IMG/VR virus record: IMGVR_UViG_3300034024_000042
Location: 1 to 45,955 of that record
Length of the DNA stretch: 45,955 nucleotides
DNA from: a virus
Direction: 5' to 3' (one strand)
Shown: positions 1-45,955 of the stretch, in pieces
Position numbering within the stretch: position 1 is the first letter of the stretch
Layout: every line of letters starts with the position of its first letter
The notes under the pieces: model-generated
Told to the model about the DNA's origin: nothing
Seen by the model: the letters and a program-made list of their open reading frames with translations, nothing else
Database searches by the model: none
Program-made: the position numbers and the translations under genes

Positions 1-20
1 TGAAACCAACGGTTTGCTAA
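1..20 (+). repeat. attL: attL core: direct repeat of tRNA-Ser anticodon arm
   Basis: These 20 bases are identical to bases 45863-45882, the anticodon arm of the tRNA-Ser gene at the other end. The match breaks at base 21 (gtcg versus accg). Its left limit cannot be seen because the window starts here, so the true repeat may be longer. The integrase gene begins its 3' end 31 bases away, the usual position for an attachment site. Confidence 0.85.
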
Positions 21-34
21 GTCGCTCATCATTC

Positions 35-50
35 CTGCAATGTATTGCAG
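35..50. repeat. short perfect inverted repeat beside attL
   Basis: The arms CTGCAAT and ATTGCAG are separated by two bases, between attL and the integrase stop codon. It could be an integrase or excisionase accessory site or a weak hairpin at the 3' end of the integrase message. No T-run follows, so it is not a convincing intrinsic terminator. Confidence 0.45.
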
Positions 51-51
51 C

Positions 52-1134
52 TTAAGCATTTTCGCCACCTGACCGCTGAACCTGTGCCGAGATTTGTGCC
101 ACCCCCTGTTTTGCGAGGCGCTGTTCCTCCGGGGTCAAGAACTCCAGGTAAAGCTCCGTTGTCTTGATGCTGGCGTGCCCTAGCACGAGCTGCAAGTCGT
201 AGATGGAGCCCCGCCGCTCTCGCAGATATTCGACCGCGAACAGGTGGCGCAGATCGTGGAAGCGGAACCGGCGAAACTCACCTCCCTGCTGTGCCACTTT
301 TCGTGCCGCCCTGTTGACGGTGGCGTAGAACTGCGCGGCGACGTTCTTGAAGCGCTCTCCGCTGCCTCGCCAGAACACGAACGGGCTCCGCAGGAATTGC
401 GGTTGCCGGCCGATAATCTCCAGCGCCAGCGGCGATAGCGGTACTTCCCGGCGTCGCCGTGTCTTGGTGTGCGTGAGGCTGACGGCCATGCGATCGGCGT
501 CAACCTGATCGTGGCGCAGCGAGGCTATCTCTTCCTCCCGCATCCCGGTCTCGCGCGCGAAGGCAGCAAGATCCACAAACCGGCTCTCCAGCGCCAGCAC
601 AGCGGCAATGCTCGCGTCGTCTGGCAGCACGATCGGTTCGCGCCGTTCCTTCAGGCGGCGTCGGTCGAAGCTGTGCGCCGGGTTGTCGGCAATCCATTCC
701 TCATCAATGGCGGAGTCCAGCACGCTCGACAGTGCGGTCAGATCGCGCCGGATCGTGGCGTTCGTCGCACCCTGCTTGGCGCGGTCGCGCACGATGCTGC
801 GGATTAGCTCGGCGTCGATCCGCTGGACTTCTTTGCCGTCAAGCCATGGGCGTAGCTGTGTCAGGCTCACCAGGTAGCGCTTTACTGTAGCGGGGCGCTT
901 GTCCTGCCGCTTTATCCACGCATCCCATGCCACCACCGCCTGAGGCCACGACACGGCCTCGCTAACCCCATAGAACACGCGGTCCTCTACAGCTTGGCGC
1001 GCGGCCTTCAACCGGCGTTCCGCGATTGCGAGAGAACGAGTTCGTAGGCTCTCTCGATATTCGATCCCCCGGACCTTGAAACGCGCCCATAGGATGCCGT
1101 TGCGTTCGTAGAGTCCCTTCGGGAGCGTGGGCAT
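52..1134 (-). CDS. int: tyrosine recombinase phage integrase
   Basis: Site-specific recombinase of 360 aa that would integrate the phage at the tRNA-Ser anticodon arm. The C-terminal catalytic domain shows the whole active site: R199 (GMREEE), K224, the HDLRH box at 293-297, H320 (LGHAS) and the nucleophile Y329 (ELYLEF). Residues 1-50 look like an arm-binding domain and roughly 60-160 like a SAM-like core-binding domain. The ATG at 1134 has a weak AGGA upstream. The gene overlaps the excisionase 3' end by 127 bp in another frame, so the start is the least certain part. It is the last gene of the leftward operon and lies next to attL. Confidence 0.95.
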   Translation of the reverse strand: MPTLPKGLYERNGILWARFKVRGIEYRESLRTRSLAIAERRLKAARQAVEDRVFYGVSEAVSWPQAVVAWDAWIKRQDKRPATVKRYLVSLTQLRPWLDGKEVQRIDAELIRSIVRDRAKQGATNATIRRDLTALSSVLDSAIDEEWIADNPAHSFDRRRLKERREPIVLPDDASIAAVLALESRFVDLAAFARETGMREEEIASLRHDQVDADRMAVSLTHTKTRRRREVPLSPLALEIIGRQPQFLRSPFVFWRGSGERFKNVAAQFYATVNRAARKVAQQGGEFRRFRFHDLRHLFAVEYLRERRGSIYDLQLVLGHASIKTTELYLEFLTPEEQRLAKQGVAQISAQVQRSGGENA

Positions 1135-1307
1135 GGGCTATGTCCTAGTCTGGCGAGTTGTGTCGCGTCGAATGTCCAGCGCCCGAACATCTTGCGCGCA
1201 CCGGGTATTAGGCCAGCAGCGGCCTTCTCTTGCAAGGTCCGCGCGGGAACGCCCGTCAGTTTGACGGCTTCCGCTGTCCGAACACGAAGGGCTGCCGGCG
1301 CAGTCAT
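1008..1307 (-). CDS. excisionase-like MerR/HTH protein
   Basis: Small DNA-binding protein of 99 aa. Residues 6-45 (beginning LRVRTAEAVKLTGVPARTL) look like the winged helix of excisionase-type proteins, with a first helix, a turn and the tryptophan strand RKMFGRWTFD. The ATG at 1307 has a good GGAGG five bases upstream, which favours it over more upstream starts. Its location directly before the integrase, with overlapping ends, supports a role as Xis or recombination directionality factor. The last 40 residues overlap the integrase gene and look disordered. Confidence 0.7.
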   Translation of the reverse strand: MTAPAALRVRTAEAVKLTGVPARTLQEKAAAGLIPGARKMFGRWTFDATQLARLGHSPCPRSRRDSTNATASYGRVSRSGGSNIERAYELVLSQSRNAG

Positions 1308-1344
1308 ACAACCTCCGCCGCGGCTTTGAGGCGAGGCCAGCGTG

Positions 1345-1500
1345 TCATGCGGGCCGTCCTTTCGCGATCTCGCGTTGGCGGTAGTATTCCGCGCAGGCCT
1401 TCCACTTGGCCTCGTCTGCTTCGGTGCGGATGGGAAAAGGAAGATAGCCAAACCCGTCGCTCGGGTTCTCGCGCTCCCACGGTGAGCCGGGATCGGGCAT
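1345..1500 (-). CDS. small hypothetical protein (51 aa)
   Basis: A 51-residue frame starting MPDPGSPWERENPSDG. Its ATG overlaps the stop of the upstream gene (TGATG), the junction style seen throughout this operon. The composition is charged and aromatic (EAKWKACAEYYRQRE), like a soluble helical peptide. I do not recognise the family. Support is the coupled start and the fact that it fills the gap before the excisionase. Confidence 0.6.
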   Translation of the reverse strand: MPDPGSPWERENPSDGFGYLPFPIRTEADEAKWKACAEYYRQREIAKGRPA

Positions 1501-2147
1501 CAAGCTGCCTTCCTCTGAGAATAGACCGACCGGGCCATGCCGATCAAAAGGTCACGGAACGGCTCGGGCGTGCCTATGCGCGGGCTGCTGTCGGTGCCCC
1601 CGCCCTTGAAGGCCAGTTCACCAGCGCGCTTGCACCGGGCGAGCCCGTATTTCTCGATGGCCCATTCGGGATATTCGGCCTTGCCCTCGCCCCACTCCAG
1701 TTCCGGCAGTTCGCAGCCATATGCGAGCAACAGGGTGGGCTTTCGCGCATAGTGTCCGTAGCGGCCCTGCTCGACGCAGCAGGTCCAGCCTCCATCGAAC
1801 AGCCCCGTGCTGATCCAGCCTCCTGACCGCGGCGGGACGGGAATGCCGAAGTGCCGCCAAGCGTGGCTGCCCCACGGATGCTCAAGCACTCCGCCAACTC
1901 GCCGCAGCGTATCGAGCGAATGCTTGAAGCACCCGCCGTCATCGCCCTTGATCTTGCGAATGCCGGTGCGCTTGATCCACAGGGGCTGACCTGCCCACAT
2001 CTTGCCCCACCGCGGACAGGGGGTATGGCTGATAGCTGGCCACGGCCCGTCATACTTGCGGGCGTCTCGTTCCTCATCCCAGGCATCAACGCCAGGCAAG
2101 TCCCAGTAGCAGCCGCCGCGCTGAACGTAGAGGGCGGCTATCTTCAC
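1500..2147 (-). CDS. phage protein, DNA-methyltransferase-like family
   Basis: A 215 aa protein opening MKIAALYVQRGGCYWDLPGVD, with a cysteine-proline segment (SHTPCPRWG) at 40-48 and GVLEHPWGSHAW further on. It resembles a widespread alphaproteobacterial phage family sometimes labelled cytosine-C5-methyltransferase-like, in which a PC motif sits where C5 enzymes keep their catalytic cysteine. The canonical SAM-binding motif is not evident, so activity is uncertain. The start overlaps the end of the next gene upstream. A related layout appears in the gene at 11736. Confidence 0.65.
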   Translation of the reverse strand: MKIAALYVQRGGCYWDLPGVDAWDEERDARKYDGPWPAISHTPCPRWGKMWAGQPLWIKRTGIRKIKGDDGGCFKHSLDTLRRVGGVLEHPWGSHAWRHFGIPVPPRSGGWISTGLFDGGWTCCVEQGRYGHYARKPTLLLAYGCELPELEWGEGKAEYPEWAIEKYGLARCKRAGELAFKGGGTDSSPRIGTPEPFRDLLIGMARSVYSQRKAA

Positions 2148-2335
2148 CCCCCACCCCCGATGCGCTTAGCCGTCTGAATAGGGTCCACCATCATGGCGCA
2201 TCCTGACGGACCGGGCTCTTGCCGTACGGGCTGAGCCTGCTTCGCAGTCTCATCGGTTCCCGCTTCGATCCCTTGCGCAGCAAGTCTCCGCATCGCCAAG
2301 AGTCGGTCGAACAATTGCGCTTCTTCGCGGGTCAC
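2144..2335 (-). CDS. small hypothetical protein (63 aa)
   Basis: A 63 aa protein that begins with a charged helix (MTREEAQLFDRLLAMRRLAA) and ends in a glycine run. It overlaps its upstream neighbour's stop by four bases and the downstream gene's start by four bases, so translation is probably coupled. I do not recognise the family. Confidence 0.6.
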   Translation of the reverse strand: MTREEAQLFDRLLAMRRLAAQGIEAGTDETAKQAQPVRQEPGPSGCAMMVDPIQTAKRIGGGG

Positions 2336-3144
2336 GCTGCCACCTCGATAAACAGATCGCCTTGGCGTTGGGCTTGCTCAATGCGGCGGCAGGCAACGTC
2401 GAACCAATGCGGGTCCCGCTCGATCCCAATGAACTTGCGGCCCATTTGAACGGCGGCAACGCCCGTGGTTCCAGAGCCCATGAATGGGTCTAGGATAACG
2501 TCCTCAAGATCGGTGAAGTCCGCGATCCATTGCTTCAGAAGTGGAACCGGTTTTTGTGTAGGGTGCTTGGCACCGGTGTGCTTGAACAGATCCGGGTCTG
2601 TCTGATAACCCACGGTCCAGACGGCGTGCTTGCCTCCTCCGTTCCACTTCTTTCGGCCCGGCCTATGGCAGATAGCCACAGCTTCCCAGCCCATTCCAGG
2701 TCTATCGCCTGTAAATTGGGGCGCGCTATCGGGTTTACGCCAGATGCCAAGGCGAACAAGGTTGGGTAGTGAGTGGGCGTGCTTCCACTCGCAACTGAAC
2801 ACCACCCACCGCTCAGCCTTTTCGCACCATTGTGAGGCCAACTCGCCAAGCTCAGCTTCCGTTATACCCGCAAAACCCAGGGCCTGCCGTTCCGGTGTAT
2901 CATCGCCTAGCTGAACGGTCGAAAGGTGTGCTGCGTGCGTCTCGTTTGCCCCATAGGGCGGGTCTGTGATTACGTGCGTAACCTGCGCCGGGAGATGGCC
3001 CCAAACGGCGCGACAGTCACCAAGGATCAACCGTGCCCGGCCCCCGATGATCTTGTCTGCGCTAGGGACACCCACCGAATGGCCGAGACCGTCAGGGCTC
3101 TGTTCATGGGTAGCCCGACCCGTCAGGGGAGCGCCCTTATCCAT
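2332..3144 (-). CDS. DNA adenine/cytosine-N4 methyltransferase (beta class)
   Basis: Orphan DNA amino-methyltransferase of 270 aa. Catalytic motif IV DPPY is at 61-64 and the SAM-binding motif I DPFMGSGTTG at 219-228. The order IV before I indicates the beta group. No restriction enzyme gene lies nearby, so the likely role is to protect phage DNA from host restriction or to set a regulatory methylation pattern. The target sequence cannot be read from the gene. The first 30 residues are unusual for the family, and a later start is possible. Confidence 0.88.
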   Translation of the reverse strand: MDKGAPLTGRATHEQSPDGLGHSVGVPSADKIIGGRARLILGDCRAVWGHLPAQVTHVITDPPYGANETHAAHLSTVQLGDDTPERQALGFAGITEAELGELASQWCEKAERWVVFSCEWKHAHSLPNLVRLGIWRKPDSAPQFTGDRPGMGWEAVAICHRPGRKKWNGGGKHAVWTVGYQTDPDLFKHTGAKHPTQKPVPLLKQWIADFTDLEDVILDPFMGSGTTGVAAVQMGRKFIGIERDPHWFDVACRRIEQAQRQGDLFIEVAA

Positions 3145-3292
3145 TGGCCTTCCCCCTAACCCTCTTCACCACACGATCTAACAGCGACGGAGTATCAAGC
3201 GGAACAATCGGCCCCCTCCCATACCCACCTGAGAAGTGCGAGCTTGGCGCTGTCCGGTTACTGCGCTCGTAGGCCGAAGCGAGGCGGGTCAT
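3137..3292 (-). CDS. small basic hypothetical protein (51 aa)
   Basis: A 51-residue frame, MTRLASAYERSN..., ending KRVRGKANG. The ATG overlaps the stop of the NUMOD4 gene and its own stop lies within the first codons of the methyltransferase. It fills the only gap in this part of the operon. It is basic at the C terminus. Family unknown; support is operon geometry. Confidence 0.55.
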   Translation of the reverse strand: MTRLASAYERSNRTAPSSHFSGGYGRGPIVPLDTPSLLDRVVKRVRGKANG

Positions 3293-3492
3293 GGCTTGCT
3301 CCTAACGGTCGCGATAAGCTCCTCTGCTTCAGCCAAGCACAAATCAGCCTCCCTGCGGTAAGCAGCGGCGACCATCGGCTGTGTGGTTCCGTTGCGCCGT
3401 ACACAGATGCGGGGAAGCGAACGCACGCGCCCGTCGCGGGTAACCTCGTAAAAACCCTCCCATCCCACAACGGGGCGCCATTCGTCGGTCAT
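3289..3492 (-). CDS. NUMOD4-domain protein without nuclease domain
   Basis: A 67 aa protein whose N terminus (EWRPVVGWEGFYEVTRDGRV) is a clear NUMOD4 motif, the DNA-binding module normally placed before an HNH endonuclease. No HNH residues follow; the rest is a short helical tail (EADLCLAEAEELIA). It may be a remnant of a homing-type nuclease or a small DNA-binding protein. The ATG at 3492 overlaps the Lar-like gene stop. Confidence 0.75.
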   Translation of the reverse strand: MTDEWRPVVGWEGFYEVTRDGRVRSLPRICVRRNGTTQPMVAAAYRREADLCLAEAEELIATVRSKP

Positions 3493-3839
3493 GCTTCGCC
3501 CCCGTCTCGGGGTATTGGCATGGCGCGGATTAGGAGGGCAGCTTCGGTAAAAGCCAAGCGCTGCGCGGCGTCCCATTCGCATTCGCCGACAATGGTGTCT
3601 CGGCAACGCAGCATCTCCTTCGCCGCCGCTTCCCTGACCTGTTTCGCATCTCCCTTGATGGTGAGGCGGGAGGCAACGCGCCGGTTCCACGCTGCTTTCG
3701 CTCGCTCTGTCGTCGGACATTCAGGGCCCAATGTCCGGCAGCAACCGCATTGCATCTGAACGTAAGTGCCGCGTTCCTGAACGACTGACACCGGGTCCAC
3801 GTCCCCACAGAAGGGGCAGCTTTCAAGTTCTTGTGTCAT
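3489..3839 (-). CDS. Lar-like restriction-alleviation zinc-ribbon protein
   Basis: A 116 aa protein whose N-terminal half has the Lar-family pattern: C8-P-F-C11 then C31-G-C33-C34 followed by GPEC and ERAKAAWNRR. Lar of Rac prophage moderates type I restriction; here anti-restriction is an inference from family and context. The C-terminal half is an extra helical segment. The ATG at 3839 with AGGA upstream is preferred over a TTG three codons earlier. Confidence 0.75.
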   Translation of the reverse strand: MTQELESCPFCGDVDPVSVVQERGTYVQMQCGCCRTLGPECPTTERAKAAWNRRVASRLTIKGDAKQVREAAAKEMLRCRDTIVGECEWDAAQRLAFTEAALLIRAMPIPRDGGEA

Positions 3840-3913
3840 AGCGTCCAATCCTGTTCGAGCCCGGCGCGGCGATCGGCCGGCATTGCTGCCAGGTGAGCGC
3901 GGGCGTGGTTCAC
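3836..3913 (-). CDS. possible micro-ORF (25 aa)
   Basis: A GTG-started frame of 25 codons (MNHARAHLAAMPAD...). Its first base pairs form GTGA with the upstream stop, and its TGA forms ATGA with the Lar-like gene start. The double coupling is what supports it. It may act only as a translational relay between neighbours. No homology can be judged at this length. Confidence 0.35.
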   Translation of the reverse strand: MNHARAHLAAMPADRRAGLEQDWTL

Positions 3914-4083
3914 AGCAGGACTCCGCCGATCACGAATGCACCTGCCAACGCAGCGAGGATCAGCACTCCCTCGATCAGCGAGTGGCGCCGCTCGGTGGAG
4001 CCTAGCGAGCATCGCTCGTCTTGGTCCTGCAGCTGCTCAGCGGGGACGATGATGCCGCGGCCTTCGAAATGCTCCAAGCTCAT
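3910..4083 (-). CDS. small single-pass membrane protein (57 aa)
   Basis: A 57 aa protein with a hydrophilic N terminus (MSLEHFEGRGIIVPAEQLQD) and one hydrophobic segment at the C terminus (GVLILAALAGAFVIGGVLL), so it is probably tail-anchored in the inner membrane. The ATG at 4083 overlaps the TGA of the upstream small gene. Function unknown. Confidence 0.6.
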   Translation of the reverse strand: MSLEHFEGRGIIVPAEQLQDQDERCSLGSTERRHSLIEGVLILAALAGAFVIGGVLL

Positions 4084-4250
4084 CAGGTTAACTCCCATTT
4101 CTCGATCGACCACTTCCCAAGGTCGAGGCTCCAGTTGCAGGCGAAGCGCCCGTCGGCCGGAGCCTCGAAGGTATGACCGGACCGTAGGACGACGCGGACG
4201 CGCTTGCCTCGGCAGATGCCGGGCATCGAGCCGGTCCGATTCTGCAGCAC
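4083..4250 (-). CDS. small hypothetical protein (55 aa)
   Basis: A frame with GTG start at 4250 (or ATG at 4226) giving a compact, well-mixed protein: GKRVRVVLRSGHTFEAPADG followed by a tryptophan-rich tail (CNWSLDLGKWSIEKWELT). The pattern looks like a small beta protein. It starts one base after the upstream stop and its TGA overlaps the next ATG. Family not recognised. Confidence 0.5.
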   Translation of the reverse strand: MLQNRTGSMPGICRGKRVRVVLRSGHTFEAPADGRFACNWSLDLGKWSIEKWELT

Positions 4251-4251
4251 A

Positions 4252-4431
4252 TCAGCCCCACATCCGGCTGCGCACGACCGTGCCGCCGTCCCAGAAGCCG
4301 CCGAGGATGGCGCGCCGCGGGATAGAGCCCGGCTTGTACGCGCGGGCTGCTAGGAGCCTCCCCCGGCGTAAACCGGGTTCGATCTCTCTTAAGCGCGGCA
4401 CCTGCCAAGCGATGATCGACCCGTTCGACAT
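4252..4431 (-). CDS. small basic hypothetical protein (59 aa)
   Basis: A 59 aa arginine-rich frame (MSNGSIIAWQVPRLREIEPG...) starting three bases after the RecT stop. The position in a close-packed operon supports it, but the arginine-rich composition could also come from antisense GC-rich sequence. Family not recognised. Confidence 0.45.
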   Translation of the reverse strand: MSNGSIIAWQVPRLREIEPGLRRGRLLAARAYKPGSIPRRAILGGFWDGGTVVRSRMWG

Positions 4432-4433
4432 GA

Positions 4434-5666
4434 TCAAGCCGGCTCCTTCACGGCCTTGAACCTGGCGGTGATCAGCGTGTCGATTTCGGCCGTGGTGGCA
4501 TCGTCGTATATCGCCCGGTTCTTAGTCCAGTTGGCGTCGACCTTCTTCATCTCAGCGGCTGAAGATGCAGCTTCGATGCTCACCCTCAGGTCGGCGAGGA
4601 ACTTCTCCGCCATCGTCGGCTCGTTGGTGGTCTCCGCTTCGGCGTCGGCCTCCCCCTCAGCCTGCTCGTCAGCGGCTTCGACGGTCCCGTTGTCTAGCTG
4701 CCGAGCCGTTTCCTCGTCGACCTCAGTCATACCGGTGGCCGCGTCTTGCTGGGGCTCGTCGCCCAGGACCTCGCCGGTTTCGACGTCCACTTGTTCGTCG
4801 CTCTGTTCGAGCTCGTCGCGCGAAGGCAGAACAACTGGATCGGGTTCGTGATCGAGTAGCCGCGCGGCGCCTTCGGCCCGCAGCTCCTCCTCGCGATCGC
4901 GGTCGAGCGTCTCGAAAATATCGCCGCTCATCGGAAGCACCTTGGAGTGTCGGCGCAAGACCGTCTTCTTGGCCATCTCGCCGTACCATTCGACCCACGG
5001 GCCCTTCGGCTCGATCTTCTTTCCATCGCGCGTTGTGCGGCCCAGCGCGCCAGTCTGGCTCGCCTGGCGGACCTTATCGACCTCGGAGCGACGCATAACC
5101 TCGACCGACCAGTAGGGGTCGCTGTTCTCGCTCTTGATGCGAGCGATCGAGTACGCAGCGACGATATTCTCGTCCCTCGTTTCCTCGATCGTGAGATCGA
5201 GTTTAGGCCGGTGCCGGATCGGCGGGTCCATGCCGATCTCGTAGATGAAGTGGCCGGCTTCGAGCTCGGCGCGGTAGACCACCCCCGTCTCAAGGCTGAT
5301 CACTTGGCCTGACTGCAGGATCTTCTTCCGCAGGCCGTACGCCATCGGCATGGGTTGCACCTGCCAGGTGGTCTGGCGCGTGTTCTTATCCCACACCTTG
5401 AAGGGCACTAGCGCGGCTTCGCGGCCGTCGGGCAGAAGCCCGTCTTGCGCCAGCTTCATTGCCGCGAGCAGGAGGCTACGTCGGTCGCAGTCTAGAAGCT
5501 GGGCGTTGCTCATGGCCGCGGTCGCAATAGTCCGCTGGAACTTCTCCACGCTGATGTGCGAAGGCAGCGCGACCTTGAACTCGTCCGCGCGGCTGACGAG
5601 GTTGTTCTTGAGCTTGTCGATCGGGTTGTCGCTGCGAACAGCGAGGCCGGTAGCGGGAGCGTTCAT
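4434..5666 (-). CDS. recT: RecT-family single-strand annealing protein
   Basis: Phage recombinase of 410 aa. Residues 30-280 match the RecT core: a helical N terminus, LLLAAMKLAQDGLLPDGREA, then VQPMPMAYGLRKKILQSG and the strand region ending WYGEMAKKTVLRRHSK. It would anneal single strands during recombination-dependent replication or repair. RecT proteins are usually about 270-330 aa; here residues 280-410 are an extra glutamate/aspartate-rich linker and a C-terminal helical domain. The SD GGAG precedes ATG 5666. No recognisable partner exonuclease is adjacent. Confidence 0.92.
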   Translation of the reverse strand: MNAPATGLAVRSDNPIDKLKNNLVSRADEFKVALPSHISVEKFQRTIATAAMSNAQLLDCDRRSLLLAAMKLAQDGLLPDGREAALVPFKVWDKNTRQTTWQVQPMPMAYGLRKKILQSGQVISLETGVVYRAELEAGHFIYEIGMDPPIRHRPKLDLTIEETRDENIVAAYSIARIKSENSDPYWSVEVMRRSEVDKVRQASQTGALGRTTRDGKKIEPKGPWVEWYGEMAKKTVLRRHSKVLPMSGDIFETLDRDREEELRAEGAARLLDHEPDPVVLPSRDELEQSDEQVDVETGEVLGDEPQQDAATGMTEVDEETARQLDNGTVEAADEQAEGEADAEAETTNEPTMAEKFLADLRVSIEAASSAAEMKKVDANWTKNRAIYDDATTAEIDTLITARFKAVKEPA

Positions 5667-5689
5667 GGTCGTGGGTCTCCGTTAGAAAG

Positions 5690-5959
5690 TCAGTGGCGCG
5701 TCGAGGTCGCTGGTCGCTTCCTGGGGCTGCTCTTTGGGCTCGTCTGCCAGCGCTTCGGGCTCGAAGCGGCCGAGGATCGGCTTGCAGGGAAAGGGGGCGG
5801 CTGGTCAGTGATCGAAGCCACCGTGACGCGCTTCCAGCCATCACCGGAGCGGTCCTCGACCTTGACCACGTCGCCGATCGCGAGGGGATCGCCGTCCCAG
5901 GTGTAAGTGTATGAGCGCGAGTCCTCGGGACGGAACTTGCAGGCGACGTAGTTGGTCAT
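5690..5959 (-). CDS. small phage protein with apparent -1 frameshift and SSB-like tail
   Basis: The reading frame gives 89 aa. The first half is convincing (MTNYVACKFRPEDSRS, WDGDPLAIGDVVKVED, GWKRVTVASITDQPPP). After the run CCCCCTTTCCC near 5788-5798 the frame becomes serine-rich and stops at 5690. Shifting by -1 at the heptamer C CCT TTC gives a sensible acidic continuation (ILGRFEPEALADEPKEQPQE) ending LDAPLTF with TAA at 5682, just before RecT. The gene at 6748 ends in the same LDAPLTF. Either a programmed shift, a mutation or a homopolymer sequencing error explains this. Confidence 0.65.
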   Translation of the reverse strand: MTNYVACKFRPEDSRSYTYTWDGDPLAIGDVVKVEDRSGDGWKRVTVASITDQPPPFPASRSSAASSPKRWQTSPKSSPRKRPATSTRH

Positions 5960-5983
5960 CGAAGTTTCCTCTCGTTTGGGTGA

Positions 5984-6736
5984 TCAGCGGGCGAGCGTCT
6001 TGGCGCGCTCGTCGATGCGCACGCCGGGGATGGCCGTCTGGCCCTTGGTGGACTTGACGATGCGCTGGATGGCCTTGTCGATCGCCTCGCGGACCGAGGA
6101 ATCGTCCTTCACCTTGCGGAAGGCCTTGGCGTAGTCCTCGACCGTCGAGACGTACTCGACCCCCGTGGAGATGATCGCCCCGCCGTCAGAGCGCACGGGC
6201 TCGGGGCGCGAGGGCGGTGGTGGAGGCGGTGGCGGAAGCGCAGCCTCTAGGTTGTTCTCGTGCGCCAGCTCTTCGAGCCGCTTGCGTTCGGCCTCCGCGG
6301 CTGCAGCAGCCTCCTTCGCTAAGCGGCGCTGCTCGTCCGCGTAGGCGTTCATCTGGCCCTCGACCCTGCCGCGCGCGGTAGCGAGCCGCCCGGCCAGCGC
6401 GTTCTTCTCAGCGTCGGCTACACGGCCTGCTGCGAGGTAAGGCGCCTTCACCCTGACGTGCGTGTCCGCGACCAGCTTGTCAGTGGCGCGGATGATCCGG
6501 ATCATGTCCCCAGCGCGGCCAAGCGTCTCGTCGTCCTTGACCTCTACCCTGCCCGCCGCGGCCTCGATCTGCTCAAGGCGCGTGTCGAAGTCGGGCTTGG
6601 CGGTCAGCAGTTCCTCGCGGAACTGGGCGCGGACATCGTCCTCCGCGGGCGGCATGTTGTGCCCGATCGCCGCCTCTGCGGGGAGCGGCTGCTTCGGCCA
6701 AGGCTTTATGTCGTCAAATACCGGCTGGGTCGCCAT
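5984..6736 (-). CDS. phage protein with long coiled coil (250 aa)
   Basis: A hydrophilic 250 aa protein with no membrane segment. Residues 45-170 are strongly helical with coiled-coil character (TRLEQIEAAAGRVE, EQRRLAKEAAAAAEAERKRL), followed by an eight-proline run and a compact C-terminal domain (STGVEYVSTVEDYAKAF ... RIDERAKTLAR). A protein of this shape often precedes RecT genes in alphaproteobacterial phages, but its function is not known to me. The ATG at 6736 has GAGGAG upstream and is preferred to the start five codons earlier. Confidence 0.8.
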   Translation of the reverse strand: MATQPVFDDIKPWPKQPLPAEAAIGHNMPPAEDDVRAQFREELLTAKPDFDTRLEQIEAAAGRVEVKDDETLGRAGDMIRIIRATDKLVADTHVRVKAPYLAAGRVADAEKNALAGRLATARGRVEGQMNAYADEQRRLAKEAAAAAEAERKRLEELAHENNLEAALPPPPPPPPSRPEPVRSDGGAIISTGVEYVSTVEDYAKAFRKVKDDSSVREAIDKAIQRIVKSTKGQTAIPGVRIDERAKTLAR

Positions 6737-6747
6737 GGTCGTTCTCC

Positions 6748-7137
6748 TCAAAAGGTCAGGGGCGCATCGAGCGGATTGAGGGGCGTTCGCGGATCCGCGT
6801 AGGCGGACTGCGGCGCGTGCTGCTTCGCCCAGCCCTGCCGCTTGATGGCGAGCTGGTAGTCACGCTCGGTCGCGGGCATCCGCGCACAGGCGGGCCATGC
6901 GCGCTCCAGGTCGATCAGTTCACCATTGAAGGCGGCTTGCCAGCGGTAGGAGCGATCCAGCTCCTCGCCGGTGATTGGGTCGGCCGGCGGGCCCCACCAG
7001 ATGCGCACCACGCCAAACACGCCGCCGCTGCGCAGCTTCATGCGGTAATACCCGGGGACCGGCTTCTCGACGTCGAAGCCCTCGAAGGAGCGCTCCGCGG
7101 GCGAGCGGTCGGTGTAGTCCCAGCGAGCGCGGCTCAT
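6748..7137 (-). CDS. phage protein with LDAPLTF C terminus (129 aa)
   Basis: A soluble 129 aa protein (MSRARWDYTDRSPAERSF...) with tryptophan-rich core segments (VVRIWWGPPADPITGEELD). It ends ADPRTPLNPLDAPLTF; the last seven residues match the shifted end of the 5690 gene. An acidic residue followed by a terminal phenylalanine recalls the SSB C-terminal tail that recruits replication proteins; this link is speculative. The ATG at 7137 overlaps the stop of the small membrane gene upstream. Confidence 0.65.
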   Translation of the reverse strand: MSRARWDYTDRSPAERSFEGFDVEKPVPGYYRMKLRSGGVFGVVRIWWGPPADPITGEELDRSYRWQAAFNGELIDLERAWPACARMPATERDYQLAIKRQGWAKQHAPQSAYADPRTPLNPLDAPLTF

Positions 7138-7262
7138 GGCGTCACCGCGGCGAAGAGCAGCACAAACAACGCGGTCAGCGAGAGCGCCCAACCCGCGTGC
7201 CCGTAGGCGATCGCTCGGTCGGCGGGCGTGGTATTAGCGAGGAAGCGGAAGGCGCGGCGCAC
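7134..7262 (-). CDS. small single-pass membrane protein (42 aa)
   Basis: A GTG-started frame of 42 aa with one hydrophobic segment (GWALSLTALFVLLFAAVTP) at the C terminus. It starts two bases after the upstream stop and its TGA overlaps the next ATG (ATGA). Function unknown. Confidence 0.55.
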   Translation of the reverse strand: MRRAFRFLANTTPADRAIAYGHAGWALSLTALFVLLFAAVTP

Positions 7263-7264
7263 GG

Positions 7265-7675
7265 TCAGCCCTCCACCAGCGTGAGGTCGACGCCCGTTGG
7301 GCAATCGCGGAAGGCATCAAAGGTGCGCGTTGGCTCGAACGCATCGACCGGCACCGAAAACAGCTTGTCGGCGTACAGCGGCGTCACGCGCTCGCTCGCG
7401 CCCGTTGTGGGATTTCGCCCCCAGGTCGCCGCCTTCTGGCGGATCGCGAAAGTGTGAAGCATGCCCTTGCGGCGCGCGCCGTCGTGCTCGTGGATGAGCA
7501 GCGTGTCTTTGTGGGCCATGAAGTGCGTCGTCGCGGCCGACACGGCGTCGGTGAGGTCGACCGGTTGGCCAATGTCCAGTTCGCGAGCCGGGCCCTCGTT
7601 CGTGCGCCAGGCGCGGAACACGGTGGCGTGCTGCAGCTTATCGGCGAAGGCGCCGCGGATCGGCAGCGCGCTCAT
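7265..7675 (-). CDS. hypothetical phage protein (136 aa)
   Basis: A 136 aa soluble protein (MSALPIRGAFADKLQHATVF...) with segments AVSAATTHFMAHKDTLLIHE and ERVTPLYADKLFSVPVDAFE. I do not recognise the family. It overlaps the upstream gene by ATGA and lies second in the leftward early operon, where DNA-metabolism or host-takeover proteins are usual. Confidence 0.65.
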   Translation of the reverse strand: MSALPIRGAFADKLQHATVFRAWRTNEGPARELDIGQPVDLTDAVSAATTHFMAHKDTLLIHEHDGARRKGMLHTFAIRQKAATWGRNPTTGASERVTPLYADKLFSVPVDAFEPTRTFDAFRDCPTGVDLTLVEG

Positions 7676-7977
7676 GCCGCCACCTGTGTGTCGTGACGCT
7701 CATGCGCCCGGCGAAGGGCAGCAAAGGCGCGCTCGATGTGGGCATCCACATCGGCAAGCCAGAGGTCTTGCCATTCCCGCATACCGAGCGGCGTGAGCGA
7801 GCGGTATGTCCCAAGCACCCGGCGGTGCTTGAAGTCGTGCTGGTTGATGAGGTCTTGGAGGTTCAGCCGCAGGTGGCTGGCGTGCTGCTTGCAGACCCAG
7901 TTGTACTGCTCGTCCGTCCGGTCGAAGTGCGGCACCGCGGCGCCGTAAGGTTCGATGGTGAGAGCGGCGGTTGCCAT
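7672..7977 (-). CDS. hypothetical phage protein, first gene of left operon (101 aa)
   Basis: A 101 aa protein, mostly helical (YNWVCKQHASHLRLNLQDLI, REWQDLWLADVDAHIERAF). Being first behind the repressor-controlled left promoter, it would be the earliest leftward product after induction, a position that in lambda-like phages holds N-type or host-modifying functions. No homology is recognised. A GGAGA lies upstream of the ATG. Confidence 0.65.
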   Translation of the reverse strand: MATAALTIEPYGAAVPHFDRTDEQYNWVCKQHASHLRLNLQDLINQHDFKHRRVLGTYRSLTPLGMREWQDLWLADVDAHIERAFAALRRAHERHDTQVAA

Positions 7978-8016
7978 GTTGGTCTCCGTCGGGCGGCGTC
8001 GCCCTGTGGAGACTCG

Positions 8017-8043
8017 ATTATGCGATTATCGGAAGTATCGCAA
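8017..8043 (-). promoter_or_regulatory. leftward early promoter (PL-like)
   Basis: On the minus strand, TTGCGA (8038-8043) is followed after 15-17 bases by CATAAT/TAATCG (8017-8022). Operator copy 8022-8035 lies in the spacer, so repressor binding would block RNA polymerase. It would drive the operon beginning at 7977. Confidence 0.6.
8022..8035 (+). promoter_or_regulatory. repressor operator, copy OL1
   Basis: GCGATTATCGGAAG, containing the near-palindromic core CGATWATCG. The same 14-mer occurs at 9369-9382 and, inverted with one change in the core, at 9400-9413, beside the repressor gene. Confidence 0.7.
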
Positions 8044-8054
8044 GAACTATTTTT

Positions 8055-8068
8055 GCGATAATCGGATG
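8055..8068 (+). promoter_or_regulatory. repressor operator, copy OL2
   Basis: GCGATAATCGGATG, one of four copies of GCGATWATCGGAWG in the immunity region. It lies upstream of the leftward promoter and may allow cooperative binding with the copy at 8022. Confidence 0.65.
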
Positions 8069-8070
8069 TC

Positions 8071-8685
8071 TTATCTCTGCTGCCGTTCCATCACGGCGAC
8101 GAAGGCGGCTATCTCGTTGATCGGAATTGCCTCATCGGTGTTCGTGCCGGACTGGCCAAAAAGCCGATATTTCAAACCGAGCCGGGGGTTCGCTGGGTCA
8201 TAAGCCGCGGCTGCTGCCTTCAACACTTCGAAGTCGACCGGGAAACTAACATCCTCTTGATAGGTGCAGCTATACCTGCCGCACGAGACATCCGATCCGA
8301 GACGGACGATTGGCGCCTCGACCAACCCGTTGGGCCCTTCGAAGGAGGCTCGGTTAAAATGATGCCAGCCTCGGCCTGTATACGTTGCGACATGATAGAC
8401 CTCAGTCGCGACCTTTCCCGTCTTGCGATTGATAAAGCCCCGCAAGAAACTGTTTTCAACTTTTGAGCTGCTCAGCCAATTCATCTTGACCACCGGGGCG
8501 ATGACGCCGCGAGTGGTCACCTTTATTTCCGGATCGAGATAGTCACCGGTCACTGTCACCAATGGCTCTAGCTCGCTCGCCGGACGGTCGAGCAACGAGA
8601 GCACCTTGGAATTCGGGTCTTTCTTTGGAGCACTGACCGCTGGCGCTGAAATTAGGACAAGTATTAGAGCCGCCGCCCGAACCAT
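8071..8685 (-). CDS. secreted protein, candidate lysogenic-conversion factor
   Basis: A 204 aa protein with a classical signal peptide (MVRAAALILVLISAPAVSA, cleavage after about residue 19), so it is probably periplasmic. The mature part has two cysteines close together (DVSCGRYSCTYQ) that could form a disulfide, and a C-terminal helix (PINEIAAFVAVMERQQR). It overlaps the repressor stop by 22 bp and follows it, so it is likely expressed in the lysogen with the repressor. That position suits a superinfection-exclusion or host-fitness gene. Family not recognised. Confidence 0.75.
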   Translation of the reverse strand: MVRAAALILVLISAPAVSAPKKDPNSKVLSLLDRPASELEPLVTVTGDYLDPEIKVTTRGVIAPVVKMNWLSSSKVENSFLRGFINRKTGKVATEVYHVATYTGRGWHHFNRASFEGPNGLVEAPIVRLGSDVSCGRYSCTYQEDVSFPVDFEVLKAAAAAYDPANPRLGLKYRLFGQSGTNTDEAIPINEIAAFVAVMERQQR

Positions 8686-9332
8686 ACTGGCCTCCCCATA
8701 ATAGTAAGGTCCTCGGCATCATACTCATGGGCCGATAGGTCTTTGTCGCGAGAGAAGACCCGCAAGCGTGCGCCCTGGGTCTGCGGGACCCGCTCCACCA
8801 TCTTGATAACGTAGGCGTCCCCATCCCACAGGGCGAAGGCGCCAGGCTGAGCGGTATTCTTGTCCCGTCGATCGATGAGGATCTGGTCGCCGTGTTCGAA
8901 CTCCGGCTCCATGCTCGTTCCGCGAGCATCGATCACAAGCAGGTCAGTCGCCTTCGCATGCAGTTCGTCCTCAATTAAGGAGCGGGAAACAAGGGCGTGT
9001 TCCACATCTCCTTCGCCGCTGCCTCCTCCCCCCATCCCCGCGTACGAGGGCAGAATCTCGACGGGAAGATAGGATCGCTGGGGATCGACGGGCGGCAGAT
9101 CTGGCTCCTCGATATAGCCGCCACGTGCTTCAGCCGCGTCGAGCCATTCGTGTGCCAGCAGCACCTCACCAGCCTTCATTTGGCGCTCACCAGCGCGAAC
9201 CTTGGACAGTTTGTTCTCGTGGATGGACAAGGCGTCCGCGAGGTCGCGCTGCTTGAGGTCCATCGCATCTAGTCGGGTCAGTATCTGAACTGCTTCCGGC
9301 TGGGTCGTCTTGATCTCTTTCGGCTCGGCCAT
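8664..9332 (-). CDS. S24/LexA-like phage repressor
   Basis: Lysogeny repressor of 222 aa. Residues 13-60 form an XRE-type helix-turn-helix (LKQRDLADALSIHENKLSKV). The C-terminal S24 peptidase domain has S140 (GTSMEP) and K177 (YVIKMVERV) as the catalytic pair, and A98-G99 in the hinge is a possible self-cleavage site. The expected behaviour is RecA-stimulated autocleavage and induction. The ATG at 9332 is chosen because upstream codons run into the operators. It is divergent from the cro-like gene, with two operator copies between. Confidence 0.9.
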   Translation of the reverse strand: MAEPKEIKTTQPEAVQILTRLDAMDLKQRDLADALSIHENKLSKVRAGERQMKAGEVLLAHEWLDAAEARGGYIEEPDLPPVDPQRSYLPVEILPSYAGMGGGGSGEGDVEHALVSRSLIEDELHAKATDLLVIDARGTSMEPEFEHGDQILIDRRDKNTAQPGAFALWDGDAYVIKMVERVPQTQGARLRVFSRDKDLSAHEYDAEDLTIMGRPVWFGRRL

Positions 9333-9354
9333 ACGCGAATTGCGCACCACCCTG

Positions 9355-9382
9355 CGAATATCGCAATCGCGATTATCGGAAG
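9355..9382 (-). promoter_or_regulatory. candidate repressor-gene promoter
   Basis: On the minus strand, CTTCCG (9377-9382, the edge of an operator) is followed after 16 bases by TATTCG (9355-9360). The predicted transcript would start roughly 15 bases before the repressor ATG. The match to a -35 box is weak, so this is a suggestion based on geometry. Confidence 0.35.
9369..9382 (+). promoter_or_regulatory. repressor operator, copy OR1
   Basis: GCGATTATCGGAAG, identical to the 8022 copy. It sits over the candidate repressor promoter, consistent with autoregulation. Confidence 0.7.
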
Positions 9383-9389
9383 ATTGCAC

Positions 9390-9418
9390 TTGCGATTGGC
9401 TTCCGATTATCGCATATC
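9390..9418 (+). promoter_or_regulatory. rightward early promoter (PR-like)
   Basis: TTGCGA (9390-9395), a 17-base spacer and CATATC (9413-9418). The inverted operator 9400-9413 fills the spacer. Seven bases separate the -10 box from the ATG at 9426, so the cro-like message is predicted to be leaderless or nearly so. Confidence 0.65.
9400..9413 (-). promoter_or_regulatory. repressor operator, copy OR2 (inverted)
   Basis: CTTCCGATTATCGC on the plus strand, the reverse of GCGATAATCGGAAG. It lies between the -35 and -10 boxes of the rightward promoter. Confidence 0.7.
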
Positions 9419-9425
9419 GCTGCTT

Positions 9426-9656
9426 ATGCGAACCGTAGCCGATGCCGTGATTGATCACTTGGGCGGGACTTCTGCCGTTGCTAAGCTGATCGAGGCACCC
9501 GTTTCGACCGTCCACAGTTGGCGTTCGATTGGCATTCCCGCGTCCCGACTAGCGCACATCAGGCTGGTTGCGGCTGCTGAAGGCAAGCTCCTCCCGGATG
9601 ATCTTGCAACCCTGCCCAATACCAAAGCGGCAGAAGACGAGCAGGCCGCAGCGTGA
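9426..9656 (+). CDS. Cro-like helix-turn-helix regulator
   Basis: A 76 aa DNA-binding protein. Residues 5-45 (AVIDHLGGTSAVAKLIEAPV STVHSWRSIGIPASR) are a Cro/YdaS-type helix-turn-helix. It is divergent from the repressor behind shared operators and first in the rightward operon, the position of cro. It would switch the phage toward lytic growth by occupying the repressor promoter. The ATG at 9426 fits the predicted leaderless start; an upstream ATG at 9384 lies inside the operators. Confidence 0.75.
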   Translation: MRTVADAVIDHLGGTSAVAKLIEAPVSTVHSWRSIGIPASRLAHIRLVAAAEGKLLPDDLATLPNTKAAEDEQAAA

Positions 9657-9928
9657 TCGACGAAAGCCCGCCCGGAACCTGGCGCGCCGCGCTCACGCCC
9701 GACGGCCCGCCCTGCGCCGTCTGCCGGCAGAACGTCTGCGACCACTCCGACCTCGAATATCAAGGCTTGATGCCGGCTCCTGCGACCCGGCCGGCATCGG
9801 GGCTCGCCAACACCCAAGGCGAGCAGGGGGCGGCGAGCACCCGCGCCGCCCTCGTTCCCCATGCCCTGTCTCAGCCCCTGCATGTTCCTACCCCTAGCCC
9901 CGAGGCGCAACACGATCATGTCCGGTAA
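9653..9928 (+). CDS. small hypothetical protein (91 aa)
   Basis: A GTG-started 91 aa frame overlapping the cro-like stop (GTGA). It holds a possible metal site (CAVCRQNVCDHSD) near residues 21-33; the rest is proline/alanine-rich and looks disordered. Family not recognised. Confidence 0.55.
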   Translation: MIDESPPGTWRAALTPDGPPCAVCRQNVCDHSDLEYQGLMPAPATRPASGLANTQGEQGAASTRAALVPHALSQPLHVPTPSPEAQHDHVR

Positions 9929-10337
9929 CATCGCCGCGCAGCAGAGTTTGGCCAAGCGTTTCGCGACCGCCCTCCGTCAGTTCGAGCACGAAGGGGGCTC
10001 GGTCGACGAGCTAGCCAAGGCCGTCGGCGAGGAAGCGCGCGACCTAAGGCGCTGGGCCGACGGCACCAAGATGCCCGCACACGTCCTGAGCGCCCTGCTT
10101 GGCGAGCTTCCCCGCCACCATGCCGACTATCTCATTGCACCCACAGGGTTGCGCCTGATTGCCCGCGACGAGGGGCAAAGCGGCAATGCCCTGCGCGCTG
10201 CGGCGACCGCATGCGACTTCTCGCGGGATGTAGCGACGCGAATGGCCGACGGCACCTGGGACCACCGCGACGCCGAAGCCGCTCGCAAGCATGCCCAGCG
10301 CGTGATCTCCGAGCTTCAGCCGATCGCCGGCGAATAG
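9918..10337 (+). CDS. CII-like phage regulatory protein (139 aa)
   Basis: A 139 aa helical protein. Residues 8-60 (LAKRFATALRQFEHEGGSVD, ELAKAVGEEARDLRRWADGT) look like a helix-turn-helix that reads a divergent operator; the C-terminal part is helical (RDAEAARKHAQRVISELQP). Position after cro suggests a CII-type activator or replication regulator. It starts at ATG 9918, overlapping the previous gene by 11 bp. This is also one candidate for the protein that reads the repeated late element, though nothing links them directly. Confidence 0.6.
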   Translation: MSGNIAAQQSLAKRFATALRQFEHEGGSVDELAKAVGEEARDLRRWADGTKMPAHVLSALLGELPRHHADYLIAPTGLRLIARDEGQSGNALRAAATACDFSRDVATRMADGTWDHRDAEAARKHAQRVISELQPIAGE

Positions 10338-10361
10338 CCCTCCCAACGAAAGGAACCGACC

Positions 10362-10868
10362 ATGGGACGACCAAGGAAACAGGACGACGACTTTGACCCG
10401 CCGAGCGGCGGCGGAGTGACGGGCGAATATGTACGCCCCGATGCGGCAAAAGCGTTCGACATCTACGACAAGCAGATCGCACCGAAGAAGGCGCACATCA
10501 GCACCCTCACCGGCGACTGCTCACAGCCCTGGCAGGACATCAAGGATCACGCCCACTTCCCGCGCCCGGTGATGAACTTCCTGCTCAACCTCGAAGGCAT
10601 CGACGACGACGCCAAGCGCGATCACTACCTGCTCGCGCTGCGCGAGGGTCTGACCCATCGCAAGCTGTTCCTGCCCACCGACCTTGTGACCATGGCCAAC
10701 GGCGAGGACGGCGGCGACGTCGTGCCCACGGCAACCCGCCAGCGCCCGCACCTCACGGCAATCGATGGCGGCGGAGAGCCTGACTTCGACGAGGCGAGCG
10801 ACGAGGAGCTTGCCGCGCAGGAAGGCCGTCCGAGCCTCACCGAAACCGGCAACCTCACCCCCGCCTGA
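10362..10868 (+). CDS. hypothetical phage protein (168 aa)
   Basis: An acidic 168 aa protein beginning MGRPRKQDDDFDPPSGGG. The central segment (APKKAHISTLTGDCSQPWQD ... RPVMNFLLNLEGIDDDAKRD) recurs in phage early regions, and the C-terminal 45 residues are disordered and acidic. A good AAGGA precedes the ATG. Function unknown; the early-right position favours replication or regulation. Confidence 0.65.
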   Translation: MGRPRKQDDDFDPPSGGGVTGEYVRPDAAKAFDIYDKQIAPKKAHISTLTGDCSQPWQDIKDHAHFPRPVMNFLLNLEGIDDDAKRDHYLLALREGLTHRKLFLPTDLVTMANGEDGGDVVPTATRQRPHLTAIDGGGEPDFDEASDEELAAQEGRPSLTETGNLTPA

Positions 10869-10942
10869 TGTCCCCGGACCCTTGGCCGCCTCGCCGCGGC
10901 CGAGGGCGAGGATGACCTCAGGCACCTAGGATCGCACCCCTC

Positions 10943-11542
10943 GTGAAGCTTCTCGCTCTCGACCTCTCCAAGACATGCACCGGCTGGGCGTTCTGGGCGC
11001 CCGGCGCCGAACAAGCGCGCCTCGGGCACTTCAACTTGGGCGGCAGCTACGCCTCGAACGGCGACGTCTTCGCCAAGCTACAACAGAAGCTCAACGAGCT
11101 GCGCCAGGCGTTCGCATTCGAGCGGATGGTCTGGGAGCAGAAGATCAATCCGCAGAACCTGCAGGCGGTCTCCAACTATCAGACCATCGCCCTGATGGGC
11201 GGGCTCGAAGCGCACGCAGAGAGCTTCGCCGCGGTGTTCCGCATCGCGCACCGCGCGGTCAACGTCTCCAGCTGGCGGCCCGACTTCCTCGGCCGCGACG
11301 AGATCGCGGGCATCCGCCGAGCCGTAAAGGACGAGGAGAAGCGCCTCGGCAAGAAGGTGGGCGCCTCCGACGCGCTCAAGGTGGCGACCATGCTGCGCGC
11401 TCGCCAGCTTGGCCACGAGCCTCGCAAGCAGGATGAGGCCGACGCCTTTGGCGTGCTCACTTACGAGCTGCTCCATCGCGGAGTCATCCCGCCCTGGTTG
11501 GGGAATGAGACTCTGCGCGCGCCCTTGGAGCCGGTGTTATGA
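10943..11542 (+). CDS. RuvC-like Holliday-junction resolvase
   Basis: RNase H-fold nuclease of 199 aa. Conserved acidic residues are visible at D7 (LALDLSKTCTGWA), E65 (MVWEQ) and D164/E165/D167 (KQDEADAFGVL), the RuvC pattern. It would resolve branched DNA from replication and recombination before packaging, working with RecT. The start is GTG. A 74-base gap before it contains no evident gene. Confidence 0.82.
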   Translation: MKLLALDLSKTCTGWAFWAPGAEQARLGHFNLGGSYASNGDVFAKLQQKLNELRQAFAFERMVWEQKINPQNLQAVSNYQTIALMGGLEAHAESFAAVFRIAHRAVNVSSWRPDFLGRDEIAGIRRAVKDEEKRLGKKVGASDALKVATMLRARQLGHEPRKQDEADAFGVLTYELLHRGVIPPWLGNETLRAPLEPVL

Positions 11543-11739
11543 TCCCCAAGGCTTTTTGCGCGACTTGCGTTTTCTTCTCGGCGAATCCTCACCCTCAGCC
11601 GTGTCGATCGGGGGGCCAGTGCCGCCGGCATGCGCCAGTGTTCGATCGGACCGAAGATGGGCGCATGCGCTCGATCTGGCCGCTTGTGTGGGACGACTAC
11701 TGGTGCGGTGAGCACGCGATTGTCGAGAGCAATTCGTGA
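11539..11739 (+). CDS. small cysteine-rich protein (66 aa)
   Basis: A 66 aa protein with Cys pairs at 7/10 (FCATC) and further cysteines at about residues 22, 28 and 56, probably a zinc-binding fold. Its ATG overlaps the resolvase stop (ATGA) and its stop overlaps the next GTG. Function unknown. Confidence 0.65.
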   Translation: MIPKAFCATCVFFSANPHPQPCRSGGQCRRHAPVFDRTEDGRMRSIWPLVWDDYWCGEHAIVESNS

Positions 11740-12401
11740 CTCTGCGCGTCCTCATCAACTGCGAATACTCAGCGGTGGTCCGCGACGCATGGCGCGCACG
11801 GGGCTTCGACGCGTGGTCCTGCGACCTGCTCCCCACTGAGGGTGACCCTCGCTGGCATATCCAGGGAGACGCTGTCGATGCGGCGTACGGCCTGCACTGG
11901 GACGCGATGGTTGCTCACCCCATTTGCACGCGAATGGCGAACAGCGGCGCGAAGCATCTCTACCGCGGCTGCCGAAAGGAAAACGGGCCCGAGCCATACC
12001 GCTGGGCTCGGCTTGAGATGGACGCGACATTCTACCGCGTTCTTCGCGACGCCCCGATCAAGCACAAGGCGATCGAGAACAGCGTGATGCACGGCGCGGC
12101 CATCGCGCTCACTCGCCGCGGTCCGACGCAGTTCGTGCACCCGTTTTACTTCGGCTCGCCGTTCTTCAAACTAACCGGTCTTGAGCTGATCAACTTCCCG
12201 CGGCTGCGCAAGCGCAACGCCCTCCCCCCCCCGAGGCCGGGCACCGAGGAGCACAAGGCGTGGTCTCGGGTGCACCGAATGGCGCCCGGAGAAGACCGCG
12301 GCAAGGAACGCGCGCGCTTCGATCCAATGATTGCGACCGCCATGGCTGAGCAGTGGGGCGACTACCTTCTGGGCCTCTACGCGATGAGGGCGGCAGCATG
12401 A
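11736..12401 (+). CDS. methyltransferase-like phage protein (221 aa)
   Basis: A 221 aa protein opening with a Rossmann-like strand and acidic residues (LRVLINCEYSAVVRDAWRAR, then FDAWSCDLLP), as in C5-type methyltransferases. It continues with WDAMVAHPICTRMANSGAKH, where the PxC site resembles the catalytic PC of that fold. It may be an active DNA methylase or a degenerate relative; the gene at 1500 is of similar type. The GTG start overlaps the upstream TGA. Confidence 0.65.
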   Translation: MTLRVLINCEYSAVVRDAWRARGFDAWSCDLLPTEGDPRWHIQGDAVDAAYGLHWDAMVAHPICTRMANSGAKHLYRGCRKENGPEPYRWARLEMDATFYRVLRDAPIKHKAIENSVMHGAAIALTRRGPTQFVHPFYFGSPFFKLTGLELINFPRLRKRNALPPPRPGTEEHKAWSRVHRMAPGEDRGKERARFDPMIATAMAEQWGDYLLGLYAMRAAA

Positions 12402-13117
12402 GCCAGAACCGCTCCACCGCCGTCATGCAACGCCGCGTCGAGGCCCATGACAGCCTAGACGACTTCCCGACACCGCCGTGGGCAACGCGCGCCCTGCTCG
12501 AATTCCTCGCGGACGAGTGCGGCTTGCCGCTGGAAACGATGATGTGCCGCGAACCCTGCGCGAACCGCGGGTTCATGGTGCGCCCGCTGCTGGAGCGCTT
12601 CGGCGCGATCCTTGCCAGCGACGTGCACGACTACGGCGCCGGCTTCCCCGTGCGCGATTATCTGTTCGGCCCGCTCGACCACTTCAGCCGCGTCGACTTC
12701 ACGTGCATGAATCCTCCCTTCCGGCTCGCGGAAGAGTTCATCGCCCACGCGCTCGCGAACTCGCGCATCGGTTGCGCCGCCATCCTGCGCATCGCTTTCC
12801 TTGAAGGCGACGCCCGCTACCGCTCGCTCTTCGCCAAGCATCCGCCCAGCTACGTCCTGCAGTTCGTCGAGCGCGTTGTGATGCTTAAGGGCCAAGTGCT
12901 GAGGCCTGGCACCGCGTACCTCGATCGAGACGGCGAGGAGCGCAAAGCAGGTTCGGCCACGGCCTATGCTTGGTTCGTCTGGCTTCACGATCAACCTGAC
13001 TCCCGCTTGCGCTGGATTGAGCCCTGTCGGGCCCGCCTAGAACGCGAGGGCGATTACACGCAGCTGGCGGCCCCCGCGCCGCAGGCCATGCCGCTGTTTG
13101 CCGAGGGAGCCGCCTGA
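12398..13117 (+). CDS. DNA N6-adenine-type methyltransferase with NPPF motif
   Basis: A 239 aa protein with catalytic motif IV NPPF near residue 106 (FTCMNPPFRLAEEFI) and an upstream SAM-pocket-like region (CREPCANRGFMVRPLLERFG, then ILASDVHDYG). The DFPTPPWATRALLEF start is typical of phage methyltransferases of this class. The ATG at 12398 overlaps the previous stop (ATGA). Likely role: protection of phage DNA from restriction. Confidence 0.8.
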   Translation: MSQNRSTAVMQRRVEAHDSLDDFPTPPWATRALLEFLADECGLPLETMMCREPCANRGFMVRPLLERFGAILASDVHDYGAGFPVRDYLFGPLDHFSRVDFTCMNPPFRLAEEFIAHALANSRIGCAAILRIAFLEGDARYRSLFAKHPPSYVLQFVERVVMLKGQVLRPGTAYLDRDGEERKAGSATAYAWFVWLHDQPDSRLRWIEPCRARLEREGDYTQLAAPAPQAMPLFAEGAA

Positions 13118-13686
13118 TGCGCGAGCGTATCGACCTCTCGACAGCACCCAGCGCGATGGAAGCCTTAGCGGCATCGTGGGCCAAACCGGCGCCTCGGCCG
13201 CCAGCCCCTCCGCGCCCTACGCGCTGCCGCATCTGCTTTGGCGAGCTGAGCGACCGCAACCGAACTGGCTACTGCGTTCGCCACGTGGCGATCGGCAACC
13301 AGCGCAACCCCGAGTGGCGCGAGAAGCAACGTGCGGGCGTCCAGCGCAAGCTCAAGTCCGACCCCGACTACGTCGAGAAGCTCCGCGCCAGCGCGCGCCG
13401 AGCCGCGGCCGTCCGCGATCCGGGTGCCATGCGCGAACGCTGGCTCAGGGACCGTGTCTGGGAGAAGAGCAACGCAGCGCACCCACCCGGGAGCCCTTCC
13501 CGCCTGAAAGCCGCCCAGGCCATCTCCAACCGCAGGCTGGCGCACATACCGCCCGAGCTACGCGACGAGTATCGCCAGCTGCAGAGGAGCACCCGCATGC
13601 GCGCCCACGAGGCGCTTGCGCGGCTTGAGAGCGACCATCCCAAGGCAATGCAACGCTGGCGCGCTGAGGCGGCCGCACGTGGCTGA
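13117..13686 (+). CDS. hypothetical zinc-finger phage protein (189 aa)
   Basis: A basic, arginine-rich 189 aa protein. Residues 37-56 hold a probable zinc site (RCRICFGELSDRNRTGYCVRH). The rest is helical and charged, ending EALARLESDHPKAMQRW. A nucleic-acid-binding role is plausible. It overlaps its neighbours at both ends. Confidence 0.65.
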   Translation: MRERIDLSTAPSAMEALAASWAKPAPRPPAPPRPTRCRICFGELSDRNRTGYCVRHVAIGNQRNPEWREKQRAGVQRKLKSDPDYVEKLRASARRAAAVRDPGAMRERWLRDRVWEKSNAAHPPGSPSRLKAAQAISNRRLAHIPPELRDEYRQLQRSTRMRAHEALARLESDHPKAMQRWRAEAAARG

Positions 13687-14449
13687 TTTCCCCGCCCTCA
13701 TGCTCTGGACCGACAAGTATTTGGCGGACACGCGTCACCTCACGACGCTGGAGCATGGCGCGTACCTGCTGCTGATCATGGAAGCTTGGCGCCGGCCGCA
13801 CTGCGACCTGCCCGACGACGACCGCATTCTGGCCCGCATGGCCGGCCTCCCCGCAGACGAGTGGGCCGAGGTCCGCGACATCGTGATGGGCTTCTGGGAC
13901 CTCGATAAAAGGCGCAAAACTTGGAGGCAAAAGAAGCTCACTTCGGAGCGCGATTACGTCACGAAGAAACGCAAGTCGCAGCAGGATAAGGCCGCAAAGC
14001 GTTGGAAAGATAAAGAAATCGCCGATGCCACGGCAATCCCACGGCAATCCCGCGGCAATGCCCCCACACCCACACCCACACCCACACAAATTATAGAAGA
14101 ACCTATCGGTTCTTCCGCGCCCGCGAGCAAGCGAGCCTGTCAGCTACCTTCGAACTTCGAGCCGGTGCTGACGGAGATTGCTCAGCAGCACGCTGATCGT
14201 CTCGGCCCCTCTCGCCTCGCCAACGAGCTGCAGCGCTTCCGCGATTACCACGCTGCCCGAGGCAGCACGATGAAGGATTGGCAAGCCGCCTTCCGCACCT
14301 GGCTTTCGAATGCCGTCGACCGAATGGGAGCCCGACCCAATGAACCGCACCGCCCAGCTGCCCGCGACAACCGCGACGGCTTCACGCAAGCAATCGACCG
14401 CCGACTTGGCCTTGGCGCAGATGGCAGTCCTGCCGCAGCGACTGGATGA
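13679..14449 (+). CDS. DUF1376 (YdaU-like) replication-region protein
   Basis: A 256 aa protein with an N-terminal DUF1376 domain (LMLWTDKYLADTRHLTTLEH, GAYLLLIMEAWRRP). A linker of alternating proline/threonine near residue 123 precedes a C-terminal DnaT/replication-type segment (ELQRFRDYHAARGSTMKDWQ, AAFRTWLSNAVDR). Such proteins stand where phages keep replication initiators. The GTG at 13679 overlaps the upstream stop and begins exactly at the domain. Confidence 0.8.
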   Translation: MADFPALMLWTDKYLADTRHLTTLEHGAYLLLIMEAWRRPHCDLPDDDRILARMAGLPADEWAEVRDIVMGFWDLDKRRKTWRQKKLTSERDYVTKKRKSQQDKAAKRWKDKEIADATAIPRQSRGNAPTPTPTPTQIIEEPIGSSAPASKRACQLPSNFEPVLTEIAQQHADRLGPSRLANELQRFRDYHAARGSTMKDWQAAFRTWLSNAVDRMGARPNEPHRPAARDNRDGFTQAIDRRLGLGADGSPAAATG

Positions 14450-14966
14450 CGATCAGCTCGCCAGGGTGGAAGCGTATGCCGCGGCTCCGCTGCCGGCCCT
14501 GCCGCGCACCAACGAGCCGCACATGCTGATGTTCATGCGGACCCTCGACGTCATGCCCCGGCAGCAGGCCGACCGAGCTGCGGGTGAGATCAAGCTCGAA
14601 CTGATGCTGCGAATGCTCGGCCACCTCCCGGCCGCGACGCTCGACTGGATGACCGGCGAGGTCATGCGCCGATTTACGTTTTACCCGTCGATCAAGGAAC
14701 TGCTCGACCTCTCGCAAGCGTGGACTCGCAACGACGCGAGCATCCAGGCCCGGTCGCGCGCGCAGTACCTCGCCCGCACCGAGCGGCAGACCCGGCTTGA
14801 GGATTCGCTGAAGCGTCTGCGCACCGAGCGCTGCGAACAGGTGTGGATCGATGGGCTGGACGAGCGAACGTTGGCCGTTGCCGAAACGCAGGGGCTGGTT
14901 GCTCGTGCTGAGGGTGGAACCTGCACCCAGCGCGATGGCTGGCAGGAGTGGGAGACAGCTGCGTGA
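14340..14966 (+). CDS. hypothetical replication-region protein (208 aa)
   Basis: A 208 aa helical protein (RQQADRAAGEIKLELMLRML, ATLDWMTGEVMRRFTFYPSI KELLDL). It follows the DUF1376 gene and overlaps it by 110 bp, an unusually long overlap, so the true start may be ATG 14421. Position suggests a role with the replication initiator, as a helicase loader would have, but no loader motif is visible. Confidence 0.65.
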   Translation: MNRTAQLPATTATASRKQSTADLALAQMAVLPQRLDDDQLARVEAYAAAPLPALPRTNEPHMLMFMRTLDVMPRQQADRAAGEIKLELMLRMLGHLPAATLDWMTGEVMRRFTFYPSIKELLDLSQAWTRNDASIQARSRAQYLARTERQTRLEDSLKRLRTERCEQVWIDGLDERTLAVAETQGLVARAEGGTCTQRDGWQEWETAA

Positions 14967-15148
14967 CCGACGGCCTCGTCCGCGAGCCCGGCGAAAGCCT
15001 GGTCCGGTTCTACAACCGGCGTCTCGCGTTGAGCGGACGGACCGACGTCGTCTGGATCACCACCTATGGCGGCCAGCTCAAGCTCGTCGAGCGCGACACA
15101 CGTCAATCGCGGATGGAATTCGAACGGGCCGGAGGCGATGTTGAATGA
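14963..15148 (+). CDS. small hypothetical protein (61 aa)
   Basis: A 61 aa protein with GTG start overlapping the previous TGA (GTGA). The sequence (LVREPGESLVRFYNRRLALS, DVVWITTYGGQLKLVER) looks like a folded small domain. Function unknown. Confidence 0.6.
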   Translation: MTDGLVREPGESLVRFYNRRLALSGRTDVVWITTYGGQLKLVERDTRQSRMEFERAGGDVE

Positions 15149-15512
15149 CGCCCGCAAGCCTCAGAGGCCGCGACGTGGCGGCGGTAACGCGGGCTCAAAC
15201 GCTGTCGTACCAGAGCCCCATGCCAAGCTTCGCTCCGACGGTCGCCCGCACGACACCGGCCTTGTGCGCCCCTATCGGCCCTGCCCCGCGGACTTTCGCG
15301 ATCGCTTCCTCGAAATGGGCTGGGATGGAATCGAGGACCACTACCGCACGAACTGGCGCGTCATCCGCCGCTGGGTTGAGGAAGCCGGCGGCGAGGAGCT
15401 GCGGGCTGAACGCCGCCAGCTGTCCGGCGGCACGGCCCGCCCAACCTTACGCGCGCGGCGCTTCGTGCTCGGCCTCACCCTTACTCCCGTTGGCAAGCGG
15501 CCACGAAGCTAG
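15138..15512 (+). CDS. hypothetical HTH-like phage protein (124 aa)
   Basis: A 124 aa protein. The segment PADFRDRFLEMGWDGIEDHY followed by NWRVIRRWVEEAGG resembles a helix-turn-helix used in phage regulators. A strong GGAGG precedes ATG 15138, which lies inside the end of the previous gene. Basic and low-complexity ends flank the core. Confidence 0.65.
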   Translation: MLNDARKPQRPRRGGGNAGSNAVVPEPHAKLRSDGRPHDTGLVRPYRPCPADFRDRFLEMGWDGIEDHYRTNWRVIRRWVEEAGGEELRAERRQLSGGTARPTLRARRFVLGLTLTPVGKRPRS

Positions 15513-15521
15513 GAATCTCCC

Positions 15522-16877
15522 GTGAGCAAAACCCCGGCAGCTATGAAAATTGTTCAGCGCCCGATCGGCGATCTGATCCCGTTCGCCCGCAACAGCCGCA
15601 CGCATTCGGTCGAGCAGATCAATCAGATCGCAGCCTCGATCGAGCAGTTCGGGTGGACCAACCCGGTGCTCGTCGACGGCGAGAATGGCATCATCGCCGG
15701 GCACGGACGCCTAGCCGCAGCACAGAAGCTCGGGCTCAAGACCCTGCCGGTGATTGTGCTCGACCACCTCACCGAGGCGCAGAAGCGCGCGCTGGTGATC
15801 GCGGACAACAAGCTGGCCCTCAACGCCGGATGGGACGACCAGCTGCTGGCGGAAGAGCTCGCCTTCCTCGGGGCCGGCGGGCTTGATCTGAGCATTCTCG
15901 GGTTCGACGACGAGGAGCTCGCCGCGCTGCTCGCCGAGACGACCGATGGACTGACCGACCCCGACGACGTGCCCGAGCCGCCGGCCGACCCGATATCGCA
16001 GCTGGGGGACGTCTGGATCCTCGGGAAGCATCGCATCGTGTGCGGCAGCTCAACCGACCCCGACGACGTGCCCGAGCCGCCGGCCGACCCGATATCGCAG
16101 CTGGGGGACGTCTGGATCCTCGGGAAGCATCGCATCGTGTGCGGCAGCTCAACCGACCCTGACGACGTGGCGGAAGCGCTGGCCGGCGTGGTGCCGCACC
16201 TGATGGTGACCGACCCGCCGTATGGGGTGGAGTACGATGCATCGTTCCGAAACGGAATCGTGCGTGCGAACGGGACGATCGTCGGCGCCCGTGCGGTCGG
16301 CAAAGTGCTGAATGACGATCGGGCGGACTGGCGCGAGGCATGGGGTTTGTTCCCCGGCGACGTGGCGTACGTCTGGCATGCTGGTATCTTCGCTGGTGTG
16401 GTGGCTGACAGCCTACTTGCCAGCGGCTTTGACATTCGCTCCCAGATTATCTGGGCCAAGCAGCAGTTCGCGATCGGGCGCGGCGACTACCACTGGCAGC
16501 ACGAGCCATGCTGGTACACTGTCCGCAAAGGCAAGAAGGGTCACTACGCGGGAGGCCGGAAGCAATCGACGCTTTGGGAGATTCCTAAGCCGGCGAAGTC
16601 CGAGACCGGCCACAGCACGCAAAAGCCCGTCGAGTGCATGAAGCGGCCGATCGAAAACAACAGCTCGCCCGGGCAGGCAGTGTACGAGCCCTTTAGCGGG
16701 TCGGGCACGACGATCATCGCCGGTGAGATGACCGGACGCGCGGTGCACGCGATCGAGCTGAACCCGGCTTACGTCGATGTCGCGGTGATGCGCTGGCAGG
16801 ACTTCACTGGGCTCGAAGCGGTCCACAAGGACGGCCGCAAGTTCAACGCCTGCGCCCCCGTTAAGGCGGCGGCATGA
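15522..16877 (+). CDS. ParB-like nuclease/DNA methyltransferase fusion
   Basis: A 451 aa two-domain protein. Residues 8-100 are a ParB/sulfiredoxin-like domain (LIPFARNSRTHS, GIIAGHGRLAAAQKLG). Residues 160-451 are a beta-type DNA methyltransferase with DPPY at 231-234 and FSGSGTT at 391-397. Such fusions lie just before terminase genes in many phages and probably modify phage DNA. The linker and first strand of the methylase (residues 145-177) are duplicated exactly at 178-210, adding 33 residues; whether activity survives is unknown. Confidence 0.9.
   Translation: MSKTPAAMKIVQRPIGDLIPFARNSRTHSVEQINQIAASIEQFGWTNPVLVDGENGIIAGHGRLAAAQKLGLKTLPVIVLDHLTEAQKRALVIADNKLALNAGWDDQLLAEELAFLGAGGLDLSILGFDDEELAALLAETTDGLTDPDDVPEPPADPISQLGDVWILGKHRIVCGSSTDPDDVPEPPADPISQLGDVWILGKHRIVCGSSTDPDDVAEALAGVVPHLMVTDPPYGVEYDASFRNGIVRANGTIVGARAVGKVLNDDRADWREAWGLFPGDVAYVWHAGIFAGVVADSLLASGFDIRSQIIWAKQQFAIGRGDYHWQHEPCWYTVRKGKKGHYAGGRKQSTLWEIPKPAKSETGHSTQKPVECMKRPIENNSSPGQAVYEPFSGSGTTIIAGEMTGRAVHAIELNPAYVDVAVMRWQDFTGLEAVHKDGRKFNACAPVKAAA
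15954..16151 (+). repeat. 99-bp perfect tandem duplication inside the ParB-MTase gene
   Basis: Bases 15954-16052 and 16053-16151 are identical and in frame. The unit begins ACCGACCCCGACGACGTG, and the same 18-mer with one change follows the second copy at 16152. This suggests slipped or unequal recombination between short flanking repeats. The lack of any difference between copies implies a recent event. Confidence 0.95.
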
Positions 16878-17365
16878 TGACCAAGCCTCCCGCCCCTGCA
16901 AAGCGCACGAAAGCGGCCAGGAAGCCCCAGTCGCGCGCCAAGACACCACGCAAGGTCGGCGACCCCAAGCGCGGACCCATGCCTTGGAAGCCCACGCCGG
17001 CCGAGATCGCGAAGATCAAGCTCTACGCCGGGCTCGGCTCGACCCAAGAGGACATCGCTCGCCTGATTGGCAAGGCCAGCAGCACCTTCCGGGAAAACGA
17101 GGCGGCCAAGAGCGCGTTCGAAGAGGGCAAAGCCGAAGTTAAGGCGAAGGTCGCTGGCAAGCTCGTCGGAGACGCCCTAGCCGGCAACACGACCGCCCAG
17201 ATATTCTACCTCAAGACTCAATGCGGCTGGAAGGAAACCTGGCGCCAAGAGCACACCGGCGCCGACGGAGGGCCAATCGAGTACAAGGACTTAGGCGAGG
17301 ACGAGGTAAACGCTCGCCTGGCCGAACTGCAGAAGCGGTATGGACCTAAGCCACTGGCCCATTGA
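16874..17365 (+). CDS. terS: small terminase subunit-like protein
   Basis: A 163 aa protein with a basic N terminus and a helix-turn-helix (AEIAKIKLYAGLGSTQEDIA, RLIGKASSTFRENE), then a helical segment ending in TTAQIFYLKTQCGWKETWRQ, which is common in small terminases. It would recognise the packaging site and recruit the large subunit. It overlaps the large terminase by 26 bp. The start is ATG 16874 or the adjacent ATG 16877. Confidence 0.82.
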   Translation: MMTKPPAPAKRTKAARKPQSRAKTPRKVGDPKRGPMPWKPTPAEIAKIKLYAGLGSTQEDIARLIGKASSTFRENEAAKSAFEEGKAEVKAKVAGKLVGDALAGNTTAQIFYLKTQCGWKETWRQEHTGADGGPIEYKDLGEDEVNARLAELQKRYGPKPLAH

Positions 17366-18878
17366 AGCGAAGCGCGAAGCCCTCGCGCTGCTCGAACGCA
17401 AGGCCGCCGTCGCGGAAGAGCGGGCGCGTGAGGCTGAACGTCGCCGTGTCCTCTCCAGCGCCGAGACCATACGGGGCCGCTGCCGGACGCTCGCTGGGTT
17501 TGTTCGTGAAGCCTGGCACGTGCTGGAGCCGGACGCCGAGTACGTCCACAACTGGCATATCGACGCCATCTGCGACCACCTCGAAGCGGTCACCCGCGGC
17601 GATATCAACCGACTGCTGATCAATGTGCCACCGGGCTCATCGAAGTCGCTGATCGTTTCGGTGATGTGGCCGGCGTGGGAATGGGGCCCGGCCGGCAAGC
17701 GGTCGATGCGCTACCTCACCACCGCGTTCAACGACGGCCCGGTCAAGCGCGACACGCGCAAATGCCGCGATCTCATTGCCTCGGATTGGTATCAAAACCT
17801 CTGGCCGGACGTCGAGCTGACCCGCACCGGCGAGACGTCGTTCGCGAACTCCGCGACCGGCACACGGGAGGGTGTGCCATTCGGTTCGCTTACCTCGCAG
17901 CGCGGGGATCGGCTGATCATCGACGACCCGCACAGCACCGTGACCGCGGAGTCCGAGACCGAGCGCCAGAACACCACGCGCAAGTTTCGCGAGGGCGCGG
18001 TCAACCGGCTCAACGACCAGAAGCGCTCGGCGATCGTGGTGATCATGCAGCGGCTGCACGAGCAGGATATCAGCGGAGTCATTCTCTCGCTTGGCATGAA
18101 CTACGTGCACCTCATGCTGCCGATGGAATTCGACCCGGAGCGCGCTTGCGAGACGCGGATCGGGTTTAAGGATCCGCGCACCGACGAGGGGCAGCTGCTG
18201 GACCCAGAACGCTTTCCGCGCTCAGAGGTGGAAGACCTGCAGCGAGACATGGGCTCGTACGCCTTCTCAGGCCAGTACCAGCAGCGCCCCACGCCTCGCT
18301 CGGGCGGCATGTTCCAGCGCAGCGACTTCGAGGTGGTCGATGCTATCCCCGCTCGGGTTAAGAGGCGCGTGCGAGCTTGGGACTTTGCTGCTTCGAAGGC
18401 GAAGCCCGGCAAGCAGCCGGACTGGACCGCCGGGCTACGCATGGCCCTCGCCGATGGGGTTTTCTACGTCGAGCACGTGGTGCGAGGGCGTTGGAGCGCT
18501 TCCGAGGTCGAGCGCATCCTCAAGAACACTGCGAGCCAAGACGGCACCGAGGTGACGATCCGACAGCCGCAAGACCCGGGCGCTGCCGGTAAGGCCGACG
18601 CCGAGACCAAGGTGCGCCTGCTCGCCGGGTACAACGTCAGGACCCAGGTCGTGACTGGCGACAAGGCGACGCGGGCGCGGCCGGCGTCCGCACAAGCCGA
18701 GGCGGGCAACGTCAAGCTGCTGCGGGGGGACTGGAACGAAGCCTTCCTCGATGAGGTCTGCTCATTCCCCAATGCAATGTTCGACGACCAGGTGGACGCG
18801 TTCGCGGATGCGCTGAACGAGCTCGCACTGGGGTCGAGCTATTCGTACGACCTCGCGGGTGCCCTAGCCGCCGCGTGA
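17340..18878 (+). CDS. terL: large terminase subunit
   Basis: DNA-packaging motor of 512 aa. The ATPase has Walker A NVPPGSSKS (95-103) and Walker B RLIIDDPH (191-198). The RNase H-like nuclease domain starts at RAWDFAAS (D348) and ends with FDDQVDAFADAL near residue 483. It would pump DNA into the prohead and cut at headful or cos. Its TGA stop is the first part of copy 1 of the repeated late element. Confidence 0.95.
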   Translation: MDLSHWPIEAKREALALLERKAAVAEERAREAERRRVLSSAETIRGRCRTLAGFVREAWHVLEPDAEYVHNWHIDAICDHLEAVTRGDINRLLINVPPGSSKSLIVSVMWPAWEWGPAGKRSMRYLTTAFNDGPVKRDTRKCRDLIASDWYQNLWPDVELTRTGETSFANSATGTREGVPFGSLTSQRGDRLIIDDPHSTVTAESETERQNTTRKFREGAVNRLNDQKRSAIVVIMQRLHEQDISGVILSLGMNYVHLMLPMEFDPERACETRIGFKDPRTDEGQLLDPERFPRSEVEDLQRDMGSYAFSGQYQQRPTPRSGGMFQRSDFEVVDAIPARVKRRVRAWDFAASKAKPGKQPDWTAGLRMALADGVFYVEHVVRGRWSASEVERILKNTASQDGTEVTIRQPQDPGAAGKADAETKVRLLAGYNVRTQVVTGDKATRARPASAQAEAGNVKLLRGDWNEAFLDEVCSFPNAMFDDQVDAFADALNELALGSSYSYDLAGALAAA

Positions 18879-18889
18879 CGGCGGTAAGC
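18876..18889 (+). promoter_or_regulatory. repeated late element, copy 1
   Basis: TGACGGCGGTAAGC; its TGA is the terL stop codon. The dinucleotide TA (TATTAC) follows 20 bases later at 18908. The next gene start is 18962, further away than in most copies. Confidence 0.7.
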
Positions 18890-18961
18890 GGAGGATTGGG
18901 CCGTGGGTATTACGCTGCTTCCTGCTTGAAACGCGCTTCTGCTGCAGAGGAGATGACTATC

Positions 18962-19114
18962 ATGCGTACGTTGTTCGGGTTCTTGACCGCAATCGTGACC
19001 CTAATGGTCACTGCCTTCACGGCCCTCGTGCCCAAGTTCGACCCGGGTGGATTGCGCTTCGCAGTCGGCACTCCGCGCTCGATCTTCGAAACGCGGCGCT
19101 GCGGCCTGGCCTGA
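18962..19114 (+). CDS. small membrane protein in a terminator-bounded cassette (50 aa)
   Basis: A 50 aa protein with one hydrophobic helix (LFGFLTAIVTLMVTAFTALV) after a short basic N terminus and a basic C-terminal tail. GAGGAG lies nine bases before ATG 18962; ATG 18953 is an alternative. It stands alone between the element copy 1 and an intrinsic terminator, so it looks like an independent moron-type unit inserted between terL and portal. Function unknown. Confidence 0.5.
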   Translation: MRTLFGFLTAIVTLMVTAFTALVPKFDPGGLRFAVGTPRSIFETRRCGLA

Positions 19115-19139
19115 CGCCAGCCACTATCGAAATTCTGAG

Positions 19140-19173
19140 GGGCCGCCGAGTAATTCTGGCGGCCCTTTTTCTT
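19140..19173 (+). terminator. strong intrinsic terminator
   Basis: An eight-base-pair perfect GC-rich stem, GGGCCGCC (19140-19147) with GGCGGCCC (19158-19165), a ten-base loop and then TTTTTCTTT. Copy 2 of the late element starts at the next base. Confidence 0.9.
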
Positions 19174-19187
19174 TGACGGCGGTAAGC
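19174..19187 (+). promoter_or_regulatory. repeated late element, copy 2
   Basis: TGACGGCGGTAAGC directly behind the terminator. TA follows after 22 bases (CATACC, TA at 19208), and the portal ATG is 12 bases further on without a Shine-Dalgarno. It must supply a new start for portal transcription if the terminator works. Confidence 0.75.
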
Positions 19188-19219
19188 GTCGGCAGCCGCC
19201 GTCGCCATACCCGCTCCCC

Positions 19220-21139
19220 ATGACCGGCCGCATCGGAAACGTCCGCCCGAAACCGGGCTACATGCTCGACGGCGCCGGGGGAGTAGTCCCCGCCACCAAC
19301 GTGGTCCCCCTGCGCGATAATCTAGTCAACGCGATGTCAGGTACCGGCACGGGCCGAGACATCCGCACCGCCGGATTCTACGCAGCGCGCGCGCTTACCC
19401 AGCACGAGATCGCTTCGGCCTATTCGGGCTCGGGCCTGATCCGCAAGATCATCCGCATTCCCGCGCTCGATATGGTGCGCGAGTGGCGCGACTGGTCGGG
19501 CCTAGAGGATGATCAGGCCGCGAAGGTCTACGACGAGGAAAAGCGCCTGCAGGTGCGCCAGAAGGTGCAGCAGGCCGAGATCCTCCGCCGGATGGGCGGA
19601 GGCGCGCTGATCCTCGGGCTGCCCGGCCTACCCCAGATGCCGGTCGCTTCCAGCGGCGTGGGAAAGCTGGCGTTCGTGCACGTCGTCTCGCGTTGGCATC
19701 TCCATTTCGAGAAGCTGCAGGAGGATGCCACGCAGCCAGGGTACGGCGAGCCATTGATGTGGCGCATGAACACCACCGCAGGGCAGCAGAATATCCACCC
19801 AAGCCGGGTGATTCCGTTCCGCGGTGATACCAGTGCCAGCCTGGCAATGGTCGGCTGGAACCAAGCCGACGCATTCTGGGGTGAGAGCGACATCGCCCAG
19901 GTGCTCGAAGCGGTGAAGGATAGCGACACCGCGCGTGCGAGCTTTGCCGCGCTGGTGCACAAGGCACGCCTGCTGCGGATCGGCATCCCGGGGCTCATGG
20001 GCATCATCGCGAGCGGGGGCACCGCGACAATCCAGAACCGCTTGGCCGCAGTCACTCTAGCCGAGAGCGTCCACAACGCCACGATCTACGACGCTGGCAA
20101 CGACGAGGGTAAAGGCGGCGAGAAGATCGACGACGCCACGTACAGCTTCGCTGGCGCCAAGGACATTCTCAATGCCCTGTGGGAATTCGTCTCGGCGATT
20201 TCAGATATCCCGGCGACCCGCCTGCTCGGCCGCGCCCCAGAGGGCATGAACGCAAGCGGCGACAGCCAACAGGCCGACTGGCGCAAGAAGGTCCGCGCGA
20301 TGCAGACCCTCGATCTGATGCCCTGCCTCGATCGGCTCGATGCTCACCTAGTCCCCTCGGCGCTCGGATCGATGCCTGCGAGCGCATCGTACGAGTTCGC
20401 GCCGCTCGATACCGAGACGGCCACCGAGCGGGCCACGCGCTGGAAGACCGAGGCCGAGGCGATGAAGATCGTTTCGGACACCGGGCACGTTCCAGACGAA
20501 GCGATGTCCAAGGGCGTGCAGTCTTGGCTCGTGCATGAAGCCTACCTGCCCGAGCTGGAATCCGCGCTCGACGAGATGAGCGACGAGGACCGCTACGGAC
20601 TCCCCGCCGAGGCTGGCGCAGCGGAAGGAGGTGTTCTCGATCTACCGGAGGGAGGGGAGGTTGTGCCCCTCCGCCGCGCCGCGAACGACGCAAAGCCGCG
20701 CACCCTGTACGTCAGCCGCAAGGTGCAGAACGTCTCCGACCTGAAGTCTTGGGCCCGGAAGCAGGGCCTGCCCGACCTGCAGGACGACCTTCACGTCACC
20801 ATCGCTTTCTCGCGAACCCCCGTCGACTGGATCGAGATGGGCTCCTCATGGGCCGACAACGGGGGCAAGGGTGCAGGTGAGCTGGTGATCACGGCCGGCG
20901 GTCCGCGCGTAGTCGAGCCCCTTGGCGATCGAACTGCCGTGCTGATGTTCGCCTCGTCGGACCTCTCTTGGCGCAATCGCGAGATGCGCGAGGCCGGCGC
21001 GTCCTGGGATTATCCGGACTATCAGCCGCATATCTCGCTCACCGCTGAGCCCGTCGACCTGGCCAAGGTGGAGCCTTATCGCGGCAAGATCGTCCTCGGC
21101 CCGGAGATATTTGAGGAAATCCGCAGCGAGGAGGCGTGA
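19220..21139 (+). CDS. DUF1073 portal protein with C-terminal Acb1-like 2H phosphoesterase
   Basis: A 639 aa protein. Residues 30-470 match the DUF1073 portal family (LIRKIIRIPALDMVREWRDW, NPSR-type region IHPSRVIPF, ATRLLGRAPEGMNASGDSQQ); it would form the dodecameric DNA gate of the head. Residues 493-639 match the Acb1 fold of T4: LYVSRK start, then the two catalytic HxT/S motifs H525-V-T and H604-I-S. Acb1 enzymes cut the cyclic nucleotides of CBASS immunity. The fusion could give the virion an anti-CBASS enzyme or be an unrelated use of the fold. Confidence 0.88.
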   Translation: MTGRIGNVRPKPGYMLDGAGGVVPATNVVPLRDNLVNAMSGTGTGRDIRTAGFYAARALTQHEIASAYSGSGLIRKIIRIPALDMVREWRDWSGLEDDQAAKVYDEEKRLQVRQKVQQAEILRRMGGGALILGLPGLPQMPVASSGVGKLAFVHVVSRWHLHFEKLQEDATQPGYGEPLMWRMNTTAGQQNIHPSRVIPFRGDTSASLAMVGWNQADAFWGESDIAQVLEAVKDSDTARASFAALVHKARLLRIGIPGLMGIIASGGTATIQNRLAAVTLAESVHNATIYDAGNDEGKGGEKIDDATYSFAGAKDILNALWEFVSAISDIPATRLLGRAPEGMNASGDSQQADWRKKVRAMQTLDLMPCLDRLDAHLVPSALGSMPASASYEFAPLDTETATERATRWKTEAEAMKIVSDTGHVPDEAMSKGVQSWLVHEAYLPELESALDEMSDEDRYGLPAEAGAAEGGVLDLPEGGEVVPLRRAANDAKPRTLYVSRKVQNVSDLKSWARKQGLPDLQDDLHVTIAFSRTPVDWIEMGSSWADNGGKGAGELVITAGGPRVVEPLGDRTAVLMFASSDLSWRNREMREAGASWDYPDYQPHISLTAEPVDLAKVEPYRGKIVLGPEIFEEIRSEEA

Positions 21140-21972
21140 TGCGCTTCAACCTCGCCAGCCTCACCCTCCGCGCCAAGCATATCCGCCGCAAGTCGATCAC
21201 CCTGCGGCCGATCGCGCTCCCGTCCACGCTGGCTACCGATCTCTACCAATCGACCTATGCCGCCGTGATCGCCACCTGGGGCGAAGCGCTGCCCGAGATC
21301 ATGGCCAGCTACGAGCGCACCCTCGCCGAGCTGCAGACCGATGCGCCGGCGGATACGGGCGCCCAGCTCTCCGCTGTTGAGCGCCGCATCACCGCGGCAG
21401 CGCTAACGCTGCGCCTACGCCTCGAACGCTGGGCCCGTCGCCTCGAAGCCGCGCACCGGGCCAAGTGGCGCGCCGCGGTGTTGTCCGGAACGGGCGTCGA
21501 CCTCGACACGATGATCGGGCCGAACGATGCGCGCCTGTCGCTGGAGGCGGTGATCGAGCGGAACGTCTCGCTGATCTCGTCGGTCTCGGATCAGGCGAAG
21601 GGGCGCATCTCGGACGCGGTGTTCCGTGGGTTCCGCGAGCGCAAGGCGGCGAACGACGTAGCGAAGGAGCTGCGCGAGGCGGTCGATATGGGCCGAACGC
21701 GCGCGCGCAGGATAGCTGCTGATCAGACCGTGAAGCTGGCCCGCGAGCTAGACCAGGAACGCCGACGCCAAGCCGGAATCGACACCTGGGCATGGGTTCA
21801 CTCGGGTAAGGCTCACCCACGCGAGGAGCACCTGGCGCGCGACGGCGAGATCTACTCGGACGACGATCCGCCGCTGGATATGCCCGGCGAACTGCCGTTC
21901 TGCGGCTGCACGAGCAAGGCGGTGCTCGACATCGACGCGATGATTGAGAAAGAATTGGCTGCTGCAGCCTGA
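21139..21972 (+). CDS. SPP1 gp7-like head morphogenesis protein
   Basis: A 277 aa minor head protein. The C-terminal third carries the family signature: ARRIAADQTVKLARELDQER, WAWVHSGKAHPREEHLARDG and the closing GELPFCGCTSKAVLD with paired cysteines. Such proteins accompany the portal in the prohead. ATG 21139 follows a GTG and overlaps the portal stop. Confidence 0.88.
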   Translation: MRFNLASLTLRAKHIRRKSITLRPIALPSTLATDLYQSTYAAVIATWGEALPEIMASYERTLAELQTDAPADTGAQLSAVERRITAAALTLRLRLERWARRLEAAHRAKWRAAVLSGTGVDLDTMIGPNDARLSLEAVIERNVSLISSVSDQAKGRISDAVFRGFRERKAANDVAKELREAVDMGRTRARRIAADQTVKLARELDQERRRQAGIDTWAWVHSGKAHPREEHLARDGEIYSDDDPPLDMPGELPFCGCTSKAVLDIDAMIEKELAAAA

Positions 21973-21988
21973 TTCTGTTAAAGAAATC

Positions 21989-22022
21989 GGGCCGAAACGG
22001 GGGGTCAAACCCGCTCCGGCCC
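21989..22022. other. imperfect GC hairpin between head gene and accessory cassette
   Basis: GGGCCG (21989-21994) can pair with CGGCCC (22017-22022), with an inner GGGT/ACCC stem. No T-run follows on the plus strand; on the minus strand a TTTCTTT lies beyond. It may limit read-through into the accessory genes, or have no role. Confidence 0.3.
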
Positions 22023-22049
22023 TGACCGCAACGAACATGGAGCGTTCGC

Positions 22050-22340
22050 ATGGCTGCTCAAACCGATAATCTCAACACGGCACCCGAACAAGCAGCGGGT
22101 CGATACGCTGAATGCCAGCAGCTTACAGAGTATTTGTTTTATGGGCTGGAAAAGAACTGGGGCGTTCCTGCTTTAATCCTCAATAACGATCGCGCCATCC
22201 CGGTTCACGGAGTTGATCTTGAGAATGAAGCTAATGAATGGTCATTGGGAATGATTGCGATAAGGGATGTGCCTGCGGGAGAAGCTAACTATAATTGGGT
22301 GATCCGGGTGTCGGATATCTCTGCGGTAAACTGGAAATAA
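22050..22340 (+). CDS. accessory (moron-type) protein, AT-richer than neighbours (96 aa)
   Basis: A 96 aa acidic protein (ECQQLTEYLFYGLEKNWGVP, NEANEWSLGMIAIRDVPAGE). Codon use is visibly more AT-rich (aataacgat, aatgaagctaatgaatgg) than the head genes on either side, a sign of separate origin. GGAG lies upstream of the ATG. It pairs with the next gene four bases downstream. Family not recognised. Confidence 0.7.
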   Translation: MAAQTDNLNTAPEQAAGRYAECQQLTEYLFYGLEKNWGVPALILNNDRAIPVHGVDLENEANEWSLGMIAIRDVPAGEANYNWVIRVSDISAVNWK

Positions 22341-22344
22341 TTGG

Positions 22345-23055
22345 ATGACTCCGCTGGCGCAGCACATGATGACGCGGGCGCTGCGGGCTGGCGATTGTGG
22401 CGTCATCCAAATGTTTCGCGATGTGCAGATGTTCGAAGTGACTGGATGCATCCACCTCACCTACGGTCCTGGAAGCATTTGGCAGGAAGCGCGTGAATGG
22501 TGCGAGGAGCGACTTTTCTTACCCGCACCTAAAACGTGGATTGAACTTATACCACGCCCAGGACATCCGCGGTACGCGGTCCTCCTTGACGAGGAAACCG
22601 GATGTCGGATGGTGACCGCATTCAGTCTCTCGGGCGGAAATGACGTCGCTATAGCTGGCCCGGATCCGTGGATACCGCCGGGCGCAAAAGAAATCGCGGA
22701 GACGCCGAGCCAACAGGCAGGTCGGGTTTATAGTCAGGTGCTGCCGCTGCTAAACGCGCCCCACCTTACAACTTCTGAGTCTCATTCGGCGCACACGGGG
22801 TTGCAGAGAAAGCTAACCCGCGCCGGATACTCGGGCCCTCACTTCGATGAAGGCTGGACAGAAGTGCGACTTCAGGTCGGAGTGCGGCGTGCAATCTCCG
22901 ACAGTCAGACCGGAGAGATTTGCGCAAAGAAGAGGCTGCACTTCTGCCGCTCTCACCTGCGGATCCGCAACGGACTTCCCGGAATAGTTCGCGCGCACTG
23001 GCGCGGTGATGCGACGATGGGCACGGTGGCAAAGACTTACGAGGTCGCTGCCTAA
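22345..23055 (+). CDS. accessory (moron-type) protein with HWRGD segment (236 aa)
   Basis: A 236 aa protein of mixed composition with lower GC than the structural genes. The C terminus has RLHFCRSHLRIRNG followed by GIVRAHWRGDATMG, a histidine/cysteine pattern I have seen in uncharacterised phage and bacterial proteins. It follows the 22050 gene after four bases, so the two may form a functional pair. Inserted between the head morphogenesis and protease genes; late transcription appears to restart just after it at element copy 3. Confidence 0.7.
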   Translation: MTPLAQHMMTRALRAGDCGVIQMFRDVQMFEVTGCIHLTYGPGSIWQEAREWCEERLFLPAPKTWIELIPRPGHPRYAVLLDEETGCRMVTAFSLSGGNDVAIAGPDPWIPPGAKEIAETPSQQAGRVYSQVLPLLNAPHLTTSESHSAHTGLQRKLTRAGYSGPHFDEGWTEVRLQVGVRRAISDSQTGEICAKKRLHFCRSHLRIRNGLPGIVRAHWRGDATMGTVAKTYEVAA

Positions 23056-23061
23056 CCACTT

Positions 23062-23075
23062 TGACGGCGGTAACG
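23062..23075 (+). promoter_or_regulatory. repeated late element, copy 3
   Basis: TGACGGCGGTAACG, six bases after the accessory gene stop. TA (CATATC) is 20 bases downstream at 23094 and the DUF2213 ATG is 13 bases beyond that. Confidence 0.75.
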
Positions 23076-23106
23076 GCTGGCCCGTGGGAGCCATATCCCG
23101 CCGCCC

Positions 23107-24228
23107 ATGGTCCAACTCTGCGACACCATGACCCTAGACCGCTCCGCCCGCATCTGCGCGGACGGCGCGCTGGTCGCCGAGGTGTTCGCCGCCCGTACCG
23201 GGGTGCAGGATTACCTCGGCGCCGAGGTCGATCCGGAAGGTTCGCGCTTCGCCGCCGACAAGGTGGTCAAGGTCTACCGGCCCGAGAGCGAAGTTTTCAA
23301 AGCCGATAGCTTGGCGACGTTCGCTGCGGCGCCGGTGACGATCAATCACCCCGCCGATCCGGTCACCGCCGACAACTGGCGGGGCCTGGGCGTTGGCGAG
23401 ATTAATGGCGACGTGGTGCGCGACGGCCACCGGGTCCGCGTCCCGATCATTGTCCGCGATGCTGCTGCGGTGAAGGCCGCGACCACGACGCACAAGCAGC
23501 TCAGCATGGGCTACGCGACGGACCTCAAGTTCCCTGAGGACGGCAAGCATCCTGACGGCACCGTCTGCGATGCCTACCAGACCAATCTCAAGATCAACCA
23601 CATTGCGCTGGTTCCTGCTGCCCGGGGTGGGCCGGAGCTGCGTGTAGTCGATGAACGCCCCGCCCCATCGGAGAAGACCGCGATGAAGATCAAGATCGGC
23701 GACGCCGAAGTCGATGCGACGAACGGTGAGGCCGTTCGGATCGCTGTCGATGCCCTCAACAGCAAGTACGCCGGCTTGGAGCAGCGCGCGACCGACGCGG
23801 AAACGCAGGTAGCCACGCTGACCACCGAGAAGGCGACCGCCGACGCGAAGGTGACCACGTTGGAGACCCAGCTCGCCGACGCGAAGCTCTCGCCGCAGCA
23901 GTTGCGCGATGCCGCCAAGGCCTATGCGCTCACGGTCGACAAGGCCAAGGCGCTCGGCGTGACCGTCTCCGACGAGATGGACGAGCCGGCCATCATGAAG
24001 GCGGTCGTTGACGCCAAGATCGGCGATGCCGCGAAGGAATGGAGCGACGCCCAGATTGCGGCCTCGTTCGCCACTCTGACGGCCGGCGCCAAGCTTGCCG
24101 ACAGCGTCACCAACATCACTCCCGGCGTCGTCACCGATGCGGAGAACGAGTTTGCCGCTGCCCAGCGCAAGCTTAGCGACCAGCGCCGCAATGCCTGGAA
24201 GACCCCCGCCTCGGCGGCGGCGCAGTAA
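23107..24228 (+). CDS. DUF2213 prohead protease-scaffold protein
   Basis: A 373 aa protein. Residues 1-190 match DUF2213 (FAAAPVTINHPADPVTADNW, QLSMGYATDLKFPEDGKHP, INHIALVPAARGG), the proposed prohead protease. Residues 190-373 are a helical scaffold with coiled coil (QVATLTTEKATADAKVTTLE). An in-frame ATG at 23683 after GGAGAAG could give a separate scaffold-only product, as in lambda C/Nu3. It starts 13 bases after the TA of late element copy 3. Confidence 0.85.
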   Translation: MVQLCDTMTLDRSARICADGALVAEVFAARTGVQDYLGAEVDPEGSRFAADKVVKVYRPESEVFKADSLATFAAAPVTINHPADPVTADNWRGLGVGEINGDVVRDGHRVRVPIIVRDAAAVKAATTTHKQLSMGYATDLKFPEDGKHPDGTVCDAYQTNLKINHIALVPAARGGPELRVVDERPAPSEKTAMKIKIGDAEVDATNGEAVRIAVDALNSKYAGLEQRATDAETQVATLTTEKATADAKVTTLETQLADAKLSPQQLRDAAKAYALTVDKAKALGVTVSDEMDEPAIMKAVVDAKIGDAAKEWSDAQIAASFATLTAGAKLADSVTNITPGVVTDAENEFAAAQRKLSDQRRNAWKTPASAAAQ

Positions 24229-24240
24229 GGAGCGCACGAA

Positions 24241-24702
24241 ATGGGCATCACCATCCAGAGCAGCTACGCCGAAGACTACGCCAAAGGGTTCCCGGGCCTG
24301 GTCGCAAACGGCGAAACCAGCAATCGCATCAGCCGTACCGTCGAGGATGCCGCTGGCATCGCGTTTGGTAAGGCGGTGTTCCGCGGCGCGGGCGACCACG
24401 GGGTCACCGCAACGCCGGCAGCGAACACCTTCATGGGTGTCACGATCGCCGATGTGGGCGTCCTTCCGGCGATTATCGGCGGCGACGTCGACGAGTACCC
24501 GCAGTACGCGACGGCGGGCATCCTCAACGAGGGGTGCATCTACGTCACGGTCGGCGAAGACGTGACCGATGGGGCGGCGGCTTACGTCACCTCCGGCGGC
24601 GCGTTCGTCGACACCTCGACCAGCAACACCGCCATCCCGGCGGTCTTCGATGAAACCGTGGCGAGCGGCGGCATCTGCCGTCTGCGCGTGCGTCGTTCGT
24701 AA
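24241..24702 (+). CDS. capsid decoration/cement-like protein
   Basis: A 153 aa beta-rich protein (GDHGVTATPAANTFMGVTIA, GGDVDEYPQYATAGILNEGC, YVTVGEDVTDGAAAYVTSGG) of the type found between protease and major capsid genes; it resembles phage structural cement proteins. It would stabilise the mature shell. The ATG has AAGGAG upstream. Confidence 0.75.
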   Translation: MGITIQSSYAEDYAKGFPGLVANGETSNRISRTVEDAAGIAFGKAVFRGAGDHGVTATPAANTFMGVTIADVGVLPAIIGGDVDEYPQYATAGILNEGCIYVTVGEDVTDGAAAYVTSGGAFVDTSTSNTAIPAVFDETVASGGICRLRVRRS

Positions 24703-24715
24703 GGGGGAAATGCAA

Positions 24716-25645
24716 ATGAACGGCCAGATTTTCGCAGATGCGCAGACTGCCATCGGGTTCGCCCGGCCGGCGCTCTACCGCATGCACGCAACGGTATTCG
24801 AAGAGCGCTATCCGGCCTTCGATTACGCTCGCCTGATTCCCGTCAATGAGGACGGCGATCTGTGGGACGTCGGAACGATCGTGTCCTCGCTGACCGGTCC
24901 GGTCGGGAAGGCTGAATACATCTCGGCGAAGGGTTTCGACATTCCCAATGTCGGCACCCAGATGTCGCAGGGGACCAGCAACTTCCACCTGGCCGGCGCC
25001 GGGTACGAAGTTACGCTGCAGGAGGTCAATCGGGCCTCGCGCATGGGCGTCGATCTGCCGGACCGTGACGCCTCGGCGGCGCGCAAGGTGATGGAGAAGT
25101 TCATCTACGATCGCGCCATGTCAGGCTCGACCGAGAAGGGCTTCACCGGCCTGCTCAACAATGCAGGTGTTCCCACGGCTAGCGCTCCCACGGGCGGCTG
25201 GGCATCAGCCACTCCCGACCAACAGCTCGCGGACGTGAACGCGGTTCTGACCGACGTTTACACCAACTCGAAAGAGACCGAGCTGGCTGACACCCTGCTG
25301 TTGCCGACGTCGCGCTTCCTCTCGGCGTCGACCGCTCGCATCACCGACGCGAATGTCACGGTGCTGGCGTTCCTGCAGCAGAACAACGCCTACACGGCGG
25401 TGTCGGGGCAGCCGCTCAACATCATGCCAGCGCGTGAGCTTGAGACGGCAGGCGCGGGCGCTACCAAGCGCATGGTCGCTTATGCTCGCAATCCGGGCGT
25501 GCTGGAATTCTTCCTGCCCGGCTCGCCGACGTTCATGCCGCCGCACCCGCTCTCGTCGCTCGCCTATCGCGTCGATGGGATCATGAACGTCGGTCAGACC
25601 GAAATCTATCGCCCCAAGGGCGTTAGCTACCGCGATGGGATTTAA
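24716..25645 (+). CDS. major capsid protein (DUF2184-like)
   Basis: A 309 aa HK97-fold type major capsid. Features include the ERYPAFDYARLIPVNEDGDL start region, FHLAGAGYEVTLQEVNRASR, DRAMSGSTEKGFTGLLNN and a C-terminal FMPPHPLSSLAYRVDGI. It lies between the cement and connector genes. ATG 24716 is nine bases after a GGGGG; ATG 24710 two codons earlier is possible. Confidence 0.88.
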   Translation: MNGQIFADAQTAIGFARPALYRMHATVFEERYPAFDYARLIPVNEDGDLWDVGTIVSSLTGPVGKAEYISAKGFDIPNVGTQMSQGTSNFHLAGAGYEVTLQEVNRASRMGVDLPDRDASAARKVMEKFIYDRAMSGSTEKGFTGLLNNAGVPTASAPTGGWASATPDQQLADVNAVLTDVYTNSKETELADTLLLPTSRFLSASTARITDANVTVLAFLQQNNAYTAVSGQPLNIMPARELETAGAGATKRMVAYARNPGVLEFFLPGSPTFMPPHPLSSLAYRVDGIMNVGQTEIYRPKGVSYRDGI

Positions 25646-25648
25646 GCC

Positions 25649-25936
25649 ATGAAGACGCTCACGAACTACACCGCAGGCGCCCGGGGCATCAACTTGAAGA
25701 GCGGCGGCACACGCTGGCTTGAGCCTGGCGAGACCGCAGAGATCGATCCGAAAGAGATCGTCGGCCCGCTTCCCGACCTCGGCAAGAAAGCCGACCAGGC
25801 TGCGGCAGATACCGGCGAAGTCGATGCTCTGCGCTCCCAGGTCGATAGCCTGACCACGCAGCTCGCGGACTCTGCCACGGCCAACACCGCCCTCCTCCAA
25901 GAGGTCGAGGCACTGAAGGCGGCCGCGAAGAAGTAG
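25649..25936 (+). CDS. small structural-region protein with coiled coil (95 aa)
   Basis: A 95 aa protein. The N-terminal half is beta-like (GARGINLKSGGTRWLEPGET) and the C-terminal half is a coiled coil (VDALRSQVDSLTTQLADS). It is placed directly after the major capsid gene. It may be a minor head or head-tail protein; family not certain. Confidence 0.65.
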   Translation: MKTLTNYTAGARGINLKSGGTRWLEPGETAEIDPKEIVGPLPDLGKKADQAAADTGEVDALRSQVDSLTTQLADSATANTALLQEVEALKAAAKK

Positions 25937-25960
25937 CCCCGGCATCAGCAGGGGGAAGCG

Positions 25961-25997
25961 GGGCCGCTCTGCTCTCGGGCGGGCGGCCCTAGTTTTT
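25961..25997 (+). terminator. intrinsic terminator after the head genes
   Basis: GGGCCGC (25961-25967) pairs with GCGGCCC (25983-25989), followed by TAGTTTTT. The 15-base loop makes it weaker than the 19140 terminator. It probably lowers expression of the genes after the major capsid. Confidence 0.6.
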
Positions 25998-26011
25998 AGG
26001 GAAGATCGACG

Positions 26012-26452
26012 ATGTCCAAGGGCGATACATTCGAGAATGATTGGCTGAAGCTGATCTTCCAGGCGACGGCGATCGCAAACCTGGCGGATAATGCTGGGAG
26101 CTCGCCGCTAACCAATCTCTACGTCGCCCTCCACACAGCCGACCCGGGGGAGAGCGGCTCGCAGACGACCAGCGAGTGCAATTACACCAGCTATGCTCGT
26201 GTTGCAGTCGCGCGGAGCGCTGGTGGATGGACGGTCACGGCTAATAGCGTCTCGCCAGCAGCCAACATCGACTTCCCGAATCCGACGAATGCCACCAACC
26301 TTCCGCAGACAGCCACGCACTTCAGCATTGGCACCGCGGCATCCGGTGCAGGCAAGGTGCTCTACAAGGGCGCGCTGTCTCCGACCATCGTGATCAGCAA
26401 CACGGGCGTTACGCCCCGCGTCGGTACGGGCACGACCATCACTGAAGACTGA
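26012..26452 (+). CDS. phage structural protein, tail-fibre-annotated family (146 aa)
   Basis: A 146 aa protein of a common phage family (WLKLIFQATAIANLADNAGS, LYVALHTADPGESGSQTTSE, YARVAVARSAGGWTV) often labelled tail fibre or virion protein without direct evidence. Its compact beta-rich sequence suggests a capsid- or tail-exposed protein. A GGGAAG lies upstream. Confidence 0.75.
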   Translation: MSKGDTFENDWLKLIFQATAIANLADNAGSSPLTNLYVALHTADPGESGSQTTSECNYTSYARVAVARSAGGWTVTANSVSPAANIDFPNPTNATNLPQTATHFSIGTAASGAGKVLYKGALSPTIVISNTGVTPRVGTGTTITED

Positions 26453-26474
26453 TTTAACCCCGGGAGCCTAAATC

Positions 26475-28625
26475 ATGGCCTACGCCGGCCCTACCTATGT
26501 AGGCGCCTCGACGGGGGTAGGCGGAACGGGTGCGGTAAGCCCCGATTTCAGCGCGAGTGGCCGTACAGCCGGCGACTGGCTGATCCTTGCGGTCGTCGCC
26601 GCGAACCAGGCAATCACGGCCCCGGCCGGCTGGACCGAAGTCCCTACCGTCAGCCCGCAATCGCAGGGCACGGCGGCAGCGATCGGCGGCATCCGGCTTG
26701 CCGTTTTTACGAAGGTCTCGAACGGCACCGAGACGACCGTATCAGTCGCCGATAGCGGGGATCATACTTACGCTGCCGGCTTGGTGGTTCGCCCCTCGGG
26801 GACAGCCACTGAACTGGTCATCCACAAAAGCGCGGGCAAGACTGCGGCGGCGGGAACGGCGCACACCGCAAATGCCGTGACGACCACGATCGCCAACGCG
26901 CTCATCGTCAACATTTTCGGCACTGACCGCGACAGTGCGGGGCCAAGCTACAGCGCGCTTACCAATGCCGGGCTAACCAACCTCACCGAACGGCACGACG
27001 CGGGCACAACTTCGGGTGTCGGTTCGGGCATCATGCTCGCGACTGGCGAGAAGGAAACGGCGGGTGCCGTATCCGCCACGGCTTCGACCAGTGCCGCGAG
27101 CGTAGTTTACAACGCCATCACGCTGGCATTCGTCAACGTCACGCCGTGGACCTGGACCACGCGGAACCTGACTGCGGCGTTCGATGCCTTCGAGGGCACG
27201 GGTTACTCCAACGGCGTGATGGGCTCGATCAGCGGGCAGCCTGTTAGCGGGCAAACCCTTGGAGGCTTCGTCAGTAACGGGCCTTTTAATCCCGGCTCGG
27301 GGAACATCGACGTTTACTTCAGCGGCGATACCAGCGCCTTTACACTGCCTGATCTGACCATCGGCGGAACACCGATTACGTTTTCGACGGCCAGAGGCGT
27401 CTACAACGGTTCCGTCACTTCCTATTCCAAGCTGGCCACTGGGTTCAATTTTACTGCCAGCAACGTCTATTCGATTGCCGCAGGCAGCACTGCGGTCTCA
27501 GGGACCGGCAGCGCATCCGGCGTCGCTGCGGTTACGGGACAGGGTTCGGCTGTCGGGTCCGGCGCCGGCTCATCTGGTGGCGCAGGGACGGCTGCTGGCA
27601 CTGGCTTGGCGATTGGCGCAGCGAGTGGTGCTGCCAGTGCAACGGGAGCCGTGGCAGGCGCGGCATCCTCGATTGCTCGGGGCGTCGGTACAAGCAACGG
27701 CGCCGCACAAGTGTTAGGATCGGGCGACGAACTATCGACGCTCACGGGGAATGGTAGCGCAGGCGGCAGTGCGGCCGTCCAGGGTGCCGGTCAGGCCATT
27801 GTAAGGACCGATGGCACCGCAAATGGCACCGGGGCGGCCTCAGGGAGCGGTGAGGCTCCCATGGCTGCTGCAGGGGCCGCTCAAGGCGCTGCTGAGGCTC
27901 TTGGCGCGGGTGCCTCTACATGGTCCGCCATCGGCACCGCGCTGGGCCTATCGACTGTCAGTGGCCAGGCTGGGTCGTTTGCGAGGGCGTCCGGCGAGTC
28001 CGTTGGCTCTGCGAACGCACAGGGCGCAGGCGCAGCGGTCGCAACCGGCAACGGTGCCGTCTCTGGCGCGGCCTTCACTTCAGGTGTGGCTGACGACCTG
28101 AGCACCCGAACTGGCGACGGGTCTGCCTCGGGCGAGGGGCAGGTCGCAGGCCAAGGGGCCGCGATCGTCGTCGCCCAGGGCGCTGCAATATCGTTTGCCG
28201 ATGTTGAAGGCCGCGGTGCCGCTGTCGCTGAGGCTGTCGGAGGTGTCGTTGGAACCGCCGATGCACATGGCGTCGGGGGAGATGTTTCGACCGCGATAGG
28301 TCAGGCGGCGGGTGCTGCTGCGGTCAGCGGTCAAGGCAAGGGCGACACTTCCGAAGGCAACGGTGAAGCTGCAGGCGGCTCAACGGTCACGGGCGTTGGA
28401 CACACCGTTATTGGTTCAACGGGCAGTTGCGCTGGCTTCTCGCTAGTTATTGGAAGAGGCGCCGCACTTTATCCGGCATCCCCAGGTCGCACCGCGAACG
28501 ACAATCGACCCGAGCGGACCAGCGCCACGGTAGCTGTCTCGCGCATCGCAACGGCGGCTAGACCACGCTCCGCGGCGACGGCGGTAACGAGCCGCACGGC
28601 GGCGAGCGTAAGGCAATCTCGATGA
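26475..28625 (+). CDS. large Gly/Ala-rich repetitive virion protein (716 aa)
   Basis: A 716 aa protein. Residues 1-330 look like a folded beta domain (DWLILAVVAANQAITAPAGW). From about 335 to 670 it is made of degenerate glycine/alanine/serine repeats of roughly 18-24 residues (GTGSASGVAAVTGQGSAVGS and relatives), resembling a fibrous or beta-solenoid stalk. The last 45 residues are basic and low-complexity; they include late element copy 4 in the coding sequence. Probably a head or tail fibre. Confidence 0.75.
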   Translation: MAYAGPTYVGASTGVGGTGAVSPDFSASGRTAGDWLILAVVAANQAITAPAGWTEVPTVSPQSQGTAAAIGGIRLAVFTKVSNGTETTVSVADSGDHTYAAGLVVRPSGTATELVIHKSAGKTAAAGTAHTANAVTTTIANALIVNIFGTDRDSAGPSYSALTNAGLTNLTERHDAGTTSGVGSGIMLATGEKETAGAVSATASTSAASVVYNAITLAFVNVTPWTWTTRNLTAAFDAFEGTGYSNGVMGSISGQPVSGQTLGGFVSNGPFNPGSGNIDVYFSGDTSAFTLPDLTIGGTPITFSTARGVYNGSVTSYSKLATGFNFTASNVYSIAAGSTAVSGTGSASGVAAVTGQGSAVGSGAGSSGGAGTAAGTGLAIGAASGAASATGAVAGAASSIARGVGTSNGAAQVLGSGDELSTLTGNGSAGGSAAVQGAGQAIVRTDGTANGTGAASGSGEAPMAAAGAAQGAAEALGAGASTWSAIGTALGLSTVSGQAGSFARASGESVGSANAQGAGAAVATGNGAVSGAAFTSGVADDLSTRTGDGSASGEGQVAGQGAAIVVAQGAAISFADVEGRGAAVAEAVGGVVGTADAHGVGGDVSTAIGQAAGAAAVSGQGKGDTSEGNGEAAGGSTVTGVGHTVIGSTGSCAGFSLVIGRGAALYPASPGRTANDNRPERTSATVAVSRIATAARPRSAATAVTSRTAASVRQSR
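28576..28589 (+). promoter_or_regulatory. repeated late element, copy 4
   Basis: CGACGGCGGTAACG (first base C) within the 3' end of the repetitive fibre gene. TA follows after 21 bases (TAAGGC at 28609) and the next ATG (28622) 13 bases later. Confidence 0.65.
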
Positions 28626-29236
28626 TCGTCTGGCCCGCCAAAGACCCTGTCGAGGTGCTCGATTTCACGTGGGAAGTGCCGCTCGACGAGGGCGACACGA
28701 TCGCGAGCTTCACGGCGACAGTCACCGCCGGCGCGATCACCAAGGACAACGCCGAGGCGACCGAAAGCGACACCAAGGTCACGGTCTGGCTCTCGGGCGG
28801 GGCCGACGGCGAGGTTGGCATGGTCAATCTAATCGCGATCACCGAGGGCGGGCGCACGTTCCGCGAGTCTGCGGTGCTAGCCGTGGTCGATCGAGCGTCC
28901 GAGCTGCTCGCCAAGTTCCGCTTGCGGTACCCGGCGCTCTCGGCCCTCGCCGATGGTGCGATCGGGTACTGGTTCGGCGAGACGGTCCATATTACGGGCA
29001 ACGACCCGGCGCGGCTCGCCCTTGCCGCCCACCACGCCTCCCTGGGGGCTCCCACGGCCATTCCTGCGGGGGTCACGTCGTTCCGCTCGGGTTCGTTCAG
29101 CGCAACCGTCAGCGATAGCGTGGCGGGCCGCACGGGGCTTTCAGCGACCATCTATGGCTGCGAATATCTCGACCTGATGCGTGGCTTCGCAGGTCCGATA
29201 ATGGCCTGGACGCCGCCCACAGCCGTCTACCCATGA
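28622..29236 (+). CDS. head-tail connector, fibre-tail-adaptor/DUF4054-like (204 aa)
   Basis: A 204 aa protein in two parts. Residues 1-95 (VEVLDFTWEVPLDEGDTIAS ... TEGGRTFRESAVL) are a small beta domain of tail-adaptor type. Residues 95-204 (LLAKFRLRYPALSALADGAI GYWFG) match DUF4054, a head-completion adaptor. The fused order suggests one connector subunit. Confidence 0.75.
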   Translation: MIVWPAKDPVEVLDFTWEVPLDEGDTIASFTATVTAGAITKDNAEATESDTKVTVWLSGGADGEVGMVNLIAITEGGRTFRESAVLAVVDRASELLAKFRLRYPALSALADGAIGYWFGETVHITGNDPARLALAAHHASLGAPTAIPAGVTSFRSGSFSATVSDSVAGRTGLSATIYGCEYLDLMRGFAGPIMAWTPPTAVYP

Positions 29237-29613
29237 GCCTCGAAACGATCTTTGCTGGGCTCGCAACCGGGTTCGCCGAGCAGTTCGGTGCGCCGTATAT
29301 CGAGGCGACGGCTGTCTGGCCGGGCGAGGCGATCAAGGACGCTGGGGGATCGATCACCACCCCCGCGAATCCGGTCACTAAGGCCTGCCGCGCACAGTTC
29401 GACGCCGCGACGCAGGCCATGCGCGCTTCGGAGGGATTCCTTGAGACCGACGTCCGGATCCTCGTGCTCGCGGCGTCGATCGACGGGGCTCTCGATAGCA
29501 ACGCACGGATCATCGTCGCCACTGGCCCTAACGCCGGCACCTGGTCGCTCCTGACCTGCCAGCGCGATCCAGCGGGCATTGGTTACGAGTGCCGCGGGCG
29601 AAGGGTCGGCTGA
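29233..29613 (+). CDS. probable head-closure protein (126 aa)
   Basis: A 126 aa protein (MSLETIFAGLATGFAEQFGA, then DVRILVLAASIDGALDSNAR) between the adaptor and the HK97 gp10-like gene, the usual place of the stopper or head-closure subunit. The size fits. The ATG overlaps the upstream TGA. Assignment rests on order. Confidence 0.6.
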   Translation: MSLETIFAGLATGFAEQFGAPYIEATAVWPGEAIKDAGGSITTPANPVTKACRAQFDAATQAMRASEGFLETDVRILVLAASIDGALDSNARIIVATGPNAGTWSLLTCQRDPAGIGYECRGRRVG

Positions 29614-30026
29614 TGGCACTGAAGGGCGCAGCTCAGCACAAGCGGCGGCTGAAGAACCTCAGCGGCGCCGCTGTCCTGCGTGTCGCGGGCGCGATCGTCT
29701 ACGAGGGTGCGGATACCATCAAAGCCGAGGCCCAGCGGCTGATCTCGGCAGGCAGCGTGTCCGGCAAGGGGCACGTGCCCTCGCGCCCGGGAGAGCCCCC
29801 CAACTTCGATACGGGCGTTCTCAGCGCTCACATCGAAGCCCGGCAAACCGGCCCCGCGAGCGCCGAAGTGGCTAGTCGAGCGCCCTATGCTGCAGCCTTG
29901 GAGTTCGGAACCTCGAAGATGGCCGCCCGTCCCTACATGCGCCCAGCTCGCGACAAGAAGGCGCCCGAGATTCAACGCAAGTTCGTCGAGAAGATGAACA
30001 AGCTCATCAAAGCCTCCGGGAGATAA
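29613..30026 (+). CDS. HK97 gp10-like neck/tail-completion protein
   Basis: A 137 aa protein with the gp10 pattern: basic N-terminal helix, IKAEAQRLISAGSVSGKG, PSRPGEPPNFDTGVLSAHIE, YAAALEFGTSKMAARPYMRP. It would join tail and head. ATG 29613 follows the overlapping upstream stop. Confidence 0.88.
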   Translation: MALKGAAQHKRRLKNLSGAAVLRVAGAIVYEGADTIKAEAQRLISAGSVSGKGHVPSRPGEPPNFDTGVLSAHIEARQTGPASAEVASRAPYAAALEFGTSKMAARPYMRPARDKKAPEIQRKFVEKMNKLIKASGR

Positions 30027-30029
30027 CCG

Positions 30030-30338
30030 ATGCAGACGATTACCCTACCCCGCCCGTGGACCTACCGCACGCCCCAGACGACCATCGACTATCCCGCTGG
30101 GGAGCACGCGGTGTTCAAGTACGTCGCCGACGCGGCCGAGAACGAAGGCGCGTTGGGCGAAGAGCCGGCAACCGTGCCCGGTCCGCTCGACCAGTCGGTG
30201 CCGGAGCTCGAATCCTACCTCGATGGCGTGGATGACCTGGGCGAGATCGTCGCGCTGATCGATGCCGAAGAGAAGGGCAAGACCCGCAAGGGGGCGCTCG
30301 ATGCCCTACGTGCCCGAAAGGCTGCTCTGGAAGCGTGA
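30030..30338 (+). CDS. hypothetical structural-region protein (102 aa)
   Basis: An acidic 102 aa protein (TLPRPWTYRTPQTTIDYPAG at the start, DDLGEIVALIDAEEKGKTRK near the end). It sits between neck protein genes. It may bind another neck component. Family not recognised. Confidence 0.65.
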   Translation: MQTITLPRPWTYRTPQTTIDYPAGEHAVFKYVADAAENEGALGEEPATVPGPLDQSVPELESYLDGVDDLGEIVALIDAEEKGKTRKGALDALRARKAALEA

Positions 30339-30778
30339 CCGCGCCGACGGAACTTCAACGGCTGGCCCGGCGAGCGCTGCTAACCCGGGCGAAGGCCACC
30401 GGCGCATTGACCGCGCTGGTGCCGGCGCCGAGCATTGCGCCCGACGCCGAGGTGCCGTGGCCTAAGATCAGCATTGAAGCGCCCCGAGCCCTGCCATTGC
30501 GATCGGCTTGCGTGCGCGGGGCTAGCGTGGCGTTCGACGTTCATGCCTTCGCTGGCCCGCGTGAGGTGGCTCAGCAGGTCGTCGAGACGGGCTACGATCA
30601 CGCCTCGCGCATCGGTGCTGCGATCGAGACCGCCTTCGCCGACAACCGCATCACGCTCGAAGACGGCGCCGTGTGCAAGATCGAGTTCAGCGATGCCAAC
30701 CTGCTTCGCGACGGTGAACCCGACGCATGGCATTGGTTCGGTCAACTCAATTGCCGGGTGCTCGCCGAGGCGGTATAG
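30335..30778 (+). CDS. DUF3168-like tail terminator/completion protein
   Basis: A 147 aa protein with the DUF3168 layout: N-terminal helix (LQRLARRALLTRAKATGALT), VPWPKISIEAPRALPLRSAC, then VAFDVHAFAGPREVAQQVVE and DAWHWFGQLNCRVLAE. It would close the tail tube end. GTG start overlapping the upstream stop. Confidence 0.8.
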   Translation: MTAPTELQRLARRALLTRAKATGALTALVPAPSIAPDAEVPWPKISIEAPRALPLRSACVRGASVAFDVHAFAGPREVAQQVVETGYDHASRIGAAIETAFADNRITLEDGAVCKIEFSDANLLRDGEPDAWHWFGQLNCRVLAEAV

Positions 30779-30785
30779 CCGCTGC

Positions 30786-31055
30786 GTGCACTCCGACACC
30801 GACGCTCCTGACGACGATCCGCCGGATCCGCCTATCGACCTTGCGATGGTGTTGATCGCCGAGCTGCACCGAGCTGGACTGTTCAAGGGCGACAACCTCG
30901 AAAACATGGCGCGCCGGCTGCGCGAGGCCGACTTGCCAGACTTGGCCGATAGGGTGGAAGCGCTCCCCCTCTCCAATCTGTTCGACAGCCCGGAGATGCG
31001 CCGCAGCACGATGCACTCTGTGACGGCGGTAACGGCTCCAACCGACGAGACGTAG
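30786..31055 (+). CDS. small acidic hypothetical protein (89 aa)
   Basis: An 89 aa GTG-started frame, acidic and proline-rich at first (DTDAPDDDPPDPPIDL), then helical (AMVLIAELHRAGLFKGDNLE, ADLPDLADRVEALPLSNLF). Its C-terminal coding sequence includes late element copy 5. Function unknown. Confidence 0.6.
   Translation: MHSDTDAPDDDPPDPPIDLAMVLIAELHRAGLFKGDNLENMARRLREADLPDLADRVEALPLSNLFDSPEMRRSTMHSVTAVTAPTDET
31021..31034 (+). promoter_or_regulatory. repeated late element, copy 5
   Basis: TGACGGCGGTAACG. TA (TAGCAC) follows after 20 bases at 31053. The tail tube ATG is 36 bases beyond and has GGAGAAG, so this copy would give a normal short leader. Confidence 0.65.
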
Positions 31056-31088
31056 CACTTCCCGCGAGTTCCACGCGCGGAGAAGCGA

Positions 31089-31535
31089 ATGTCTGTTCCC
31101 AACGAGAGCGATTTCGCCCTTATCAAGGTCGGCGACGGCGAGACCGTCGAAGCCTTCACCGCCATCTGCGGCATCGAAGGCGTCTCGATCAACCGCACCG
31201 CCAATACGCAAGACCGCGCGCGCCGCGACTGCGCCAAGCCTGGCAAGCCCGCCGTCCGCCGCTCGAAGACCGTCTCGAAGCAGATGGACATCTCCGGCAC
31301 CGGCGGCGTCGACAAGGCCAACATCGCCGCGTTCGACGCCGCGCTGGGTGTCGTGAAGAACTACAAGGTCGAGCTGTACCAGTACGATGGCACCGACACG
31401 GGCGACTTGATGGGCACCTTCTCGGGCGCGTTCAACCTCACGTCCGCGAACATGAACCTCGATGCCAACGGCGACAGCTCCGGCGAGATCAACCTCGCCT
31501 CGGACGGCACCTGGACTTGGGTCGCCGCGTCCTAA
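31089..31535 (+). CDS. major tail tube protein
   Basis: A 148 aa protein of the siphophage tail tube type (ESDFALIKVGDGETVEAFTA, VSKQMDISGTGGVDKANIAA, NLTSANMNLDANGDSSGEIN). It stands before the frameshifted chaperones and tape measure, the expected order. GGAGAAG precedes the ATG. Confidence 0.85.
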   Translation: MSVPNESDFALIKVGDGETVEAFTAICGIEGVSINRTANTQDRARRDCAKPGKPAVRRSKTVSKQMDISGTGGVDKANIAAFDAALGVVKNYKVELYQYDGTDTGDLMGTFSGAFNLTSANMNLDANGDSSGEINLASDGTWTWVAAS

Positions 31536-31538
31536 GTC

Positions 31539-31973
31539 GTGTCCGAGACTGCGCTAACTGCGGGATTCGCGGACGGTAGCTACCGCTTCTGGCTCCCAAT
31601 GCCCCGCGTCATCGCGGTGGAGCGCGAGATCGGCGGTTCAATCCTGGCCCTGTTCTACAATCTCGGTGAAGGGCTCGGCCAGGCGATGGGCGAGACGGTG
31701 CTGGCCGCGCCTTCCGCCGCGACCCTCAAGCAATGTCATTCGGTCATCCGCAACGCGCTGATCGGTGGGAACGAGGGCCGCGTCGACGGCGAGGAGATCG
31801 CGGTCGGCGACACGCTCGGCCTCGAACTTGTAGAGACCTATTGCTACCCCGCCCGCCCTGCGATGCATGACCTAGCCCTTGCTTGGCAGATCCTGCGCGC
31901 AGCAGTTTACGGGGTGCAGCTGCCCGAAGGCTCAAAAAAAAAGGAAGCCGAGGAGAGCCCCGTAGCTTCGTAA
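31539..31973 (+). CDS. tail assembly chaperone, GTA-type, upstream (G-like) product
   Basis: A 144 aa protein (FADGSYRFWLPMPRVIAVER, EIGGSILALFYNLGEGLGQA) of the gene-transfer-agent tail chaperone family. GTG start. Near its end lies A9 (31934-31942), a -1 slippery run; ribosomes shifting there would continue into 32140. The unshifted product ends KKKEAEESPVAS. Confidence 0.85.
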   Translation: MSETALTAGFADGSYRFWLPMPRVIAVEREIGGSILALFYNLGEGLGQAMGETVLAAPSAATLKQCHSVIRNALIGGNEGRVDGEEIAVGDTLGLELVETYCYPARPAMHDLALAWQILRAAVYGVQLPEGSKKKEAEESPVAS

Positions 31974-32140
31974 AAGGTGAGATCATTGCCTTCTGCGGCA
32001 AGTCGGGGCTCGACTGGGCGCGGCTCGATCTCTCCTCGTATCTCGAAGCAATGGTTTGCCTCGATGAGGACTACAAGCCGTCCGGCGGCCGGACCGCTTC
32101 TCCGAAATTGATGAAGTTCGTCAAAGCCCACAAGGGTTGA
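31539..32140 (+). CDS. tail assembly chaperone, -1 frameshift fusion (GT-like)
   Basis: Predicted 200 aa product formed by -1 shifting at the A9 run. The downstream frame reads GSRGEPRSFVKGEIIAFCGK, SGLDWARLDLSSYLEAMV and stops at 32140. It has no good start of its own, and its order before the tape measure is that of lambda G/GT. The short and fused forms would coat the tape measure protein. Confidence 0.8.
31934..31942 (+). other. programmed -1 frameshift slippery run (A9)
   Basis: Nine adenines followed by GG, read as TCA AAA AAA AAG in frame 0. A -1 slip gives AAA AAA AAA GGA and opens the downstream chaperone frame. Confidence 0.8.
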
Positions 32141-32174
32141 TGCTCGCCGTTGGCCGCTGCTATGCGACGTCGCC

Positions 32175-32417
32175 ATGACGAAAATCATGGCAATCGTGCT
32201 CTGGATCGTGGGCGCCTTCCTACTCATGGTGTCAATCCGCACAGGTTGGCCGGCGCTCAAGATAGTGCGATCGCTCCCCGAGAGCCCGATCGCGTACGAG
32301 CTGGCCATCAATGATGTGCAGCTCGCCTCCCAACTGCTGATCGCAGGCCTGCTCGCTCTGGTCGGCGGAACGATCGTCTGGGCTATCATTGACGGCGGTA
32401 AGCCACCGCGCCCCTAG
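32175..32417 (+). CDS. small two-pass membrane protein (80 aa)
   Basis: An 80 aa protein with two hydrophobic helices (IMAIVLWIVGAFLLMVSIR and LASQLLIAGLLALVGGTIVW). A membrane protein between chaperone and tape measure genes is unusual and suggests an inserted accessory gene. The 3' end of the gene contains late element copy 6. Function unknown; superinfection exclusion is one possibility. Confidence 0.65.
   Translation: MTKIMAIVLWIVGAFLLMVSIRTGWPALKIVRSLPESPIAYELAINDVQLASQLLIAGLLALVGGTIVWAIIDGGKPPRP
32390..32403 (+). promoter_or_regulatory. repeated late element, copy 6
   Basis: TGACGGCGGTAAGC in the last codons of the small membrane gene. TA (CATACG) follows after 20 bases at 32422, and the tape measure start (TTG 32454) is 32 bases further on. 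Confidence 0.65.
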
Positions 32418-32453
32418 TCCATACGCTCAGCGCGCCCATCATCGGAGCGCGCT

Positions 32454-34814
32454 TTGCCCCAAGTCGATCCTGTAATTCTGCAGCTGAAGGCGGACGTCGC
32501 TGACTATCAGCGCGACCTCACACGGGCGCAGAGGATCACGGATGACAAGCTCGACCGCATTGGACGCGCGGGCACTGCGACCGGCGTGGCGCTGCGCAAA
32601 GGGTTCGACCTTGCCAAGGGTGCCGCCATTGGATTCGCTGCAAGCGTGGGCGTGGAAGCGATAGTCGGCGCGATAAAGACCGGCCTCGACTACGCCGCCT
32701 CGCTGGGGGAAGTCGCACAGCAGCTCGGCGTCACTACCGCAGCCTTGCAGGAATATCGCTACGCGGGCTCGCAAGCCGGCCTCTCTACTGAGGAGGTTGA
32801 TCAAGCGCTGAGCCAACTCACACGGCGCATCGGTGAAGCCGCCGAGGGCACGAAGGCTCAAGCTGAAGCGTTCAAGAAGCTCGGTATCTCAGTCAAGGAC
32901 GCCAACGGTCAGGTCCTCGATGCCGGGCGGGCCATTCCGCTGATTGCCGATGCCTTGCAGCAGATAGAAAGCCCGGCGGAGCGAGCCGCGTTGCTGATGG
33001 ATCTGTTCGGGCGCGCCGGTCAAAAGCTAGAGCCGTTGCTCGCCGGCGGGGCTGGCGCCGTGAACAACCTGCGCAACGCAGCTCATGAGCTAGGCATTGT
33101 GCTCAGCGACGAGCAAATTCAGCGCGCCGACGAGACGGCGGACAAGCTCGACTCCTTGAAACAGGTCCTCTCTGCCAAGATCGCCGGAGCAGTCGCCGAC
33201 AACACTGGGGCTGTCTTGGCGCTGGCCGATGCACTTGAACGCCTGGTCAGTTCTGCCGCGAAGGCGATCAACGCTTGGAAGGAATACCGCCTCGAAGTCG
33301 GTGTTCGCCAGCAGCAGTCAATCATCGACGGGTTTGCCACGAGTCAGGGCGCAAAGGCCGCCGCACGGCTGACCCAAGGAGCGATGCGCACCGAAATTAA
33401 CCGCATGAACAGGCCGGGTGTGGCGGTGAAGCCCGGGGAAGTGCGGACCCTCGGCGGCAAGGTCTACAACTACAAGGTCGCGCCCAACGCCACACCGACG
33501 GCGAAACTGTCCGGAGCCGATGGCTTTGGCCTGTCCTCTCGCTTCGGCGAAGGTGTGTCGGGACCTGCCGGTCGAGGCCCGGGCATTGCGGCATTGCTCG
33601 GCACGAACCCTGTTGCCGCAGTGAAGGCGGCTAACGCGCTGACCACTGAAATGCAGCGGCTCGCGGCAGATATCGCCCTGGCCCAAGCCGAACTGTCAGA
33701 CGACCTCTCAGCGCAGGCCGCGGCACGCAAACAACAGATTGATGCTGGACTCCGGGCCACGCTGGACCGGCTGAAGTCGGACGAGGACCTCACAAAAGAG
33801 CAGCGCGCTGAGTTGAGCGCGTTGGAAACGCAGCGAGCGTCTCTGGAACGGCAGGCTATTGACCAGCAGCTCTCAGAGGACCTCACGCGAGATGCCCTCG
33901 ATCAGCAGGAAAAGAGGCGTGACGCGCTCGAAGCGAACGCCCGTCTAGAGCTTGATGCCCTTGCGGCTGAGAGCGACCTGGCAGACACCCGCACCGAACG
34001 CCTCGCGATCGAGCGTCGGATCCTTGACTTGAGGCAAGAGGCTGAACGGGCGGCACTGGACGAGGCTATTGCTGCTGGTGAGATTGCGGACGCGGCAGGC
34101 GCGCGCGCCGCGCTGGCCCGCCGACAGGCGGCTGAGGGCAGCGGCCTGGAGCGTGACTTCGAAGGTCCGCTTGCTCGCTACGCGCGTGATGCCAAAGATT
34201 CGCGCGACCGCGTCGAAGAAGCCGCGGCCCGCCGCATAGCCGACCTCAACGACACGATCGCGGACACCATGGCCAAGGCGCTCGGCGTCAAGGACCCGTT
34301 CCTGCGCGACCTGCTCAAAATCTTCCTCGATCAGAACGTGTTCGGCCCGCTTGCTGAGAGCCTGTCGAGCCGTGGGGGCGGAGGTGGCGGGCTCCTTGGG
34401 GGCTTGTTCAGCGCCGTCGGCAGCCTCTTCGGTGTCGGTGGCGGTATCGGCGGTGGGCTGAGCAAGGACGGCGGCCTGACTGGTGGCTTCCTGCGCACTC
34501 GGGCTTCGGGCGGCTACGCGGGCGCGGGCCAGCTCTTGCGCATCAATGAGGGCGCTTCCCCGGGTCGCGTCGAGGGCTTCATCCCCCAGGGCTCGGGCGA
34601 GATCATCCCGCTCGGGCGGATGAACGCCATGGGGCGCGGTAGCGGCGGTGCCGGCGTCGTTCGGGTCATCATCGAAGAAGGTCCGAACTTCATGTCTACA
34701 ATCCGAGCCGAGGCGACGGGGGTGGCCATTGAGGTCACGAAGGCCACCGCCCCCCAGATCGTAAAGGGCGCGGTAGCCGAAACCTCCCGCCAGCTGGGTC
34801 GCCCCCGCATGTGA
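32454..34814 (+). CDS. tape measure protein
   Basis: A 786 aa tail-length protein. The N terminus (ILQLKADVADYQRDLTRAQR) and the hydrophobic stretch around residues 55-80 are typical. Residues 400-610 are long coiled coil (EQRAELSALETQRASLERQA), and a glycine-rich segment (RGGGGGGLLGGLFSAVGSLF) comes before the C terminus. It would set tail length and may pass into the host membrane during DNA entry. TTG start, after GGAG at some distance. The TGA stop is the first part of late element copy 7. Confidence 0.88.
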   Translation: MPQVDPVILQLKADVADYQRDLTRAQRITDDKLDRIGRAGTATGVALRKGFDLAKGAAIGFAASVGVEAIVGAIKTGLDYAASLGEVAQQLGVTTAALQEYRYAGSQAGLSTEEVDQALSQLTRRIGEAAEGTKAQAEAFKKLGISVKDANGQVLDAGRAIPLIADALQQIESPAERAALLMDLFGRAGQKLEPLLAGGAGAVNNLRNAAHELGIVLSDEQIQRADETADKLDSLKQVLSAKIAGAVADNTGAVLALADALERLVSSAAKAINAWKEYRLEVGVRQQQSIIDGFATSQGAKAAARLTQGAMRTEINRMNRPGVAVKPGEVRTLGGKVYNYKVAPNATPTAKLSGADGFGLSSRFGEGVSGPAGRGPGIAALLGTNPVAAVKAANALTTEMQRLAADIALAQAELSDDLSAQAAARKQQIDAGLRATLDRLKSDEDLTKEQRAELSALETQRASLERQAIDQQLSEDLTRDALDQQEKRRDALEANARLELDALAAESDLADTRTERLAIERRILDLRQEAERAALDEAIAAGEIADAAGARAALARRQAAEGSGLERDFEGPLARYARDAKDSRDRVEEAAARRIADLNDTIADTMAKALGVKDPFLRDLLKIFLDQNVFGPLAESLSSRGGGGGGLLGGLFSAVGSLFGVGGGIGGGLSKDGGLTGGFLRTRASGGYAGAGQLLRINEGASPGRVEGFIPQGSGEIIPLGRMNAMGRGSGGAGVVRVIIEEGPNFMSTIRAEATGVAIEVTKATAPQIVKGAVAETSRQLGRPRM

Positions 34815-34825
34815 CGGCGGTAAGC
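34812..34825 (+). promoter_or_regulatory. repeated late element, copy 7
   Basis: TGACGGCGGTAAGC, its TGA being the tape measure stop. This is the one copy with GA instead of TA at the 20-base position (34844). ATG 34857 lies 13 bases after it. Confidence 0.6.
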
Positions 34826-34856
34826 ATGGCGGGCGGTTCAAGCGATGACCGCCGCC

Positions 34857-35546
34857 ATGGCCGAGATCACCGTTCCTGATCCTGATGAGCTGCTGCTCTC
34901 ATGGCCGAAGCTTCGCACTCCCACTCAGGTCAACCGGTCGAGCTGGACCGGCAGACGAAAGGTCATTGGCTTGCCCGGCACCGAGCTTTGGACCGGCGCC
35001 TTCGCGATCGGGGATATCGCGACCGAGGAAGAGGAGCAGCCGTGGCGGGCTTTCCTGTTCGGCCTGGGCGGCCCCGCGAACTGGTTCCGCTGGCCCCTGC
35101 CTTGCAACGAACACGCCGGAGCAAAGCCCACCGTCGATACCGGGGCGGGCAATGCCTATTCGCTTCCGCTGACCGGCATGCAGGTCAGCACGCTGATCGC
35201 GAAGGCCGGTCAGTACATGACCATCCCCCTGCCTTCTGGCCACAAGCGCGCGGTCTGCCTGATGGCCGATCTGCTCACTGACAGCTCCGGCGATGCGACC
35301 GCGCAGTTTCGGCCCGCCCTGAACGAAGTGCCTGTCGCCGGCGTCACCGTCGAGACGAAGTACCCGTACATCCCGATGTCGCCGGTTGAAGATGAGTTGG
35401 GCTTGTCGGGCGCCGAGGGGGTCAGTGGCGCCGAGTTCGAGGTCGAAGAGGCTTTCGGTGCGGCGCTTGTCGGCGACACGCCTGACTACACGATTCCGAC
35501 CTTCGACGACGACAGCGGCGATTTCACTTTCGACATGGACAACTGA
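34857..35546 (+). CDS. distal-tail-like phage tail protein (229 aa)
   Basis: A 229 aa tail protein (TPTQVNRSSWTGRRKVIGLP, EEEQPWRAFLFGLGGPANWF, TLIAKAGQYMTIPLPSGHKR). It lies directly after the tape measure, where distal tail (Dit) proteins belong. Residues 160-229 are acidic. ATG 34857 matches the spacing seen after other late element copies; ATG 34845 four codons earlier is the alternative. Confidence 0.72.
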   Translation: MAEITVPDPDELLLSWPKLRTPTQVNRSSWTGRRKVIGLPGTELWTGAFAIGDIATEEEEQPWRAFLFGLGGPANWFRWPLPCNEHAGAKPTVDTGAGNAYSLPLTGMQVSTLIAKAGQYMTIPLPSGHKRAVCLMADLLTDSSGDATAQFRPALNEVPVAGVTVETKYPYIPMSPVEDELGLSGAEGVSGAEFEVEEAFGAALVGDTPDYTIPTFDDDSGDFTFDMDN

Positions 35547-35547
35547 G

Positions 35548-37422
35548 ATGGCCCAGCAAGCAATCGATTTGGGCGCAGTAGCCAATGACGGCACCGGGGA
35601 TTCCCCGCGCGATGCCGGCACCAAGATCAACGACAACTTTACCGAGCTTTACGGTCAGAAGGCCCCGCTGGCCTCGCCTGCCTTCACTGGAAATCCGACC
35701 GCGCCAACCCAGACCGCGGGTAACAACAGTACGCGCCTAGCTACCACGGCGTTCGTCGCGGCTGCGCTGGCTGGACTGGGCGGCGGGGCCAGTTCTGTTG
35801 CAGCGACCCGCACTGCGCTGGCCGCAATCGCCTCGCCATCTGGTTCGATGTATCTCGCCGAGAGCGGCCGCGAAGGCTGGTTCACCTGGTCAAGTTCCAA
35901 CAACTCGGCCAACGTCACAGCCGATGCGGCACAAGGCATCTACGTGCCGCCCGCAAGTGCGACATCGGGCGCAAGCGGCGCGTGGGTGCGCAAGTTCCCC
36001 GCCGGGATAGCGTTTGCGGAGTGGTTCGGCGTCGATCCCACCGTGACTGCGAACCACGACGTTGCGATCAATGCGGCGTTGGCGCTCGCAGCGGTGAGCG
36101 TCCTGATGCTGCCTTCGGGCACGATCACGACCGGCGCGGTTGTCGTGGTGCCCTCCTACAAGTCGCTGGTCGGTGTCGCGCGCGACAGCACGATACTCAA
36201 GGGCCGCACCGGCGTTTTCACGGGCCTCGCGACGTTCCCCACCAATGCGATCGTCTGCACTGCCGACGGCGCAATCAACCCGCGCGTGCAGCGCCTTACC
36301 GTCGATGTCAGCAAGCTAGGCCTAGGTGCCAGTCAGAAGTGCAACGGCGTCGTCATGCGCTCGGCGCAGGGCTTCGTGGTTGAAGATTGCGCGGCTCTCA
36401 ACGTCACCAACTACGCTTTTTGGGCGATGGAGGAAGCGGGCGGATCGATGCGCCCGAACGGCGTGTTCCGCCGCGTCAAAGCGACCAACTTCAATGTTGG
36501 CTTCGAATGCAGCCATGCCGATGGCGTGCTGTGGGATGGAATGGAGTTTTCGTCGGGTGACGGGGACATCGCCTGCGAGGCAGTTTATCACCCGCTCGCG
36601 GGTAGCCGCAATGTCACTTATAGGAACGGCAAGGGCACCGTAGCTGTGGGCGGCATTATCGTGGTCGTCAGCGACTCCGCCGGCTACGCCATGACCAATA
36701 TCCGCTTCATCAACTGTGATGGAACGGTTGAAGGCGACTACGATGCGTTCAGCATCAACAAGACCCTCGGCGGTAGCATAGATGTTGTGTTCGAGGACTG
36801 CGAGCTCGTCAGTTTGGTGGGCGCAGGCGGAACAGTCACCGCAGGAACCACGCTGCGCACCCGTGGCGGGTCGATCCAAGGCAAGCTGATCGGCGTTTCC
36901 GTCTACGGCACGATGGAAATGGACGACAGCCCGACCATTAACGTGCCTGCGGGCGTCGGCTTGACGGGCGTAGCGATCAACAATGCTGGCGGCACATTCC
37001 GAATGCGGAGCGGAACGATCAACCTGACCGGGCCCGCCGTGAACTATGTTGCCAGTACTGTTGCGAACAGTATCACCGACATCTCACGGCATGTGAATGT
37101 GCCGGGTGTTACCAACGGCATCCGTATTTCTAACACATCTGGCTCGCAAGACCTGTTCACCGAGGATCAGGATCGCATCTGCCTACTGTCGGCAGGTTAC
37201 GCCCAATCGGCCTTGCTGCATCCCGACAGCACGATCTGCATGCCGGTCGGCACCCAAATCCGGATTGTCGCCGGCGACACCTACACCAAGACAATTGATC
37301 CCCAGGGGGCCACCACCATCAACGGGAGCACCTCCTCACTGACCATGACCGGTCTCGGCAAGCAGGCGCTGCTGGTGAAGACTGCCGCCAGTGCGTGGGT
37401 CTCGGCGGGAGACGCGGCGTGA
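35548..37422 (+). CDS. tailspike/tail fibre with beta-helix domain
   Basis: A 624 aa protein. Residues 1-75 are a tail-fibre attachment segment (GTKINDNFTELYGQKAPLAS, ATTAFVAAALAGLGGG). Residues 165-540 look like a right-handed beta-helix as in phage depolymerases (PSYKSLVGVARDSTILKGRT, VVEDCAALNVTNYAFWAMEE, VTYRNGKGTVAVGGIIVVVS). It probably binds or cuts surface polysaccharide and sets host range. It begins one base after the upstream stop. Confidence 0.8.
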   Translation: MAQQAIDLGAVANDGTGDSPRDAGTKINDNFTELYGQKAPLASPAFTGNPTAPTQTAGNNSTRLATTAFVAAALAGLGGGASSVAATRTALAAIASPSGSMYLAESGREGWFTWSSSNNSANVTADAAQGIYVPPASATSGASGAWVRKFPAGIAFAEWFGVDPTVTANHDVAINAALALAAVSVLMLPSGTITTGAVVVVPSYKSLVGVARDSTILKGRTGVFTGLATFPTNAIVCTADGAINPRVQRLTVDVSKLGLGASQKCNGVVMRSAQGFVVEDCAALNVTNYAFWAMEEAGGSMRPNGVFRRVKATNFNVGFECSHADGVLWDGMEFSSGDGDIACEAVYHPLAGSRNVTYRNGKGTVAVGGIIVVVSDSAGYAMTNIRFINCDGTVEGDYDAFSINKTLGGSIDVVFEDCELVSLVGAGGTVTAGTTLRTRGGSIQGKLIGVSVYGTMEMDDSPTINVPAGVGLTGVAINNAGGTFRMRSGTINLTGPAVNYVASTVANSITDISRHVNVPGVTNGIRISNTSGSQDLFTEDQDRICLLSAGYAQSALLHPDSTICMPVGTQIRIVAGDTYTKTIDPQGATTINGSTSSLTMTGLGKQALLVKTAASAWVSAGDAA

Positions 37423-37426
37423 CCCG

Positions 37427-37440
37427 CGACGGCGGTAACG
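37427..37440 (+). promoter_or_regulatory. repeated late element, copy 8
   Basis: CGACGGCGGTAACG (first base C). TA (TAGTCC) follows after 20 bases at 37459, and the next ATG (37471) 12 bases later. Confidence 0.7.
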
Positions 37441-37470
37441 TTCGACGGTAGCCATCCTTAGTCCGGCGGG

Positions 37471-38133
37471 ATGCCGCTTCCTGACGCAACGCACGCAGCA
37501 GCGCTCGATGCGGAAGTCATCAAGCCGGTCTGGTTCGTCTATCTCGACTTTCTGGACGATGAGGTTCGCGCGAACACATCGGGCGCCAACGTCACCCCGA
37601 CGGGGACCGGTGACGCCGACCTCGACGGCCACCAGTTTGACGGCATTACCGCGGCTTTCGTGGACGTCTCTTCGGTCAAGGTGGGCGAAGGGGGCTCGGA
37701 CAGCGTGACCGCCCGCCTGTCGGGGATTCGCGGCCTCGACGATGACATGCTCGACCAGATCAACGATCCGGCGAACTGGCGCGGCCGGGACGCTCGGCTG
37801 TGGCGGATCGTTCGTAATGCATCGAACGTGCAGCAAGGCGGCTTCCACGCCTATTACACCGGCAAGATGACCGGCCTGCGCCATGCGGGCACAGCCGATG
37901 AGCAAACGATCGCCGTCACGATCGAGAGCTATCTCGCGGTGTTCTCGGAAGCCTCGAACCGCAGCTATCTCGACCAGTCTCGGTACGATTCAGGCGACGA
38001 GAGCGCGCGGGCGACGATCGCCATAGCGAACGGCAATTATACGGGTGCGCCGACCGGGAGTGGTGGTGGCGGTGGCGGCGCCAACTTCGGCGGCGGCGGA
38101 CGCACCCCAGACATCCGGAACCTTGAGCTGTGA
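37471..38133 (+). CDS. baseplate hub-region protein, DUF2163-like (220 aa)
   Basis: A 220 aa protein (VIKPVWFVYLDFLDDEVRAN, FVDVSSVKVGEGGSDSVTAR, DDDMLDQINDPANWRGRDAR, LAVFSEASNRSYLDQSRYDS) with a glycine-rich C terminus. Its place before an NlpC/P60-like peptidase and the tip protein matches the GTA-like tail cassette. Start 12 bases after the TA of late element copy 8. Confidence 0.7.
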   Translation: MPLPDATHAAALDAEVIKPVWFVYLDFLDDEVRANTSGANVTPTGTGDADLDGHQFDGITAAFVDVSSVKVGEGGSDSVTARLSGIRGLDDDMLDQINDPANWRGRDARLWRIVRNASNVQQGGFHAYYTGKMTGLRHAGTADEQTIAVTIESYLAVFSEASNRSYLDQSRYDSGDESARATIAIANGNYTGAPTGSGGGGGGANFGGGGRTPDIRNLEL

Positions 38134-38531
38134 GCCGGCTCCCCAACTGGGAAGAGCGGCTGAGCGGGTTCATTGTCGCCAATCGCGACCGCCCCTTCGA
38201 ATGGGGCCGCTGGGATTGCGCGCTCTATGCCTTTGCTGCGGCGGCGGAGATCACAGGTGAGGACCGCGCCGCGGAGTTTCGTGGGCAGTACGATAGCCGT
38301 GCCGGGTCGGCCGAGACCTTGCGCGCGCAGGGCAAGGGAACGCTGCTCAAGACGATCGACAGCAAGTACGAGCGCCGCCCGGTCGGCAAGGCGCGCCGCG
38401 GGGATCTCGTCTGGCACAAGGGCGCGGTGGGCGTCTGCATCGGGGGAGCCGGGCTGTTCGTCGGCCAGGGCGAGCGCGAGGGGCTGATCACTGTCCCCCG
38501 GGCCGAATTGACTAAAGCTTGGACGGTCTGA
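38130..38531 (+). CDS. DUF6950/NlpC-P60-like tail peptidase
   Basis: A 133 aa protein with a probable catalytic cysteine in RWDCALYAFAAAAEITG and the later beta segment RRGDLVWHKGAVGVCIGGAG. Such proteins cut peptidoglycan crosslinks at the tail tip during infection. A histidine in LVWHKGA may belong to the active site. GTG start overlapping the previous stop. Confidence 0.8.
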   Translation: MSRLPNWEERLSGFIVANRDRPFEWGRWDCALYAFAAAAEITGEDRAAEFRGQYDSRAGSAETLRAQGKGTLLKTIDSKYERRPVGKARRGDLVWHKGAVGVCIGGAGLFVGQGEREGLITVPRAELTKAWTV

Positions 38532-38532
38532 G

Positions 38533-40374
38533 ATGGGAAAGATCGTCAAGTCGGTCCTGAAATTCGCTGCGGTCGCGGTGAACTTCATCCCGGGCATCGG
38601 GCAGATCGCTTCCCTCGCGATCACCGCTGCGCTCACCATCGGCGCGTCGCTGATCAAGACCGGTAAGACCAAATCCCCCGCAGCGAGCCCGGAGGCGTTC
38701 AACCGCTTACGCGCCAACATTGATCCCCGCGCGCCTCGCAAGATCGTGGTCGGCGATACCGCTCTGGCAACCGATATCCGCGACGAGGAATTCACCGACA
38801 GCCAGGGATACTTCCACCGCTTCATCGTGTGCGCGAGCCACAAGGTTCAGTCGATCGACGAAATCTGGTTCGACGATAAGCTGGCGTGGAGCCTGTCAGG
38901 CGGCGTCGCGAGCGACTTCTCAGGCTATCTCACGGTCGCGACACGTACCGAGGGCAGCGCGGCCAACGCCATCAACATCTCGTCGCGCATGGGTACGAGC
39001 CGCCGATATACCGGCCTCGCGTACGTCCACCTCAAGTATAAGCTCTCCGGCAACGACAAGAAAACCGACAGCCCCTTCGCCCAGTCCATCACCACGCGCA
39101 TTACGATCCGCGGGAAAGCTGCCTTCCTGCCCGACCCGCGCGACCCGGCGCAGGACATGGCCGATCAATCGACGTGGGTGTGGGACGCGGACGCCTGCCG
39201 CAACCCGGCGCTGGCGCTGCTGTTCTACCTGCTGGGGTGGCAGATCAATGGAGAGCTAGCCGTCGGAAAGGGCATCCCGCCCGACCGGATCGACCTTGAG
39301 AGCTTCGAAATCGCCGCCAACATTTGCGACGAGGACGTATCGACCGGCAGCGGCACCGAGCCGCGTTATCGCTGCGATGGCATCTGGTCGGAAGGCGACA
39401 GCCCCACGACCGTGATCGACATGCTCAAGGCGACAATGAACGCCGACCTCGACGATGTCGGCGGTAAGCTGCGCCTGACGATCTTCCACGACGACCTCGC
39501 CACGCCGGAAGCTGACTTTACCGACGACGACATCATCGACGGCTTCGAGTGGCAGCCGGTCCCCGATCTCGACCAGACTTTCAACGTGGTGCGGGGCTCG
39601 TACACGGATCCCAGCAACACCAGCCTTTACCAGCTCGTCGACTACCCCGAGCAGCGCTCCGACAGCGACGACGGCATTGACCGCATCTTCACGCTCGACC
39701 TGCCGATGGTGCAGTCGCCCTACCAGGCGCAGCGCCTGGCATACCTGCGCAAGCAGCGGCAGAAGTATGGCGGCGTGTTCAGCGCCGAGTATCAGGCGAC
39801 GGCATGGAAGGTCCAAAAGAACAGCGTCATCCGCCAGACCTTCACGCAGACCGGTTTCGTGCAGAAGCTCTTCCGGGTGGCCGAGATGGAAATCCGGCAG
39901 GACGGCGTCGTTCCTCTGATGCTTCGCGAGGAGAACGCGGCAATCTACGCCCACCCAACCTTAGGCGCGCCGCTCGCGCCAATCGCGACGACCCCTTTCG
40001 ACCCCACCCTCGACCCGATCATACAGGCCTTCAACAGCGCCGCGGCCACGCTGATCAGTATGTCGATCGCATTCCCTCTCACCAGCGACGATGATCAGGT
40101 CAATGTCGCGGCCTTCACTGGCGTCACCAATGACGGGCGGACGATCGCCTTTCCGGCTGGCGTGGTGAGCGGTCTCCTGGCGAGCACGTTCTACGGCGTA
40201 TTCTACGATGGGAGTGCGTACTCTGCGGTCGCGACGCCCGCGACAGCTCAGTTCGCGAACCCCGCGCTAGTTTTCCTTGGATGGCAGGCCACCTCCAGCG
40301 GCGGCACCTTCCCCGCTTACACTCCTCCGCCGAATGGCTACGGCGGATACGGCGGCCAGTACATGGAGCCTTGA
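38533..40374 (+). CDS. tail tip/host specificity protein (J-like)
   Basis: A 613 aa protein. A hydrophobic N-terminal region (AAVAVNFIPGIGQIASLAIT) is followed by a domain like phage tail tip J proteins (ASPEAFNRLRANIDPRAPRK IVVGD, GDSPTTVIDMLKATMNADLD). The end is Gly/Tyr-rich (PPPNGYGGYGGQYMEP). It would assemble on the hub and contact the host. Its TGA stop belongs to late element copy 9. Confidence 0.82.
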   Translation: MGKIVKSVLKFAAVAVNFIPGIGQIASLAITAALTIGASLIKTGKTKSPAASPEAFNRLRANIDPRAPRKIVVGDTALATDIRDEEFTDSQGYFHRFIVCASHKVQSIDEIWFDDKLAWSLSGGVASDFSGYLTVATRTEGSAANAINISSRMGTSRRYTGLAYVHLKYKLSGNDKKTDSPFAQSITTRITIRGKAAFLPDPRDPAQDMADQSTWVWDADACRNPALALLFYLLGWQINGELAVGKGIPPDRIDLESFEIAANICDEDVSTGSGTEPRYRCDGIWSEGDSPTTVIDMLKATMNADLDDVGGKLRLTIFHDDLATPEADFTDDDIIDGFEWQPVPDLDQTFNVVRGSYTDPSNTSLYQLVDYPEQRSDSDDGIDRIFTLDLPMVQSPYQAQRLAYLRKQRQKYGGVFSAEYQATAWKVQKNSVIRQTFTQTGFVQKLFRVAEMEIRQDGVVPLMLREENAAIYAHPTLGAPLAPIATTPFDPTLDPIIQAFNSAAATLISMSIAFPLTSDDDQVNVAAFTGVTNDGRTIAFPAGVVSGLLASTFYGVFYDGSAYSAVATPATAQFANPALVFLGWQATSSGGTFPAYTPPPNGYGGYGGQYMEP

Positions 40375-40385
40375 CGGCGGTAAGA
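40372..40385 (+). promoter_or_regulatory. repeated late element, copy 9
   Basis: TGACGGCGGTAAGA, its TGA being the tail tip stop. TA (TAGCGA) follows after 20 bases at 40404 and ATG 40415 lies 11 bases further on. A degenerate second GGCGGCGGTAGCG overlaps the TA region. Confidence 0.7.
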
Positions 40386-40414
40386 TTGGCGCGCGGGCGG
40401 CGGTAGCGAACCGC

Positions 40415-41017
40415 ATGAGCACCGAACTGATCATCGGCCTCGTGCTGGTCGCGGGCATCGCTTTGCTGGTGGCCTACCGCAAGGGGGTGTTCCGCGAGAA
40501 GGAGGGCAAAGGCTGGTCGGAGGGGCCAATCGGCAAGGACGGCAACTACAGCAAGAACGTCAAGGTGAGCGGCACCGGCTTTGCATTTCCTGTGGGCGTC
40601 GATGGCATCCACTACTTCACCAAGGCGCGCGGCCCGATCATCGGCAACTCGATCACGCTCGAATGCTACATCGAAGCCGACCCCACTGTGCGCTTCGTTG
40701 GGGTTGAGGACGGCCGCGAAGGCACGATGAGCGTTTACATCGCTGGCCCGGATTGGCGTGCACCTCATGGGCGCTGGTATTGCCCGCTCGAATACCGGAC
40801 GCCGGTCACCGCTGGTAAACACACCATCACCGTGCCGCTCGATGGCCTGTGGATGGGCGCCACTGACGACAACAGTTCTACGGCCCCGGCGCAGTTCCGC
40901 GATTGCCTCGCCAAGCCCGGACGCATCGGTTGGGTGTTCGGCGGCAACGCGGGCCGCGGGCACGGTGTATTCGCAACGGGGCCTGCTGAGTTCATCGCTG
41001 GCAGGGTCGACGCATGA
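40415..41017 (+). CDS. membrane-anchored phage protein (200 aa)
   Basis: A 200 aa protein with an N-terminal membrane segment (MSTELIIGLVLVAGIALLVA) and a beta-rich exterior domain (YSKNVKVSGTGFAFPVGVDG, ITLECYIEADPTVRFVGVE, DCLAKPGRIGWVFGG). It lies between tail tip and lysis genes. It may be a virion or cell-surface protein; function unknown. Confidence 0.65.
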   Translation: MSTELIIGLVLVAGIALLVAYRKGVFREKEGKGWSEGPIGKDGNYSKNVKVSGTGFAFPVGVDGIHYFTKARGPIIGNSITLECYIEADPTVRFVGVEDGREGTMSVYIAGPDWRAPHGRWYCPLEYRTPVTAGKHTITVPLDGLWMGATDDNSSTAPAQFRDCLAKPGRIGWVFGGNAGRGHGVFATGPAEFIAGRVDA

Positions 41018-41121
41018 CCACGCCCCAGTCCTACGCCTTCCTCGGGGCAATAGCGGTGGCTGTCATCGCTGCGGTGTGGGGCGCTGCAACCCTCTTTGTG
41101 AGGCTGGAGTGTCATGGATGA
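41014..41121 (+). CDS. small membrane protein (35 aa)
   Basis: A 35 aa frame with one hydrophobic helix (AFLGAIAVAVIAAVWGAAT). ATG overlaps the preceding TGA and its own TGA overlaps the next ATG, both by ATGA. It is too short for family assignment; a lysis-related role is possible from position. Confidence 0.55.
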   Translation: MTTPQSYAFLGAIAVAVIAAVWGAATLFVRLECHG

Positions 41122-41540
41122 TCGACACAGCGATATTGTTGCTGAGAGGCGCATTGCTCCTGTTAGCCCCCGTGTGTTTGGTTCTCACCTGGCGCGGGTT
41201 TCTGGCGTTCGGAGATGGCCGAATGACCATCACCCAGCACAGTCAGGCGCAGGTGTTTTGCTACGCCCTCGCGGTGTTGATCGCGCAGCCGGTGTACCTG
41301 TTCTTCCCTGGCTCGCCCGTCCTGTTGCTGGCCCTCCTGCTGACAGCAGCGAGCCTTGGCCTGGCGATTGGTTTGCGCTGGCGAATGCTCAAGAGCGGGC
41401 TGCGGGATACGCAGGCCATAGTCGATCGACCGGACCTGACGTTGCCGATGGTGGAACTGGCTGCGCTGGACGAGGGATCGGCCCAAGCGCTCGCGCAGGA
41501 AGCCCGTCACCGGATAGCAGAACGAAGGTTGAAGCCGTGA
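41118..41540 (+). CDS. multi-pass membrane protein of lysis region (140 aa)
   Basis: A 140 aa protein with three likely membrane helices in residues 4-95 (LLLRGALLLLAPVCLVLTWR, FCYALAVLIAQPVYLFF, LLLALLLTAASLGLAIGL) and a soluble C-terminal helix. Could be a holin-like or exclusion protein. ATG overlaps the upstream stop. Confidence 0.65.
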   Translation: MIDTAILLLRGALLLLAPVCLVLTWRGFLAFGDGRMTITQHSQAQVFCYALAVLIAQPVYLFFPGSPVLLLALLLTAASLGLAIGLRWRMLKSGLRDTQAIVDRPDLTLPMVELAALDEGSAQALAQEARHRIAERRLKP

Positions 41541-42007
41541 TGGTGACGACGCCGCAGGAAGTCGTCAACGGCGGCGCGATTGTAATGCTTTTGACGCTGC
41601 TGGGCCTTTTAGGGCGCGGGGCGTGGAACATGATTGCTCGGCGCGACCAACGCGAAGAAGCCGCGCAAACCCGCAAGGATAAGCTGGCCGACCACGCTTC
41701 GGGGCTGGCCCTCGAACTGCTGAAGATGACCAAGGCGGAAGCCTCATCACTACGGCAGGAAGTGGCCGAACTGCGCGACGAGCTTGAGACGAAGAACTCG
41801 CTTGAGCGCCGCATCCAGCACTTCGAGGAAGCGCTGTTTCACATCGAGCAGCTTCTGGACGGCGCGGGCCGCGAAGGCGCGGAGCACAACGCGCGCCTGT
41901 TCATGGCCAAGATGGTCGCCCTGCGACAGGTCAAGGGCAACGCGGCGAACCGCACGCAAGTTGAGCGGGCATCGCAGAAGTTGATTGAGGATGGGGGCGA
42001 CAAATGA
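41540..42007 (+). CDS. membrane-anchored coiled-coil protein (155 aa)
   Basis: A 155 aa protein with one N-terminal membrane segment (GGAIVMLLTLLGLLGRGAWN) and a long charged coiled coil (ASSLRQEVAELRDELETKNS, LERRIQHFEEALFHIEQLL). The topology is like spanins or holin-associated proteins. ATG 41540 touches the upstream TGA. Confidence 0.65.
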   Translation: MVTTPQEVVNGGAIVMLLTLLGLLGRGAWNMIARRDQREEAAQTRKDKLADHASGLALELLKMTKAEASSLRQEVAELRDELETKNSLERRIQHFEEALFHIEQLLDGAGREGAEHNARLFMAKMVALRQVKGNAANRTQVERASQKLIEDGGDK

Positions 42008-42372
42008 CCATCAAATGGACCGAGTTCCTGCGCGCCCCGAGTGGCGGCGTTGAGATCAACCGCCTTGTCGGGTTCATCGGCGGGCTTGCCTATATCGGCT
42101 CCAGCGTCGGCTTTCAGTGGTGGCAGCTCAGCAAGGGCAACGACTTCGACGTTACCGCCTGGTGCCTCGCCTTCTCGGGCGGCCTCGCTGCGATCGTAAC
42201 CGGTACTGGCGCTGCGGTGGCTCTGAAGGATCGCAACGTCGCGCACGCTAAGGTGGTGTCGGAAACCGGGAGCCGTCCTGCTGACCCGCCAGCGCCGGCG
42301 CCGCAGGTACAACCCGAACTGATGGGCGAGCCAAAGCCCGACACAGCCGGGATGCCAGAATATGCTCGCTGA
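42004..42372 (+). CDS. holin-like two-pass membrane protein (122 aa)
   Basis: A 122 aa protein with two hydrophobic segments (LVGFIGGLAYIGSSVGFQWW and LAFSGGLAAIVTGTGAAVAL) and a proline-rich soluble tail. It lies immediately before the endolysin and overlaps it by 11 bp, which fits a holin. No family signature is certain. Confidence 0.65.
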   Translation: MTIKWTEFLRAPSGGVEINRLVGFIGGLAYIGSSVGFQWWQLSKGNDFDVTAWCLAFSGGLAAIVTGTGAAVALKDRNVAHAKVVSETGSRPADPPAPAPQVQPELMGEPKPDTAGMPEYAR

Positions 42373-43057
42373 GACGCAATGGGCGGCCATCTTCACCGCG
42401 GCCCAGAAGCGCGGCGCACGCTGGGCTGACCTGCCCGATGTAGAGGCGTTCAAGCGGGAGGTTGAGGGGGCGCTTGGTCAATTACCGGCAAATCCGGCAA
42501 TTAAGGGTGTCACTCCTAATGACACCCCTGCGCCCGGAGACGCCTTCCCTGCGGCACTCAAGGAACTGCTCAAGCACGAAGGCGGCTACGTAAACCACAA
42601 AGCCGACCCTGGCGGCCGAACCAACCTCGGCGTTACTCAGCGCGTATGGGAAGCCTGGACCGGCAAGCGTGCTAATGAGACTGTAATGCGCGGGCTCACC
42701 GTCGAGAAGGTCGCCCCGCTCTATCGCAAGCACTACTGGGAAACAGTCCGAGCCGATGAACTACCCGGTGGCTTGGCGCTGACTGTGTTCGACTTCGGCG
42801 TGAATGCCGGCCCGGGCCGAGCAATCAAGTTCCTGCAACAGCTTGCGGGCGTGTTGGTGGACGGTGTCATCGGCCCGATGACCGTTGCCGCGGCGAAGAA
42901 GTATGTCGCCAAGCACGGCGAGGCTGCGGCCATCTGTGCCTACTCGGAACTGCGGCGCCAGTATTACCGCTCACTGCGCACCTACGGCACCTTCGGCAAA
43001 GGCTGGCTGCGGCGGGTCAAGGAAGTCGAAGCGGCAGCAATGAGGTTAGCGAAATGA
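42362..43057 (+). CDS. endolysin, glycoside hydrolase family 108-like
   Basis: A 231 aa lysozyme-like murein hydrolase. After a 62-residue N-terminal extension the GH108 motif is clear: E73 in KHEGGYVN followed by DPGGRTNLGVT (82-92). The C-terminal part has VFDFGVNAGPGRAIKFLQQL and VDGVIGPMTV, a family 3-type peptidoglycan-binding region. No signal peptide is visible, so release should depend on a holin. Confidence 0.9.
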   Translation: MLAETQWAAIFTAAQKRGARWADLPDVEAFKREVEGALGQLPANPAIKGVTPNDTPAPGDAFPAALKELLKHEGGYVNHKADPGGRTNLGVTQRVWEAWTGKRANETVMRGLTVEKVAPLYRKHYWETVRADELPGGLALTVFDFGVNAGPGRAIKFLQQLAGVLVDGVIGPMTVAAAKKYVAKHGEAAAICAYSELRRQYYRSLRTYGTFGKGWLRRVKEVEAAAMRLAK

Positions 43058-43194
43058 CCTTCACCGAGCCCACACGGCGGATTGACGCACTGAAGCGGCG
43101 GTGGCGCTTCCGCAGCGCCGTGACCGGGCAATTCGTGCCGCGCTGGCGTGCGCTGCTGTTTCCTAACACTACCGTGAAGGAGCGCGTGCGATGA
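43054..43194 (+). CDS. small basic protein (46 aa)
   Basis: A 46 aa arginine-rich frame (TEPTRRIDALKRRWRFRSAV ...). ATG overlaps the endolysin stop and the TGA overlaps the next ATG. Small proteins like this (RRW..R....G.FV) are frequent after phage endolysins; function unknown. Confidence 0.6.
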   Translation: MTFTEPTRRIDALKRRWRFRSAVTGQFVPRWRALLFPNTTVKERVR

Positions 43195-43382
43195 TCGAGT
43201 TACCTATAAAATTGTGGCTGTGCATCGCTGCACTGGTAACCGCCATCTCAGTTGCACTGTGGGCAATCGGACTGATCCCATGGTGGGGCATTCTCATCGC
43301 CGTGCCCGTGGCAACGCTAGTCGCCGTCGCTGCCCTTTTGCTCTTTGGCATCATCGCGTGGATGGCCGGAGGGTCACACTGA
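43191..43382 (+). CDS. small two-pass membrane protein (63 aa)
   Basis: A 63 aa protein that is nearly all hydrophobic with two helices (LWLCIAALVTAISVALWAIG and GILIAVPVATLVAVAALLLF). It may be a second holin or antiholin from its place inside the lysis cassette. Its stop overlaps the Rz-like start. Confidence 0.65.
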   Translation: MIELPIKLWLCIAALVTAISVALWAIGLIPWWGILIAVPVATLVAVAALLLFGIIAWMAGGSH

Positions 43383-43696
43383 TGATCTGGACCGCCCTAC
43401 TCGCCGCCCGCAGCTTCCTAGCGAAAATCCCGTGGCAGGTGTGGCTAGTCTTGGCCGTTCTCATCGCCGCGTGGTTTTGGGGAAACCACCAGCTTGAGAG
43501 AGGGAAGGCCCTCACCGAGGCTAAGTATGCCGCAGCACGCGCTCAGGCGGTCGCTAAGGCCCGCAAGGCAGATGGCGTGGCCGTCGATACCGCTGCGGCC
43601 GGCAAAGCATCCATAGAGGAAGGAAACGACCGTGCCCAAGAAGCTGCTAGCAATAGCGACGATCCCCTGCGCGCTGGCCTTGACAGCTTGCGGTGA
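43382..43696 (+). CDS. inner-membrane spanin (Rz-like)
   Basis: A 104 aa protein with one N-terminal membrane segment (WQVWLVLAVLIAAWFWG) and a periplasmic charged helical domain. The next gene (lipoprotein) starts inside it, the overlapping Rz/Rz1 arrangement. It would join the outer-membrane spanin to fuse the membranes at lysis. Confidence 0.8.
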   Translation: MIWTALLAARSFLAKIPWQVWLVLAVLIAAWFWGNHQLERGKALTEAKYAAARAQAVAKARKADGVAVDTAAAGKASIEEGNDRAQEAASNSDDPLRAGLDSLR

Positions 43697-43913
43697 ACCC
43701 GAGGCGCTGGTCCTAACACCGCCCGCTTCGCTGCTCACCTGCGCAGACGAGCCCCCTGCCCCGCAACTGCCGGTTCGGGATGGATCTGACGCGGTCCAGC
43801 TAGATCGTGATAAGCGGATGCTGGACGGCTACCTTGCGCTGCGGTCTGCCTATGGTGACTGTCGTTCAAAGGTCGATGGCGTGCGGGCATGGGTTGCCGA
43901 GGTCAGCAACTAG
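43632..43913 (+). CDS. outer-membrane spanin lipoprotein (Rz1-like)
   Basis: A 93 aa lipoprotein. The signal peptide ends in the lipobox LTAC (C20), followed by a proline-rich stretch (PPAPQLPV). The GTG start lies 65 bp inside the Rz-like gene in another frame. Rz1 proteins are anchored in the outer membrane and span the periplasm with Rz. Its TAG stop adjoins the oppositely directed CTA. Confidence 0.82.
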   Translation: MPKKLLAIATIPCALALTACGEPEALVLTPPASLLTCADEPPAPQLPVRDGSDAVQLDRDKRMLDGYLALRSAYGDCRSKVDGVRAWVAEVSN

Positions 43914-44090
43914 CTACATCTCCATCCTCGGGACGCTCACGAACTCGTCAACGTCCGTCCGGTCCAGGAGCAAGTTGAATAGCTCAAGCAGCTTGGCCGG
44001 TTCGATGTCCATAAGCTCGGGGACGTAGCTGGCTTTCAGCGCCGCGGTTACATCGTCCTCGGTTAGATCGCGTGGGCGGGGTTTGGTCAT
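43914..44090 (-). CDS. small acidic hypothetical protein (58 aa)
   Basis: A 58 aa protein (PRPRDLTEDDVTAALKASYV, then ELFNLLLDRTDVDEFVSVP) read convincingly on the minus strand. Its stop is directly back-to-back with the lipoprotein stop. It overlaps the start of the upstream gene by four bases. Function unknown. Confidence 0.65.
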   Translation of the reverse strand: MTKPRPRDLTEDDVTAALKASYVPELMDIEPAKLLELFNLLLDRTDVDEFVSVPRMEM

Positions 44091-44332
44091 GCCTTTTTGC
44101 CAGCAGAGTCGATGCGAGCCGACCAGTCGTTGAAAGCTGCCTTGAAGCGCGCCAACCTATCTTCCTCCCCCGTCACAACGAATTGACTGTCGATCAAGCC
44201 TTTGTCTTCGGAATAGTCGAGGCCGTAGAGCTGCAACCCTCGGCGAAACTCGCGCCGGACGAGCGCCCCTAAAACGAAGACAGAACGCCAGCCACCAGGA
44301 ACACCAAGGTCAACGCTCCATCTCTGATACAC
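44087..44332 (-). CDS. small hypothetical protein (81 aa)
   Basis: An 81 aa protein from GTG 44332, overlapping the upstream stop by 23 bp. It contains VFVLGALVRREFRRGLQLYG and ends EDRLARFKAAFNDWSARIDS. Upstream extension would overlap the whole next gene, so the GTG is preferred. Function unknown. Confidence 0.55.
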   Translation of the reverse strand: MYQRWSVDLGVPGGWRSVFVLGALVRREFRRGLQLYGLDYSEDKGLIDSQFVVTGEEDRLARFKAAFNDWSARIDSAGKKA

Positions 44333-44549
44333 GGGAGCGGATAGACTGAGCAACCTCCCCCACGGCTTGGTTGTAGGCGTGATCTGACGGGTGAAGGATA
44401 AGGGCGTCCGGCAGCCTCGCGCTGTGAGCAATCGCCGCCGCTTCCTCCAGCACTATGGGGATCACCGCCCGCGCCACATTTTCAGGCGAATCGTTCTCGC
44501 CAAAGAACTGCGCCACTGTCGCGGACACGCGGGCTACAAGGTCATCCAC
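44310..44549 (-). CDS. small hypothetical protein (79 aa)
   Basis: A 79 aa helical protein (VARVSATVAQFFGENDSPEN, VARAVIPIVLEEAAAIAHSA) from GTG 44549, eight bases from the end of the upstream gene. Family not recognised. Confidence 0.55.
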   Translation of the reverse strand: MDDLVARVSATVAQFFGENDSPENVARAVIPIVLEEAAAIAHSARLPDALILHPSDHAYNQAVGEVAQSIRSRVSEMER

Positions 44550-44769
44550 GGCTCTGCTCCTGTAGGTGTGAGACCGGCGCGATATTGGTATACTCACGGT
44601 CAGTGTCGATCTTCCCCTCGTCGCGCAGTTCCTTGAGCACTTTGCGGATGACGGGCCAGCTAACGTTCTCGAACACCTTGCAAGCGTGGCGATAGTTCGT
44701 AATCGTGCCGTCGCGGACTAGGCGCAAGAGAAGTGCCTTGCGTGCGACTGGATATGGCTGGAGGGTCAC
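44542..44769 (-). CDS. small winged-helix-like DNA-binding protein (75 aa)
   Basis: A 75 aa protein from GTG 44769. ALLLRLVRDGTITNYRHACK, VFENVSWPVIRKVLKELRDE and GKIDTDREYTNI together resemble a winged helix with wing strand. It might regulate this rightmost cassette. Its GTG overlaps the previous TAG (TAGTG). Confidence 0.6.
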   Translation of the reverse strand: MTLQPYPVARKALLLRLVRDGTITNYRHACKVFENVSWPVIRKVLKELRDEGKIDTDREYTNIAPVSHLQEQSRG

Positions 44770-44921
44770 TAAGCCATCTCCGGGCAAGCCGCGATGAAGT
44801 CACGCGCATCCATTGCTACCGCCAGCAGTTCTGACCACTCAAGATCGCTTGCGGTAGGGGCATCGAGGGCAAGAGCCTTGTCGAGCCGTTCAAGCATCTC
44901 TGCTTTCGCTTCATCCATCAT
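44769..44921 (-). CDS. small acidic hypothetical protein (50 aa)
   Basis: A 50 aa acidic helical protein (MMDEAKAEMLERLDKALALD ...). ATG 44921, or the next ATG three bases on, has GGGAGAGAGGG upstream, a strong Shine-Dalgarno. Function unknown. Confidence 0.6.
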   Translation of the reverse strand: MMDEAKAEMLERLDKALALDAPTASDLEWSELLAVAMDARDFIAACPEMA

Positions 44922-44963
44922 CCCTCTCTCCCTAACATACCGGGAACCCGCCCGGTGCGGATA

Positions 44964-45704
44964 CTAGGCGGCGAGCTTCGGACGATCGAAGTGCACGAGC
45001 CCATCTAGAGCGTGCCCGCCCTTGTCGGCTTTGCGACCGCCGACCTGCTTGAAGTTGAATACCCTACCATACATTTCGGCATCGGCTTGAAGCTGCCGTG
45101 CCCAAGCAAGGTCCATTGGGCGTGCTGACTTGCCACTTTCACCGCCAACGATAACCCAATGCGGCGCGTAGTCATCTAAGCGCACCGGCCCAAGCAACGG
45201 CTCGAAGCTGCCGAACGTGAATATCGGATTGAGTGCCATGCCGACGCGAAACAGTTTTCGAGCGTCACGGTCGTATTCCTCTTGGTTTGCCATGGTGGCG
45301 CCGATAGCGACGTTTCGTGGCAGCTCGCTGACCATCTTGGCCACGTTCCCAATGCGCTTCGTCAGCAATAGCCAGATGAGGTTGGGTGTCTCGCGGATCA
45401 TCGCGAATAGGTCGGCCCGCCATTCAGCCGGCACCTCATTATCAAACACGTCTGCCAAGCTGGCGCAGAACACAAACGGTCGCGGCTTATCGAGCGGGGC
45501 GGCGTTGTTCCACTTATAGGGCTGCCGCCAATTCCCCTTCGCCGTTCGCACGCGAGGTTCACCAGCGCCCCAGCGCACCCGCCCGTATCGAGTGTCCATC
45601 ATCTCAGCGGCGTAGCAGTTGTCGCAAGCCGGGCTGACCTTTGTGCAGCCCATCCACGGGTTGAACGTGTGGTCCGCCCATTCGATCTTGGTGTTCTCAG
45701 CCAT
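44964..45704 (-). CDS. DUF5131 (phage Gp37/Gp68-like) protein
   Basis: A 246 aa protein of the DUF5131 family. The N terminus has the invariant IEWADHTFNPWMGC and cysteines C20, C27 and C30 (C-x6-C-x2-C followed by YA), like a radical-SAM iron-sulfur site. Further conserved parts are VFCASLADVFDNEVP and WVIVGGESGKSARPM. The substrate is not known. AAGGA precedes ATG 45704. It is first in the minus-strand cassette beside attR. Confidence 0.88.
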   Translation of the reverse strand: MAENTKIEWADHTFNPWMGCTKVSPACDNCYAAEMMDTRYGRVRWGAGEPRVRTAKGNWRQPYKWNNAAPLDKPRPFVFCASLADVFDNEVPAEWRADLFAMIRETPNLIWLLLTKRIGNVAKMVSELPRNVAIGATMANQEEYDRDARKLFRVGMALNPIFTFGSFEPLLGPVRLDDYAPHWVIVGGESGKSARPMDLAWARQLQADAEMYGRVFNFKQVGGRKADKGGHALDGLVHFDRPKLAA

Positions 45705-45805
45705 CACTCATCCTTCTCTCGACGCAGAACGGCGCGGGAACAGACTGTGCCACGCATTGTGCCCCGGCAAACCGATGCTGCCCGCGCTTTTCGCGTATGC
45801 CGCGC

Positions 45806-45833
45806 TTGACAGAAGTGGCGGAAACTCTAGGGA
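45806..45833 (+). promoter_or_regulatory. tRNA-Ser promoter on the phage side of attR
   Basis: TTGACA (45806-45811), a 16-base spacer and TAGGGA (45828-45833), ending ten bases before the tRNA. It lies between the last phage gene and the attachment core, so the prophage appears to bring this promoter. Confidence 0.65.
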
Positions 45834-45843
45834 AACCGCCGCT

Positions 45844-45936
45844 GGAGACGTGGGTGAGTGGCTGAAACCAACGGTTTGCTAAACCGTCGTACTGGTAAAT
45901 CCGGTACCGAGGGTTCGAATCCCTCCGTCTCCGCCA
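45844..45936 (+). tRNA. tRNA-Ser (anticodon GCT)
   Basis: A 93-base tRNA with long variable arm. The acceptor stem GGAGACG pairs with CGTCTCC, the anticodon stem ACGGT/ACCGT frames loop TTGCTAA (anticodon GCT, serine AGC/AGU), and the T arm has GGTTCGAATCC. Discriminator G and encoded CCA end it. The prophage attachment repeat covers the D-arm end and the anticodon arm. Confidence 0.95.
45863..45882 (+). repeat. attR: attR core within the tRNA-Ser anticodon arm
   Basis: Identical to bases 1-20. The tRNA 3' half after base 45882 belongs to the host; the 5' half and promoter before it are on the prophage side. Confidence 0.85.
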
Positions 45937-45955
45937 CTCTGCTTATCAAGTAGCT

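Follow-up and report, generated by a model that had tools for sequence, protein, structure and literature searches.

The question raised by this locus is what function is served by a short sequence that recurs, on one strand only, at gene boundaries across the late region of a phage. The window, defined here as the whole stretch of DNA analysed, is an entire IMG/VR viral record of 45,955 bases. Its gene order runs from an integrase, a CI/S24-type repressor, and a CII-like region to the terS, terL, portal, protease, capsid, and tail genes. The first-pass annotation of this DNA reported nine exact copies of YGACGGCGGTAA (box A), and all nine were recovered at the positions listed below, nine on the plus strand and none on the minus strand, where about 0 would be expected. 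The same annotation had tied the box to a downstream TA, and this spacing was reproduced. Counted past the box, the TA is at +20 in six of the nine copies, at +21 at 28576, and at +22 at 19174, while 34812 has GA at +20. The probability of six of nine TA dinucleotides falling at one given offset by chance is 4e-9, or approximately 1.5e-7 when corrected for 40 offsets. Only the box and the T and A, numbered here as -12/-11, carry positional information. The spacer shows no conservation. With up to one mismatch to YGACGGCGGTAA permitted, the window contains 11 sites, compared with 0.56 expected in shuffles (shuffle maximum 3). The copies and a candidate regulator gene are as follows.

15138-15512, plus strand: candidate late regulator gene, 124 amino acids, GGAGG upstream, last early gene ahead of the terminase genes
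15176-15222, plus strand: probable tenth copy, TGGCGGCGGTAA, one mismatch, TA at +20, ATG at +32
18876-18909, plus strand: box A copy 1, TA at +20, its TGA doubling as the terL stop
19174-19222, plus strand: box A copy 2, TA at +22, portal ATG at +34, leaderless type
23062-23109, plus strand: box A copy 3, TA at +20, head maturation protease ATG at +33, leaderless type
28576-28624, plus strand: box A copy 4, TA at +21, head-tail connector-like gene ATG at +34, leaderless type
31021-31091, plus strand: box A copy 5, TA at +20, leader with Shine-Dalgarno GGAG, major tail protein ATG at +56
32390-32456, plus strand: box A copy 6, TA at +20, leader with Shine-Dalgarno GGAG, tape measure TTG at +52
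34812-34859, plus strand: box A copy 7, GA for TA at +20 with the -11 A retained, Dit ATG (34857) at +33
37427-37473, plus strand: box A copy 8, TA at +20, tail (hub) gene ATG at +32, leaderless type
40372-40417, plus strand: box A copy 9, TA at +20, ATG at +31, leaderless type, first gene before the lysis region

Six of the nine copies have a start codon 31-34 bases past the box and no Shine-Dalgarno (SD) sequence. The remaining three (small membrane gene, major tail gene, and tape measure) have an SD and a start 52-65 bases past the box. Copy 1 serves the small membrane-protein ORF, which is leadered and begins at 18953 with an SD. Copy 2 is immediately preceded by a strong terminator hairpin (19137-19168). 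The Dit start behind copy 7 is best placed at ATG 34857 (MAEITVPD) rather than at 34845, as judged from the distance to the box and from relatives, in which Dit begins MAEI at an equal distance. The TGA of copy 9 doubles as the stop of a tail fibre J-like gene. Of 185 sites in the window and its relatives, 89 have a box TGA that also ends an upstream open frame of 60 codons or more, a very compact join.

The near copy at 15176 sits within the candidate regulator gene, upstream of the ParB-methylase, terS, and terL genes, and is probably a tenth member that precedes the terS/terL operon. A relative (L010) has an exact copy (site 8068) at the matching place ahead of terS. A second near copy, at 39456, was rejected because it has no TA, and is probably due to chance. 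No consensus TTGACA/TATAAT sigma-70 promoter was found at any copy within 18000-37999. The two promoter-like matches in that interval both fall away from the copies, and their count equals the shuffle mean.

Relatives were picked by portal homology alone, with the box ignored. The resulting set comprises 29 viral loci and 7 from sequenced genomes, the latter including Allopontixanthobacter, Novosphingobium, Stakelama, and Sphingorhabdus. Searching GenBank phages at the nucleotide level with the terminase-capsid region returned no match. The exact box is present, on the plus strand only, in viral loci L001-L015 except L009; the L008 copy lies near the start of its locus. Copy number per locus ranges from 1 to 5 in homology-selected relatives, with every copy on the late strand, and full records have 2-8 copies each with one stray exception. 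Reversed-pattern controls are near zero. The TA is at exactly +20 in 47 of 74 distinct homology-only sites, where 2% would be expected (binomial 8e-62). Among these 74 sites, the A at -11 is present in 91% and a T ahead of the box in 95%, and no conserved T was found at -7 of the -10 element. Both the spacing of the 12-mer and TA and their position are conserved in related phages.

The distance to the start codon falls into two groups. Of 186 sites, 112 have an ATG between +31 and +34, and only 5% of these 112 carry an SD. A second mode is centred on +48 to +56; starts at +44 to +60 account for 55 of the 186 sites, 91% of which have an SD. The difference in SD presence between near-ATG and far-start sites is pronounced (Fisher 7e-30). 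The SD is missing exactly where no leader would exist, which places the start of transcription at approximately +32, and a start at that position would give most modules leaderless mRNAs. In the absence of RNA 5' end data, leaderless mRNA for most modules is inferred from this geometry together with the absent SD in 95% of the 112 sites. The major tail gene is leadered behind its box in relatives as in the window. A strict hairpin search for terminators ahead of the box was positive in 1 of 192 cases. This search is uninformative, since it demanded a perfect stem and for that reason overlooked the clear hairpin at 19137.

Box type varies between phages (A, A', B, C, D, and E), while the distance to given genes is constant. 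Each phage has one main type. Box A' (GACGGCGGCAA) is found in a Stakelama phage, boxes B (CCAGCCGTAATC) and C (CCGTCCGTAGC) in relatives without an exact box A, and box D (AGCGGCGGGAA) in GenBank phage OM868076 (L194). All four occupy the same place before the portal and protease genes. Box E (GACGACGGTAA) is found in L207, has its TA at +20 in five of five copies, and was located only through the regulator-based search described below.

Two local variants were observed upstream of portal genes. The Stakelama phage has tandem boxes with a 14-base step (L164:2326-2340), and Sphingorhabdus L190 has a near copy of the box inside the spacer. OM868076 and PP438430 are named for Synechococcus, and their portal is 62% identical to that of this sphingomonad-type phage. 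OM868076, the one of the two in which it was checked, shares this phage's late promoter architecture, using box D. The assignment of Synechococcus as their host may be wrong.

The first-pass annotation had read the repeats as promoters, with the box at -44 to -33 and the TA as the -12/-11 pair. No RNA data are available, and the support for this reading is that the spacing is kept in independent relatives and that the SD dichotomy puts the transcription start approximately 12 bases past the T of the TA, where the reading predicted it. Transcription from the boxes is inferred, and that they are late promoters of a phage-specific family is held with high confidence. In the proposed mechanism, the asymmetric box of 11-12 bases (about -44 to -33) would be bound by a phage-made activator in place of a -35 element. 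Host RNA polymerase with the housekeeping sigma factor, a sigma-70-type enzyme whose use is likewise inferred, would melt a minimal -10 element whose conservation is limited to T(-12) and A(-11). Initiation would follow about 12 bases past the T of the TA. For most units the start point would be the A of the start codon or an adjacent base, giving a leaderless mRNA. Some genes, such as the major tail protein gene, would have a leader of approximately 20 bases carrying an SD. Each structural module would have its own switch, and a single regulator would activate all of them at once. The strongest candidate for that role is the small helix-turn-helix (HTH) protein encoded at 15138-15512, which would be expressed from the end of the early operon. 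New relative to the earlier promoter reading are the leaderless starts, the further box types, and the candidate regulator. What sequence comparison itself establishes is the element with its spacing, strand, and gene context, the split between leaderless and leadered types, the confinement to phages, and the joint occurrence with the HTH gene. Taken as a whole, the explanation (late promoters, a phage activator, the HTH protein as reader, and mostly leaderless output) is considered likely.

Three explanations without promoters were weighed. Because the strand is fixed, the sites lie at gene boundaries, and about one box in two provides the TGA stop codon of the gene before it, the repeats could act at the RNA level (in antitermination, processing, or translation control) within the transcript of the upstream or downstream gene. 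A fixed distance to an isolated TA is promoter geometry, however, as is the loss of the SD exactly where an ATG stands at +31 to +34, and the strong terminator ahead of the portal copy fits separate units rather than one read-through transcript; an RNA-level role is very improbable. Even less credit is given to a recombination linker for module exchange without a role in transcription, which the first-pass annotation had offered as its alternative. The copies do stand at module boundaries, and modules do differ between relatives. A linker would have no need of a TA fixed at exactly +20 or of a start codon between +31 and +34, and for that reason this alternative is not supported. Moreover, its sequence would not be expected to change in concert at all copies of a phage, and copies precede the same conserved genes even without any exchange. 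Chance repetition, or a codon-usage artefact of GC-rich DNA, has in its favour only that the 12-mer is GC-rich and the genome is 64% GC. It is refuted by the 11 sites against 0.56 expected, by the empty reverse strand, and by the independent relatives, and can be set aside with near certainty.

If the copies are promoters, the protein that reads them remains to be identified. In 200 Sphingomonadaceae-group genomes, the bipartite pattern occurs at the level of the reversed control with the exception of one prophage with four copies. A further single match, in G214, is also within a prophage. In four genomes with prophage relatives, nearly all copies are in the prophage or on multi-copy contigs. 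The absence of the element from host genomes outside prophages indicates that its reader is probably phage-encoded. On the same genomic distribution, a host regulator with its own regulon of the box sequence appears unlikely.

Among 19 phage records compared, the HTH gene at 15138-15512 is the only widely shared gene that is neither structural nor a terminase gene. It is located directly or nearly before terS and is retained where terminases are swapped among phages. An AF2 model predicts a three-helix HTH domain at residues ~43-103 (pLDDT ~90 in the domain helices). The window protein has no match in Pfam, PHROG, NCBIfam, or PDB, the late activator families Mor/C and Ogr of Pfam and PHROG included. 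Foldseek searches against PDB with the whole protein and with the domain alone gave nothing significant, and those against viral models gave only weak HTH matches, the second best of which is named transcription-regulator-like. A relative (G030) encodes a second protein (L179:12762-13484) made of three consecutive HTH repeats of the window HTH family, one of which has a weak match to phrog_836, a late activator (E 0.024).

The HTH gene and the box occur together. The gene is present in 25 of 27 multi-copy records (26 found with the pattern, plus G271) and in 1 of 33 single-hit controls, which hold the pattern by chance (Fisher 2e-13). The gene is missing only from two multi-copy records, which at 11 and 17 kb are the shortest fragments. 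These counts reflect shared lineage and are not independent events. A profile search of the 200 host-group genomes with the HTH family, blind to the box, gave eight matches. All four with an intact late cluster are boxed (G033 with box A, G038 with box C, L205 with six box A copies, and L207 with five box E copies). The other four (L203, L204, L206, and L208), adjoined by no late cluster or only a remnant, have no box. Box types cluster on the HTH tree, with 5 changes compared with 12.4 when shuffled. The portal tree fits equally well, with 4 changes, so shared ancestry could explain the association with the HTH gene. The correlation did not discriminate between the HTH and portal lineages as the explanation of box type. 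Box A is identical across phages with divergent HTH recognition regions (TNWRVIRRW, GARTDLIRKW, and GKRAAQRY), and the near-identical HTH proteins of L188 and L194 accompany boxes A and D, respectively. No simple recognition code is therefore visible.

The main competitor accepts late promoters but assigns them another reader, either a diverged phage protein or a host regulator or sigma factor used only by these phages. The HTH gene would then simply be inherited along with the lineage, for instance as a gene for a terminase-associated protein. The variable recognition helices among box A phages are compatible with this, as is the equal fit of box type to the portal tree; the gene also lies beside or close to terS, and small terminase subunits are among the weak PHROG matches. 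The HTH gene nevertheless stays while terminase genes are exchanged, and no second non-structural gene is widely shared among the records compared. The element is missing from hosts outside prophages, and phages of related hosts differ in box type. Another reader, with the HTH gene as a passenger, is a possibility that cannot be dismissed but is considered doubtful. The HTH protein as reader is an inference without binding data, with shared lineage as the main confounder, and taken alone this identification is favoured with moderate confidence.

Two other genes of the window have unusual features. The portal protein (19220-21139) contains a C-terminal anti-CBASS Acb1 domain (PF23474, 7e-33, residues 494-636) and, by this domain match, is a fusion of a structural and a counter-defence protein. 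The ParB/N6-N4 methyltransferase (15522-16877) shows a perfect tandem duplication, TDPDDVPEPPADPISQLGDVWILGKHRIVCGSS, of about 33 residues, which is either real or an assembly artefact.

Control of phage late genes in alphaproteobacteria is little known outside gene transfer agents. If the present reading is right, a single short pattern is enough to predict the late transcription units and the true start codons of the whole clade, and its predictions are made to the single base. It would also provide a natural set of many leaderless promoters for the study of leaderless translation, and at least six diverged box types, each repeated within a genome, for tracking co-change of regulator and site. 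A broader conclusion is put forward only with slight preference. These phages, known from host genomes and metagenomes, may form a large undescribed clade of temperate alphaproteobacterial phages with dispersed, mostly leaderless virion-gene promoters. The readers would be very small HTH activators of a new family, and the target box would drift in step at all promoters of a phage (types A, A', B, C, D, and E) while spacing and gene context stay fixed. If true, the clade would be a natural series of co-evolved regulator-operator sets.

The exact box sequence was found in the literature only in papers on unrelated subjects. Searches on sphingomonad phage late promoters and on leaderless phage transcripts turned up no account of the element or the HTH protein, in a literature that left out most subscription journals. 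In jumbo phages phiKZ and AR9, late promoters are likewise short, repeated, and numerous, and a phage multisubunit RNA polymerase reads them; the AR9 consensus is bipartite (AACA-N6-TA/G) and its leaders are 26-491 bases long (PMC5312081). In contrast, none of the window proteins examined was identified as a phage polymerase. The start-associated sequences (SAS) of mycobacteriophages sit close to the start codon, whereas the box described here is 31-34 bases before SD-less starts and is tied to a TA. In cluster K mycobacteriophages, SAS/ESAS are short start-associated repeats, about half with inverted repeats upstream, and resemble the present element in being mostly in one orientation, at gene starts, and conserved between phages at the same genes (PMC3203893).

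The gene transfer agents of alphaproteobacteria are controlled by GafA (RcGTA) and by GafY/GafZ (CcGTA), and share with the proposed system a phage-like structural cluster, a dedicated DNA-binding activator, and host RNA polymerase (PMC9638019, PMC11150451). The Caulobacter agent has one main-cluster promoter with a GafY element at -123 to -113 plus IHF and a start codon at +251, and GafA is a larger DUF6456 protein (PMC9638019, PMC11150451). This control differs from that of the phage in promoter number, element position, and protein; no DUF6456/GafA-type Pfam match was found in ten early-region proteins scanned or in the HTH family.

The lambda PRM promoter is activated by CI and produces a leaderless cI message. 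It resembles the proposed element in having an activator adjoining the -35 region and an mRNA starting at AUG. It is unlike it in being a repressor-maintenance promoter with dimeric operators, no repeated late element, and an unrelated protein. In Mu (C), P2/P4 (Ogr/Delta), and similar phages, a small phage-made DNA-binding protein acting with host RNA polymerase switches on several late units together, from promoters that lack a good -35. The sequences differ from those described here, and the Ogr and Mor/C families are undetected in this phage. The proposed mode is nonetheless like that of Mu C and P2 Ogr, with one activator, several late units, and a poor -35, here extended to as many as ten promoters, one per module, with products that would be mostly leaderless.
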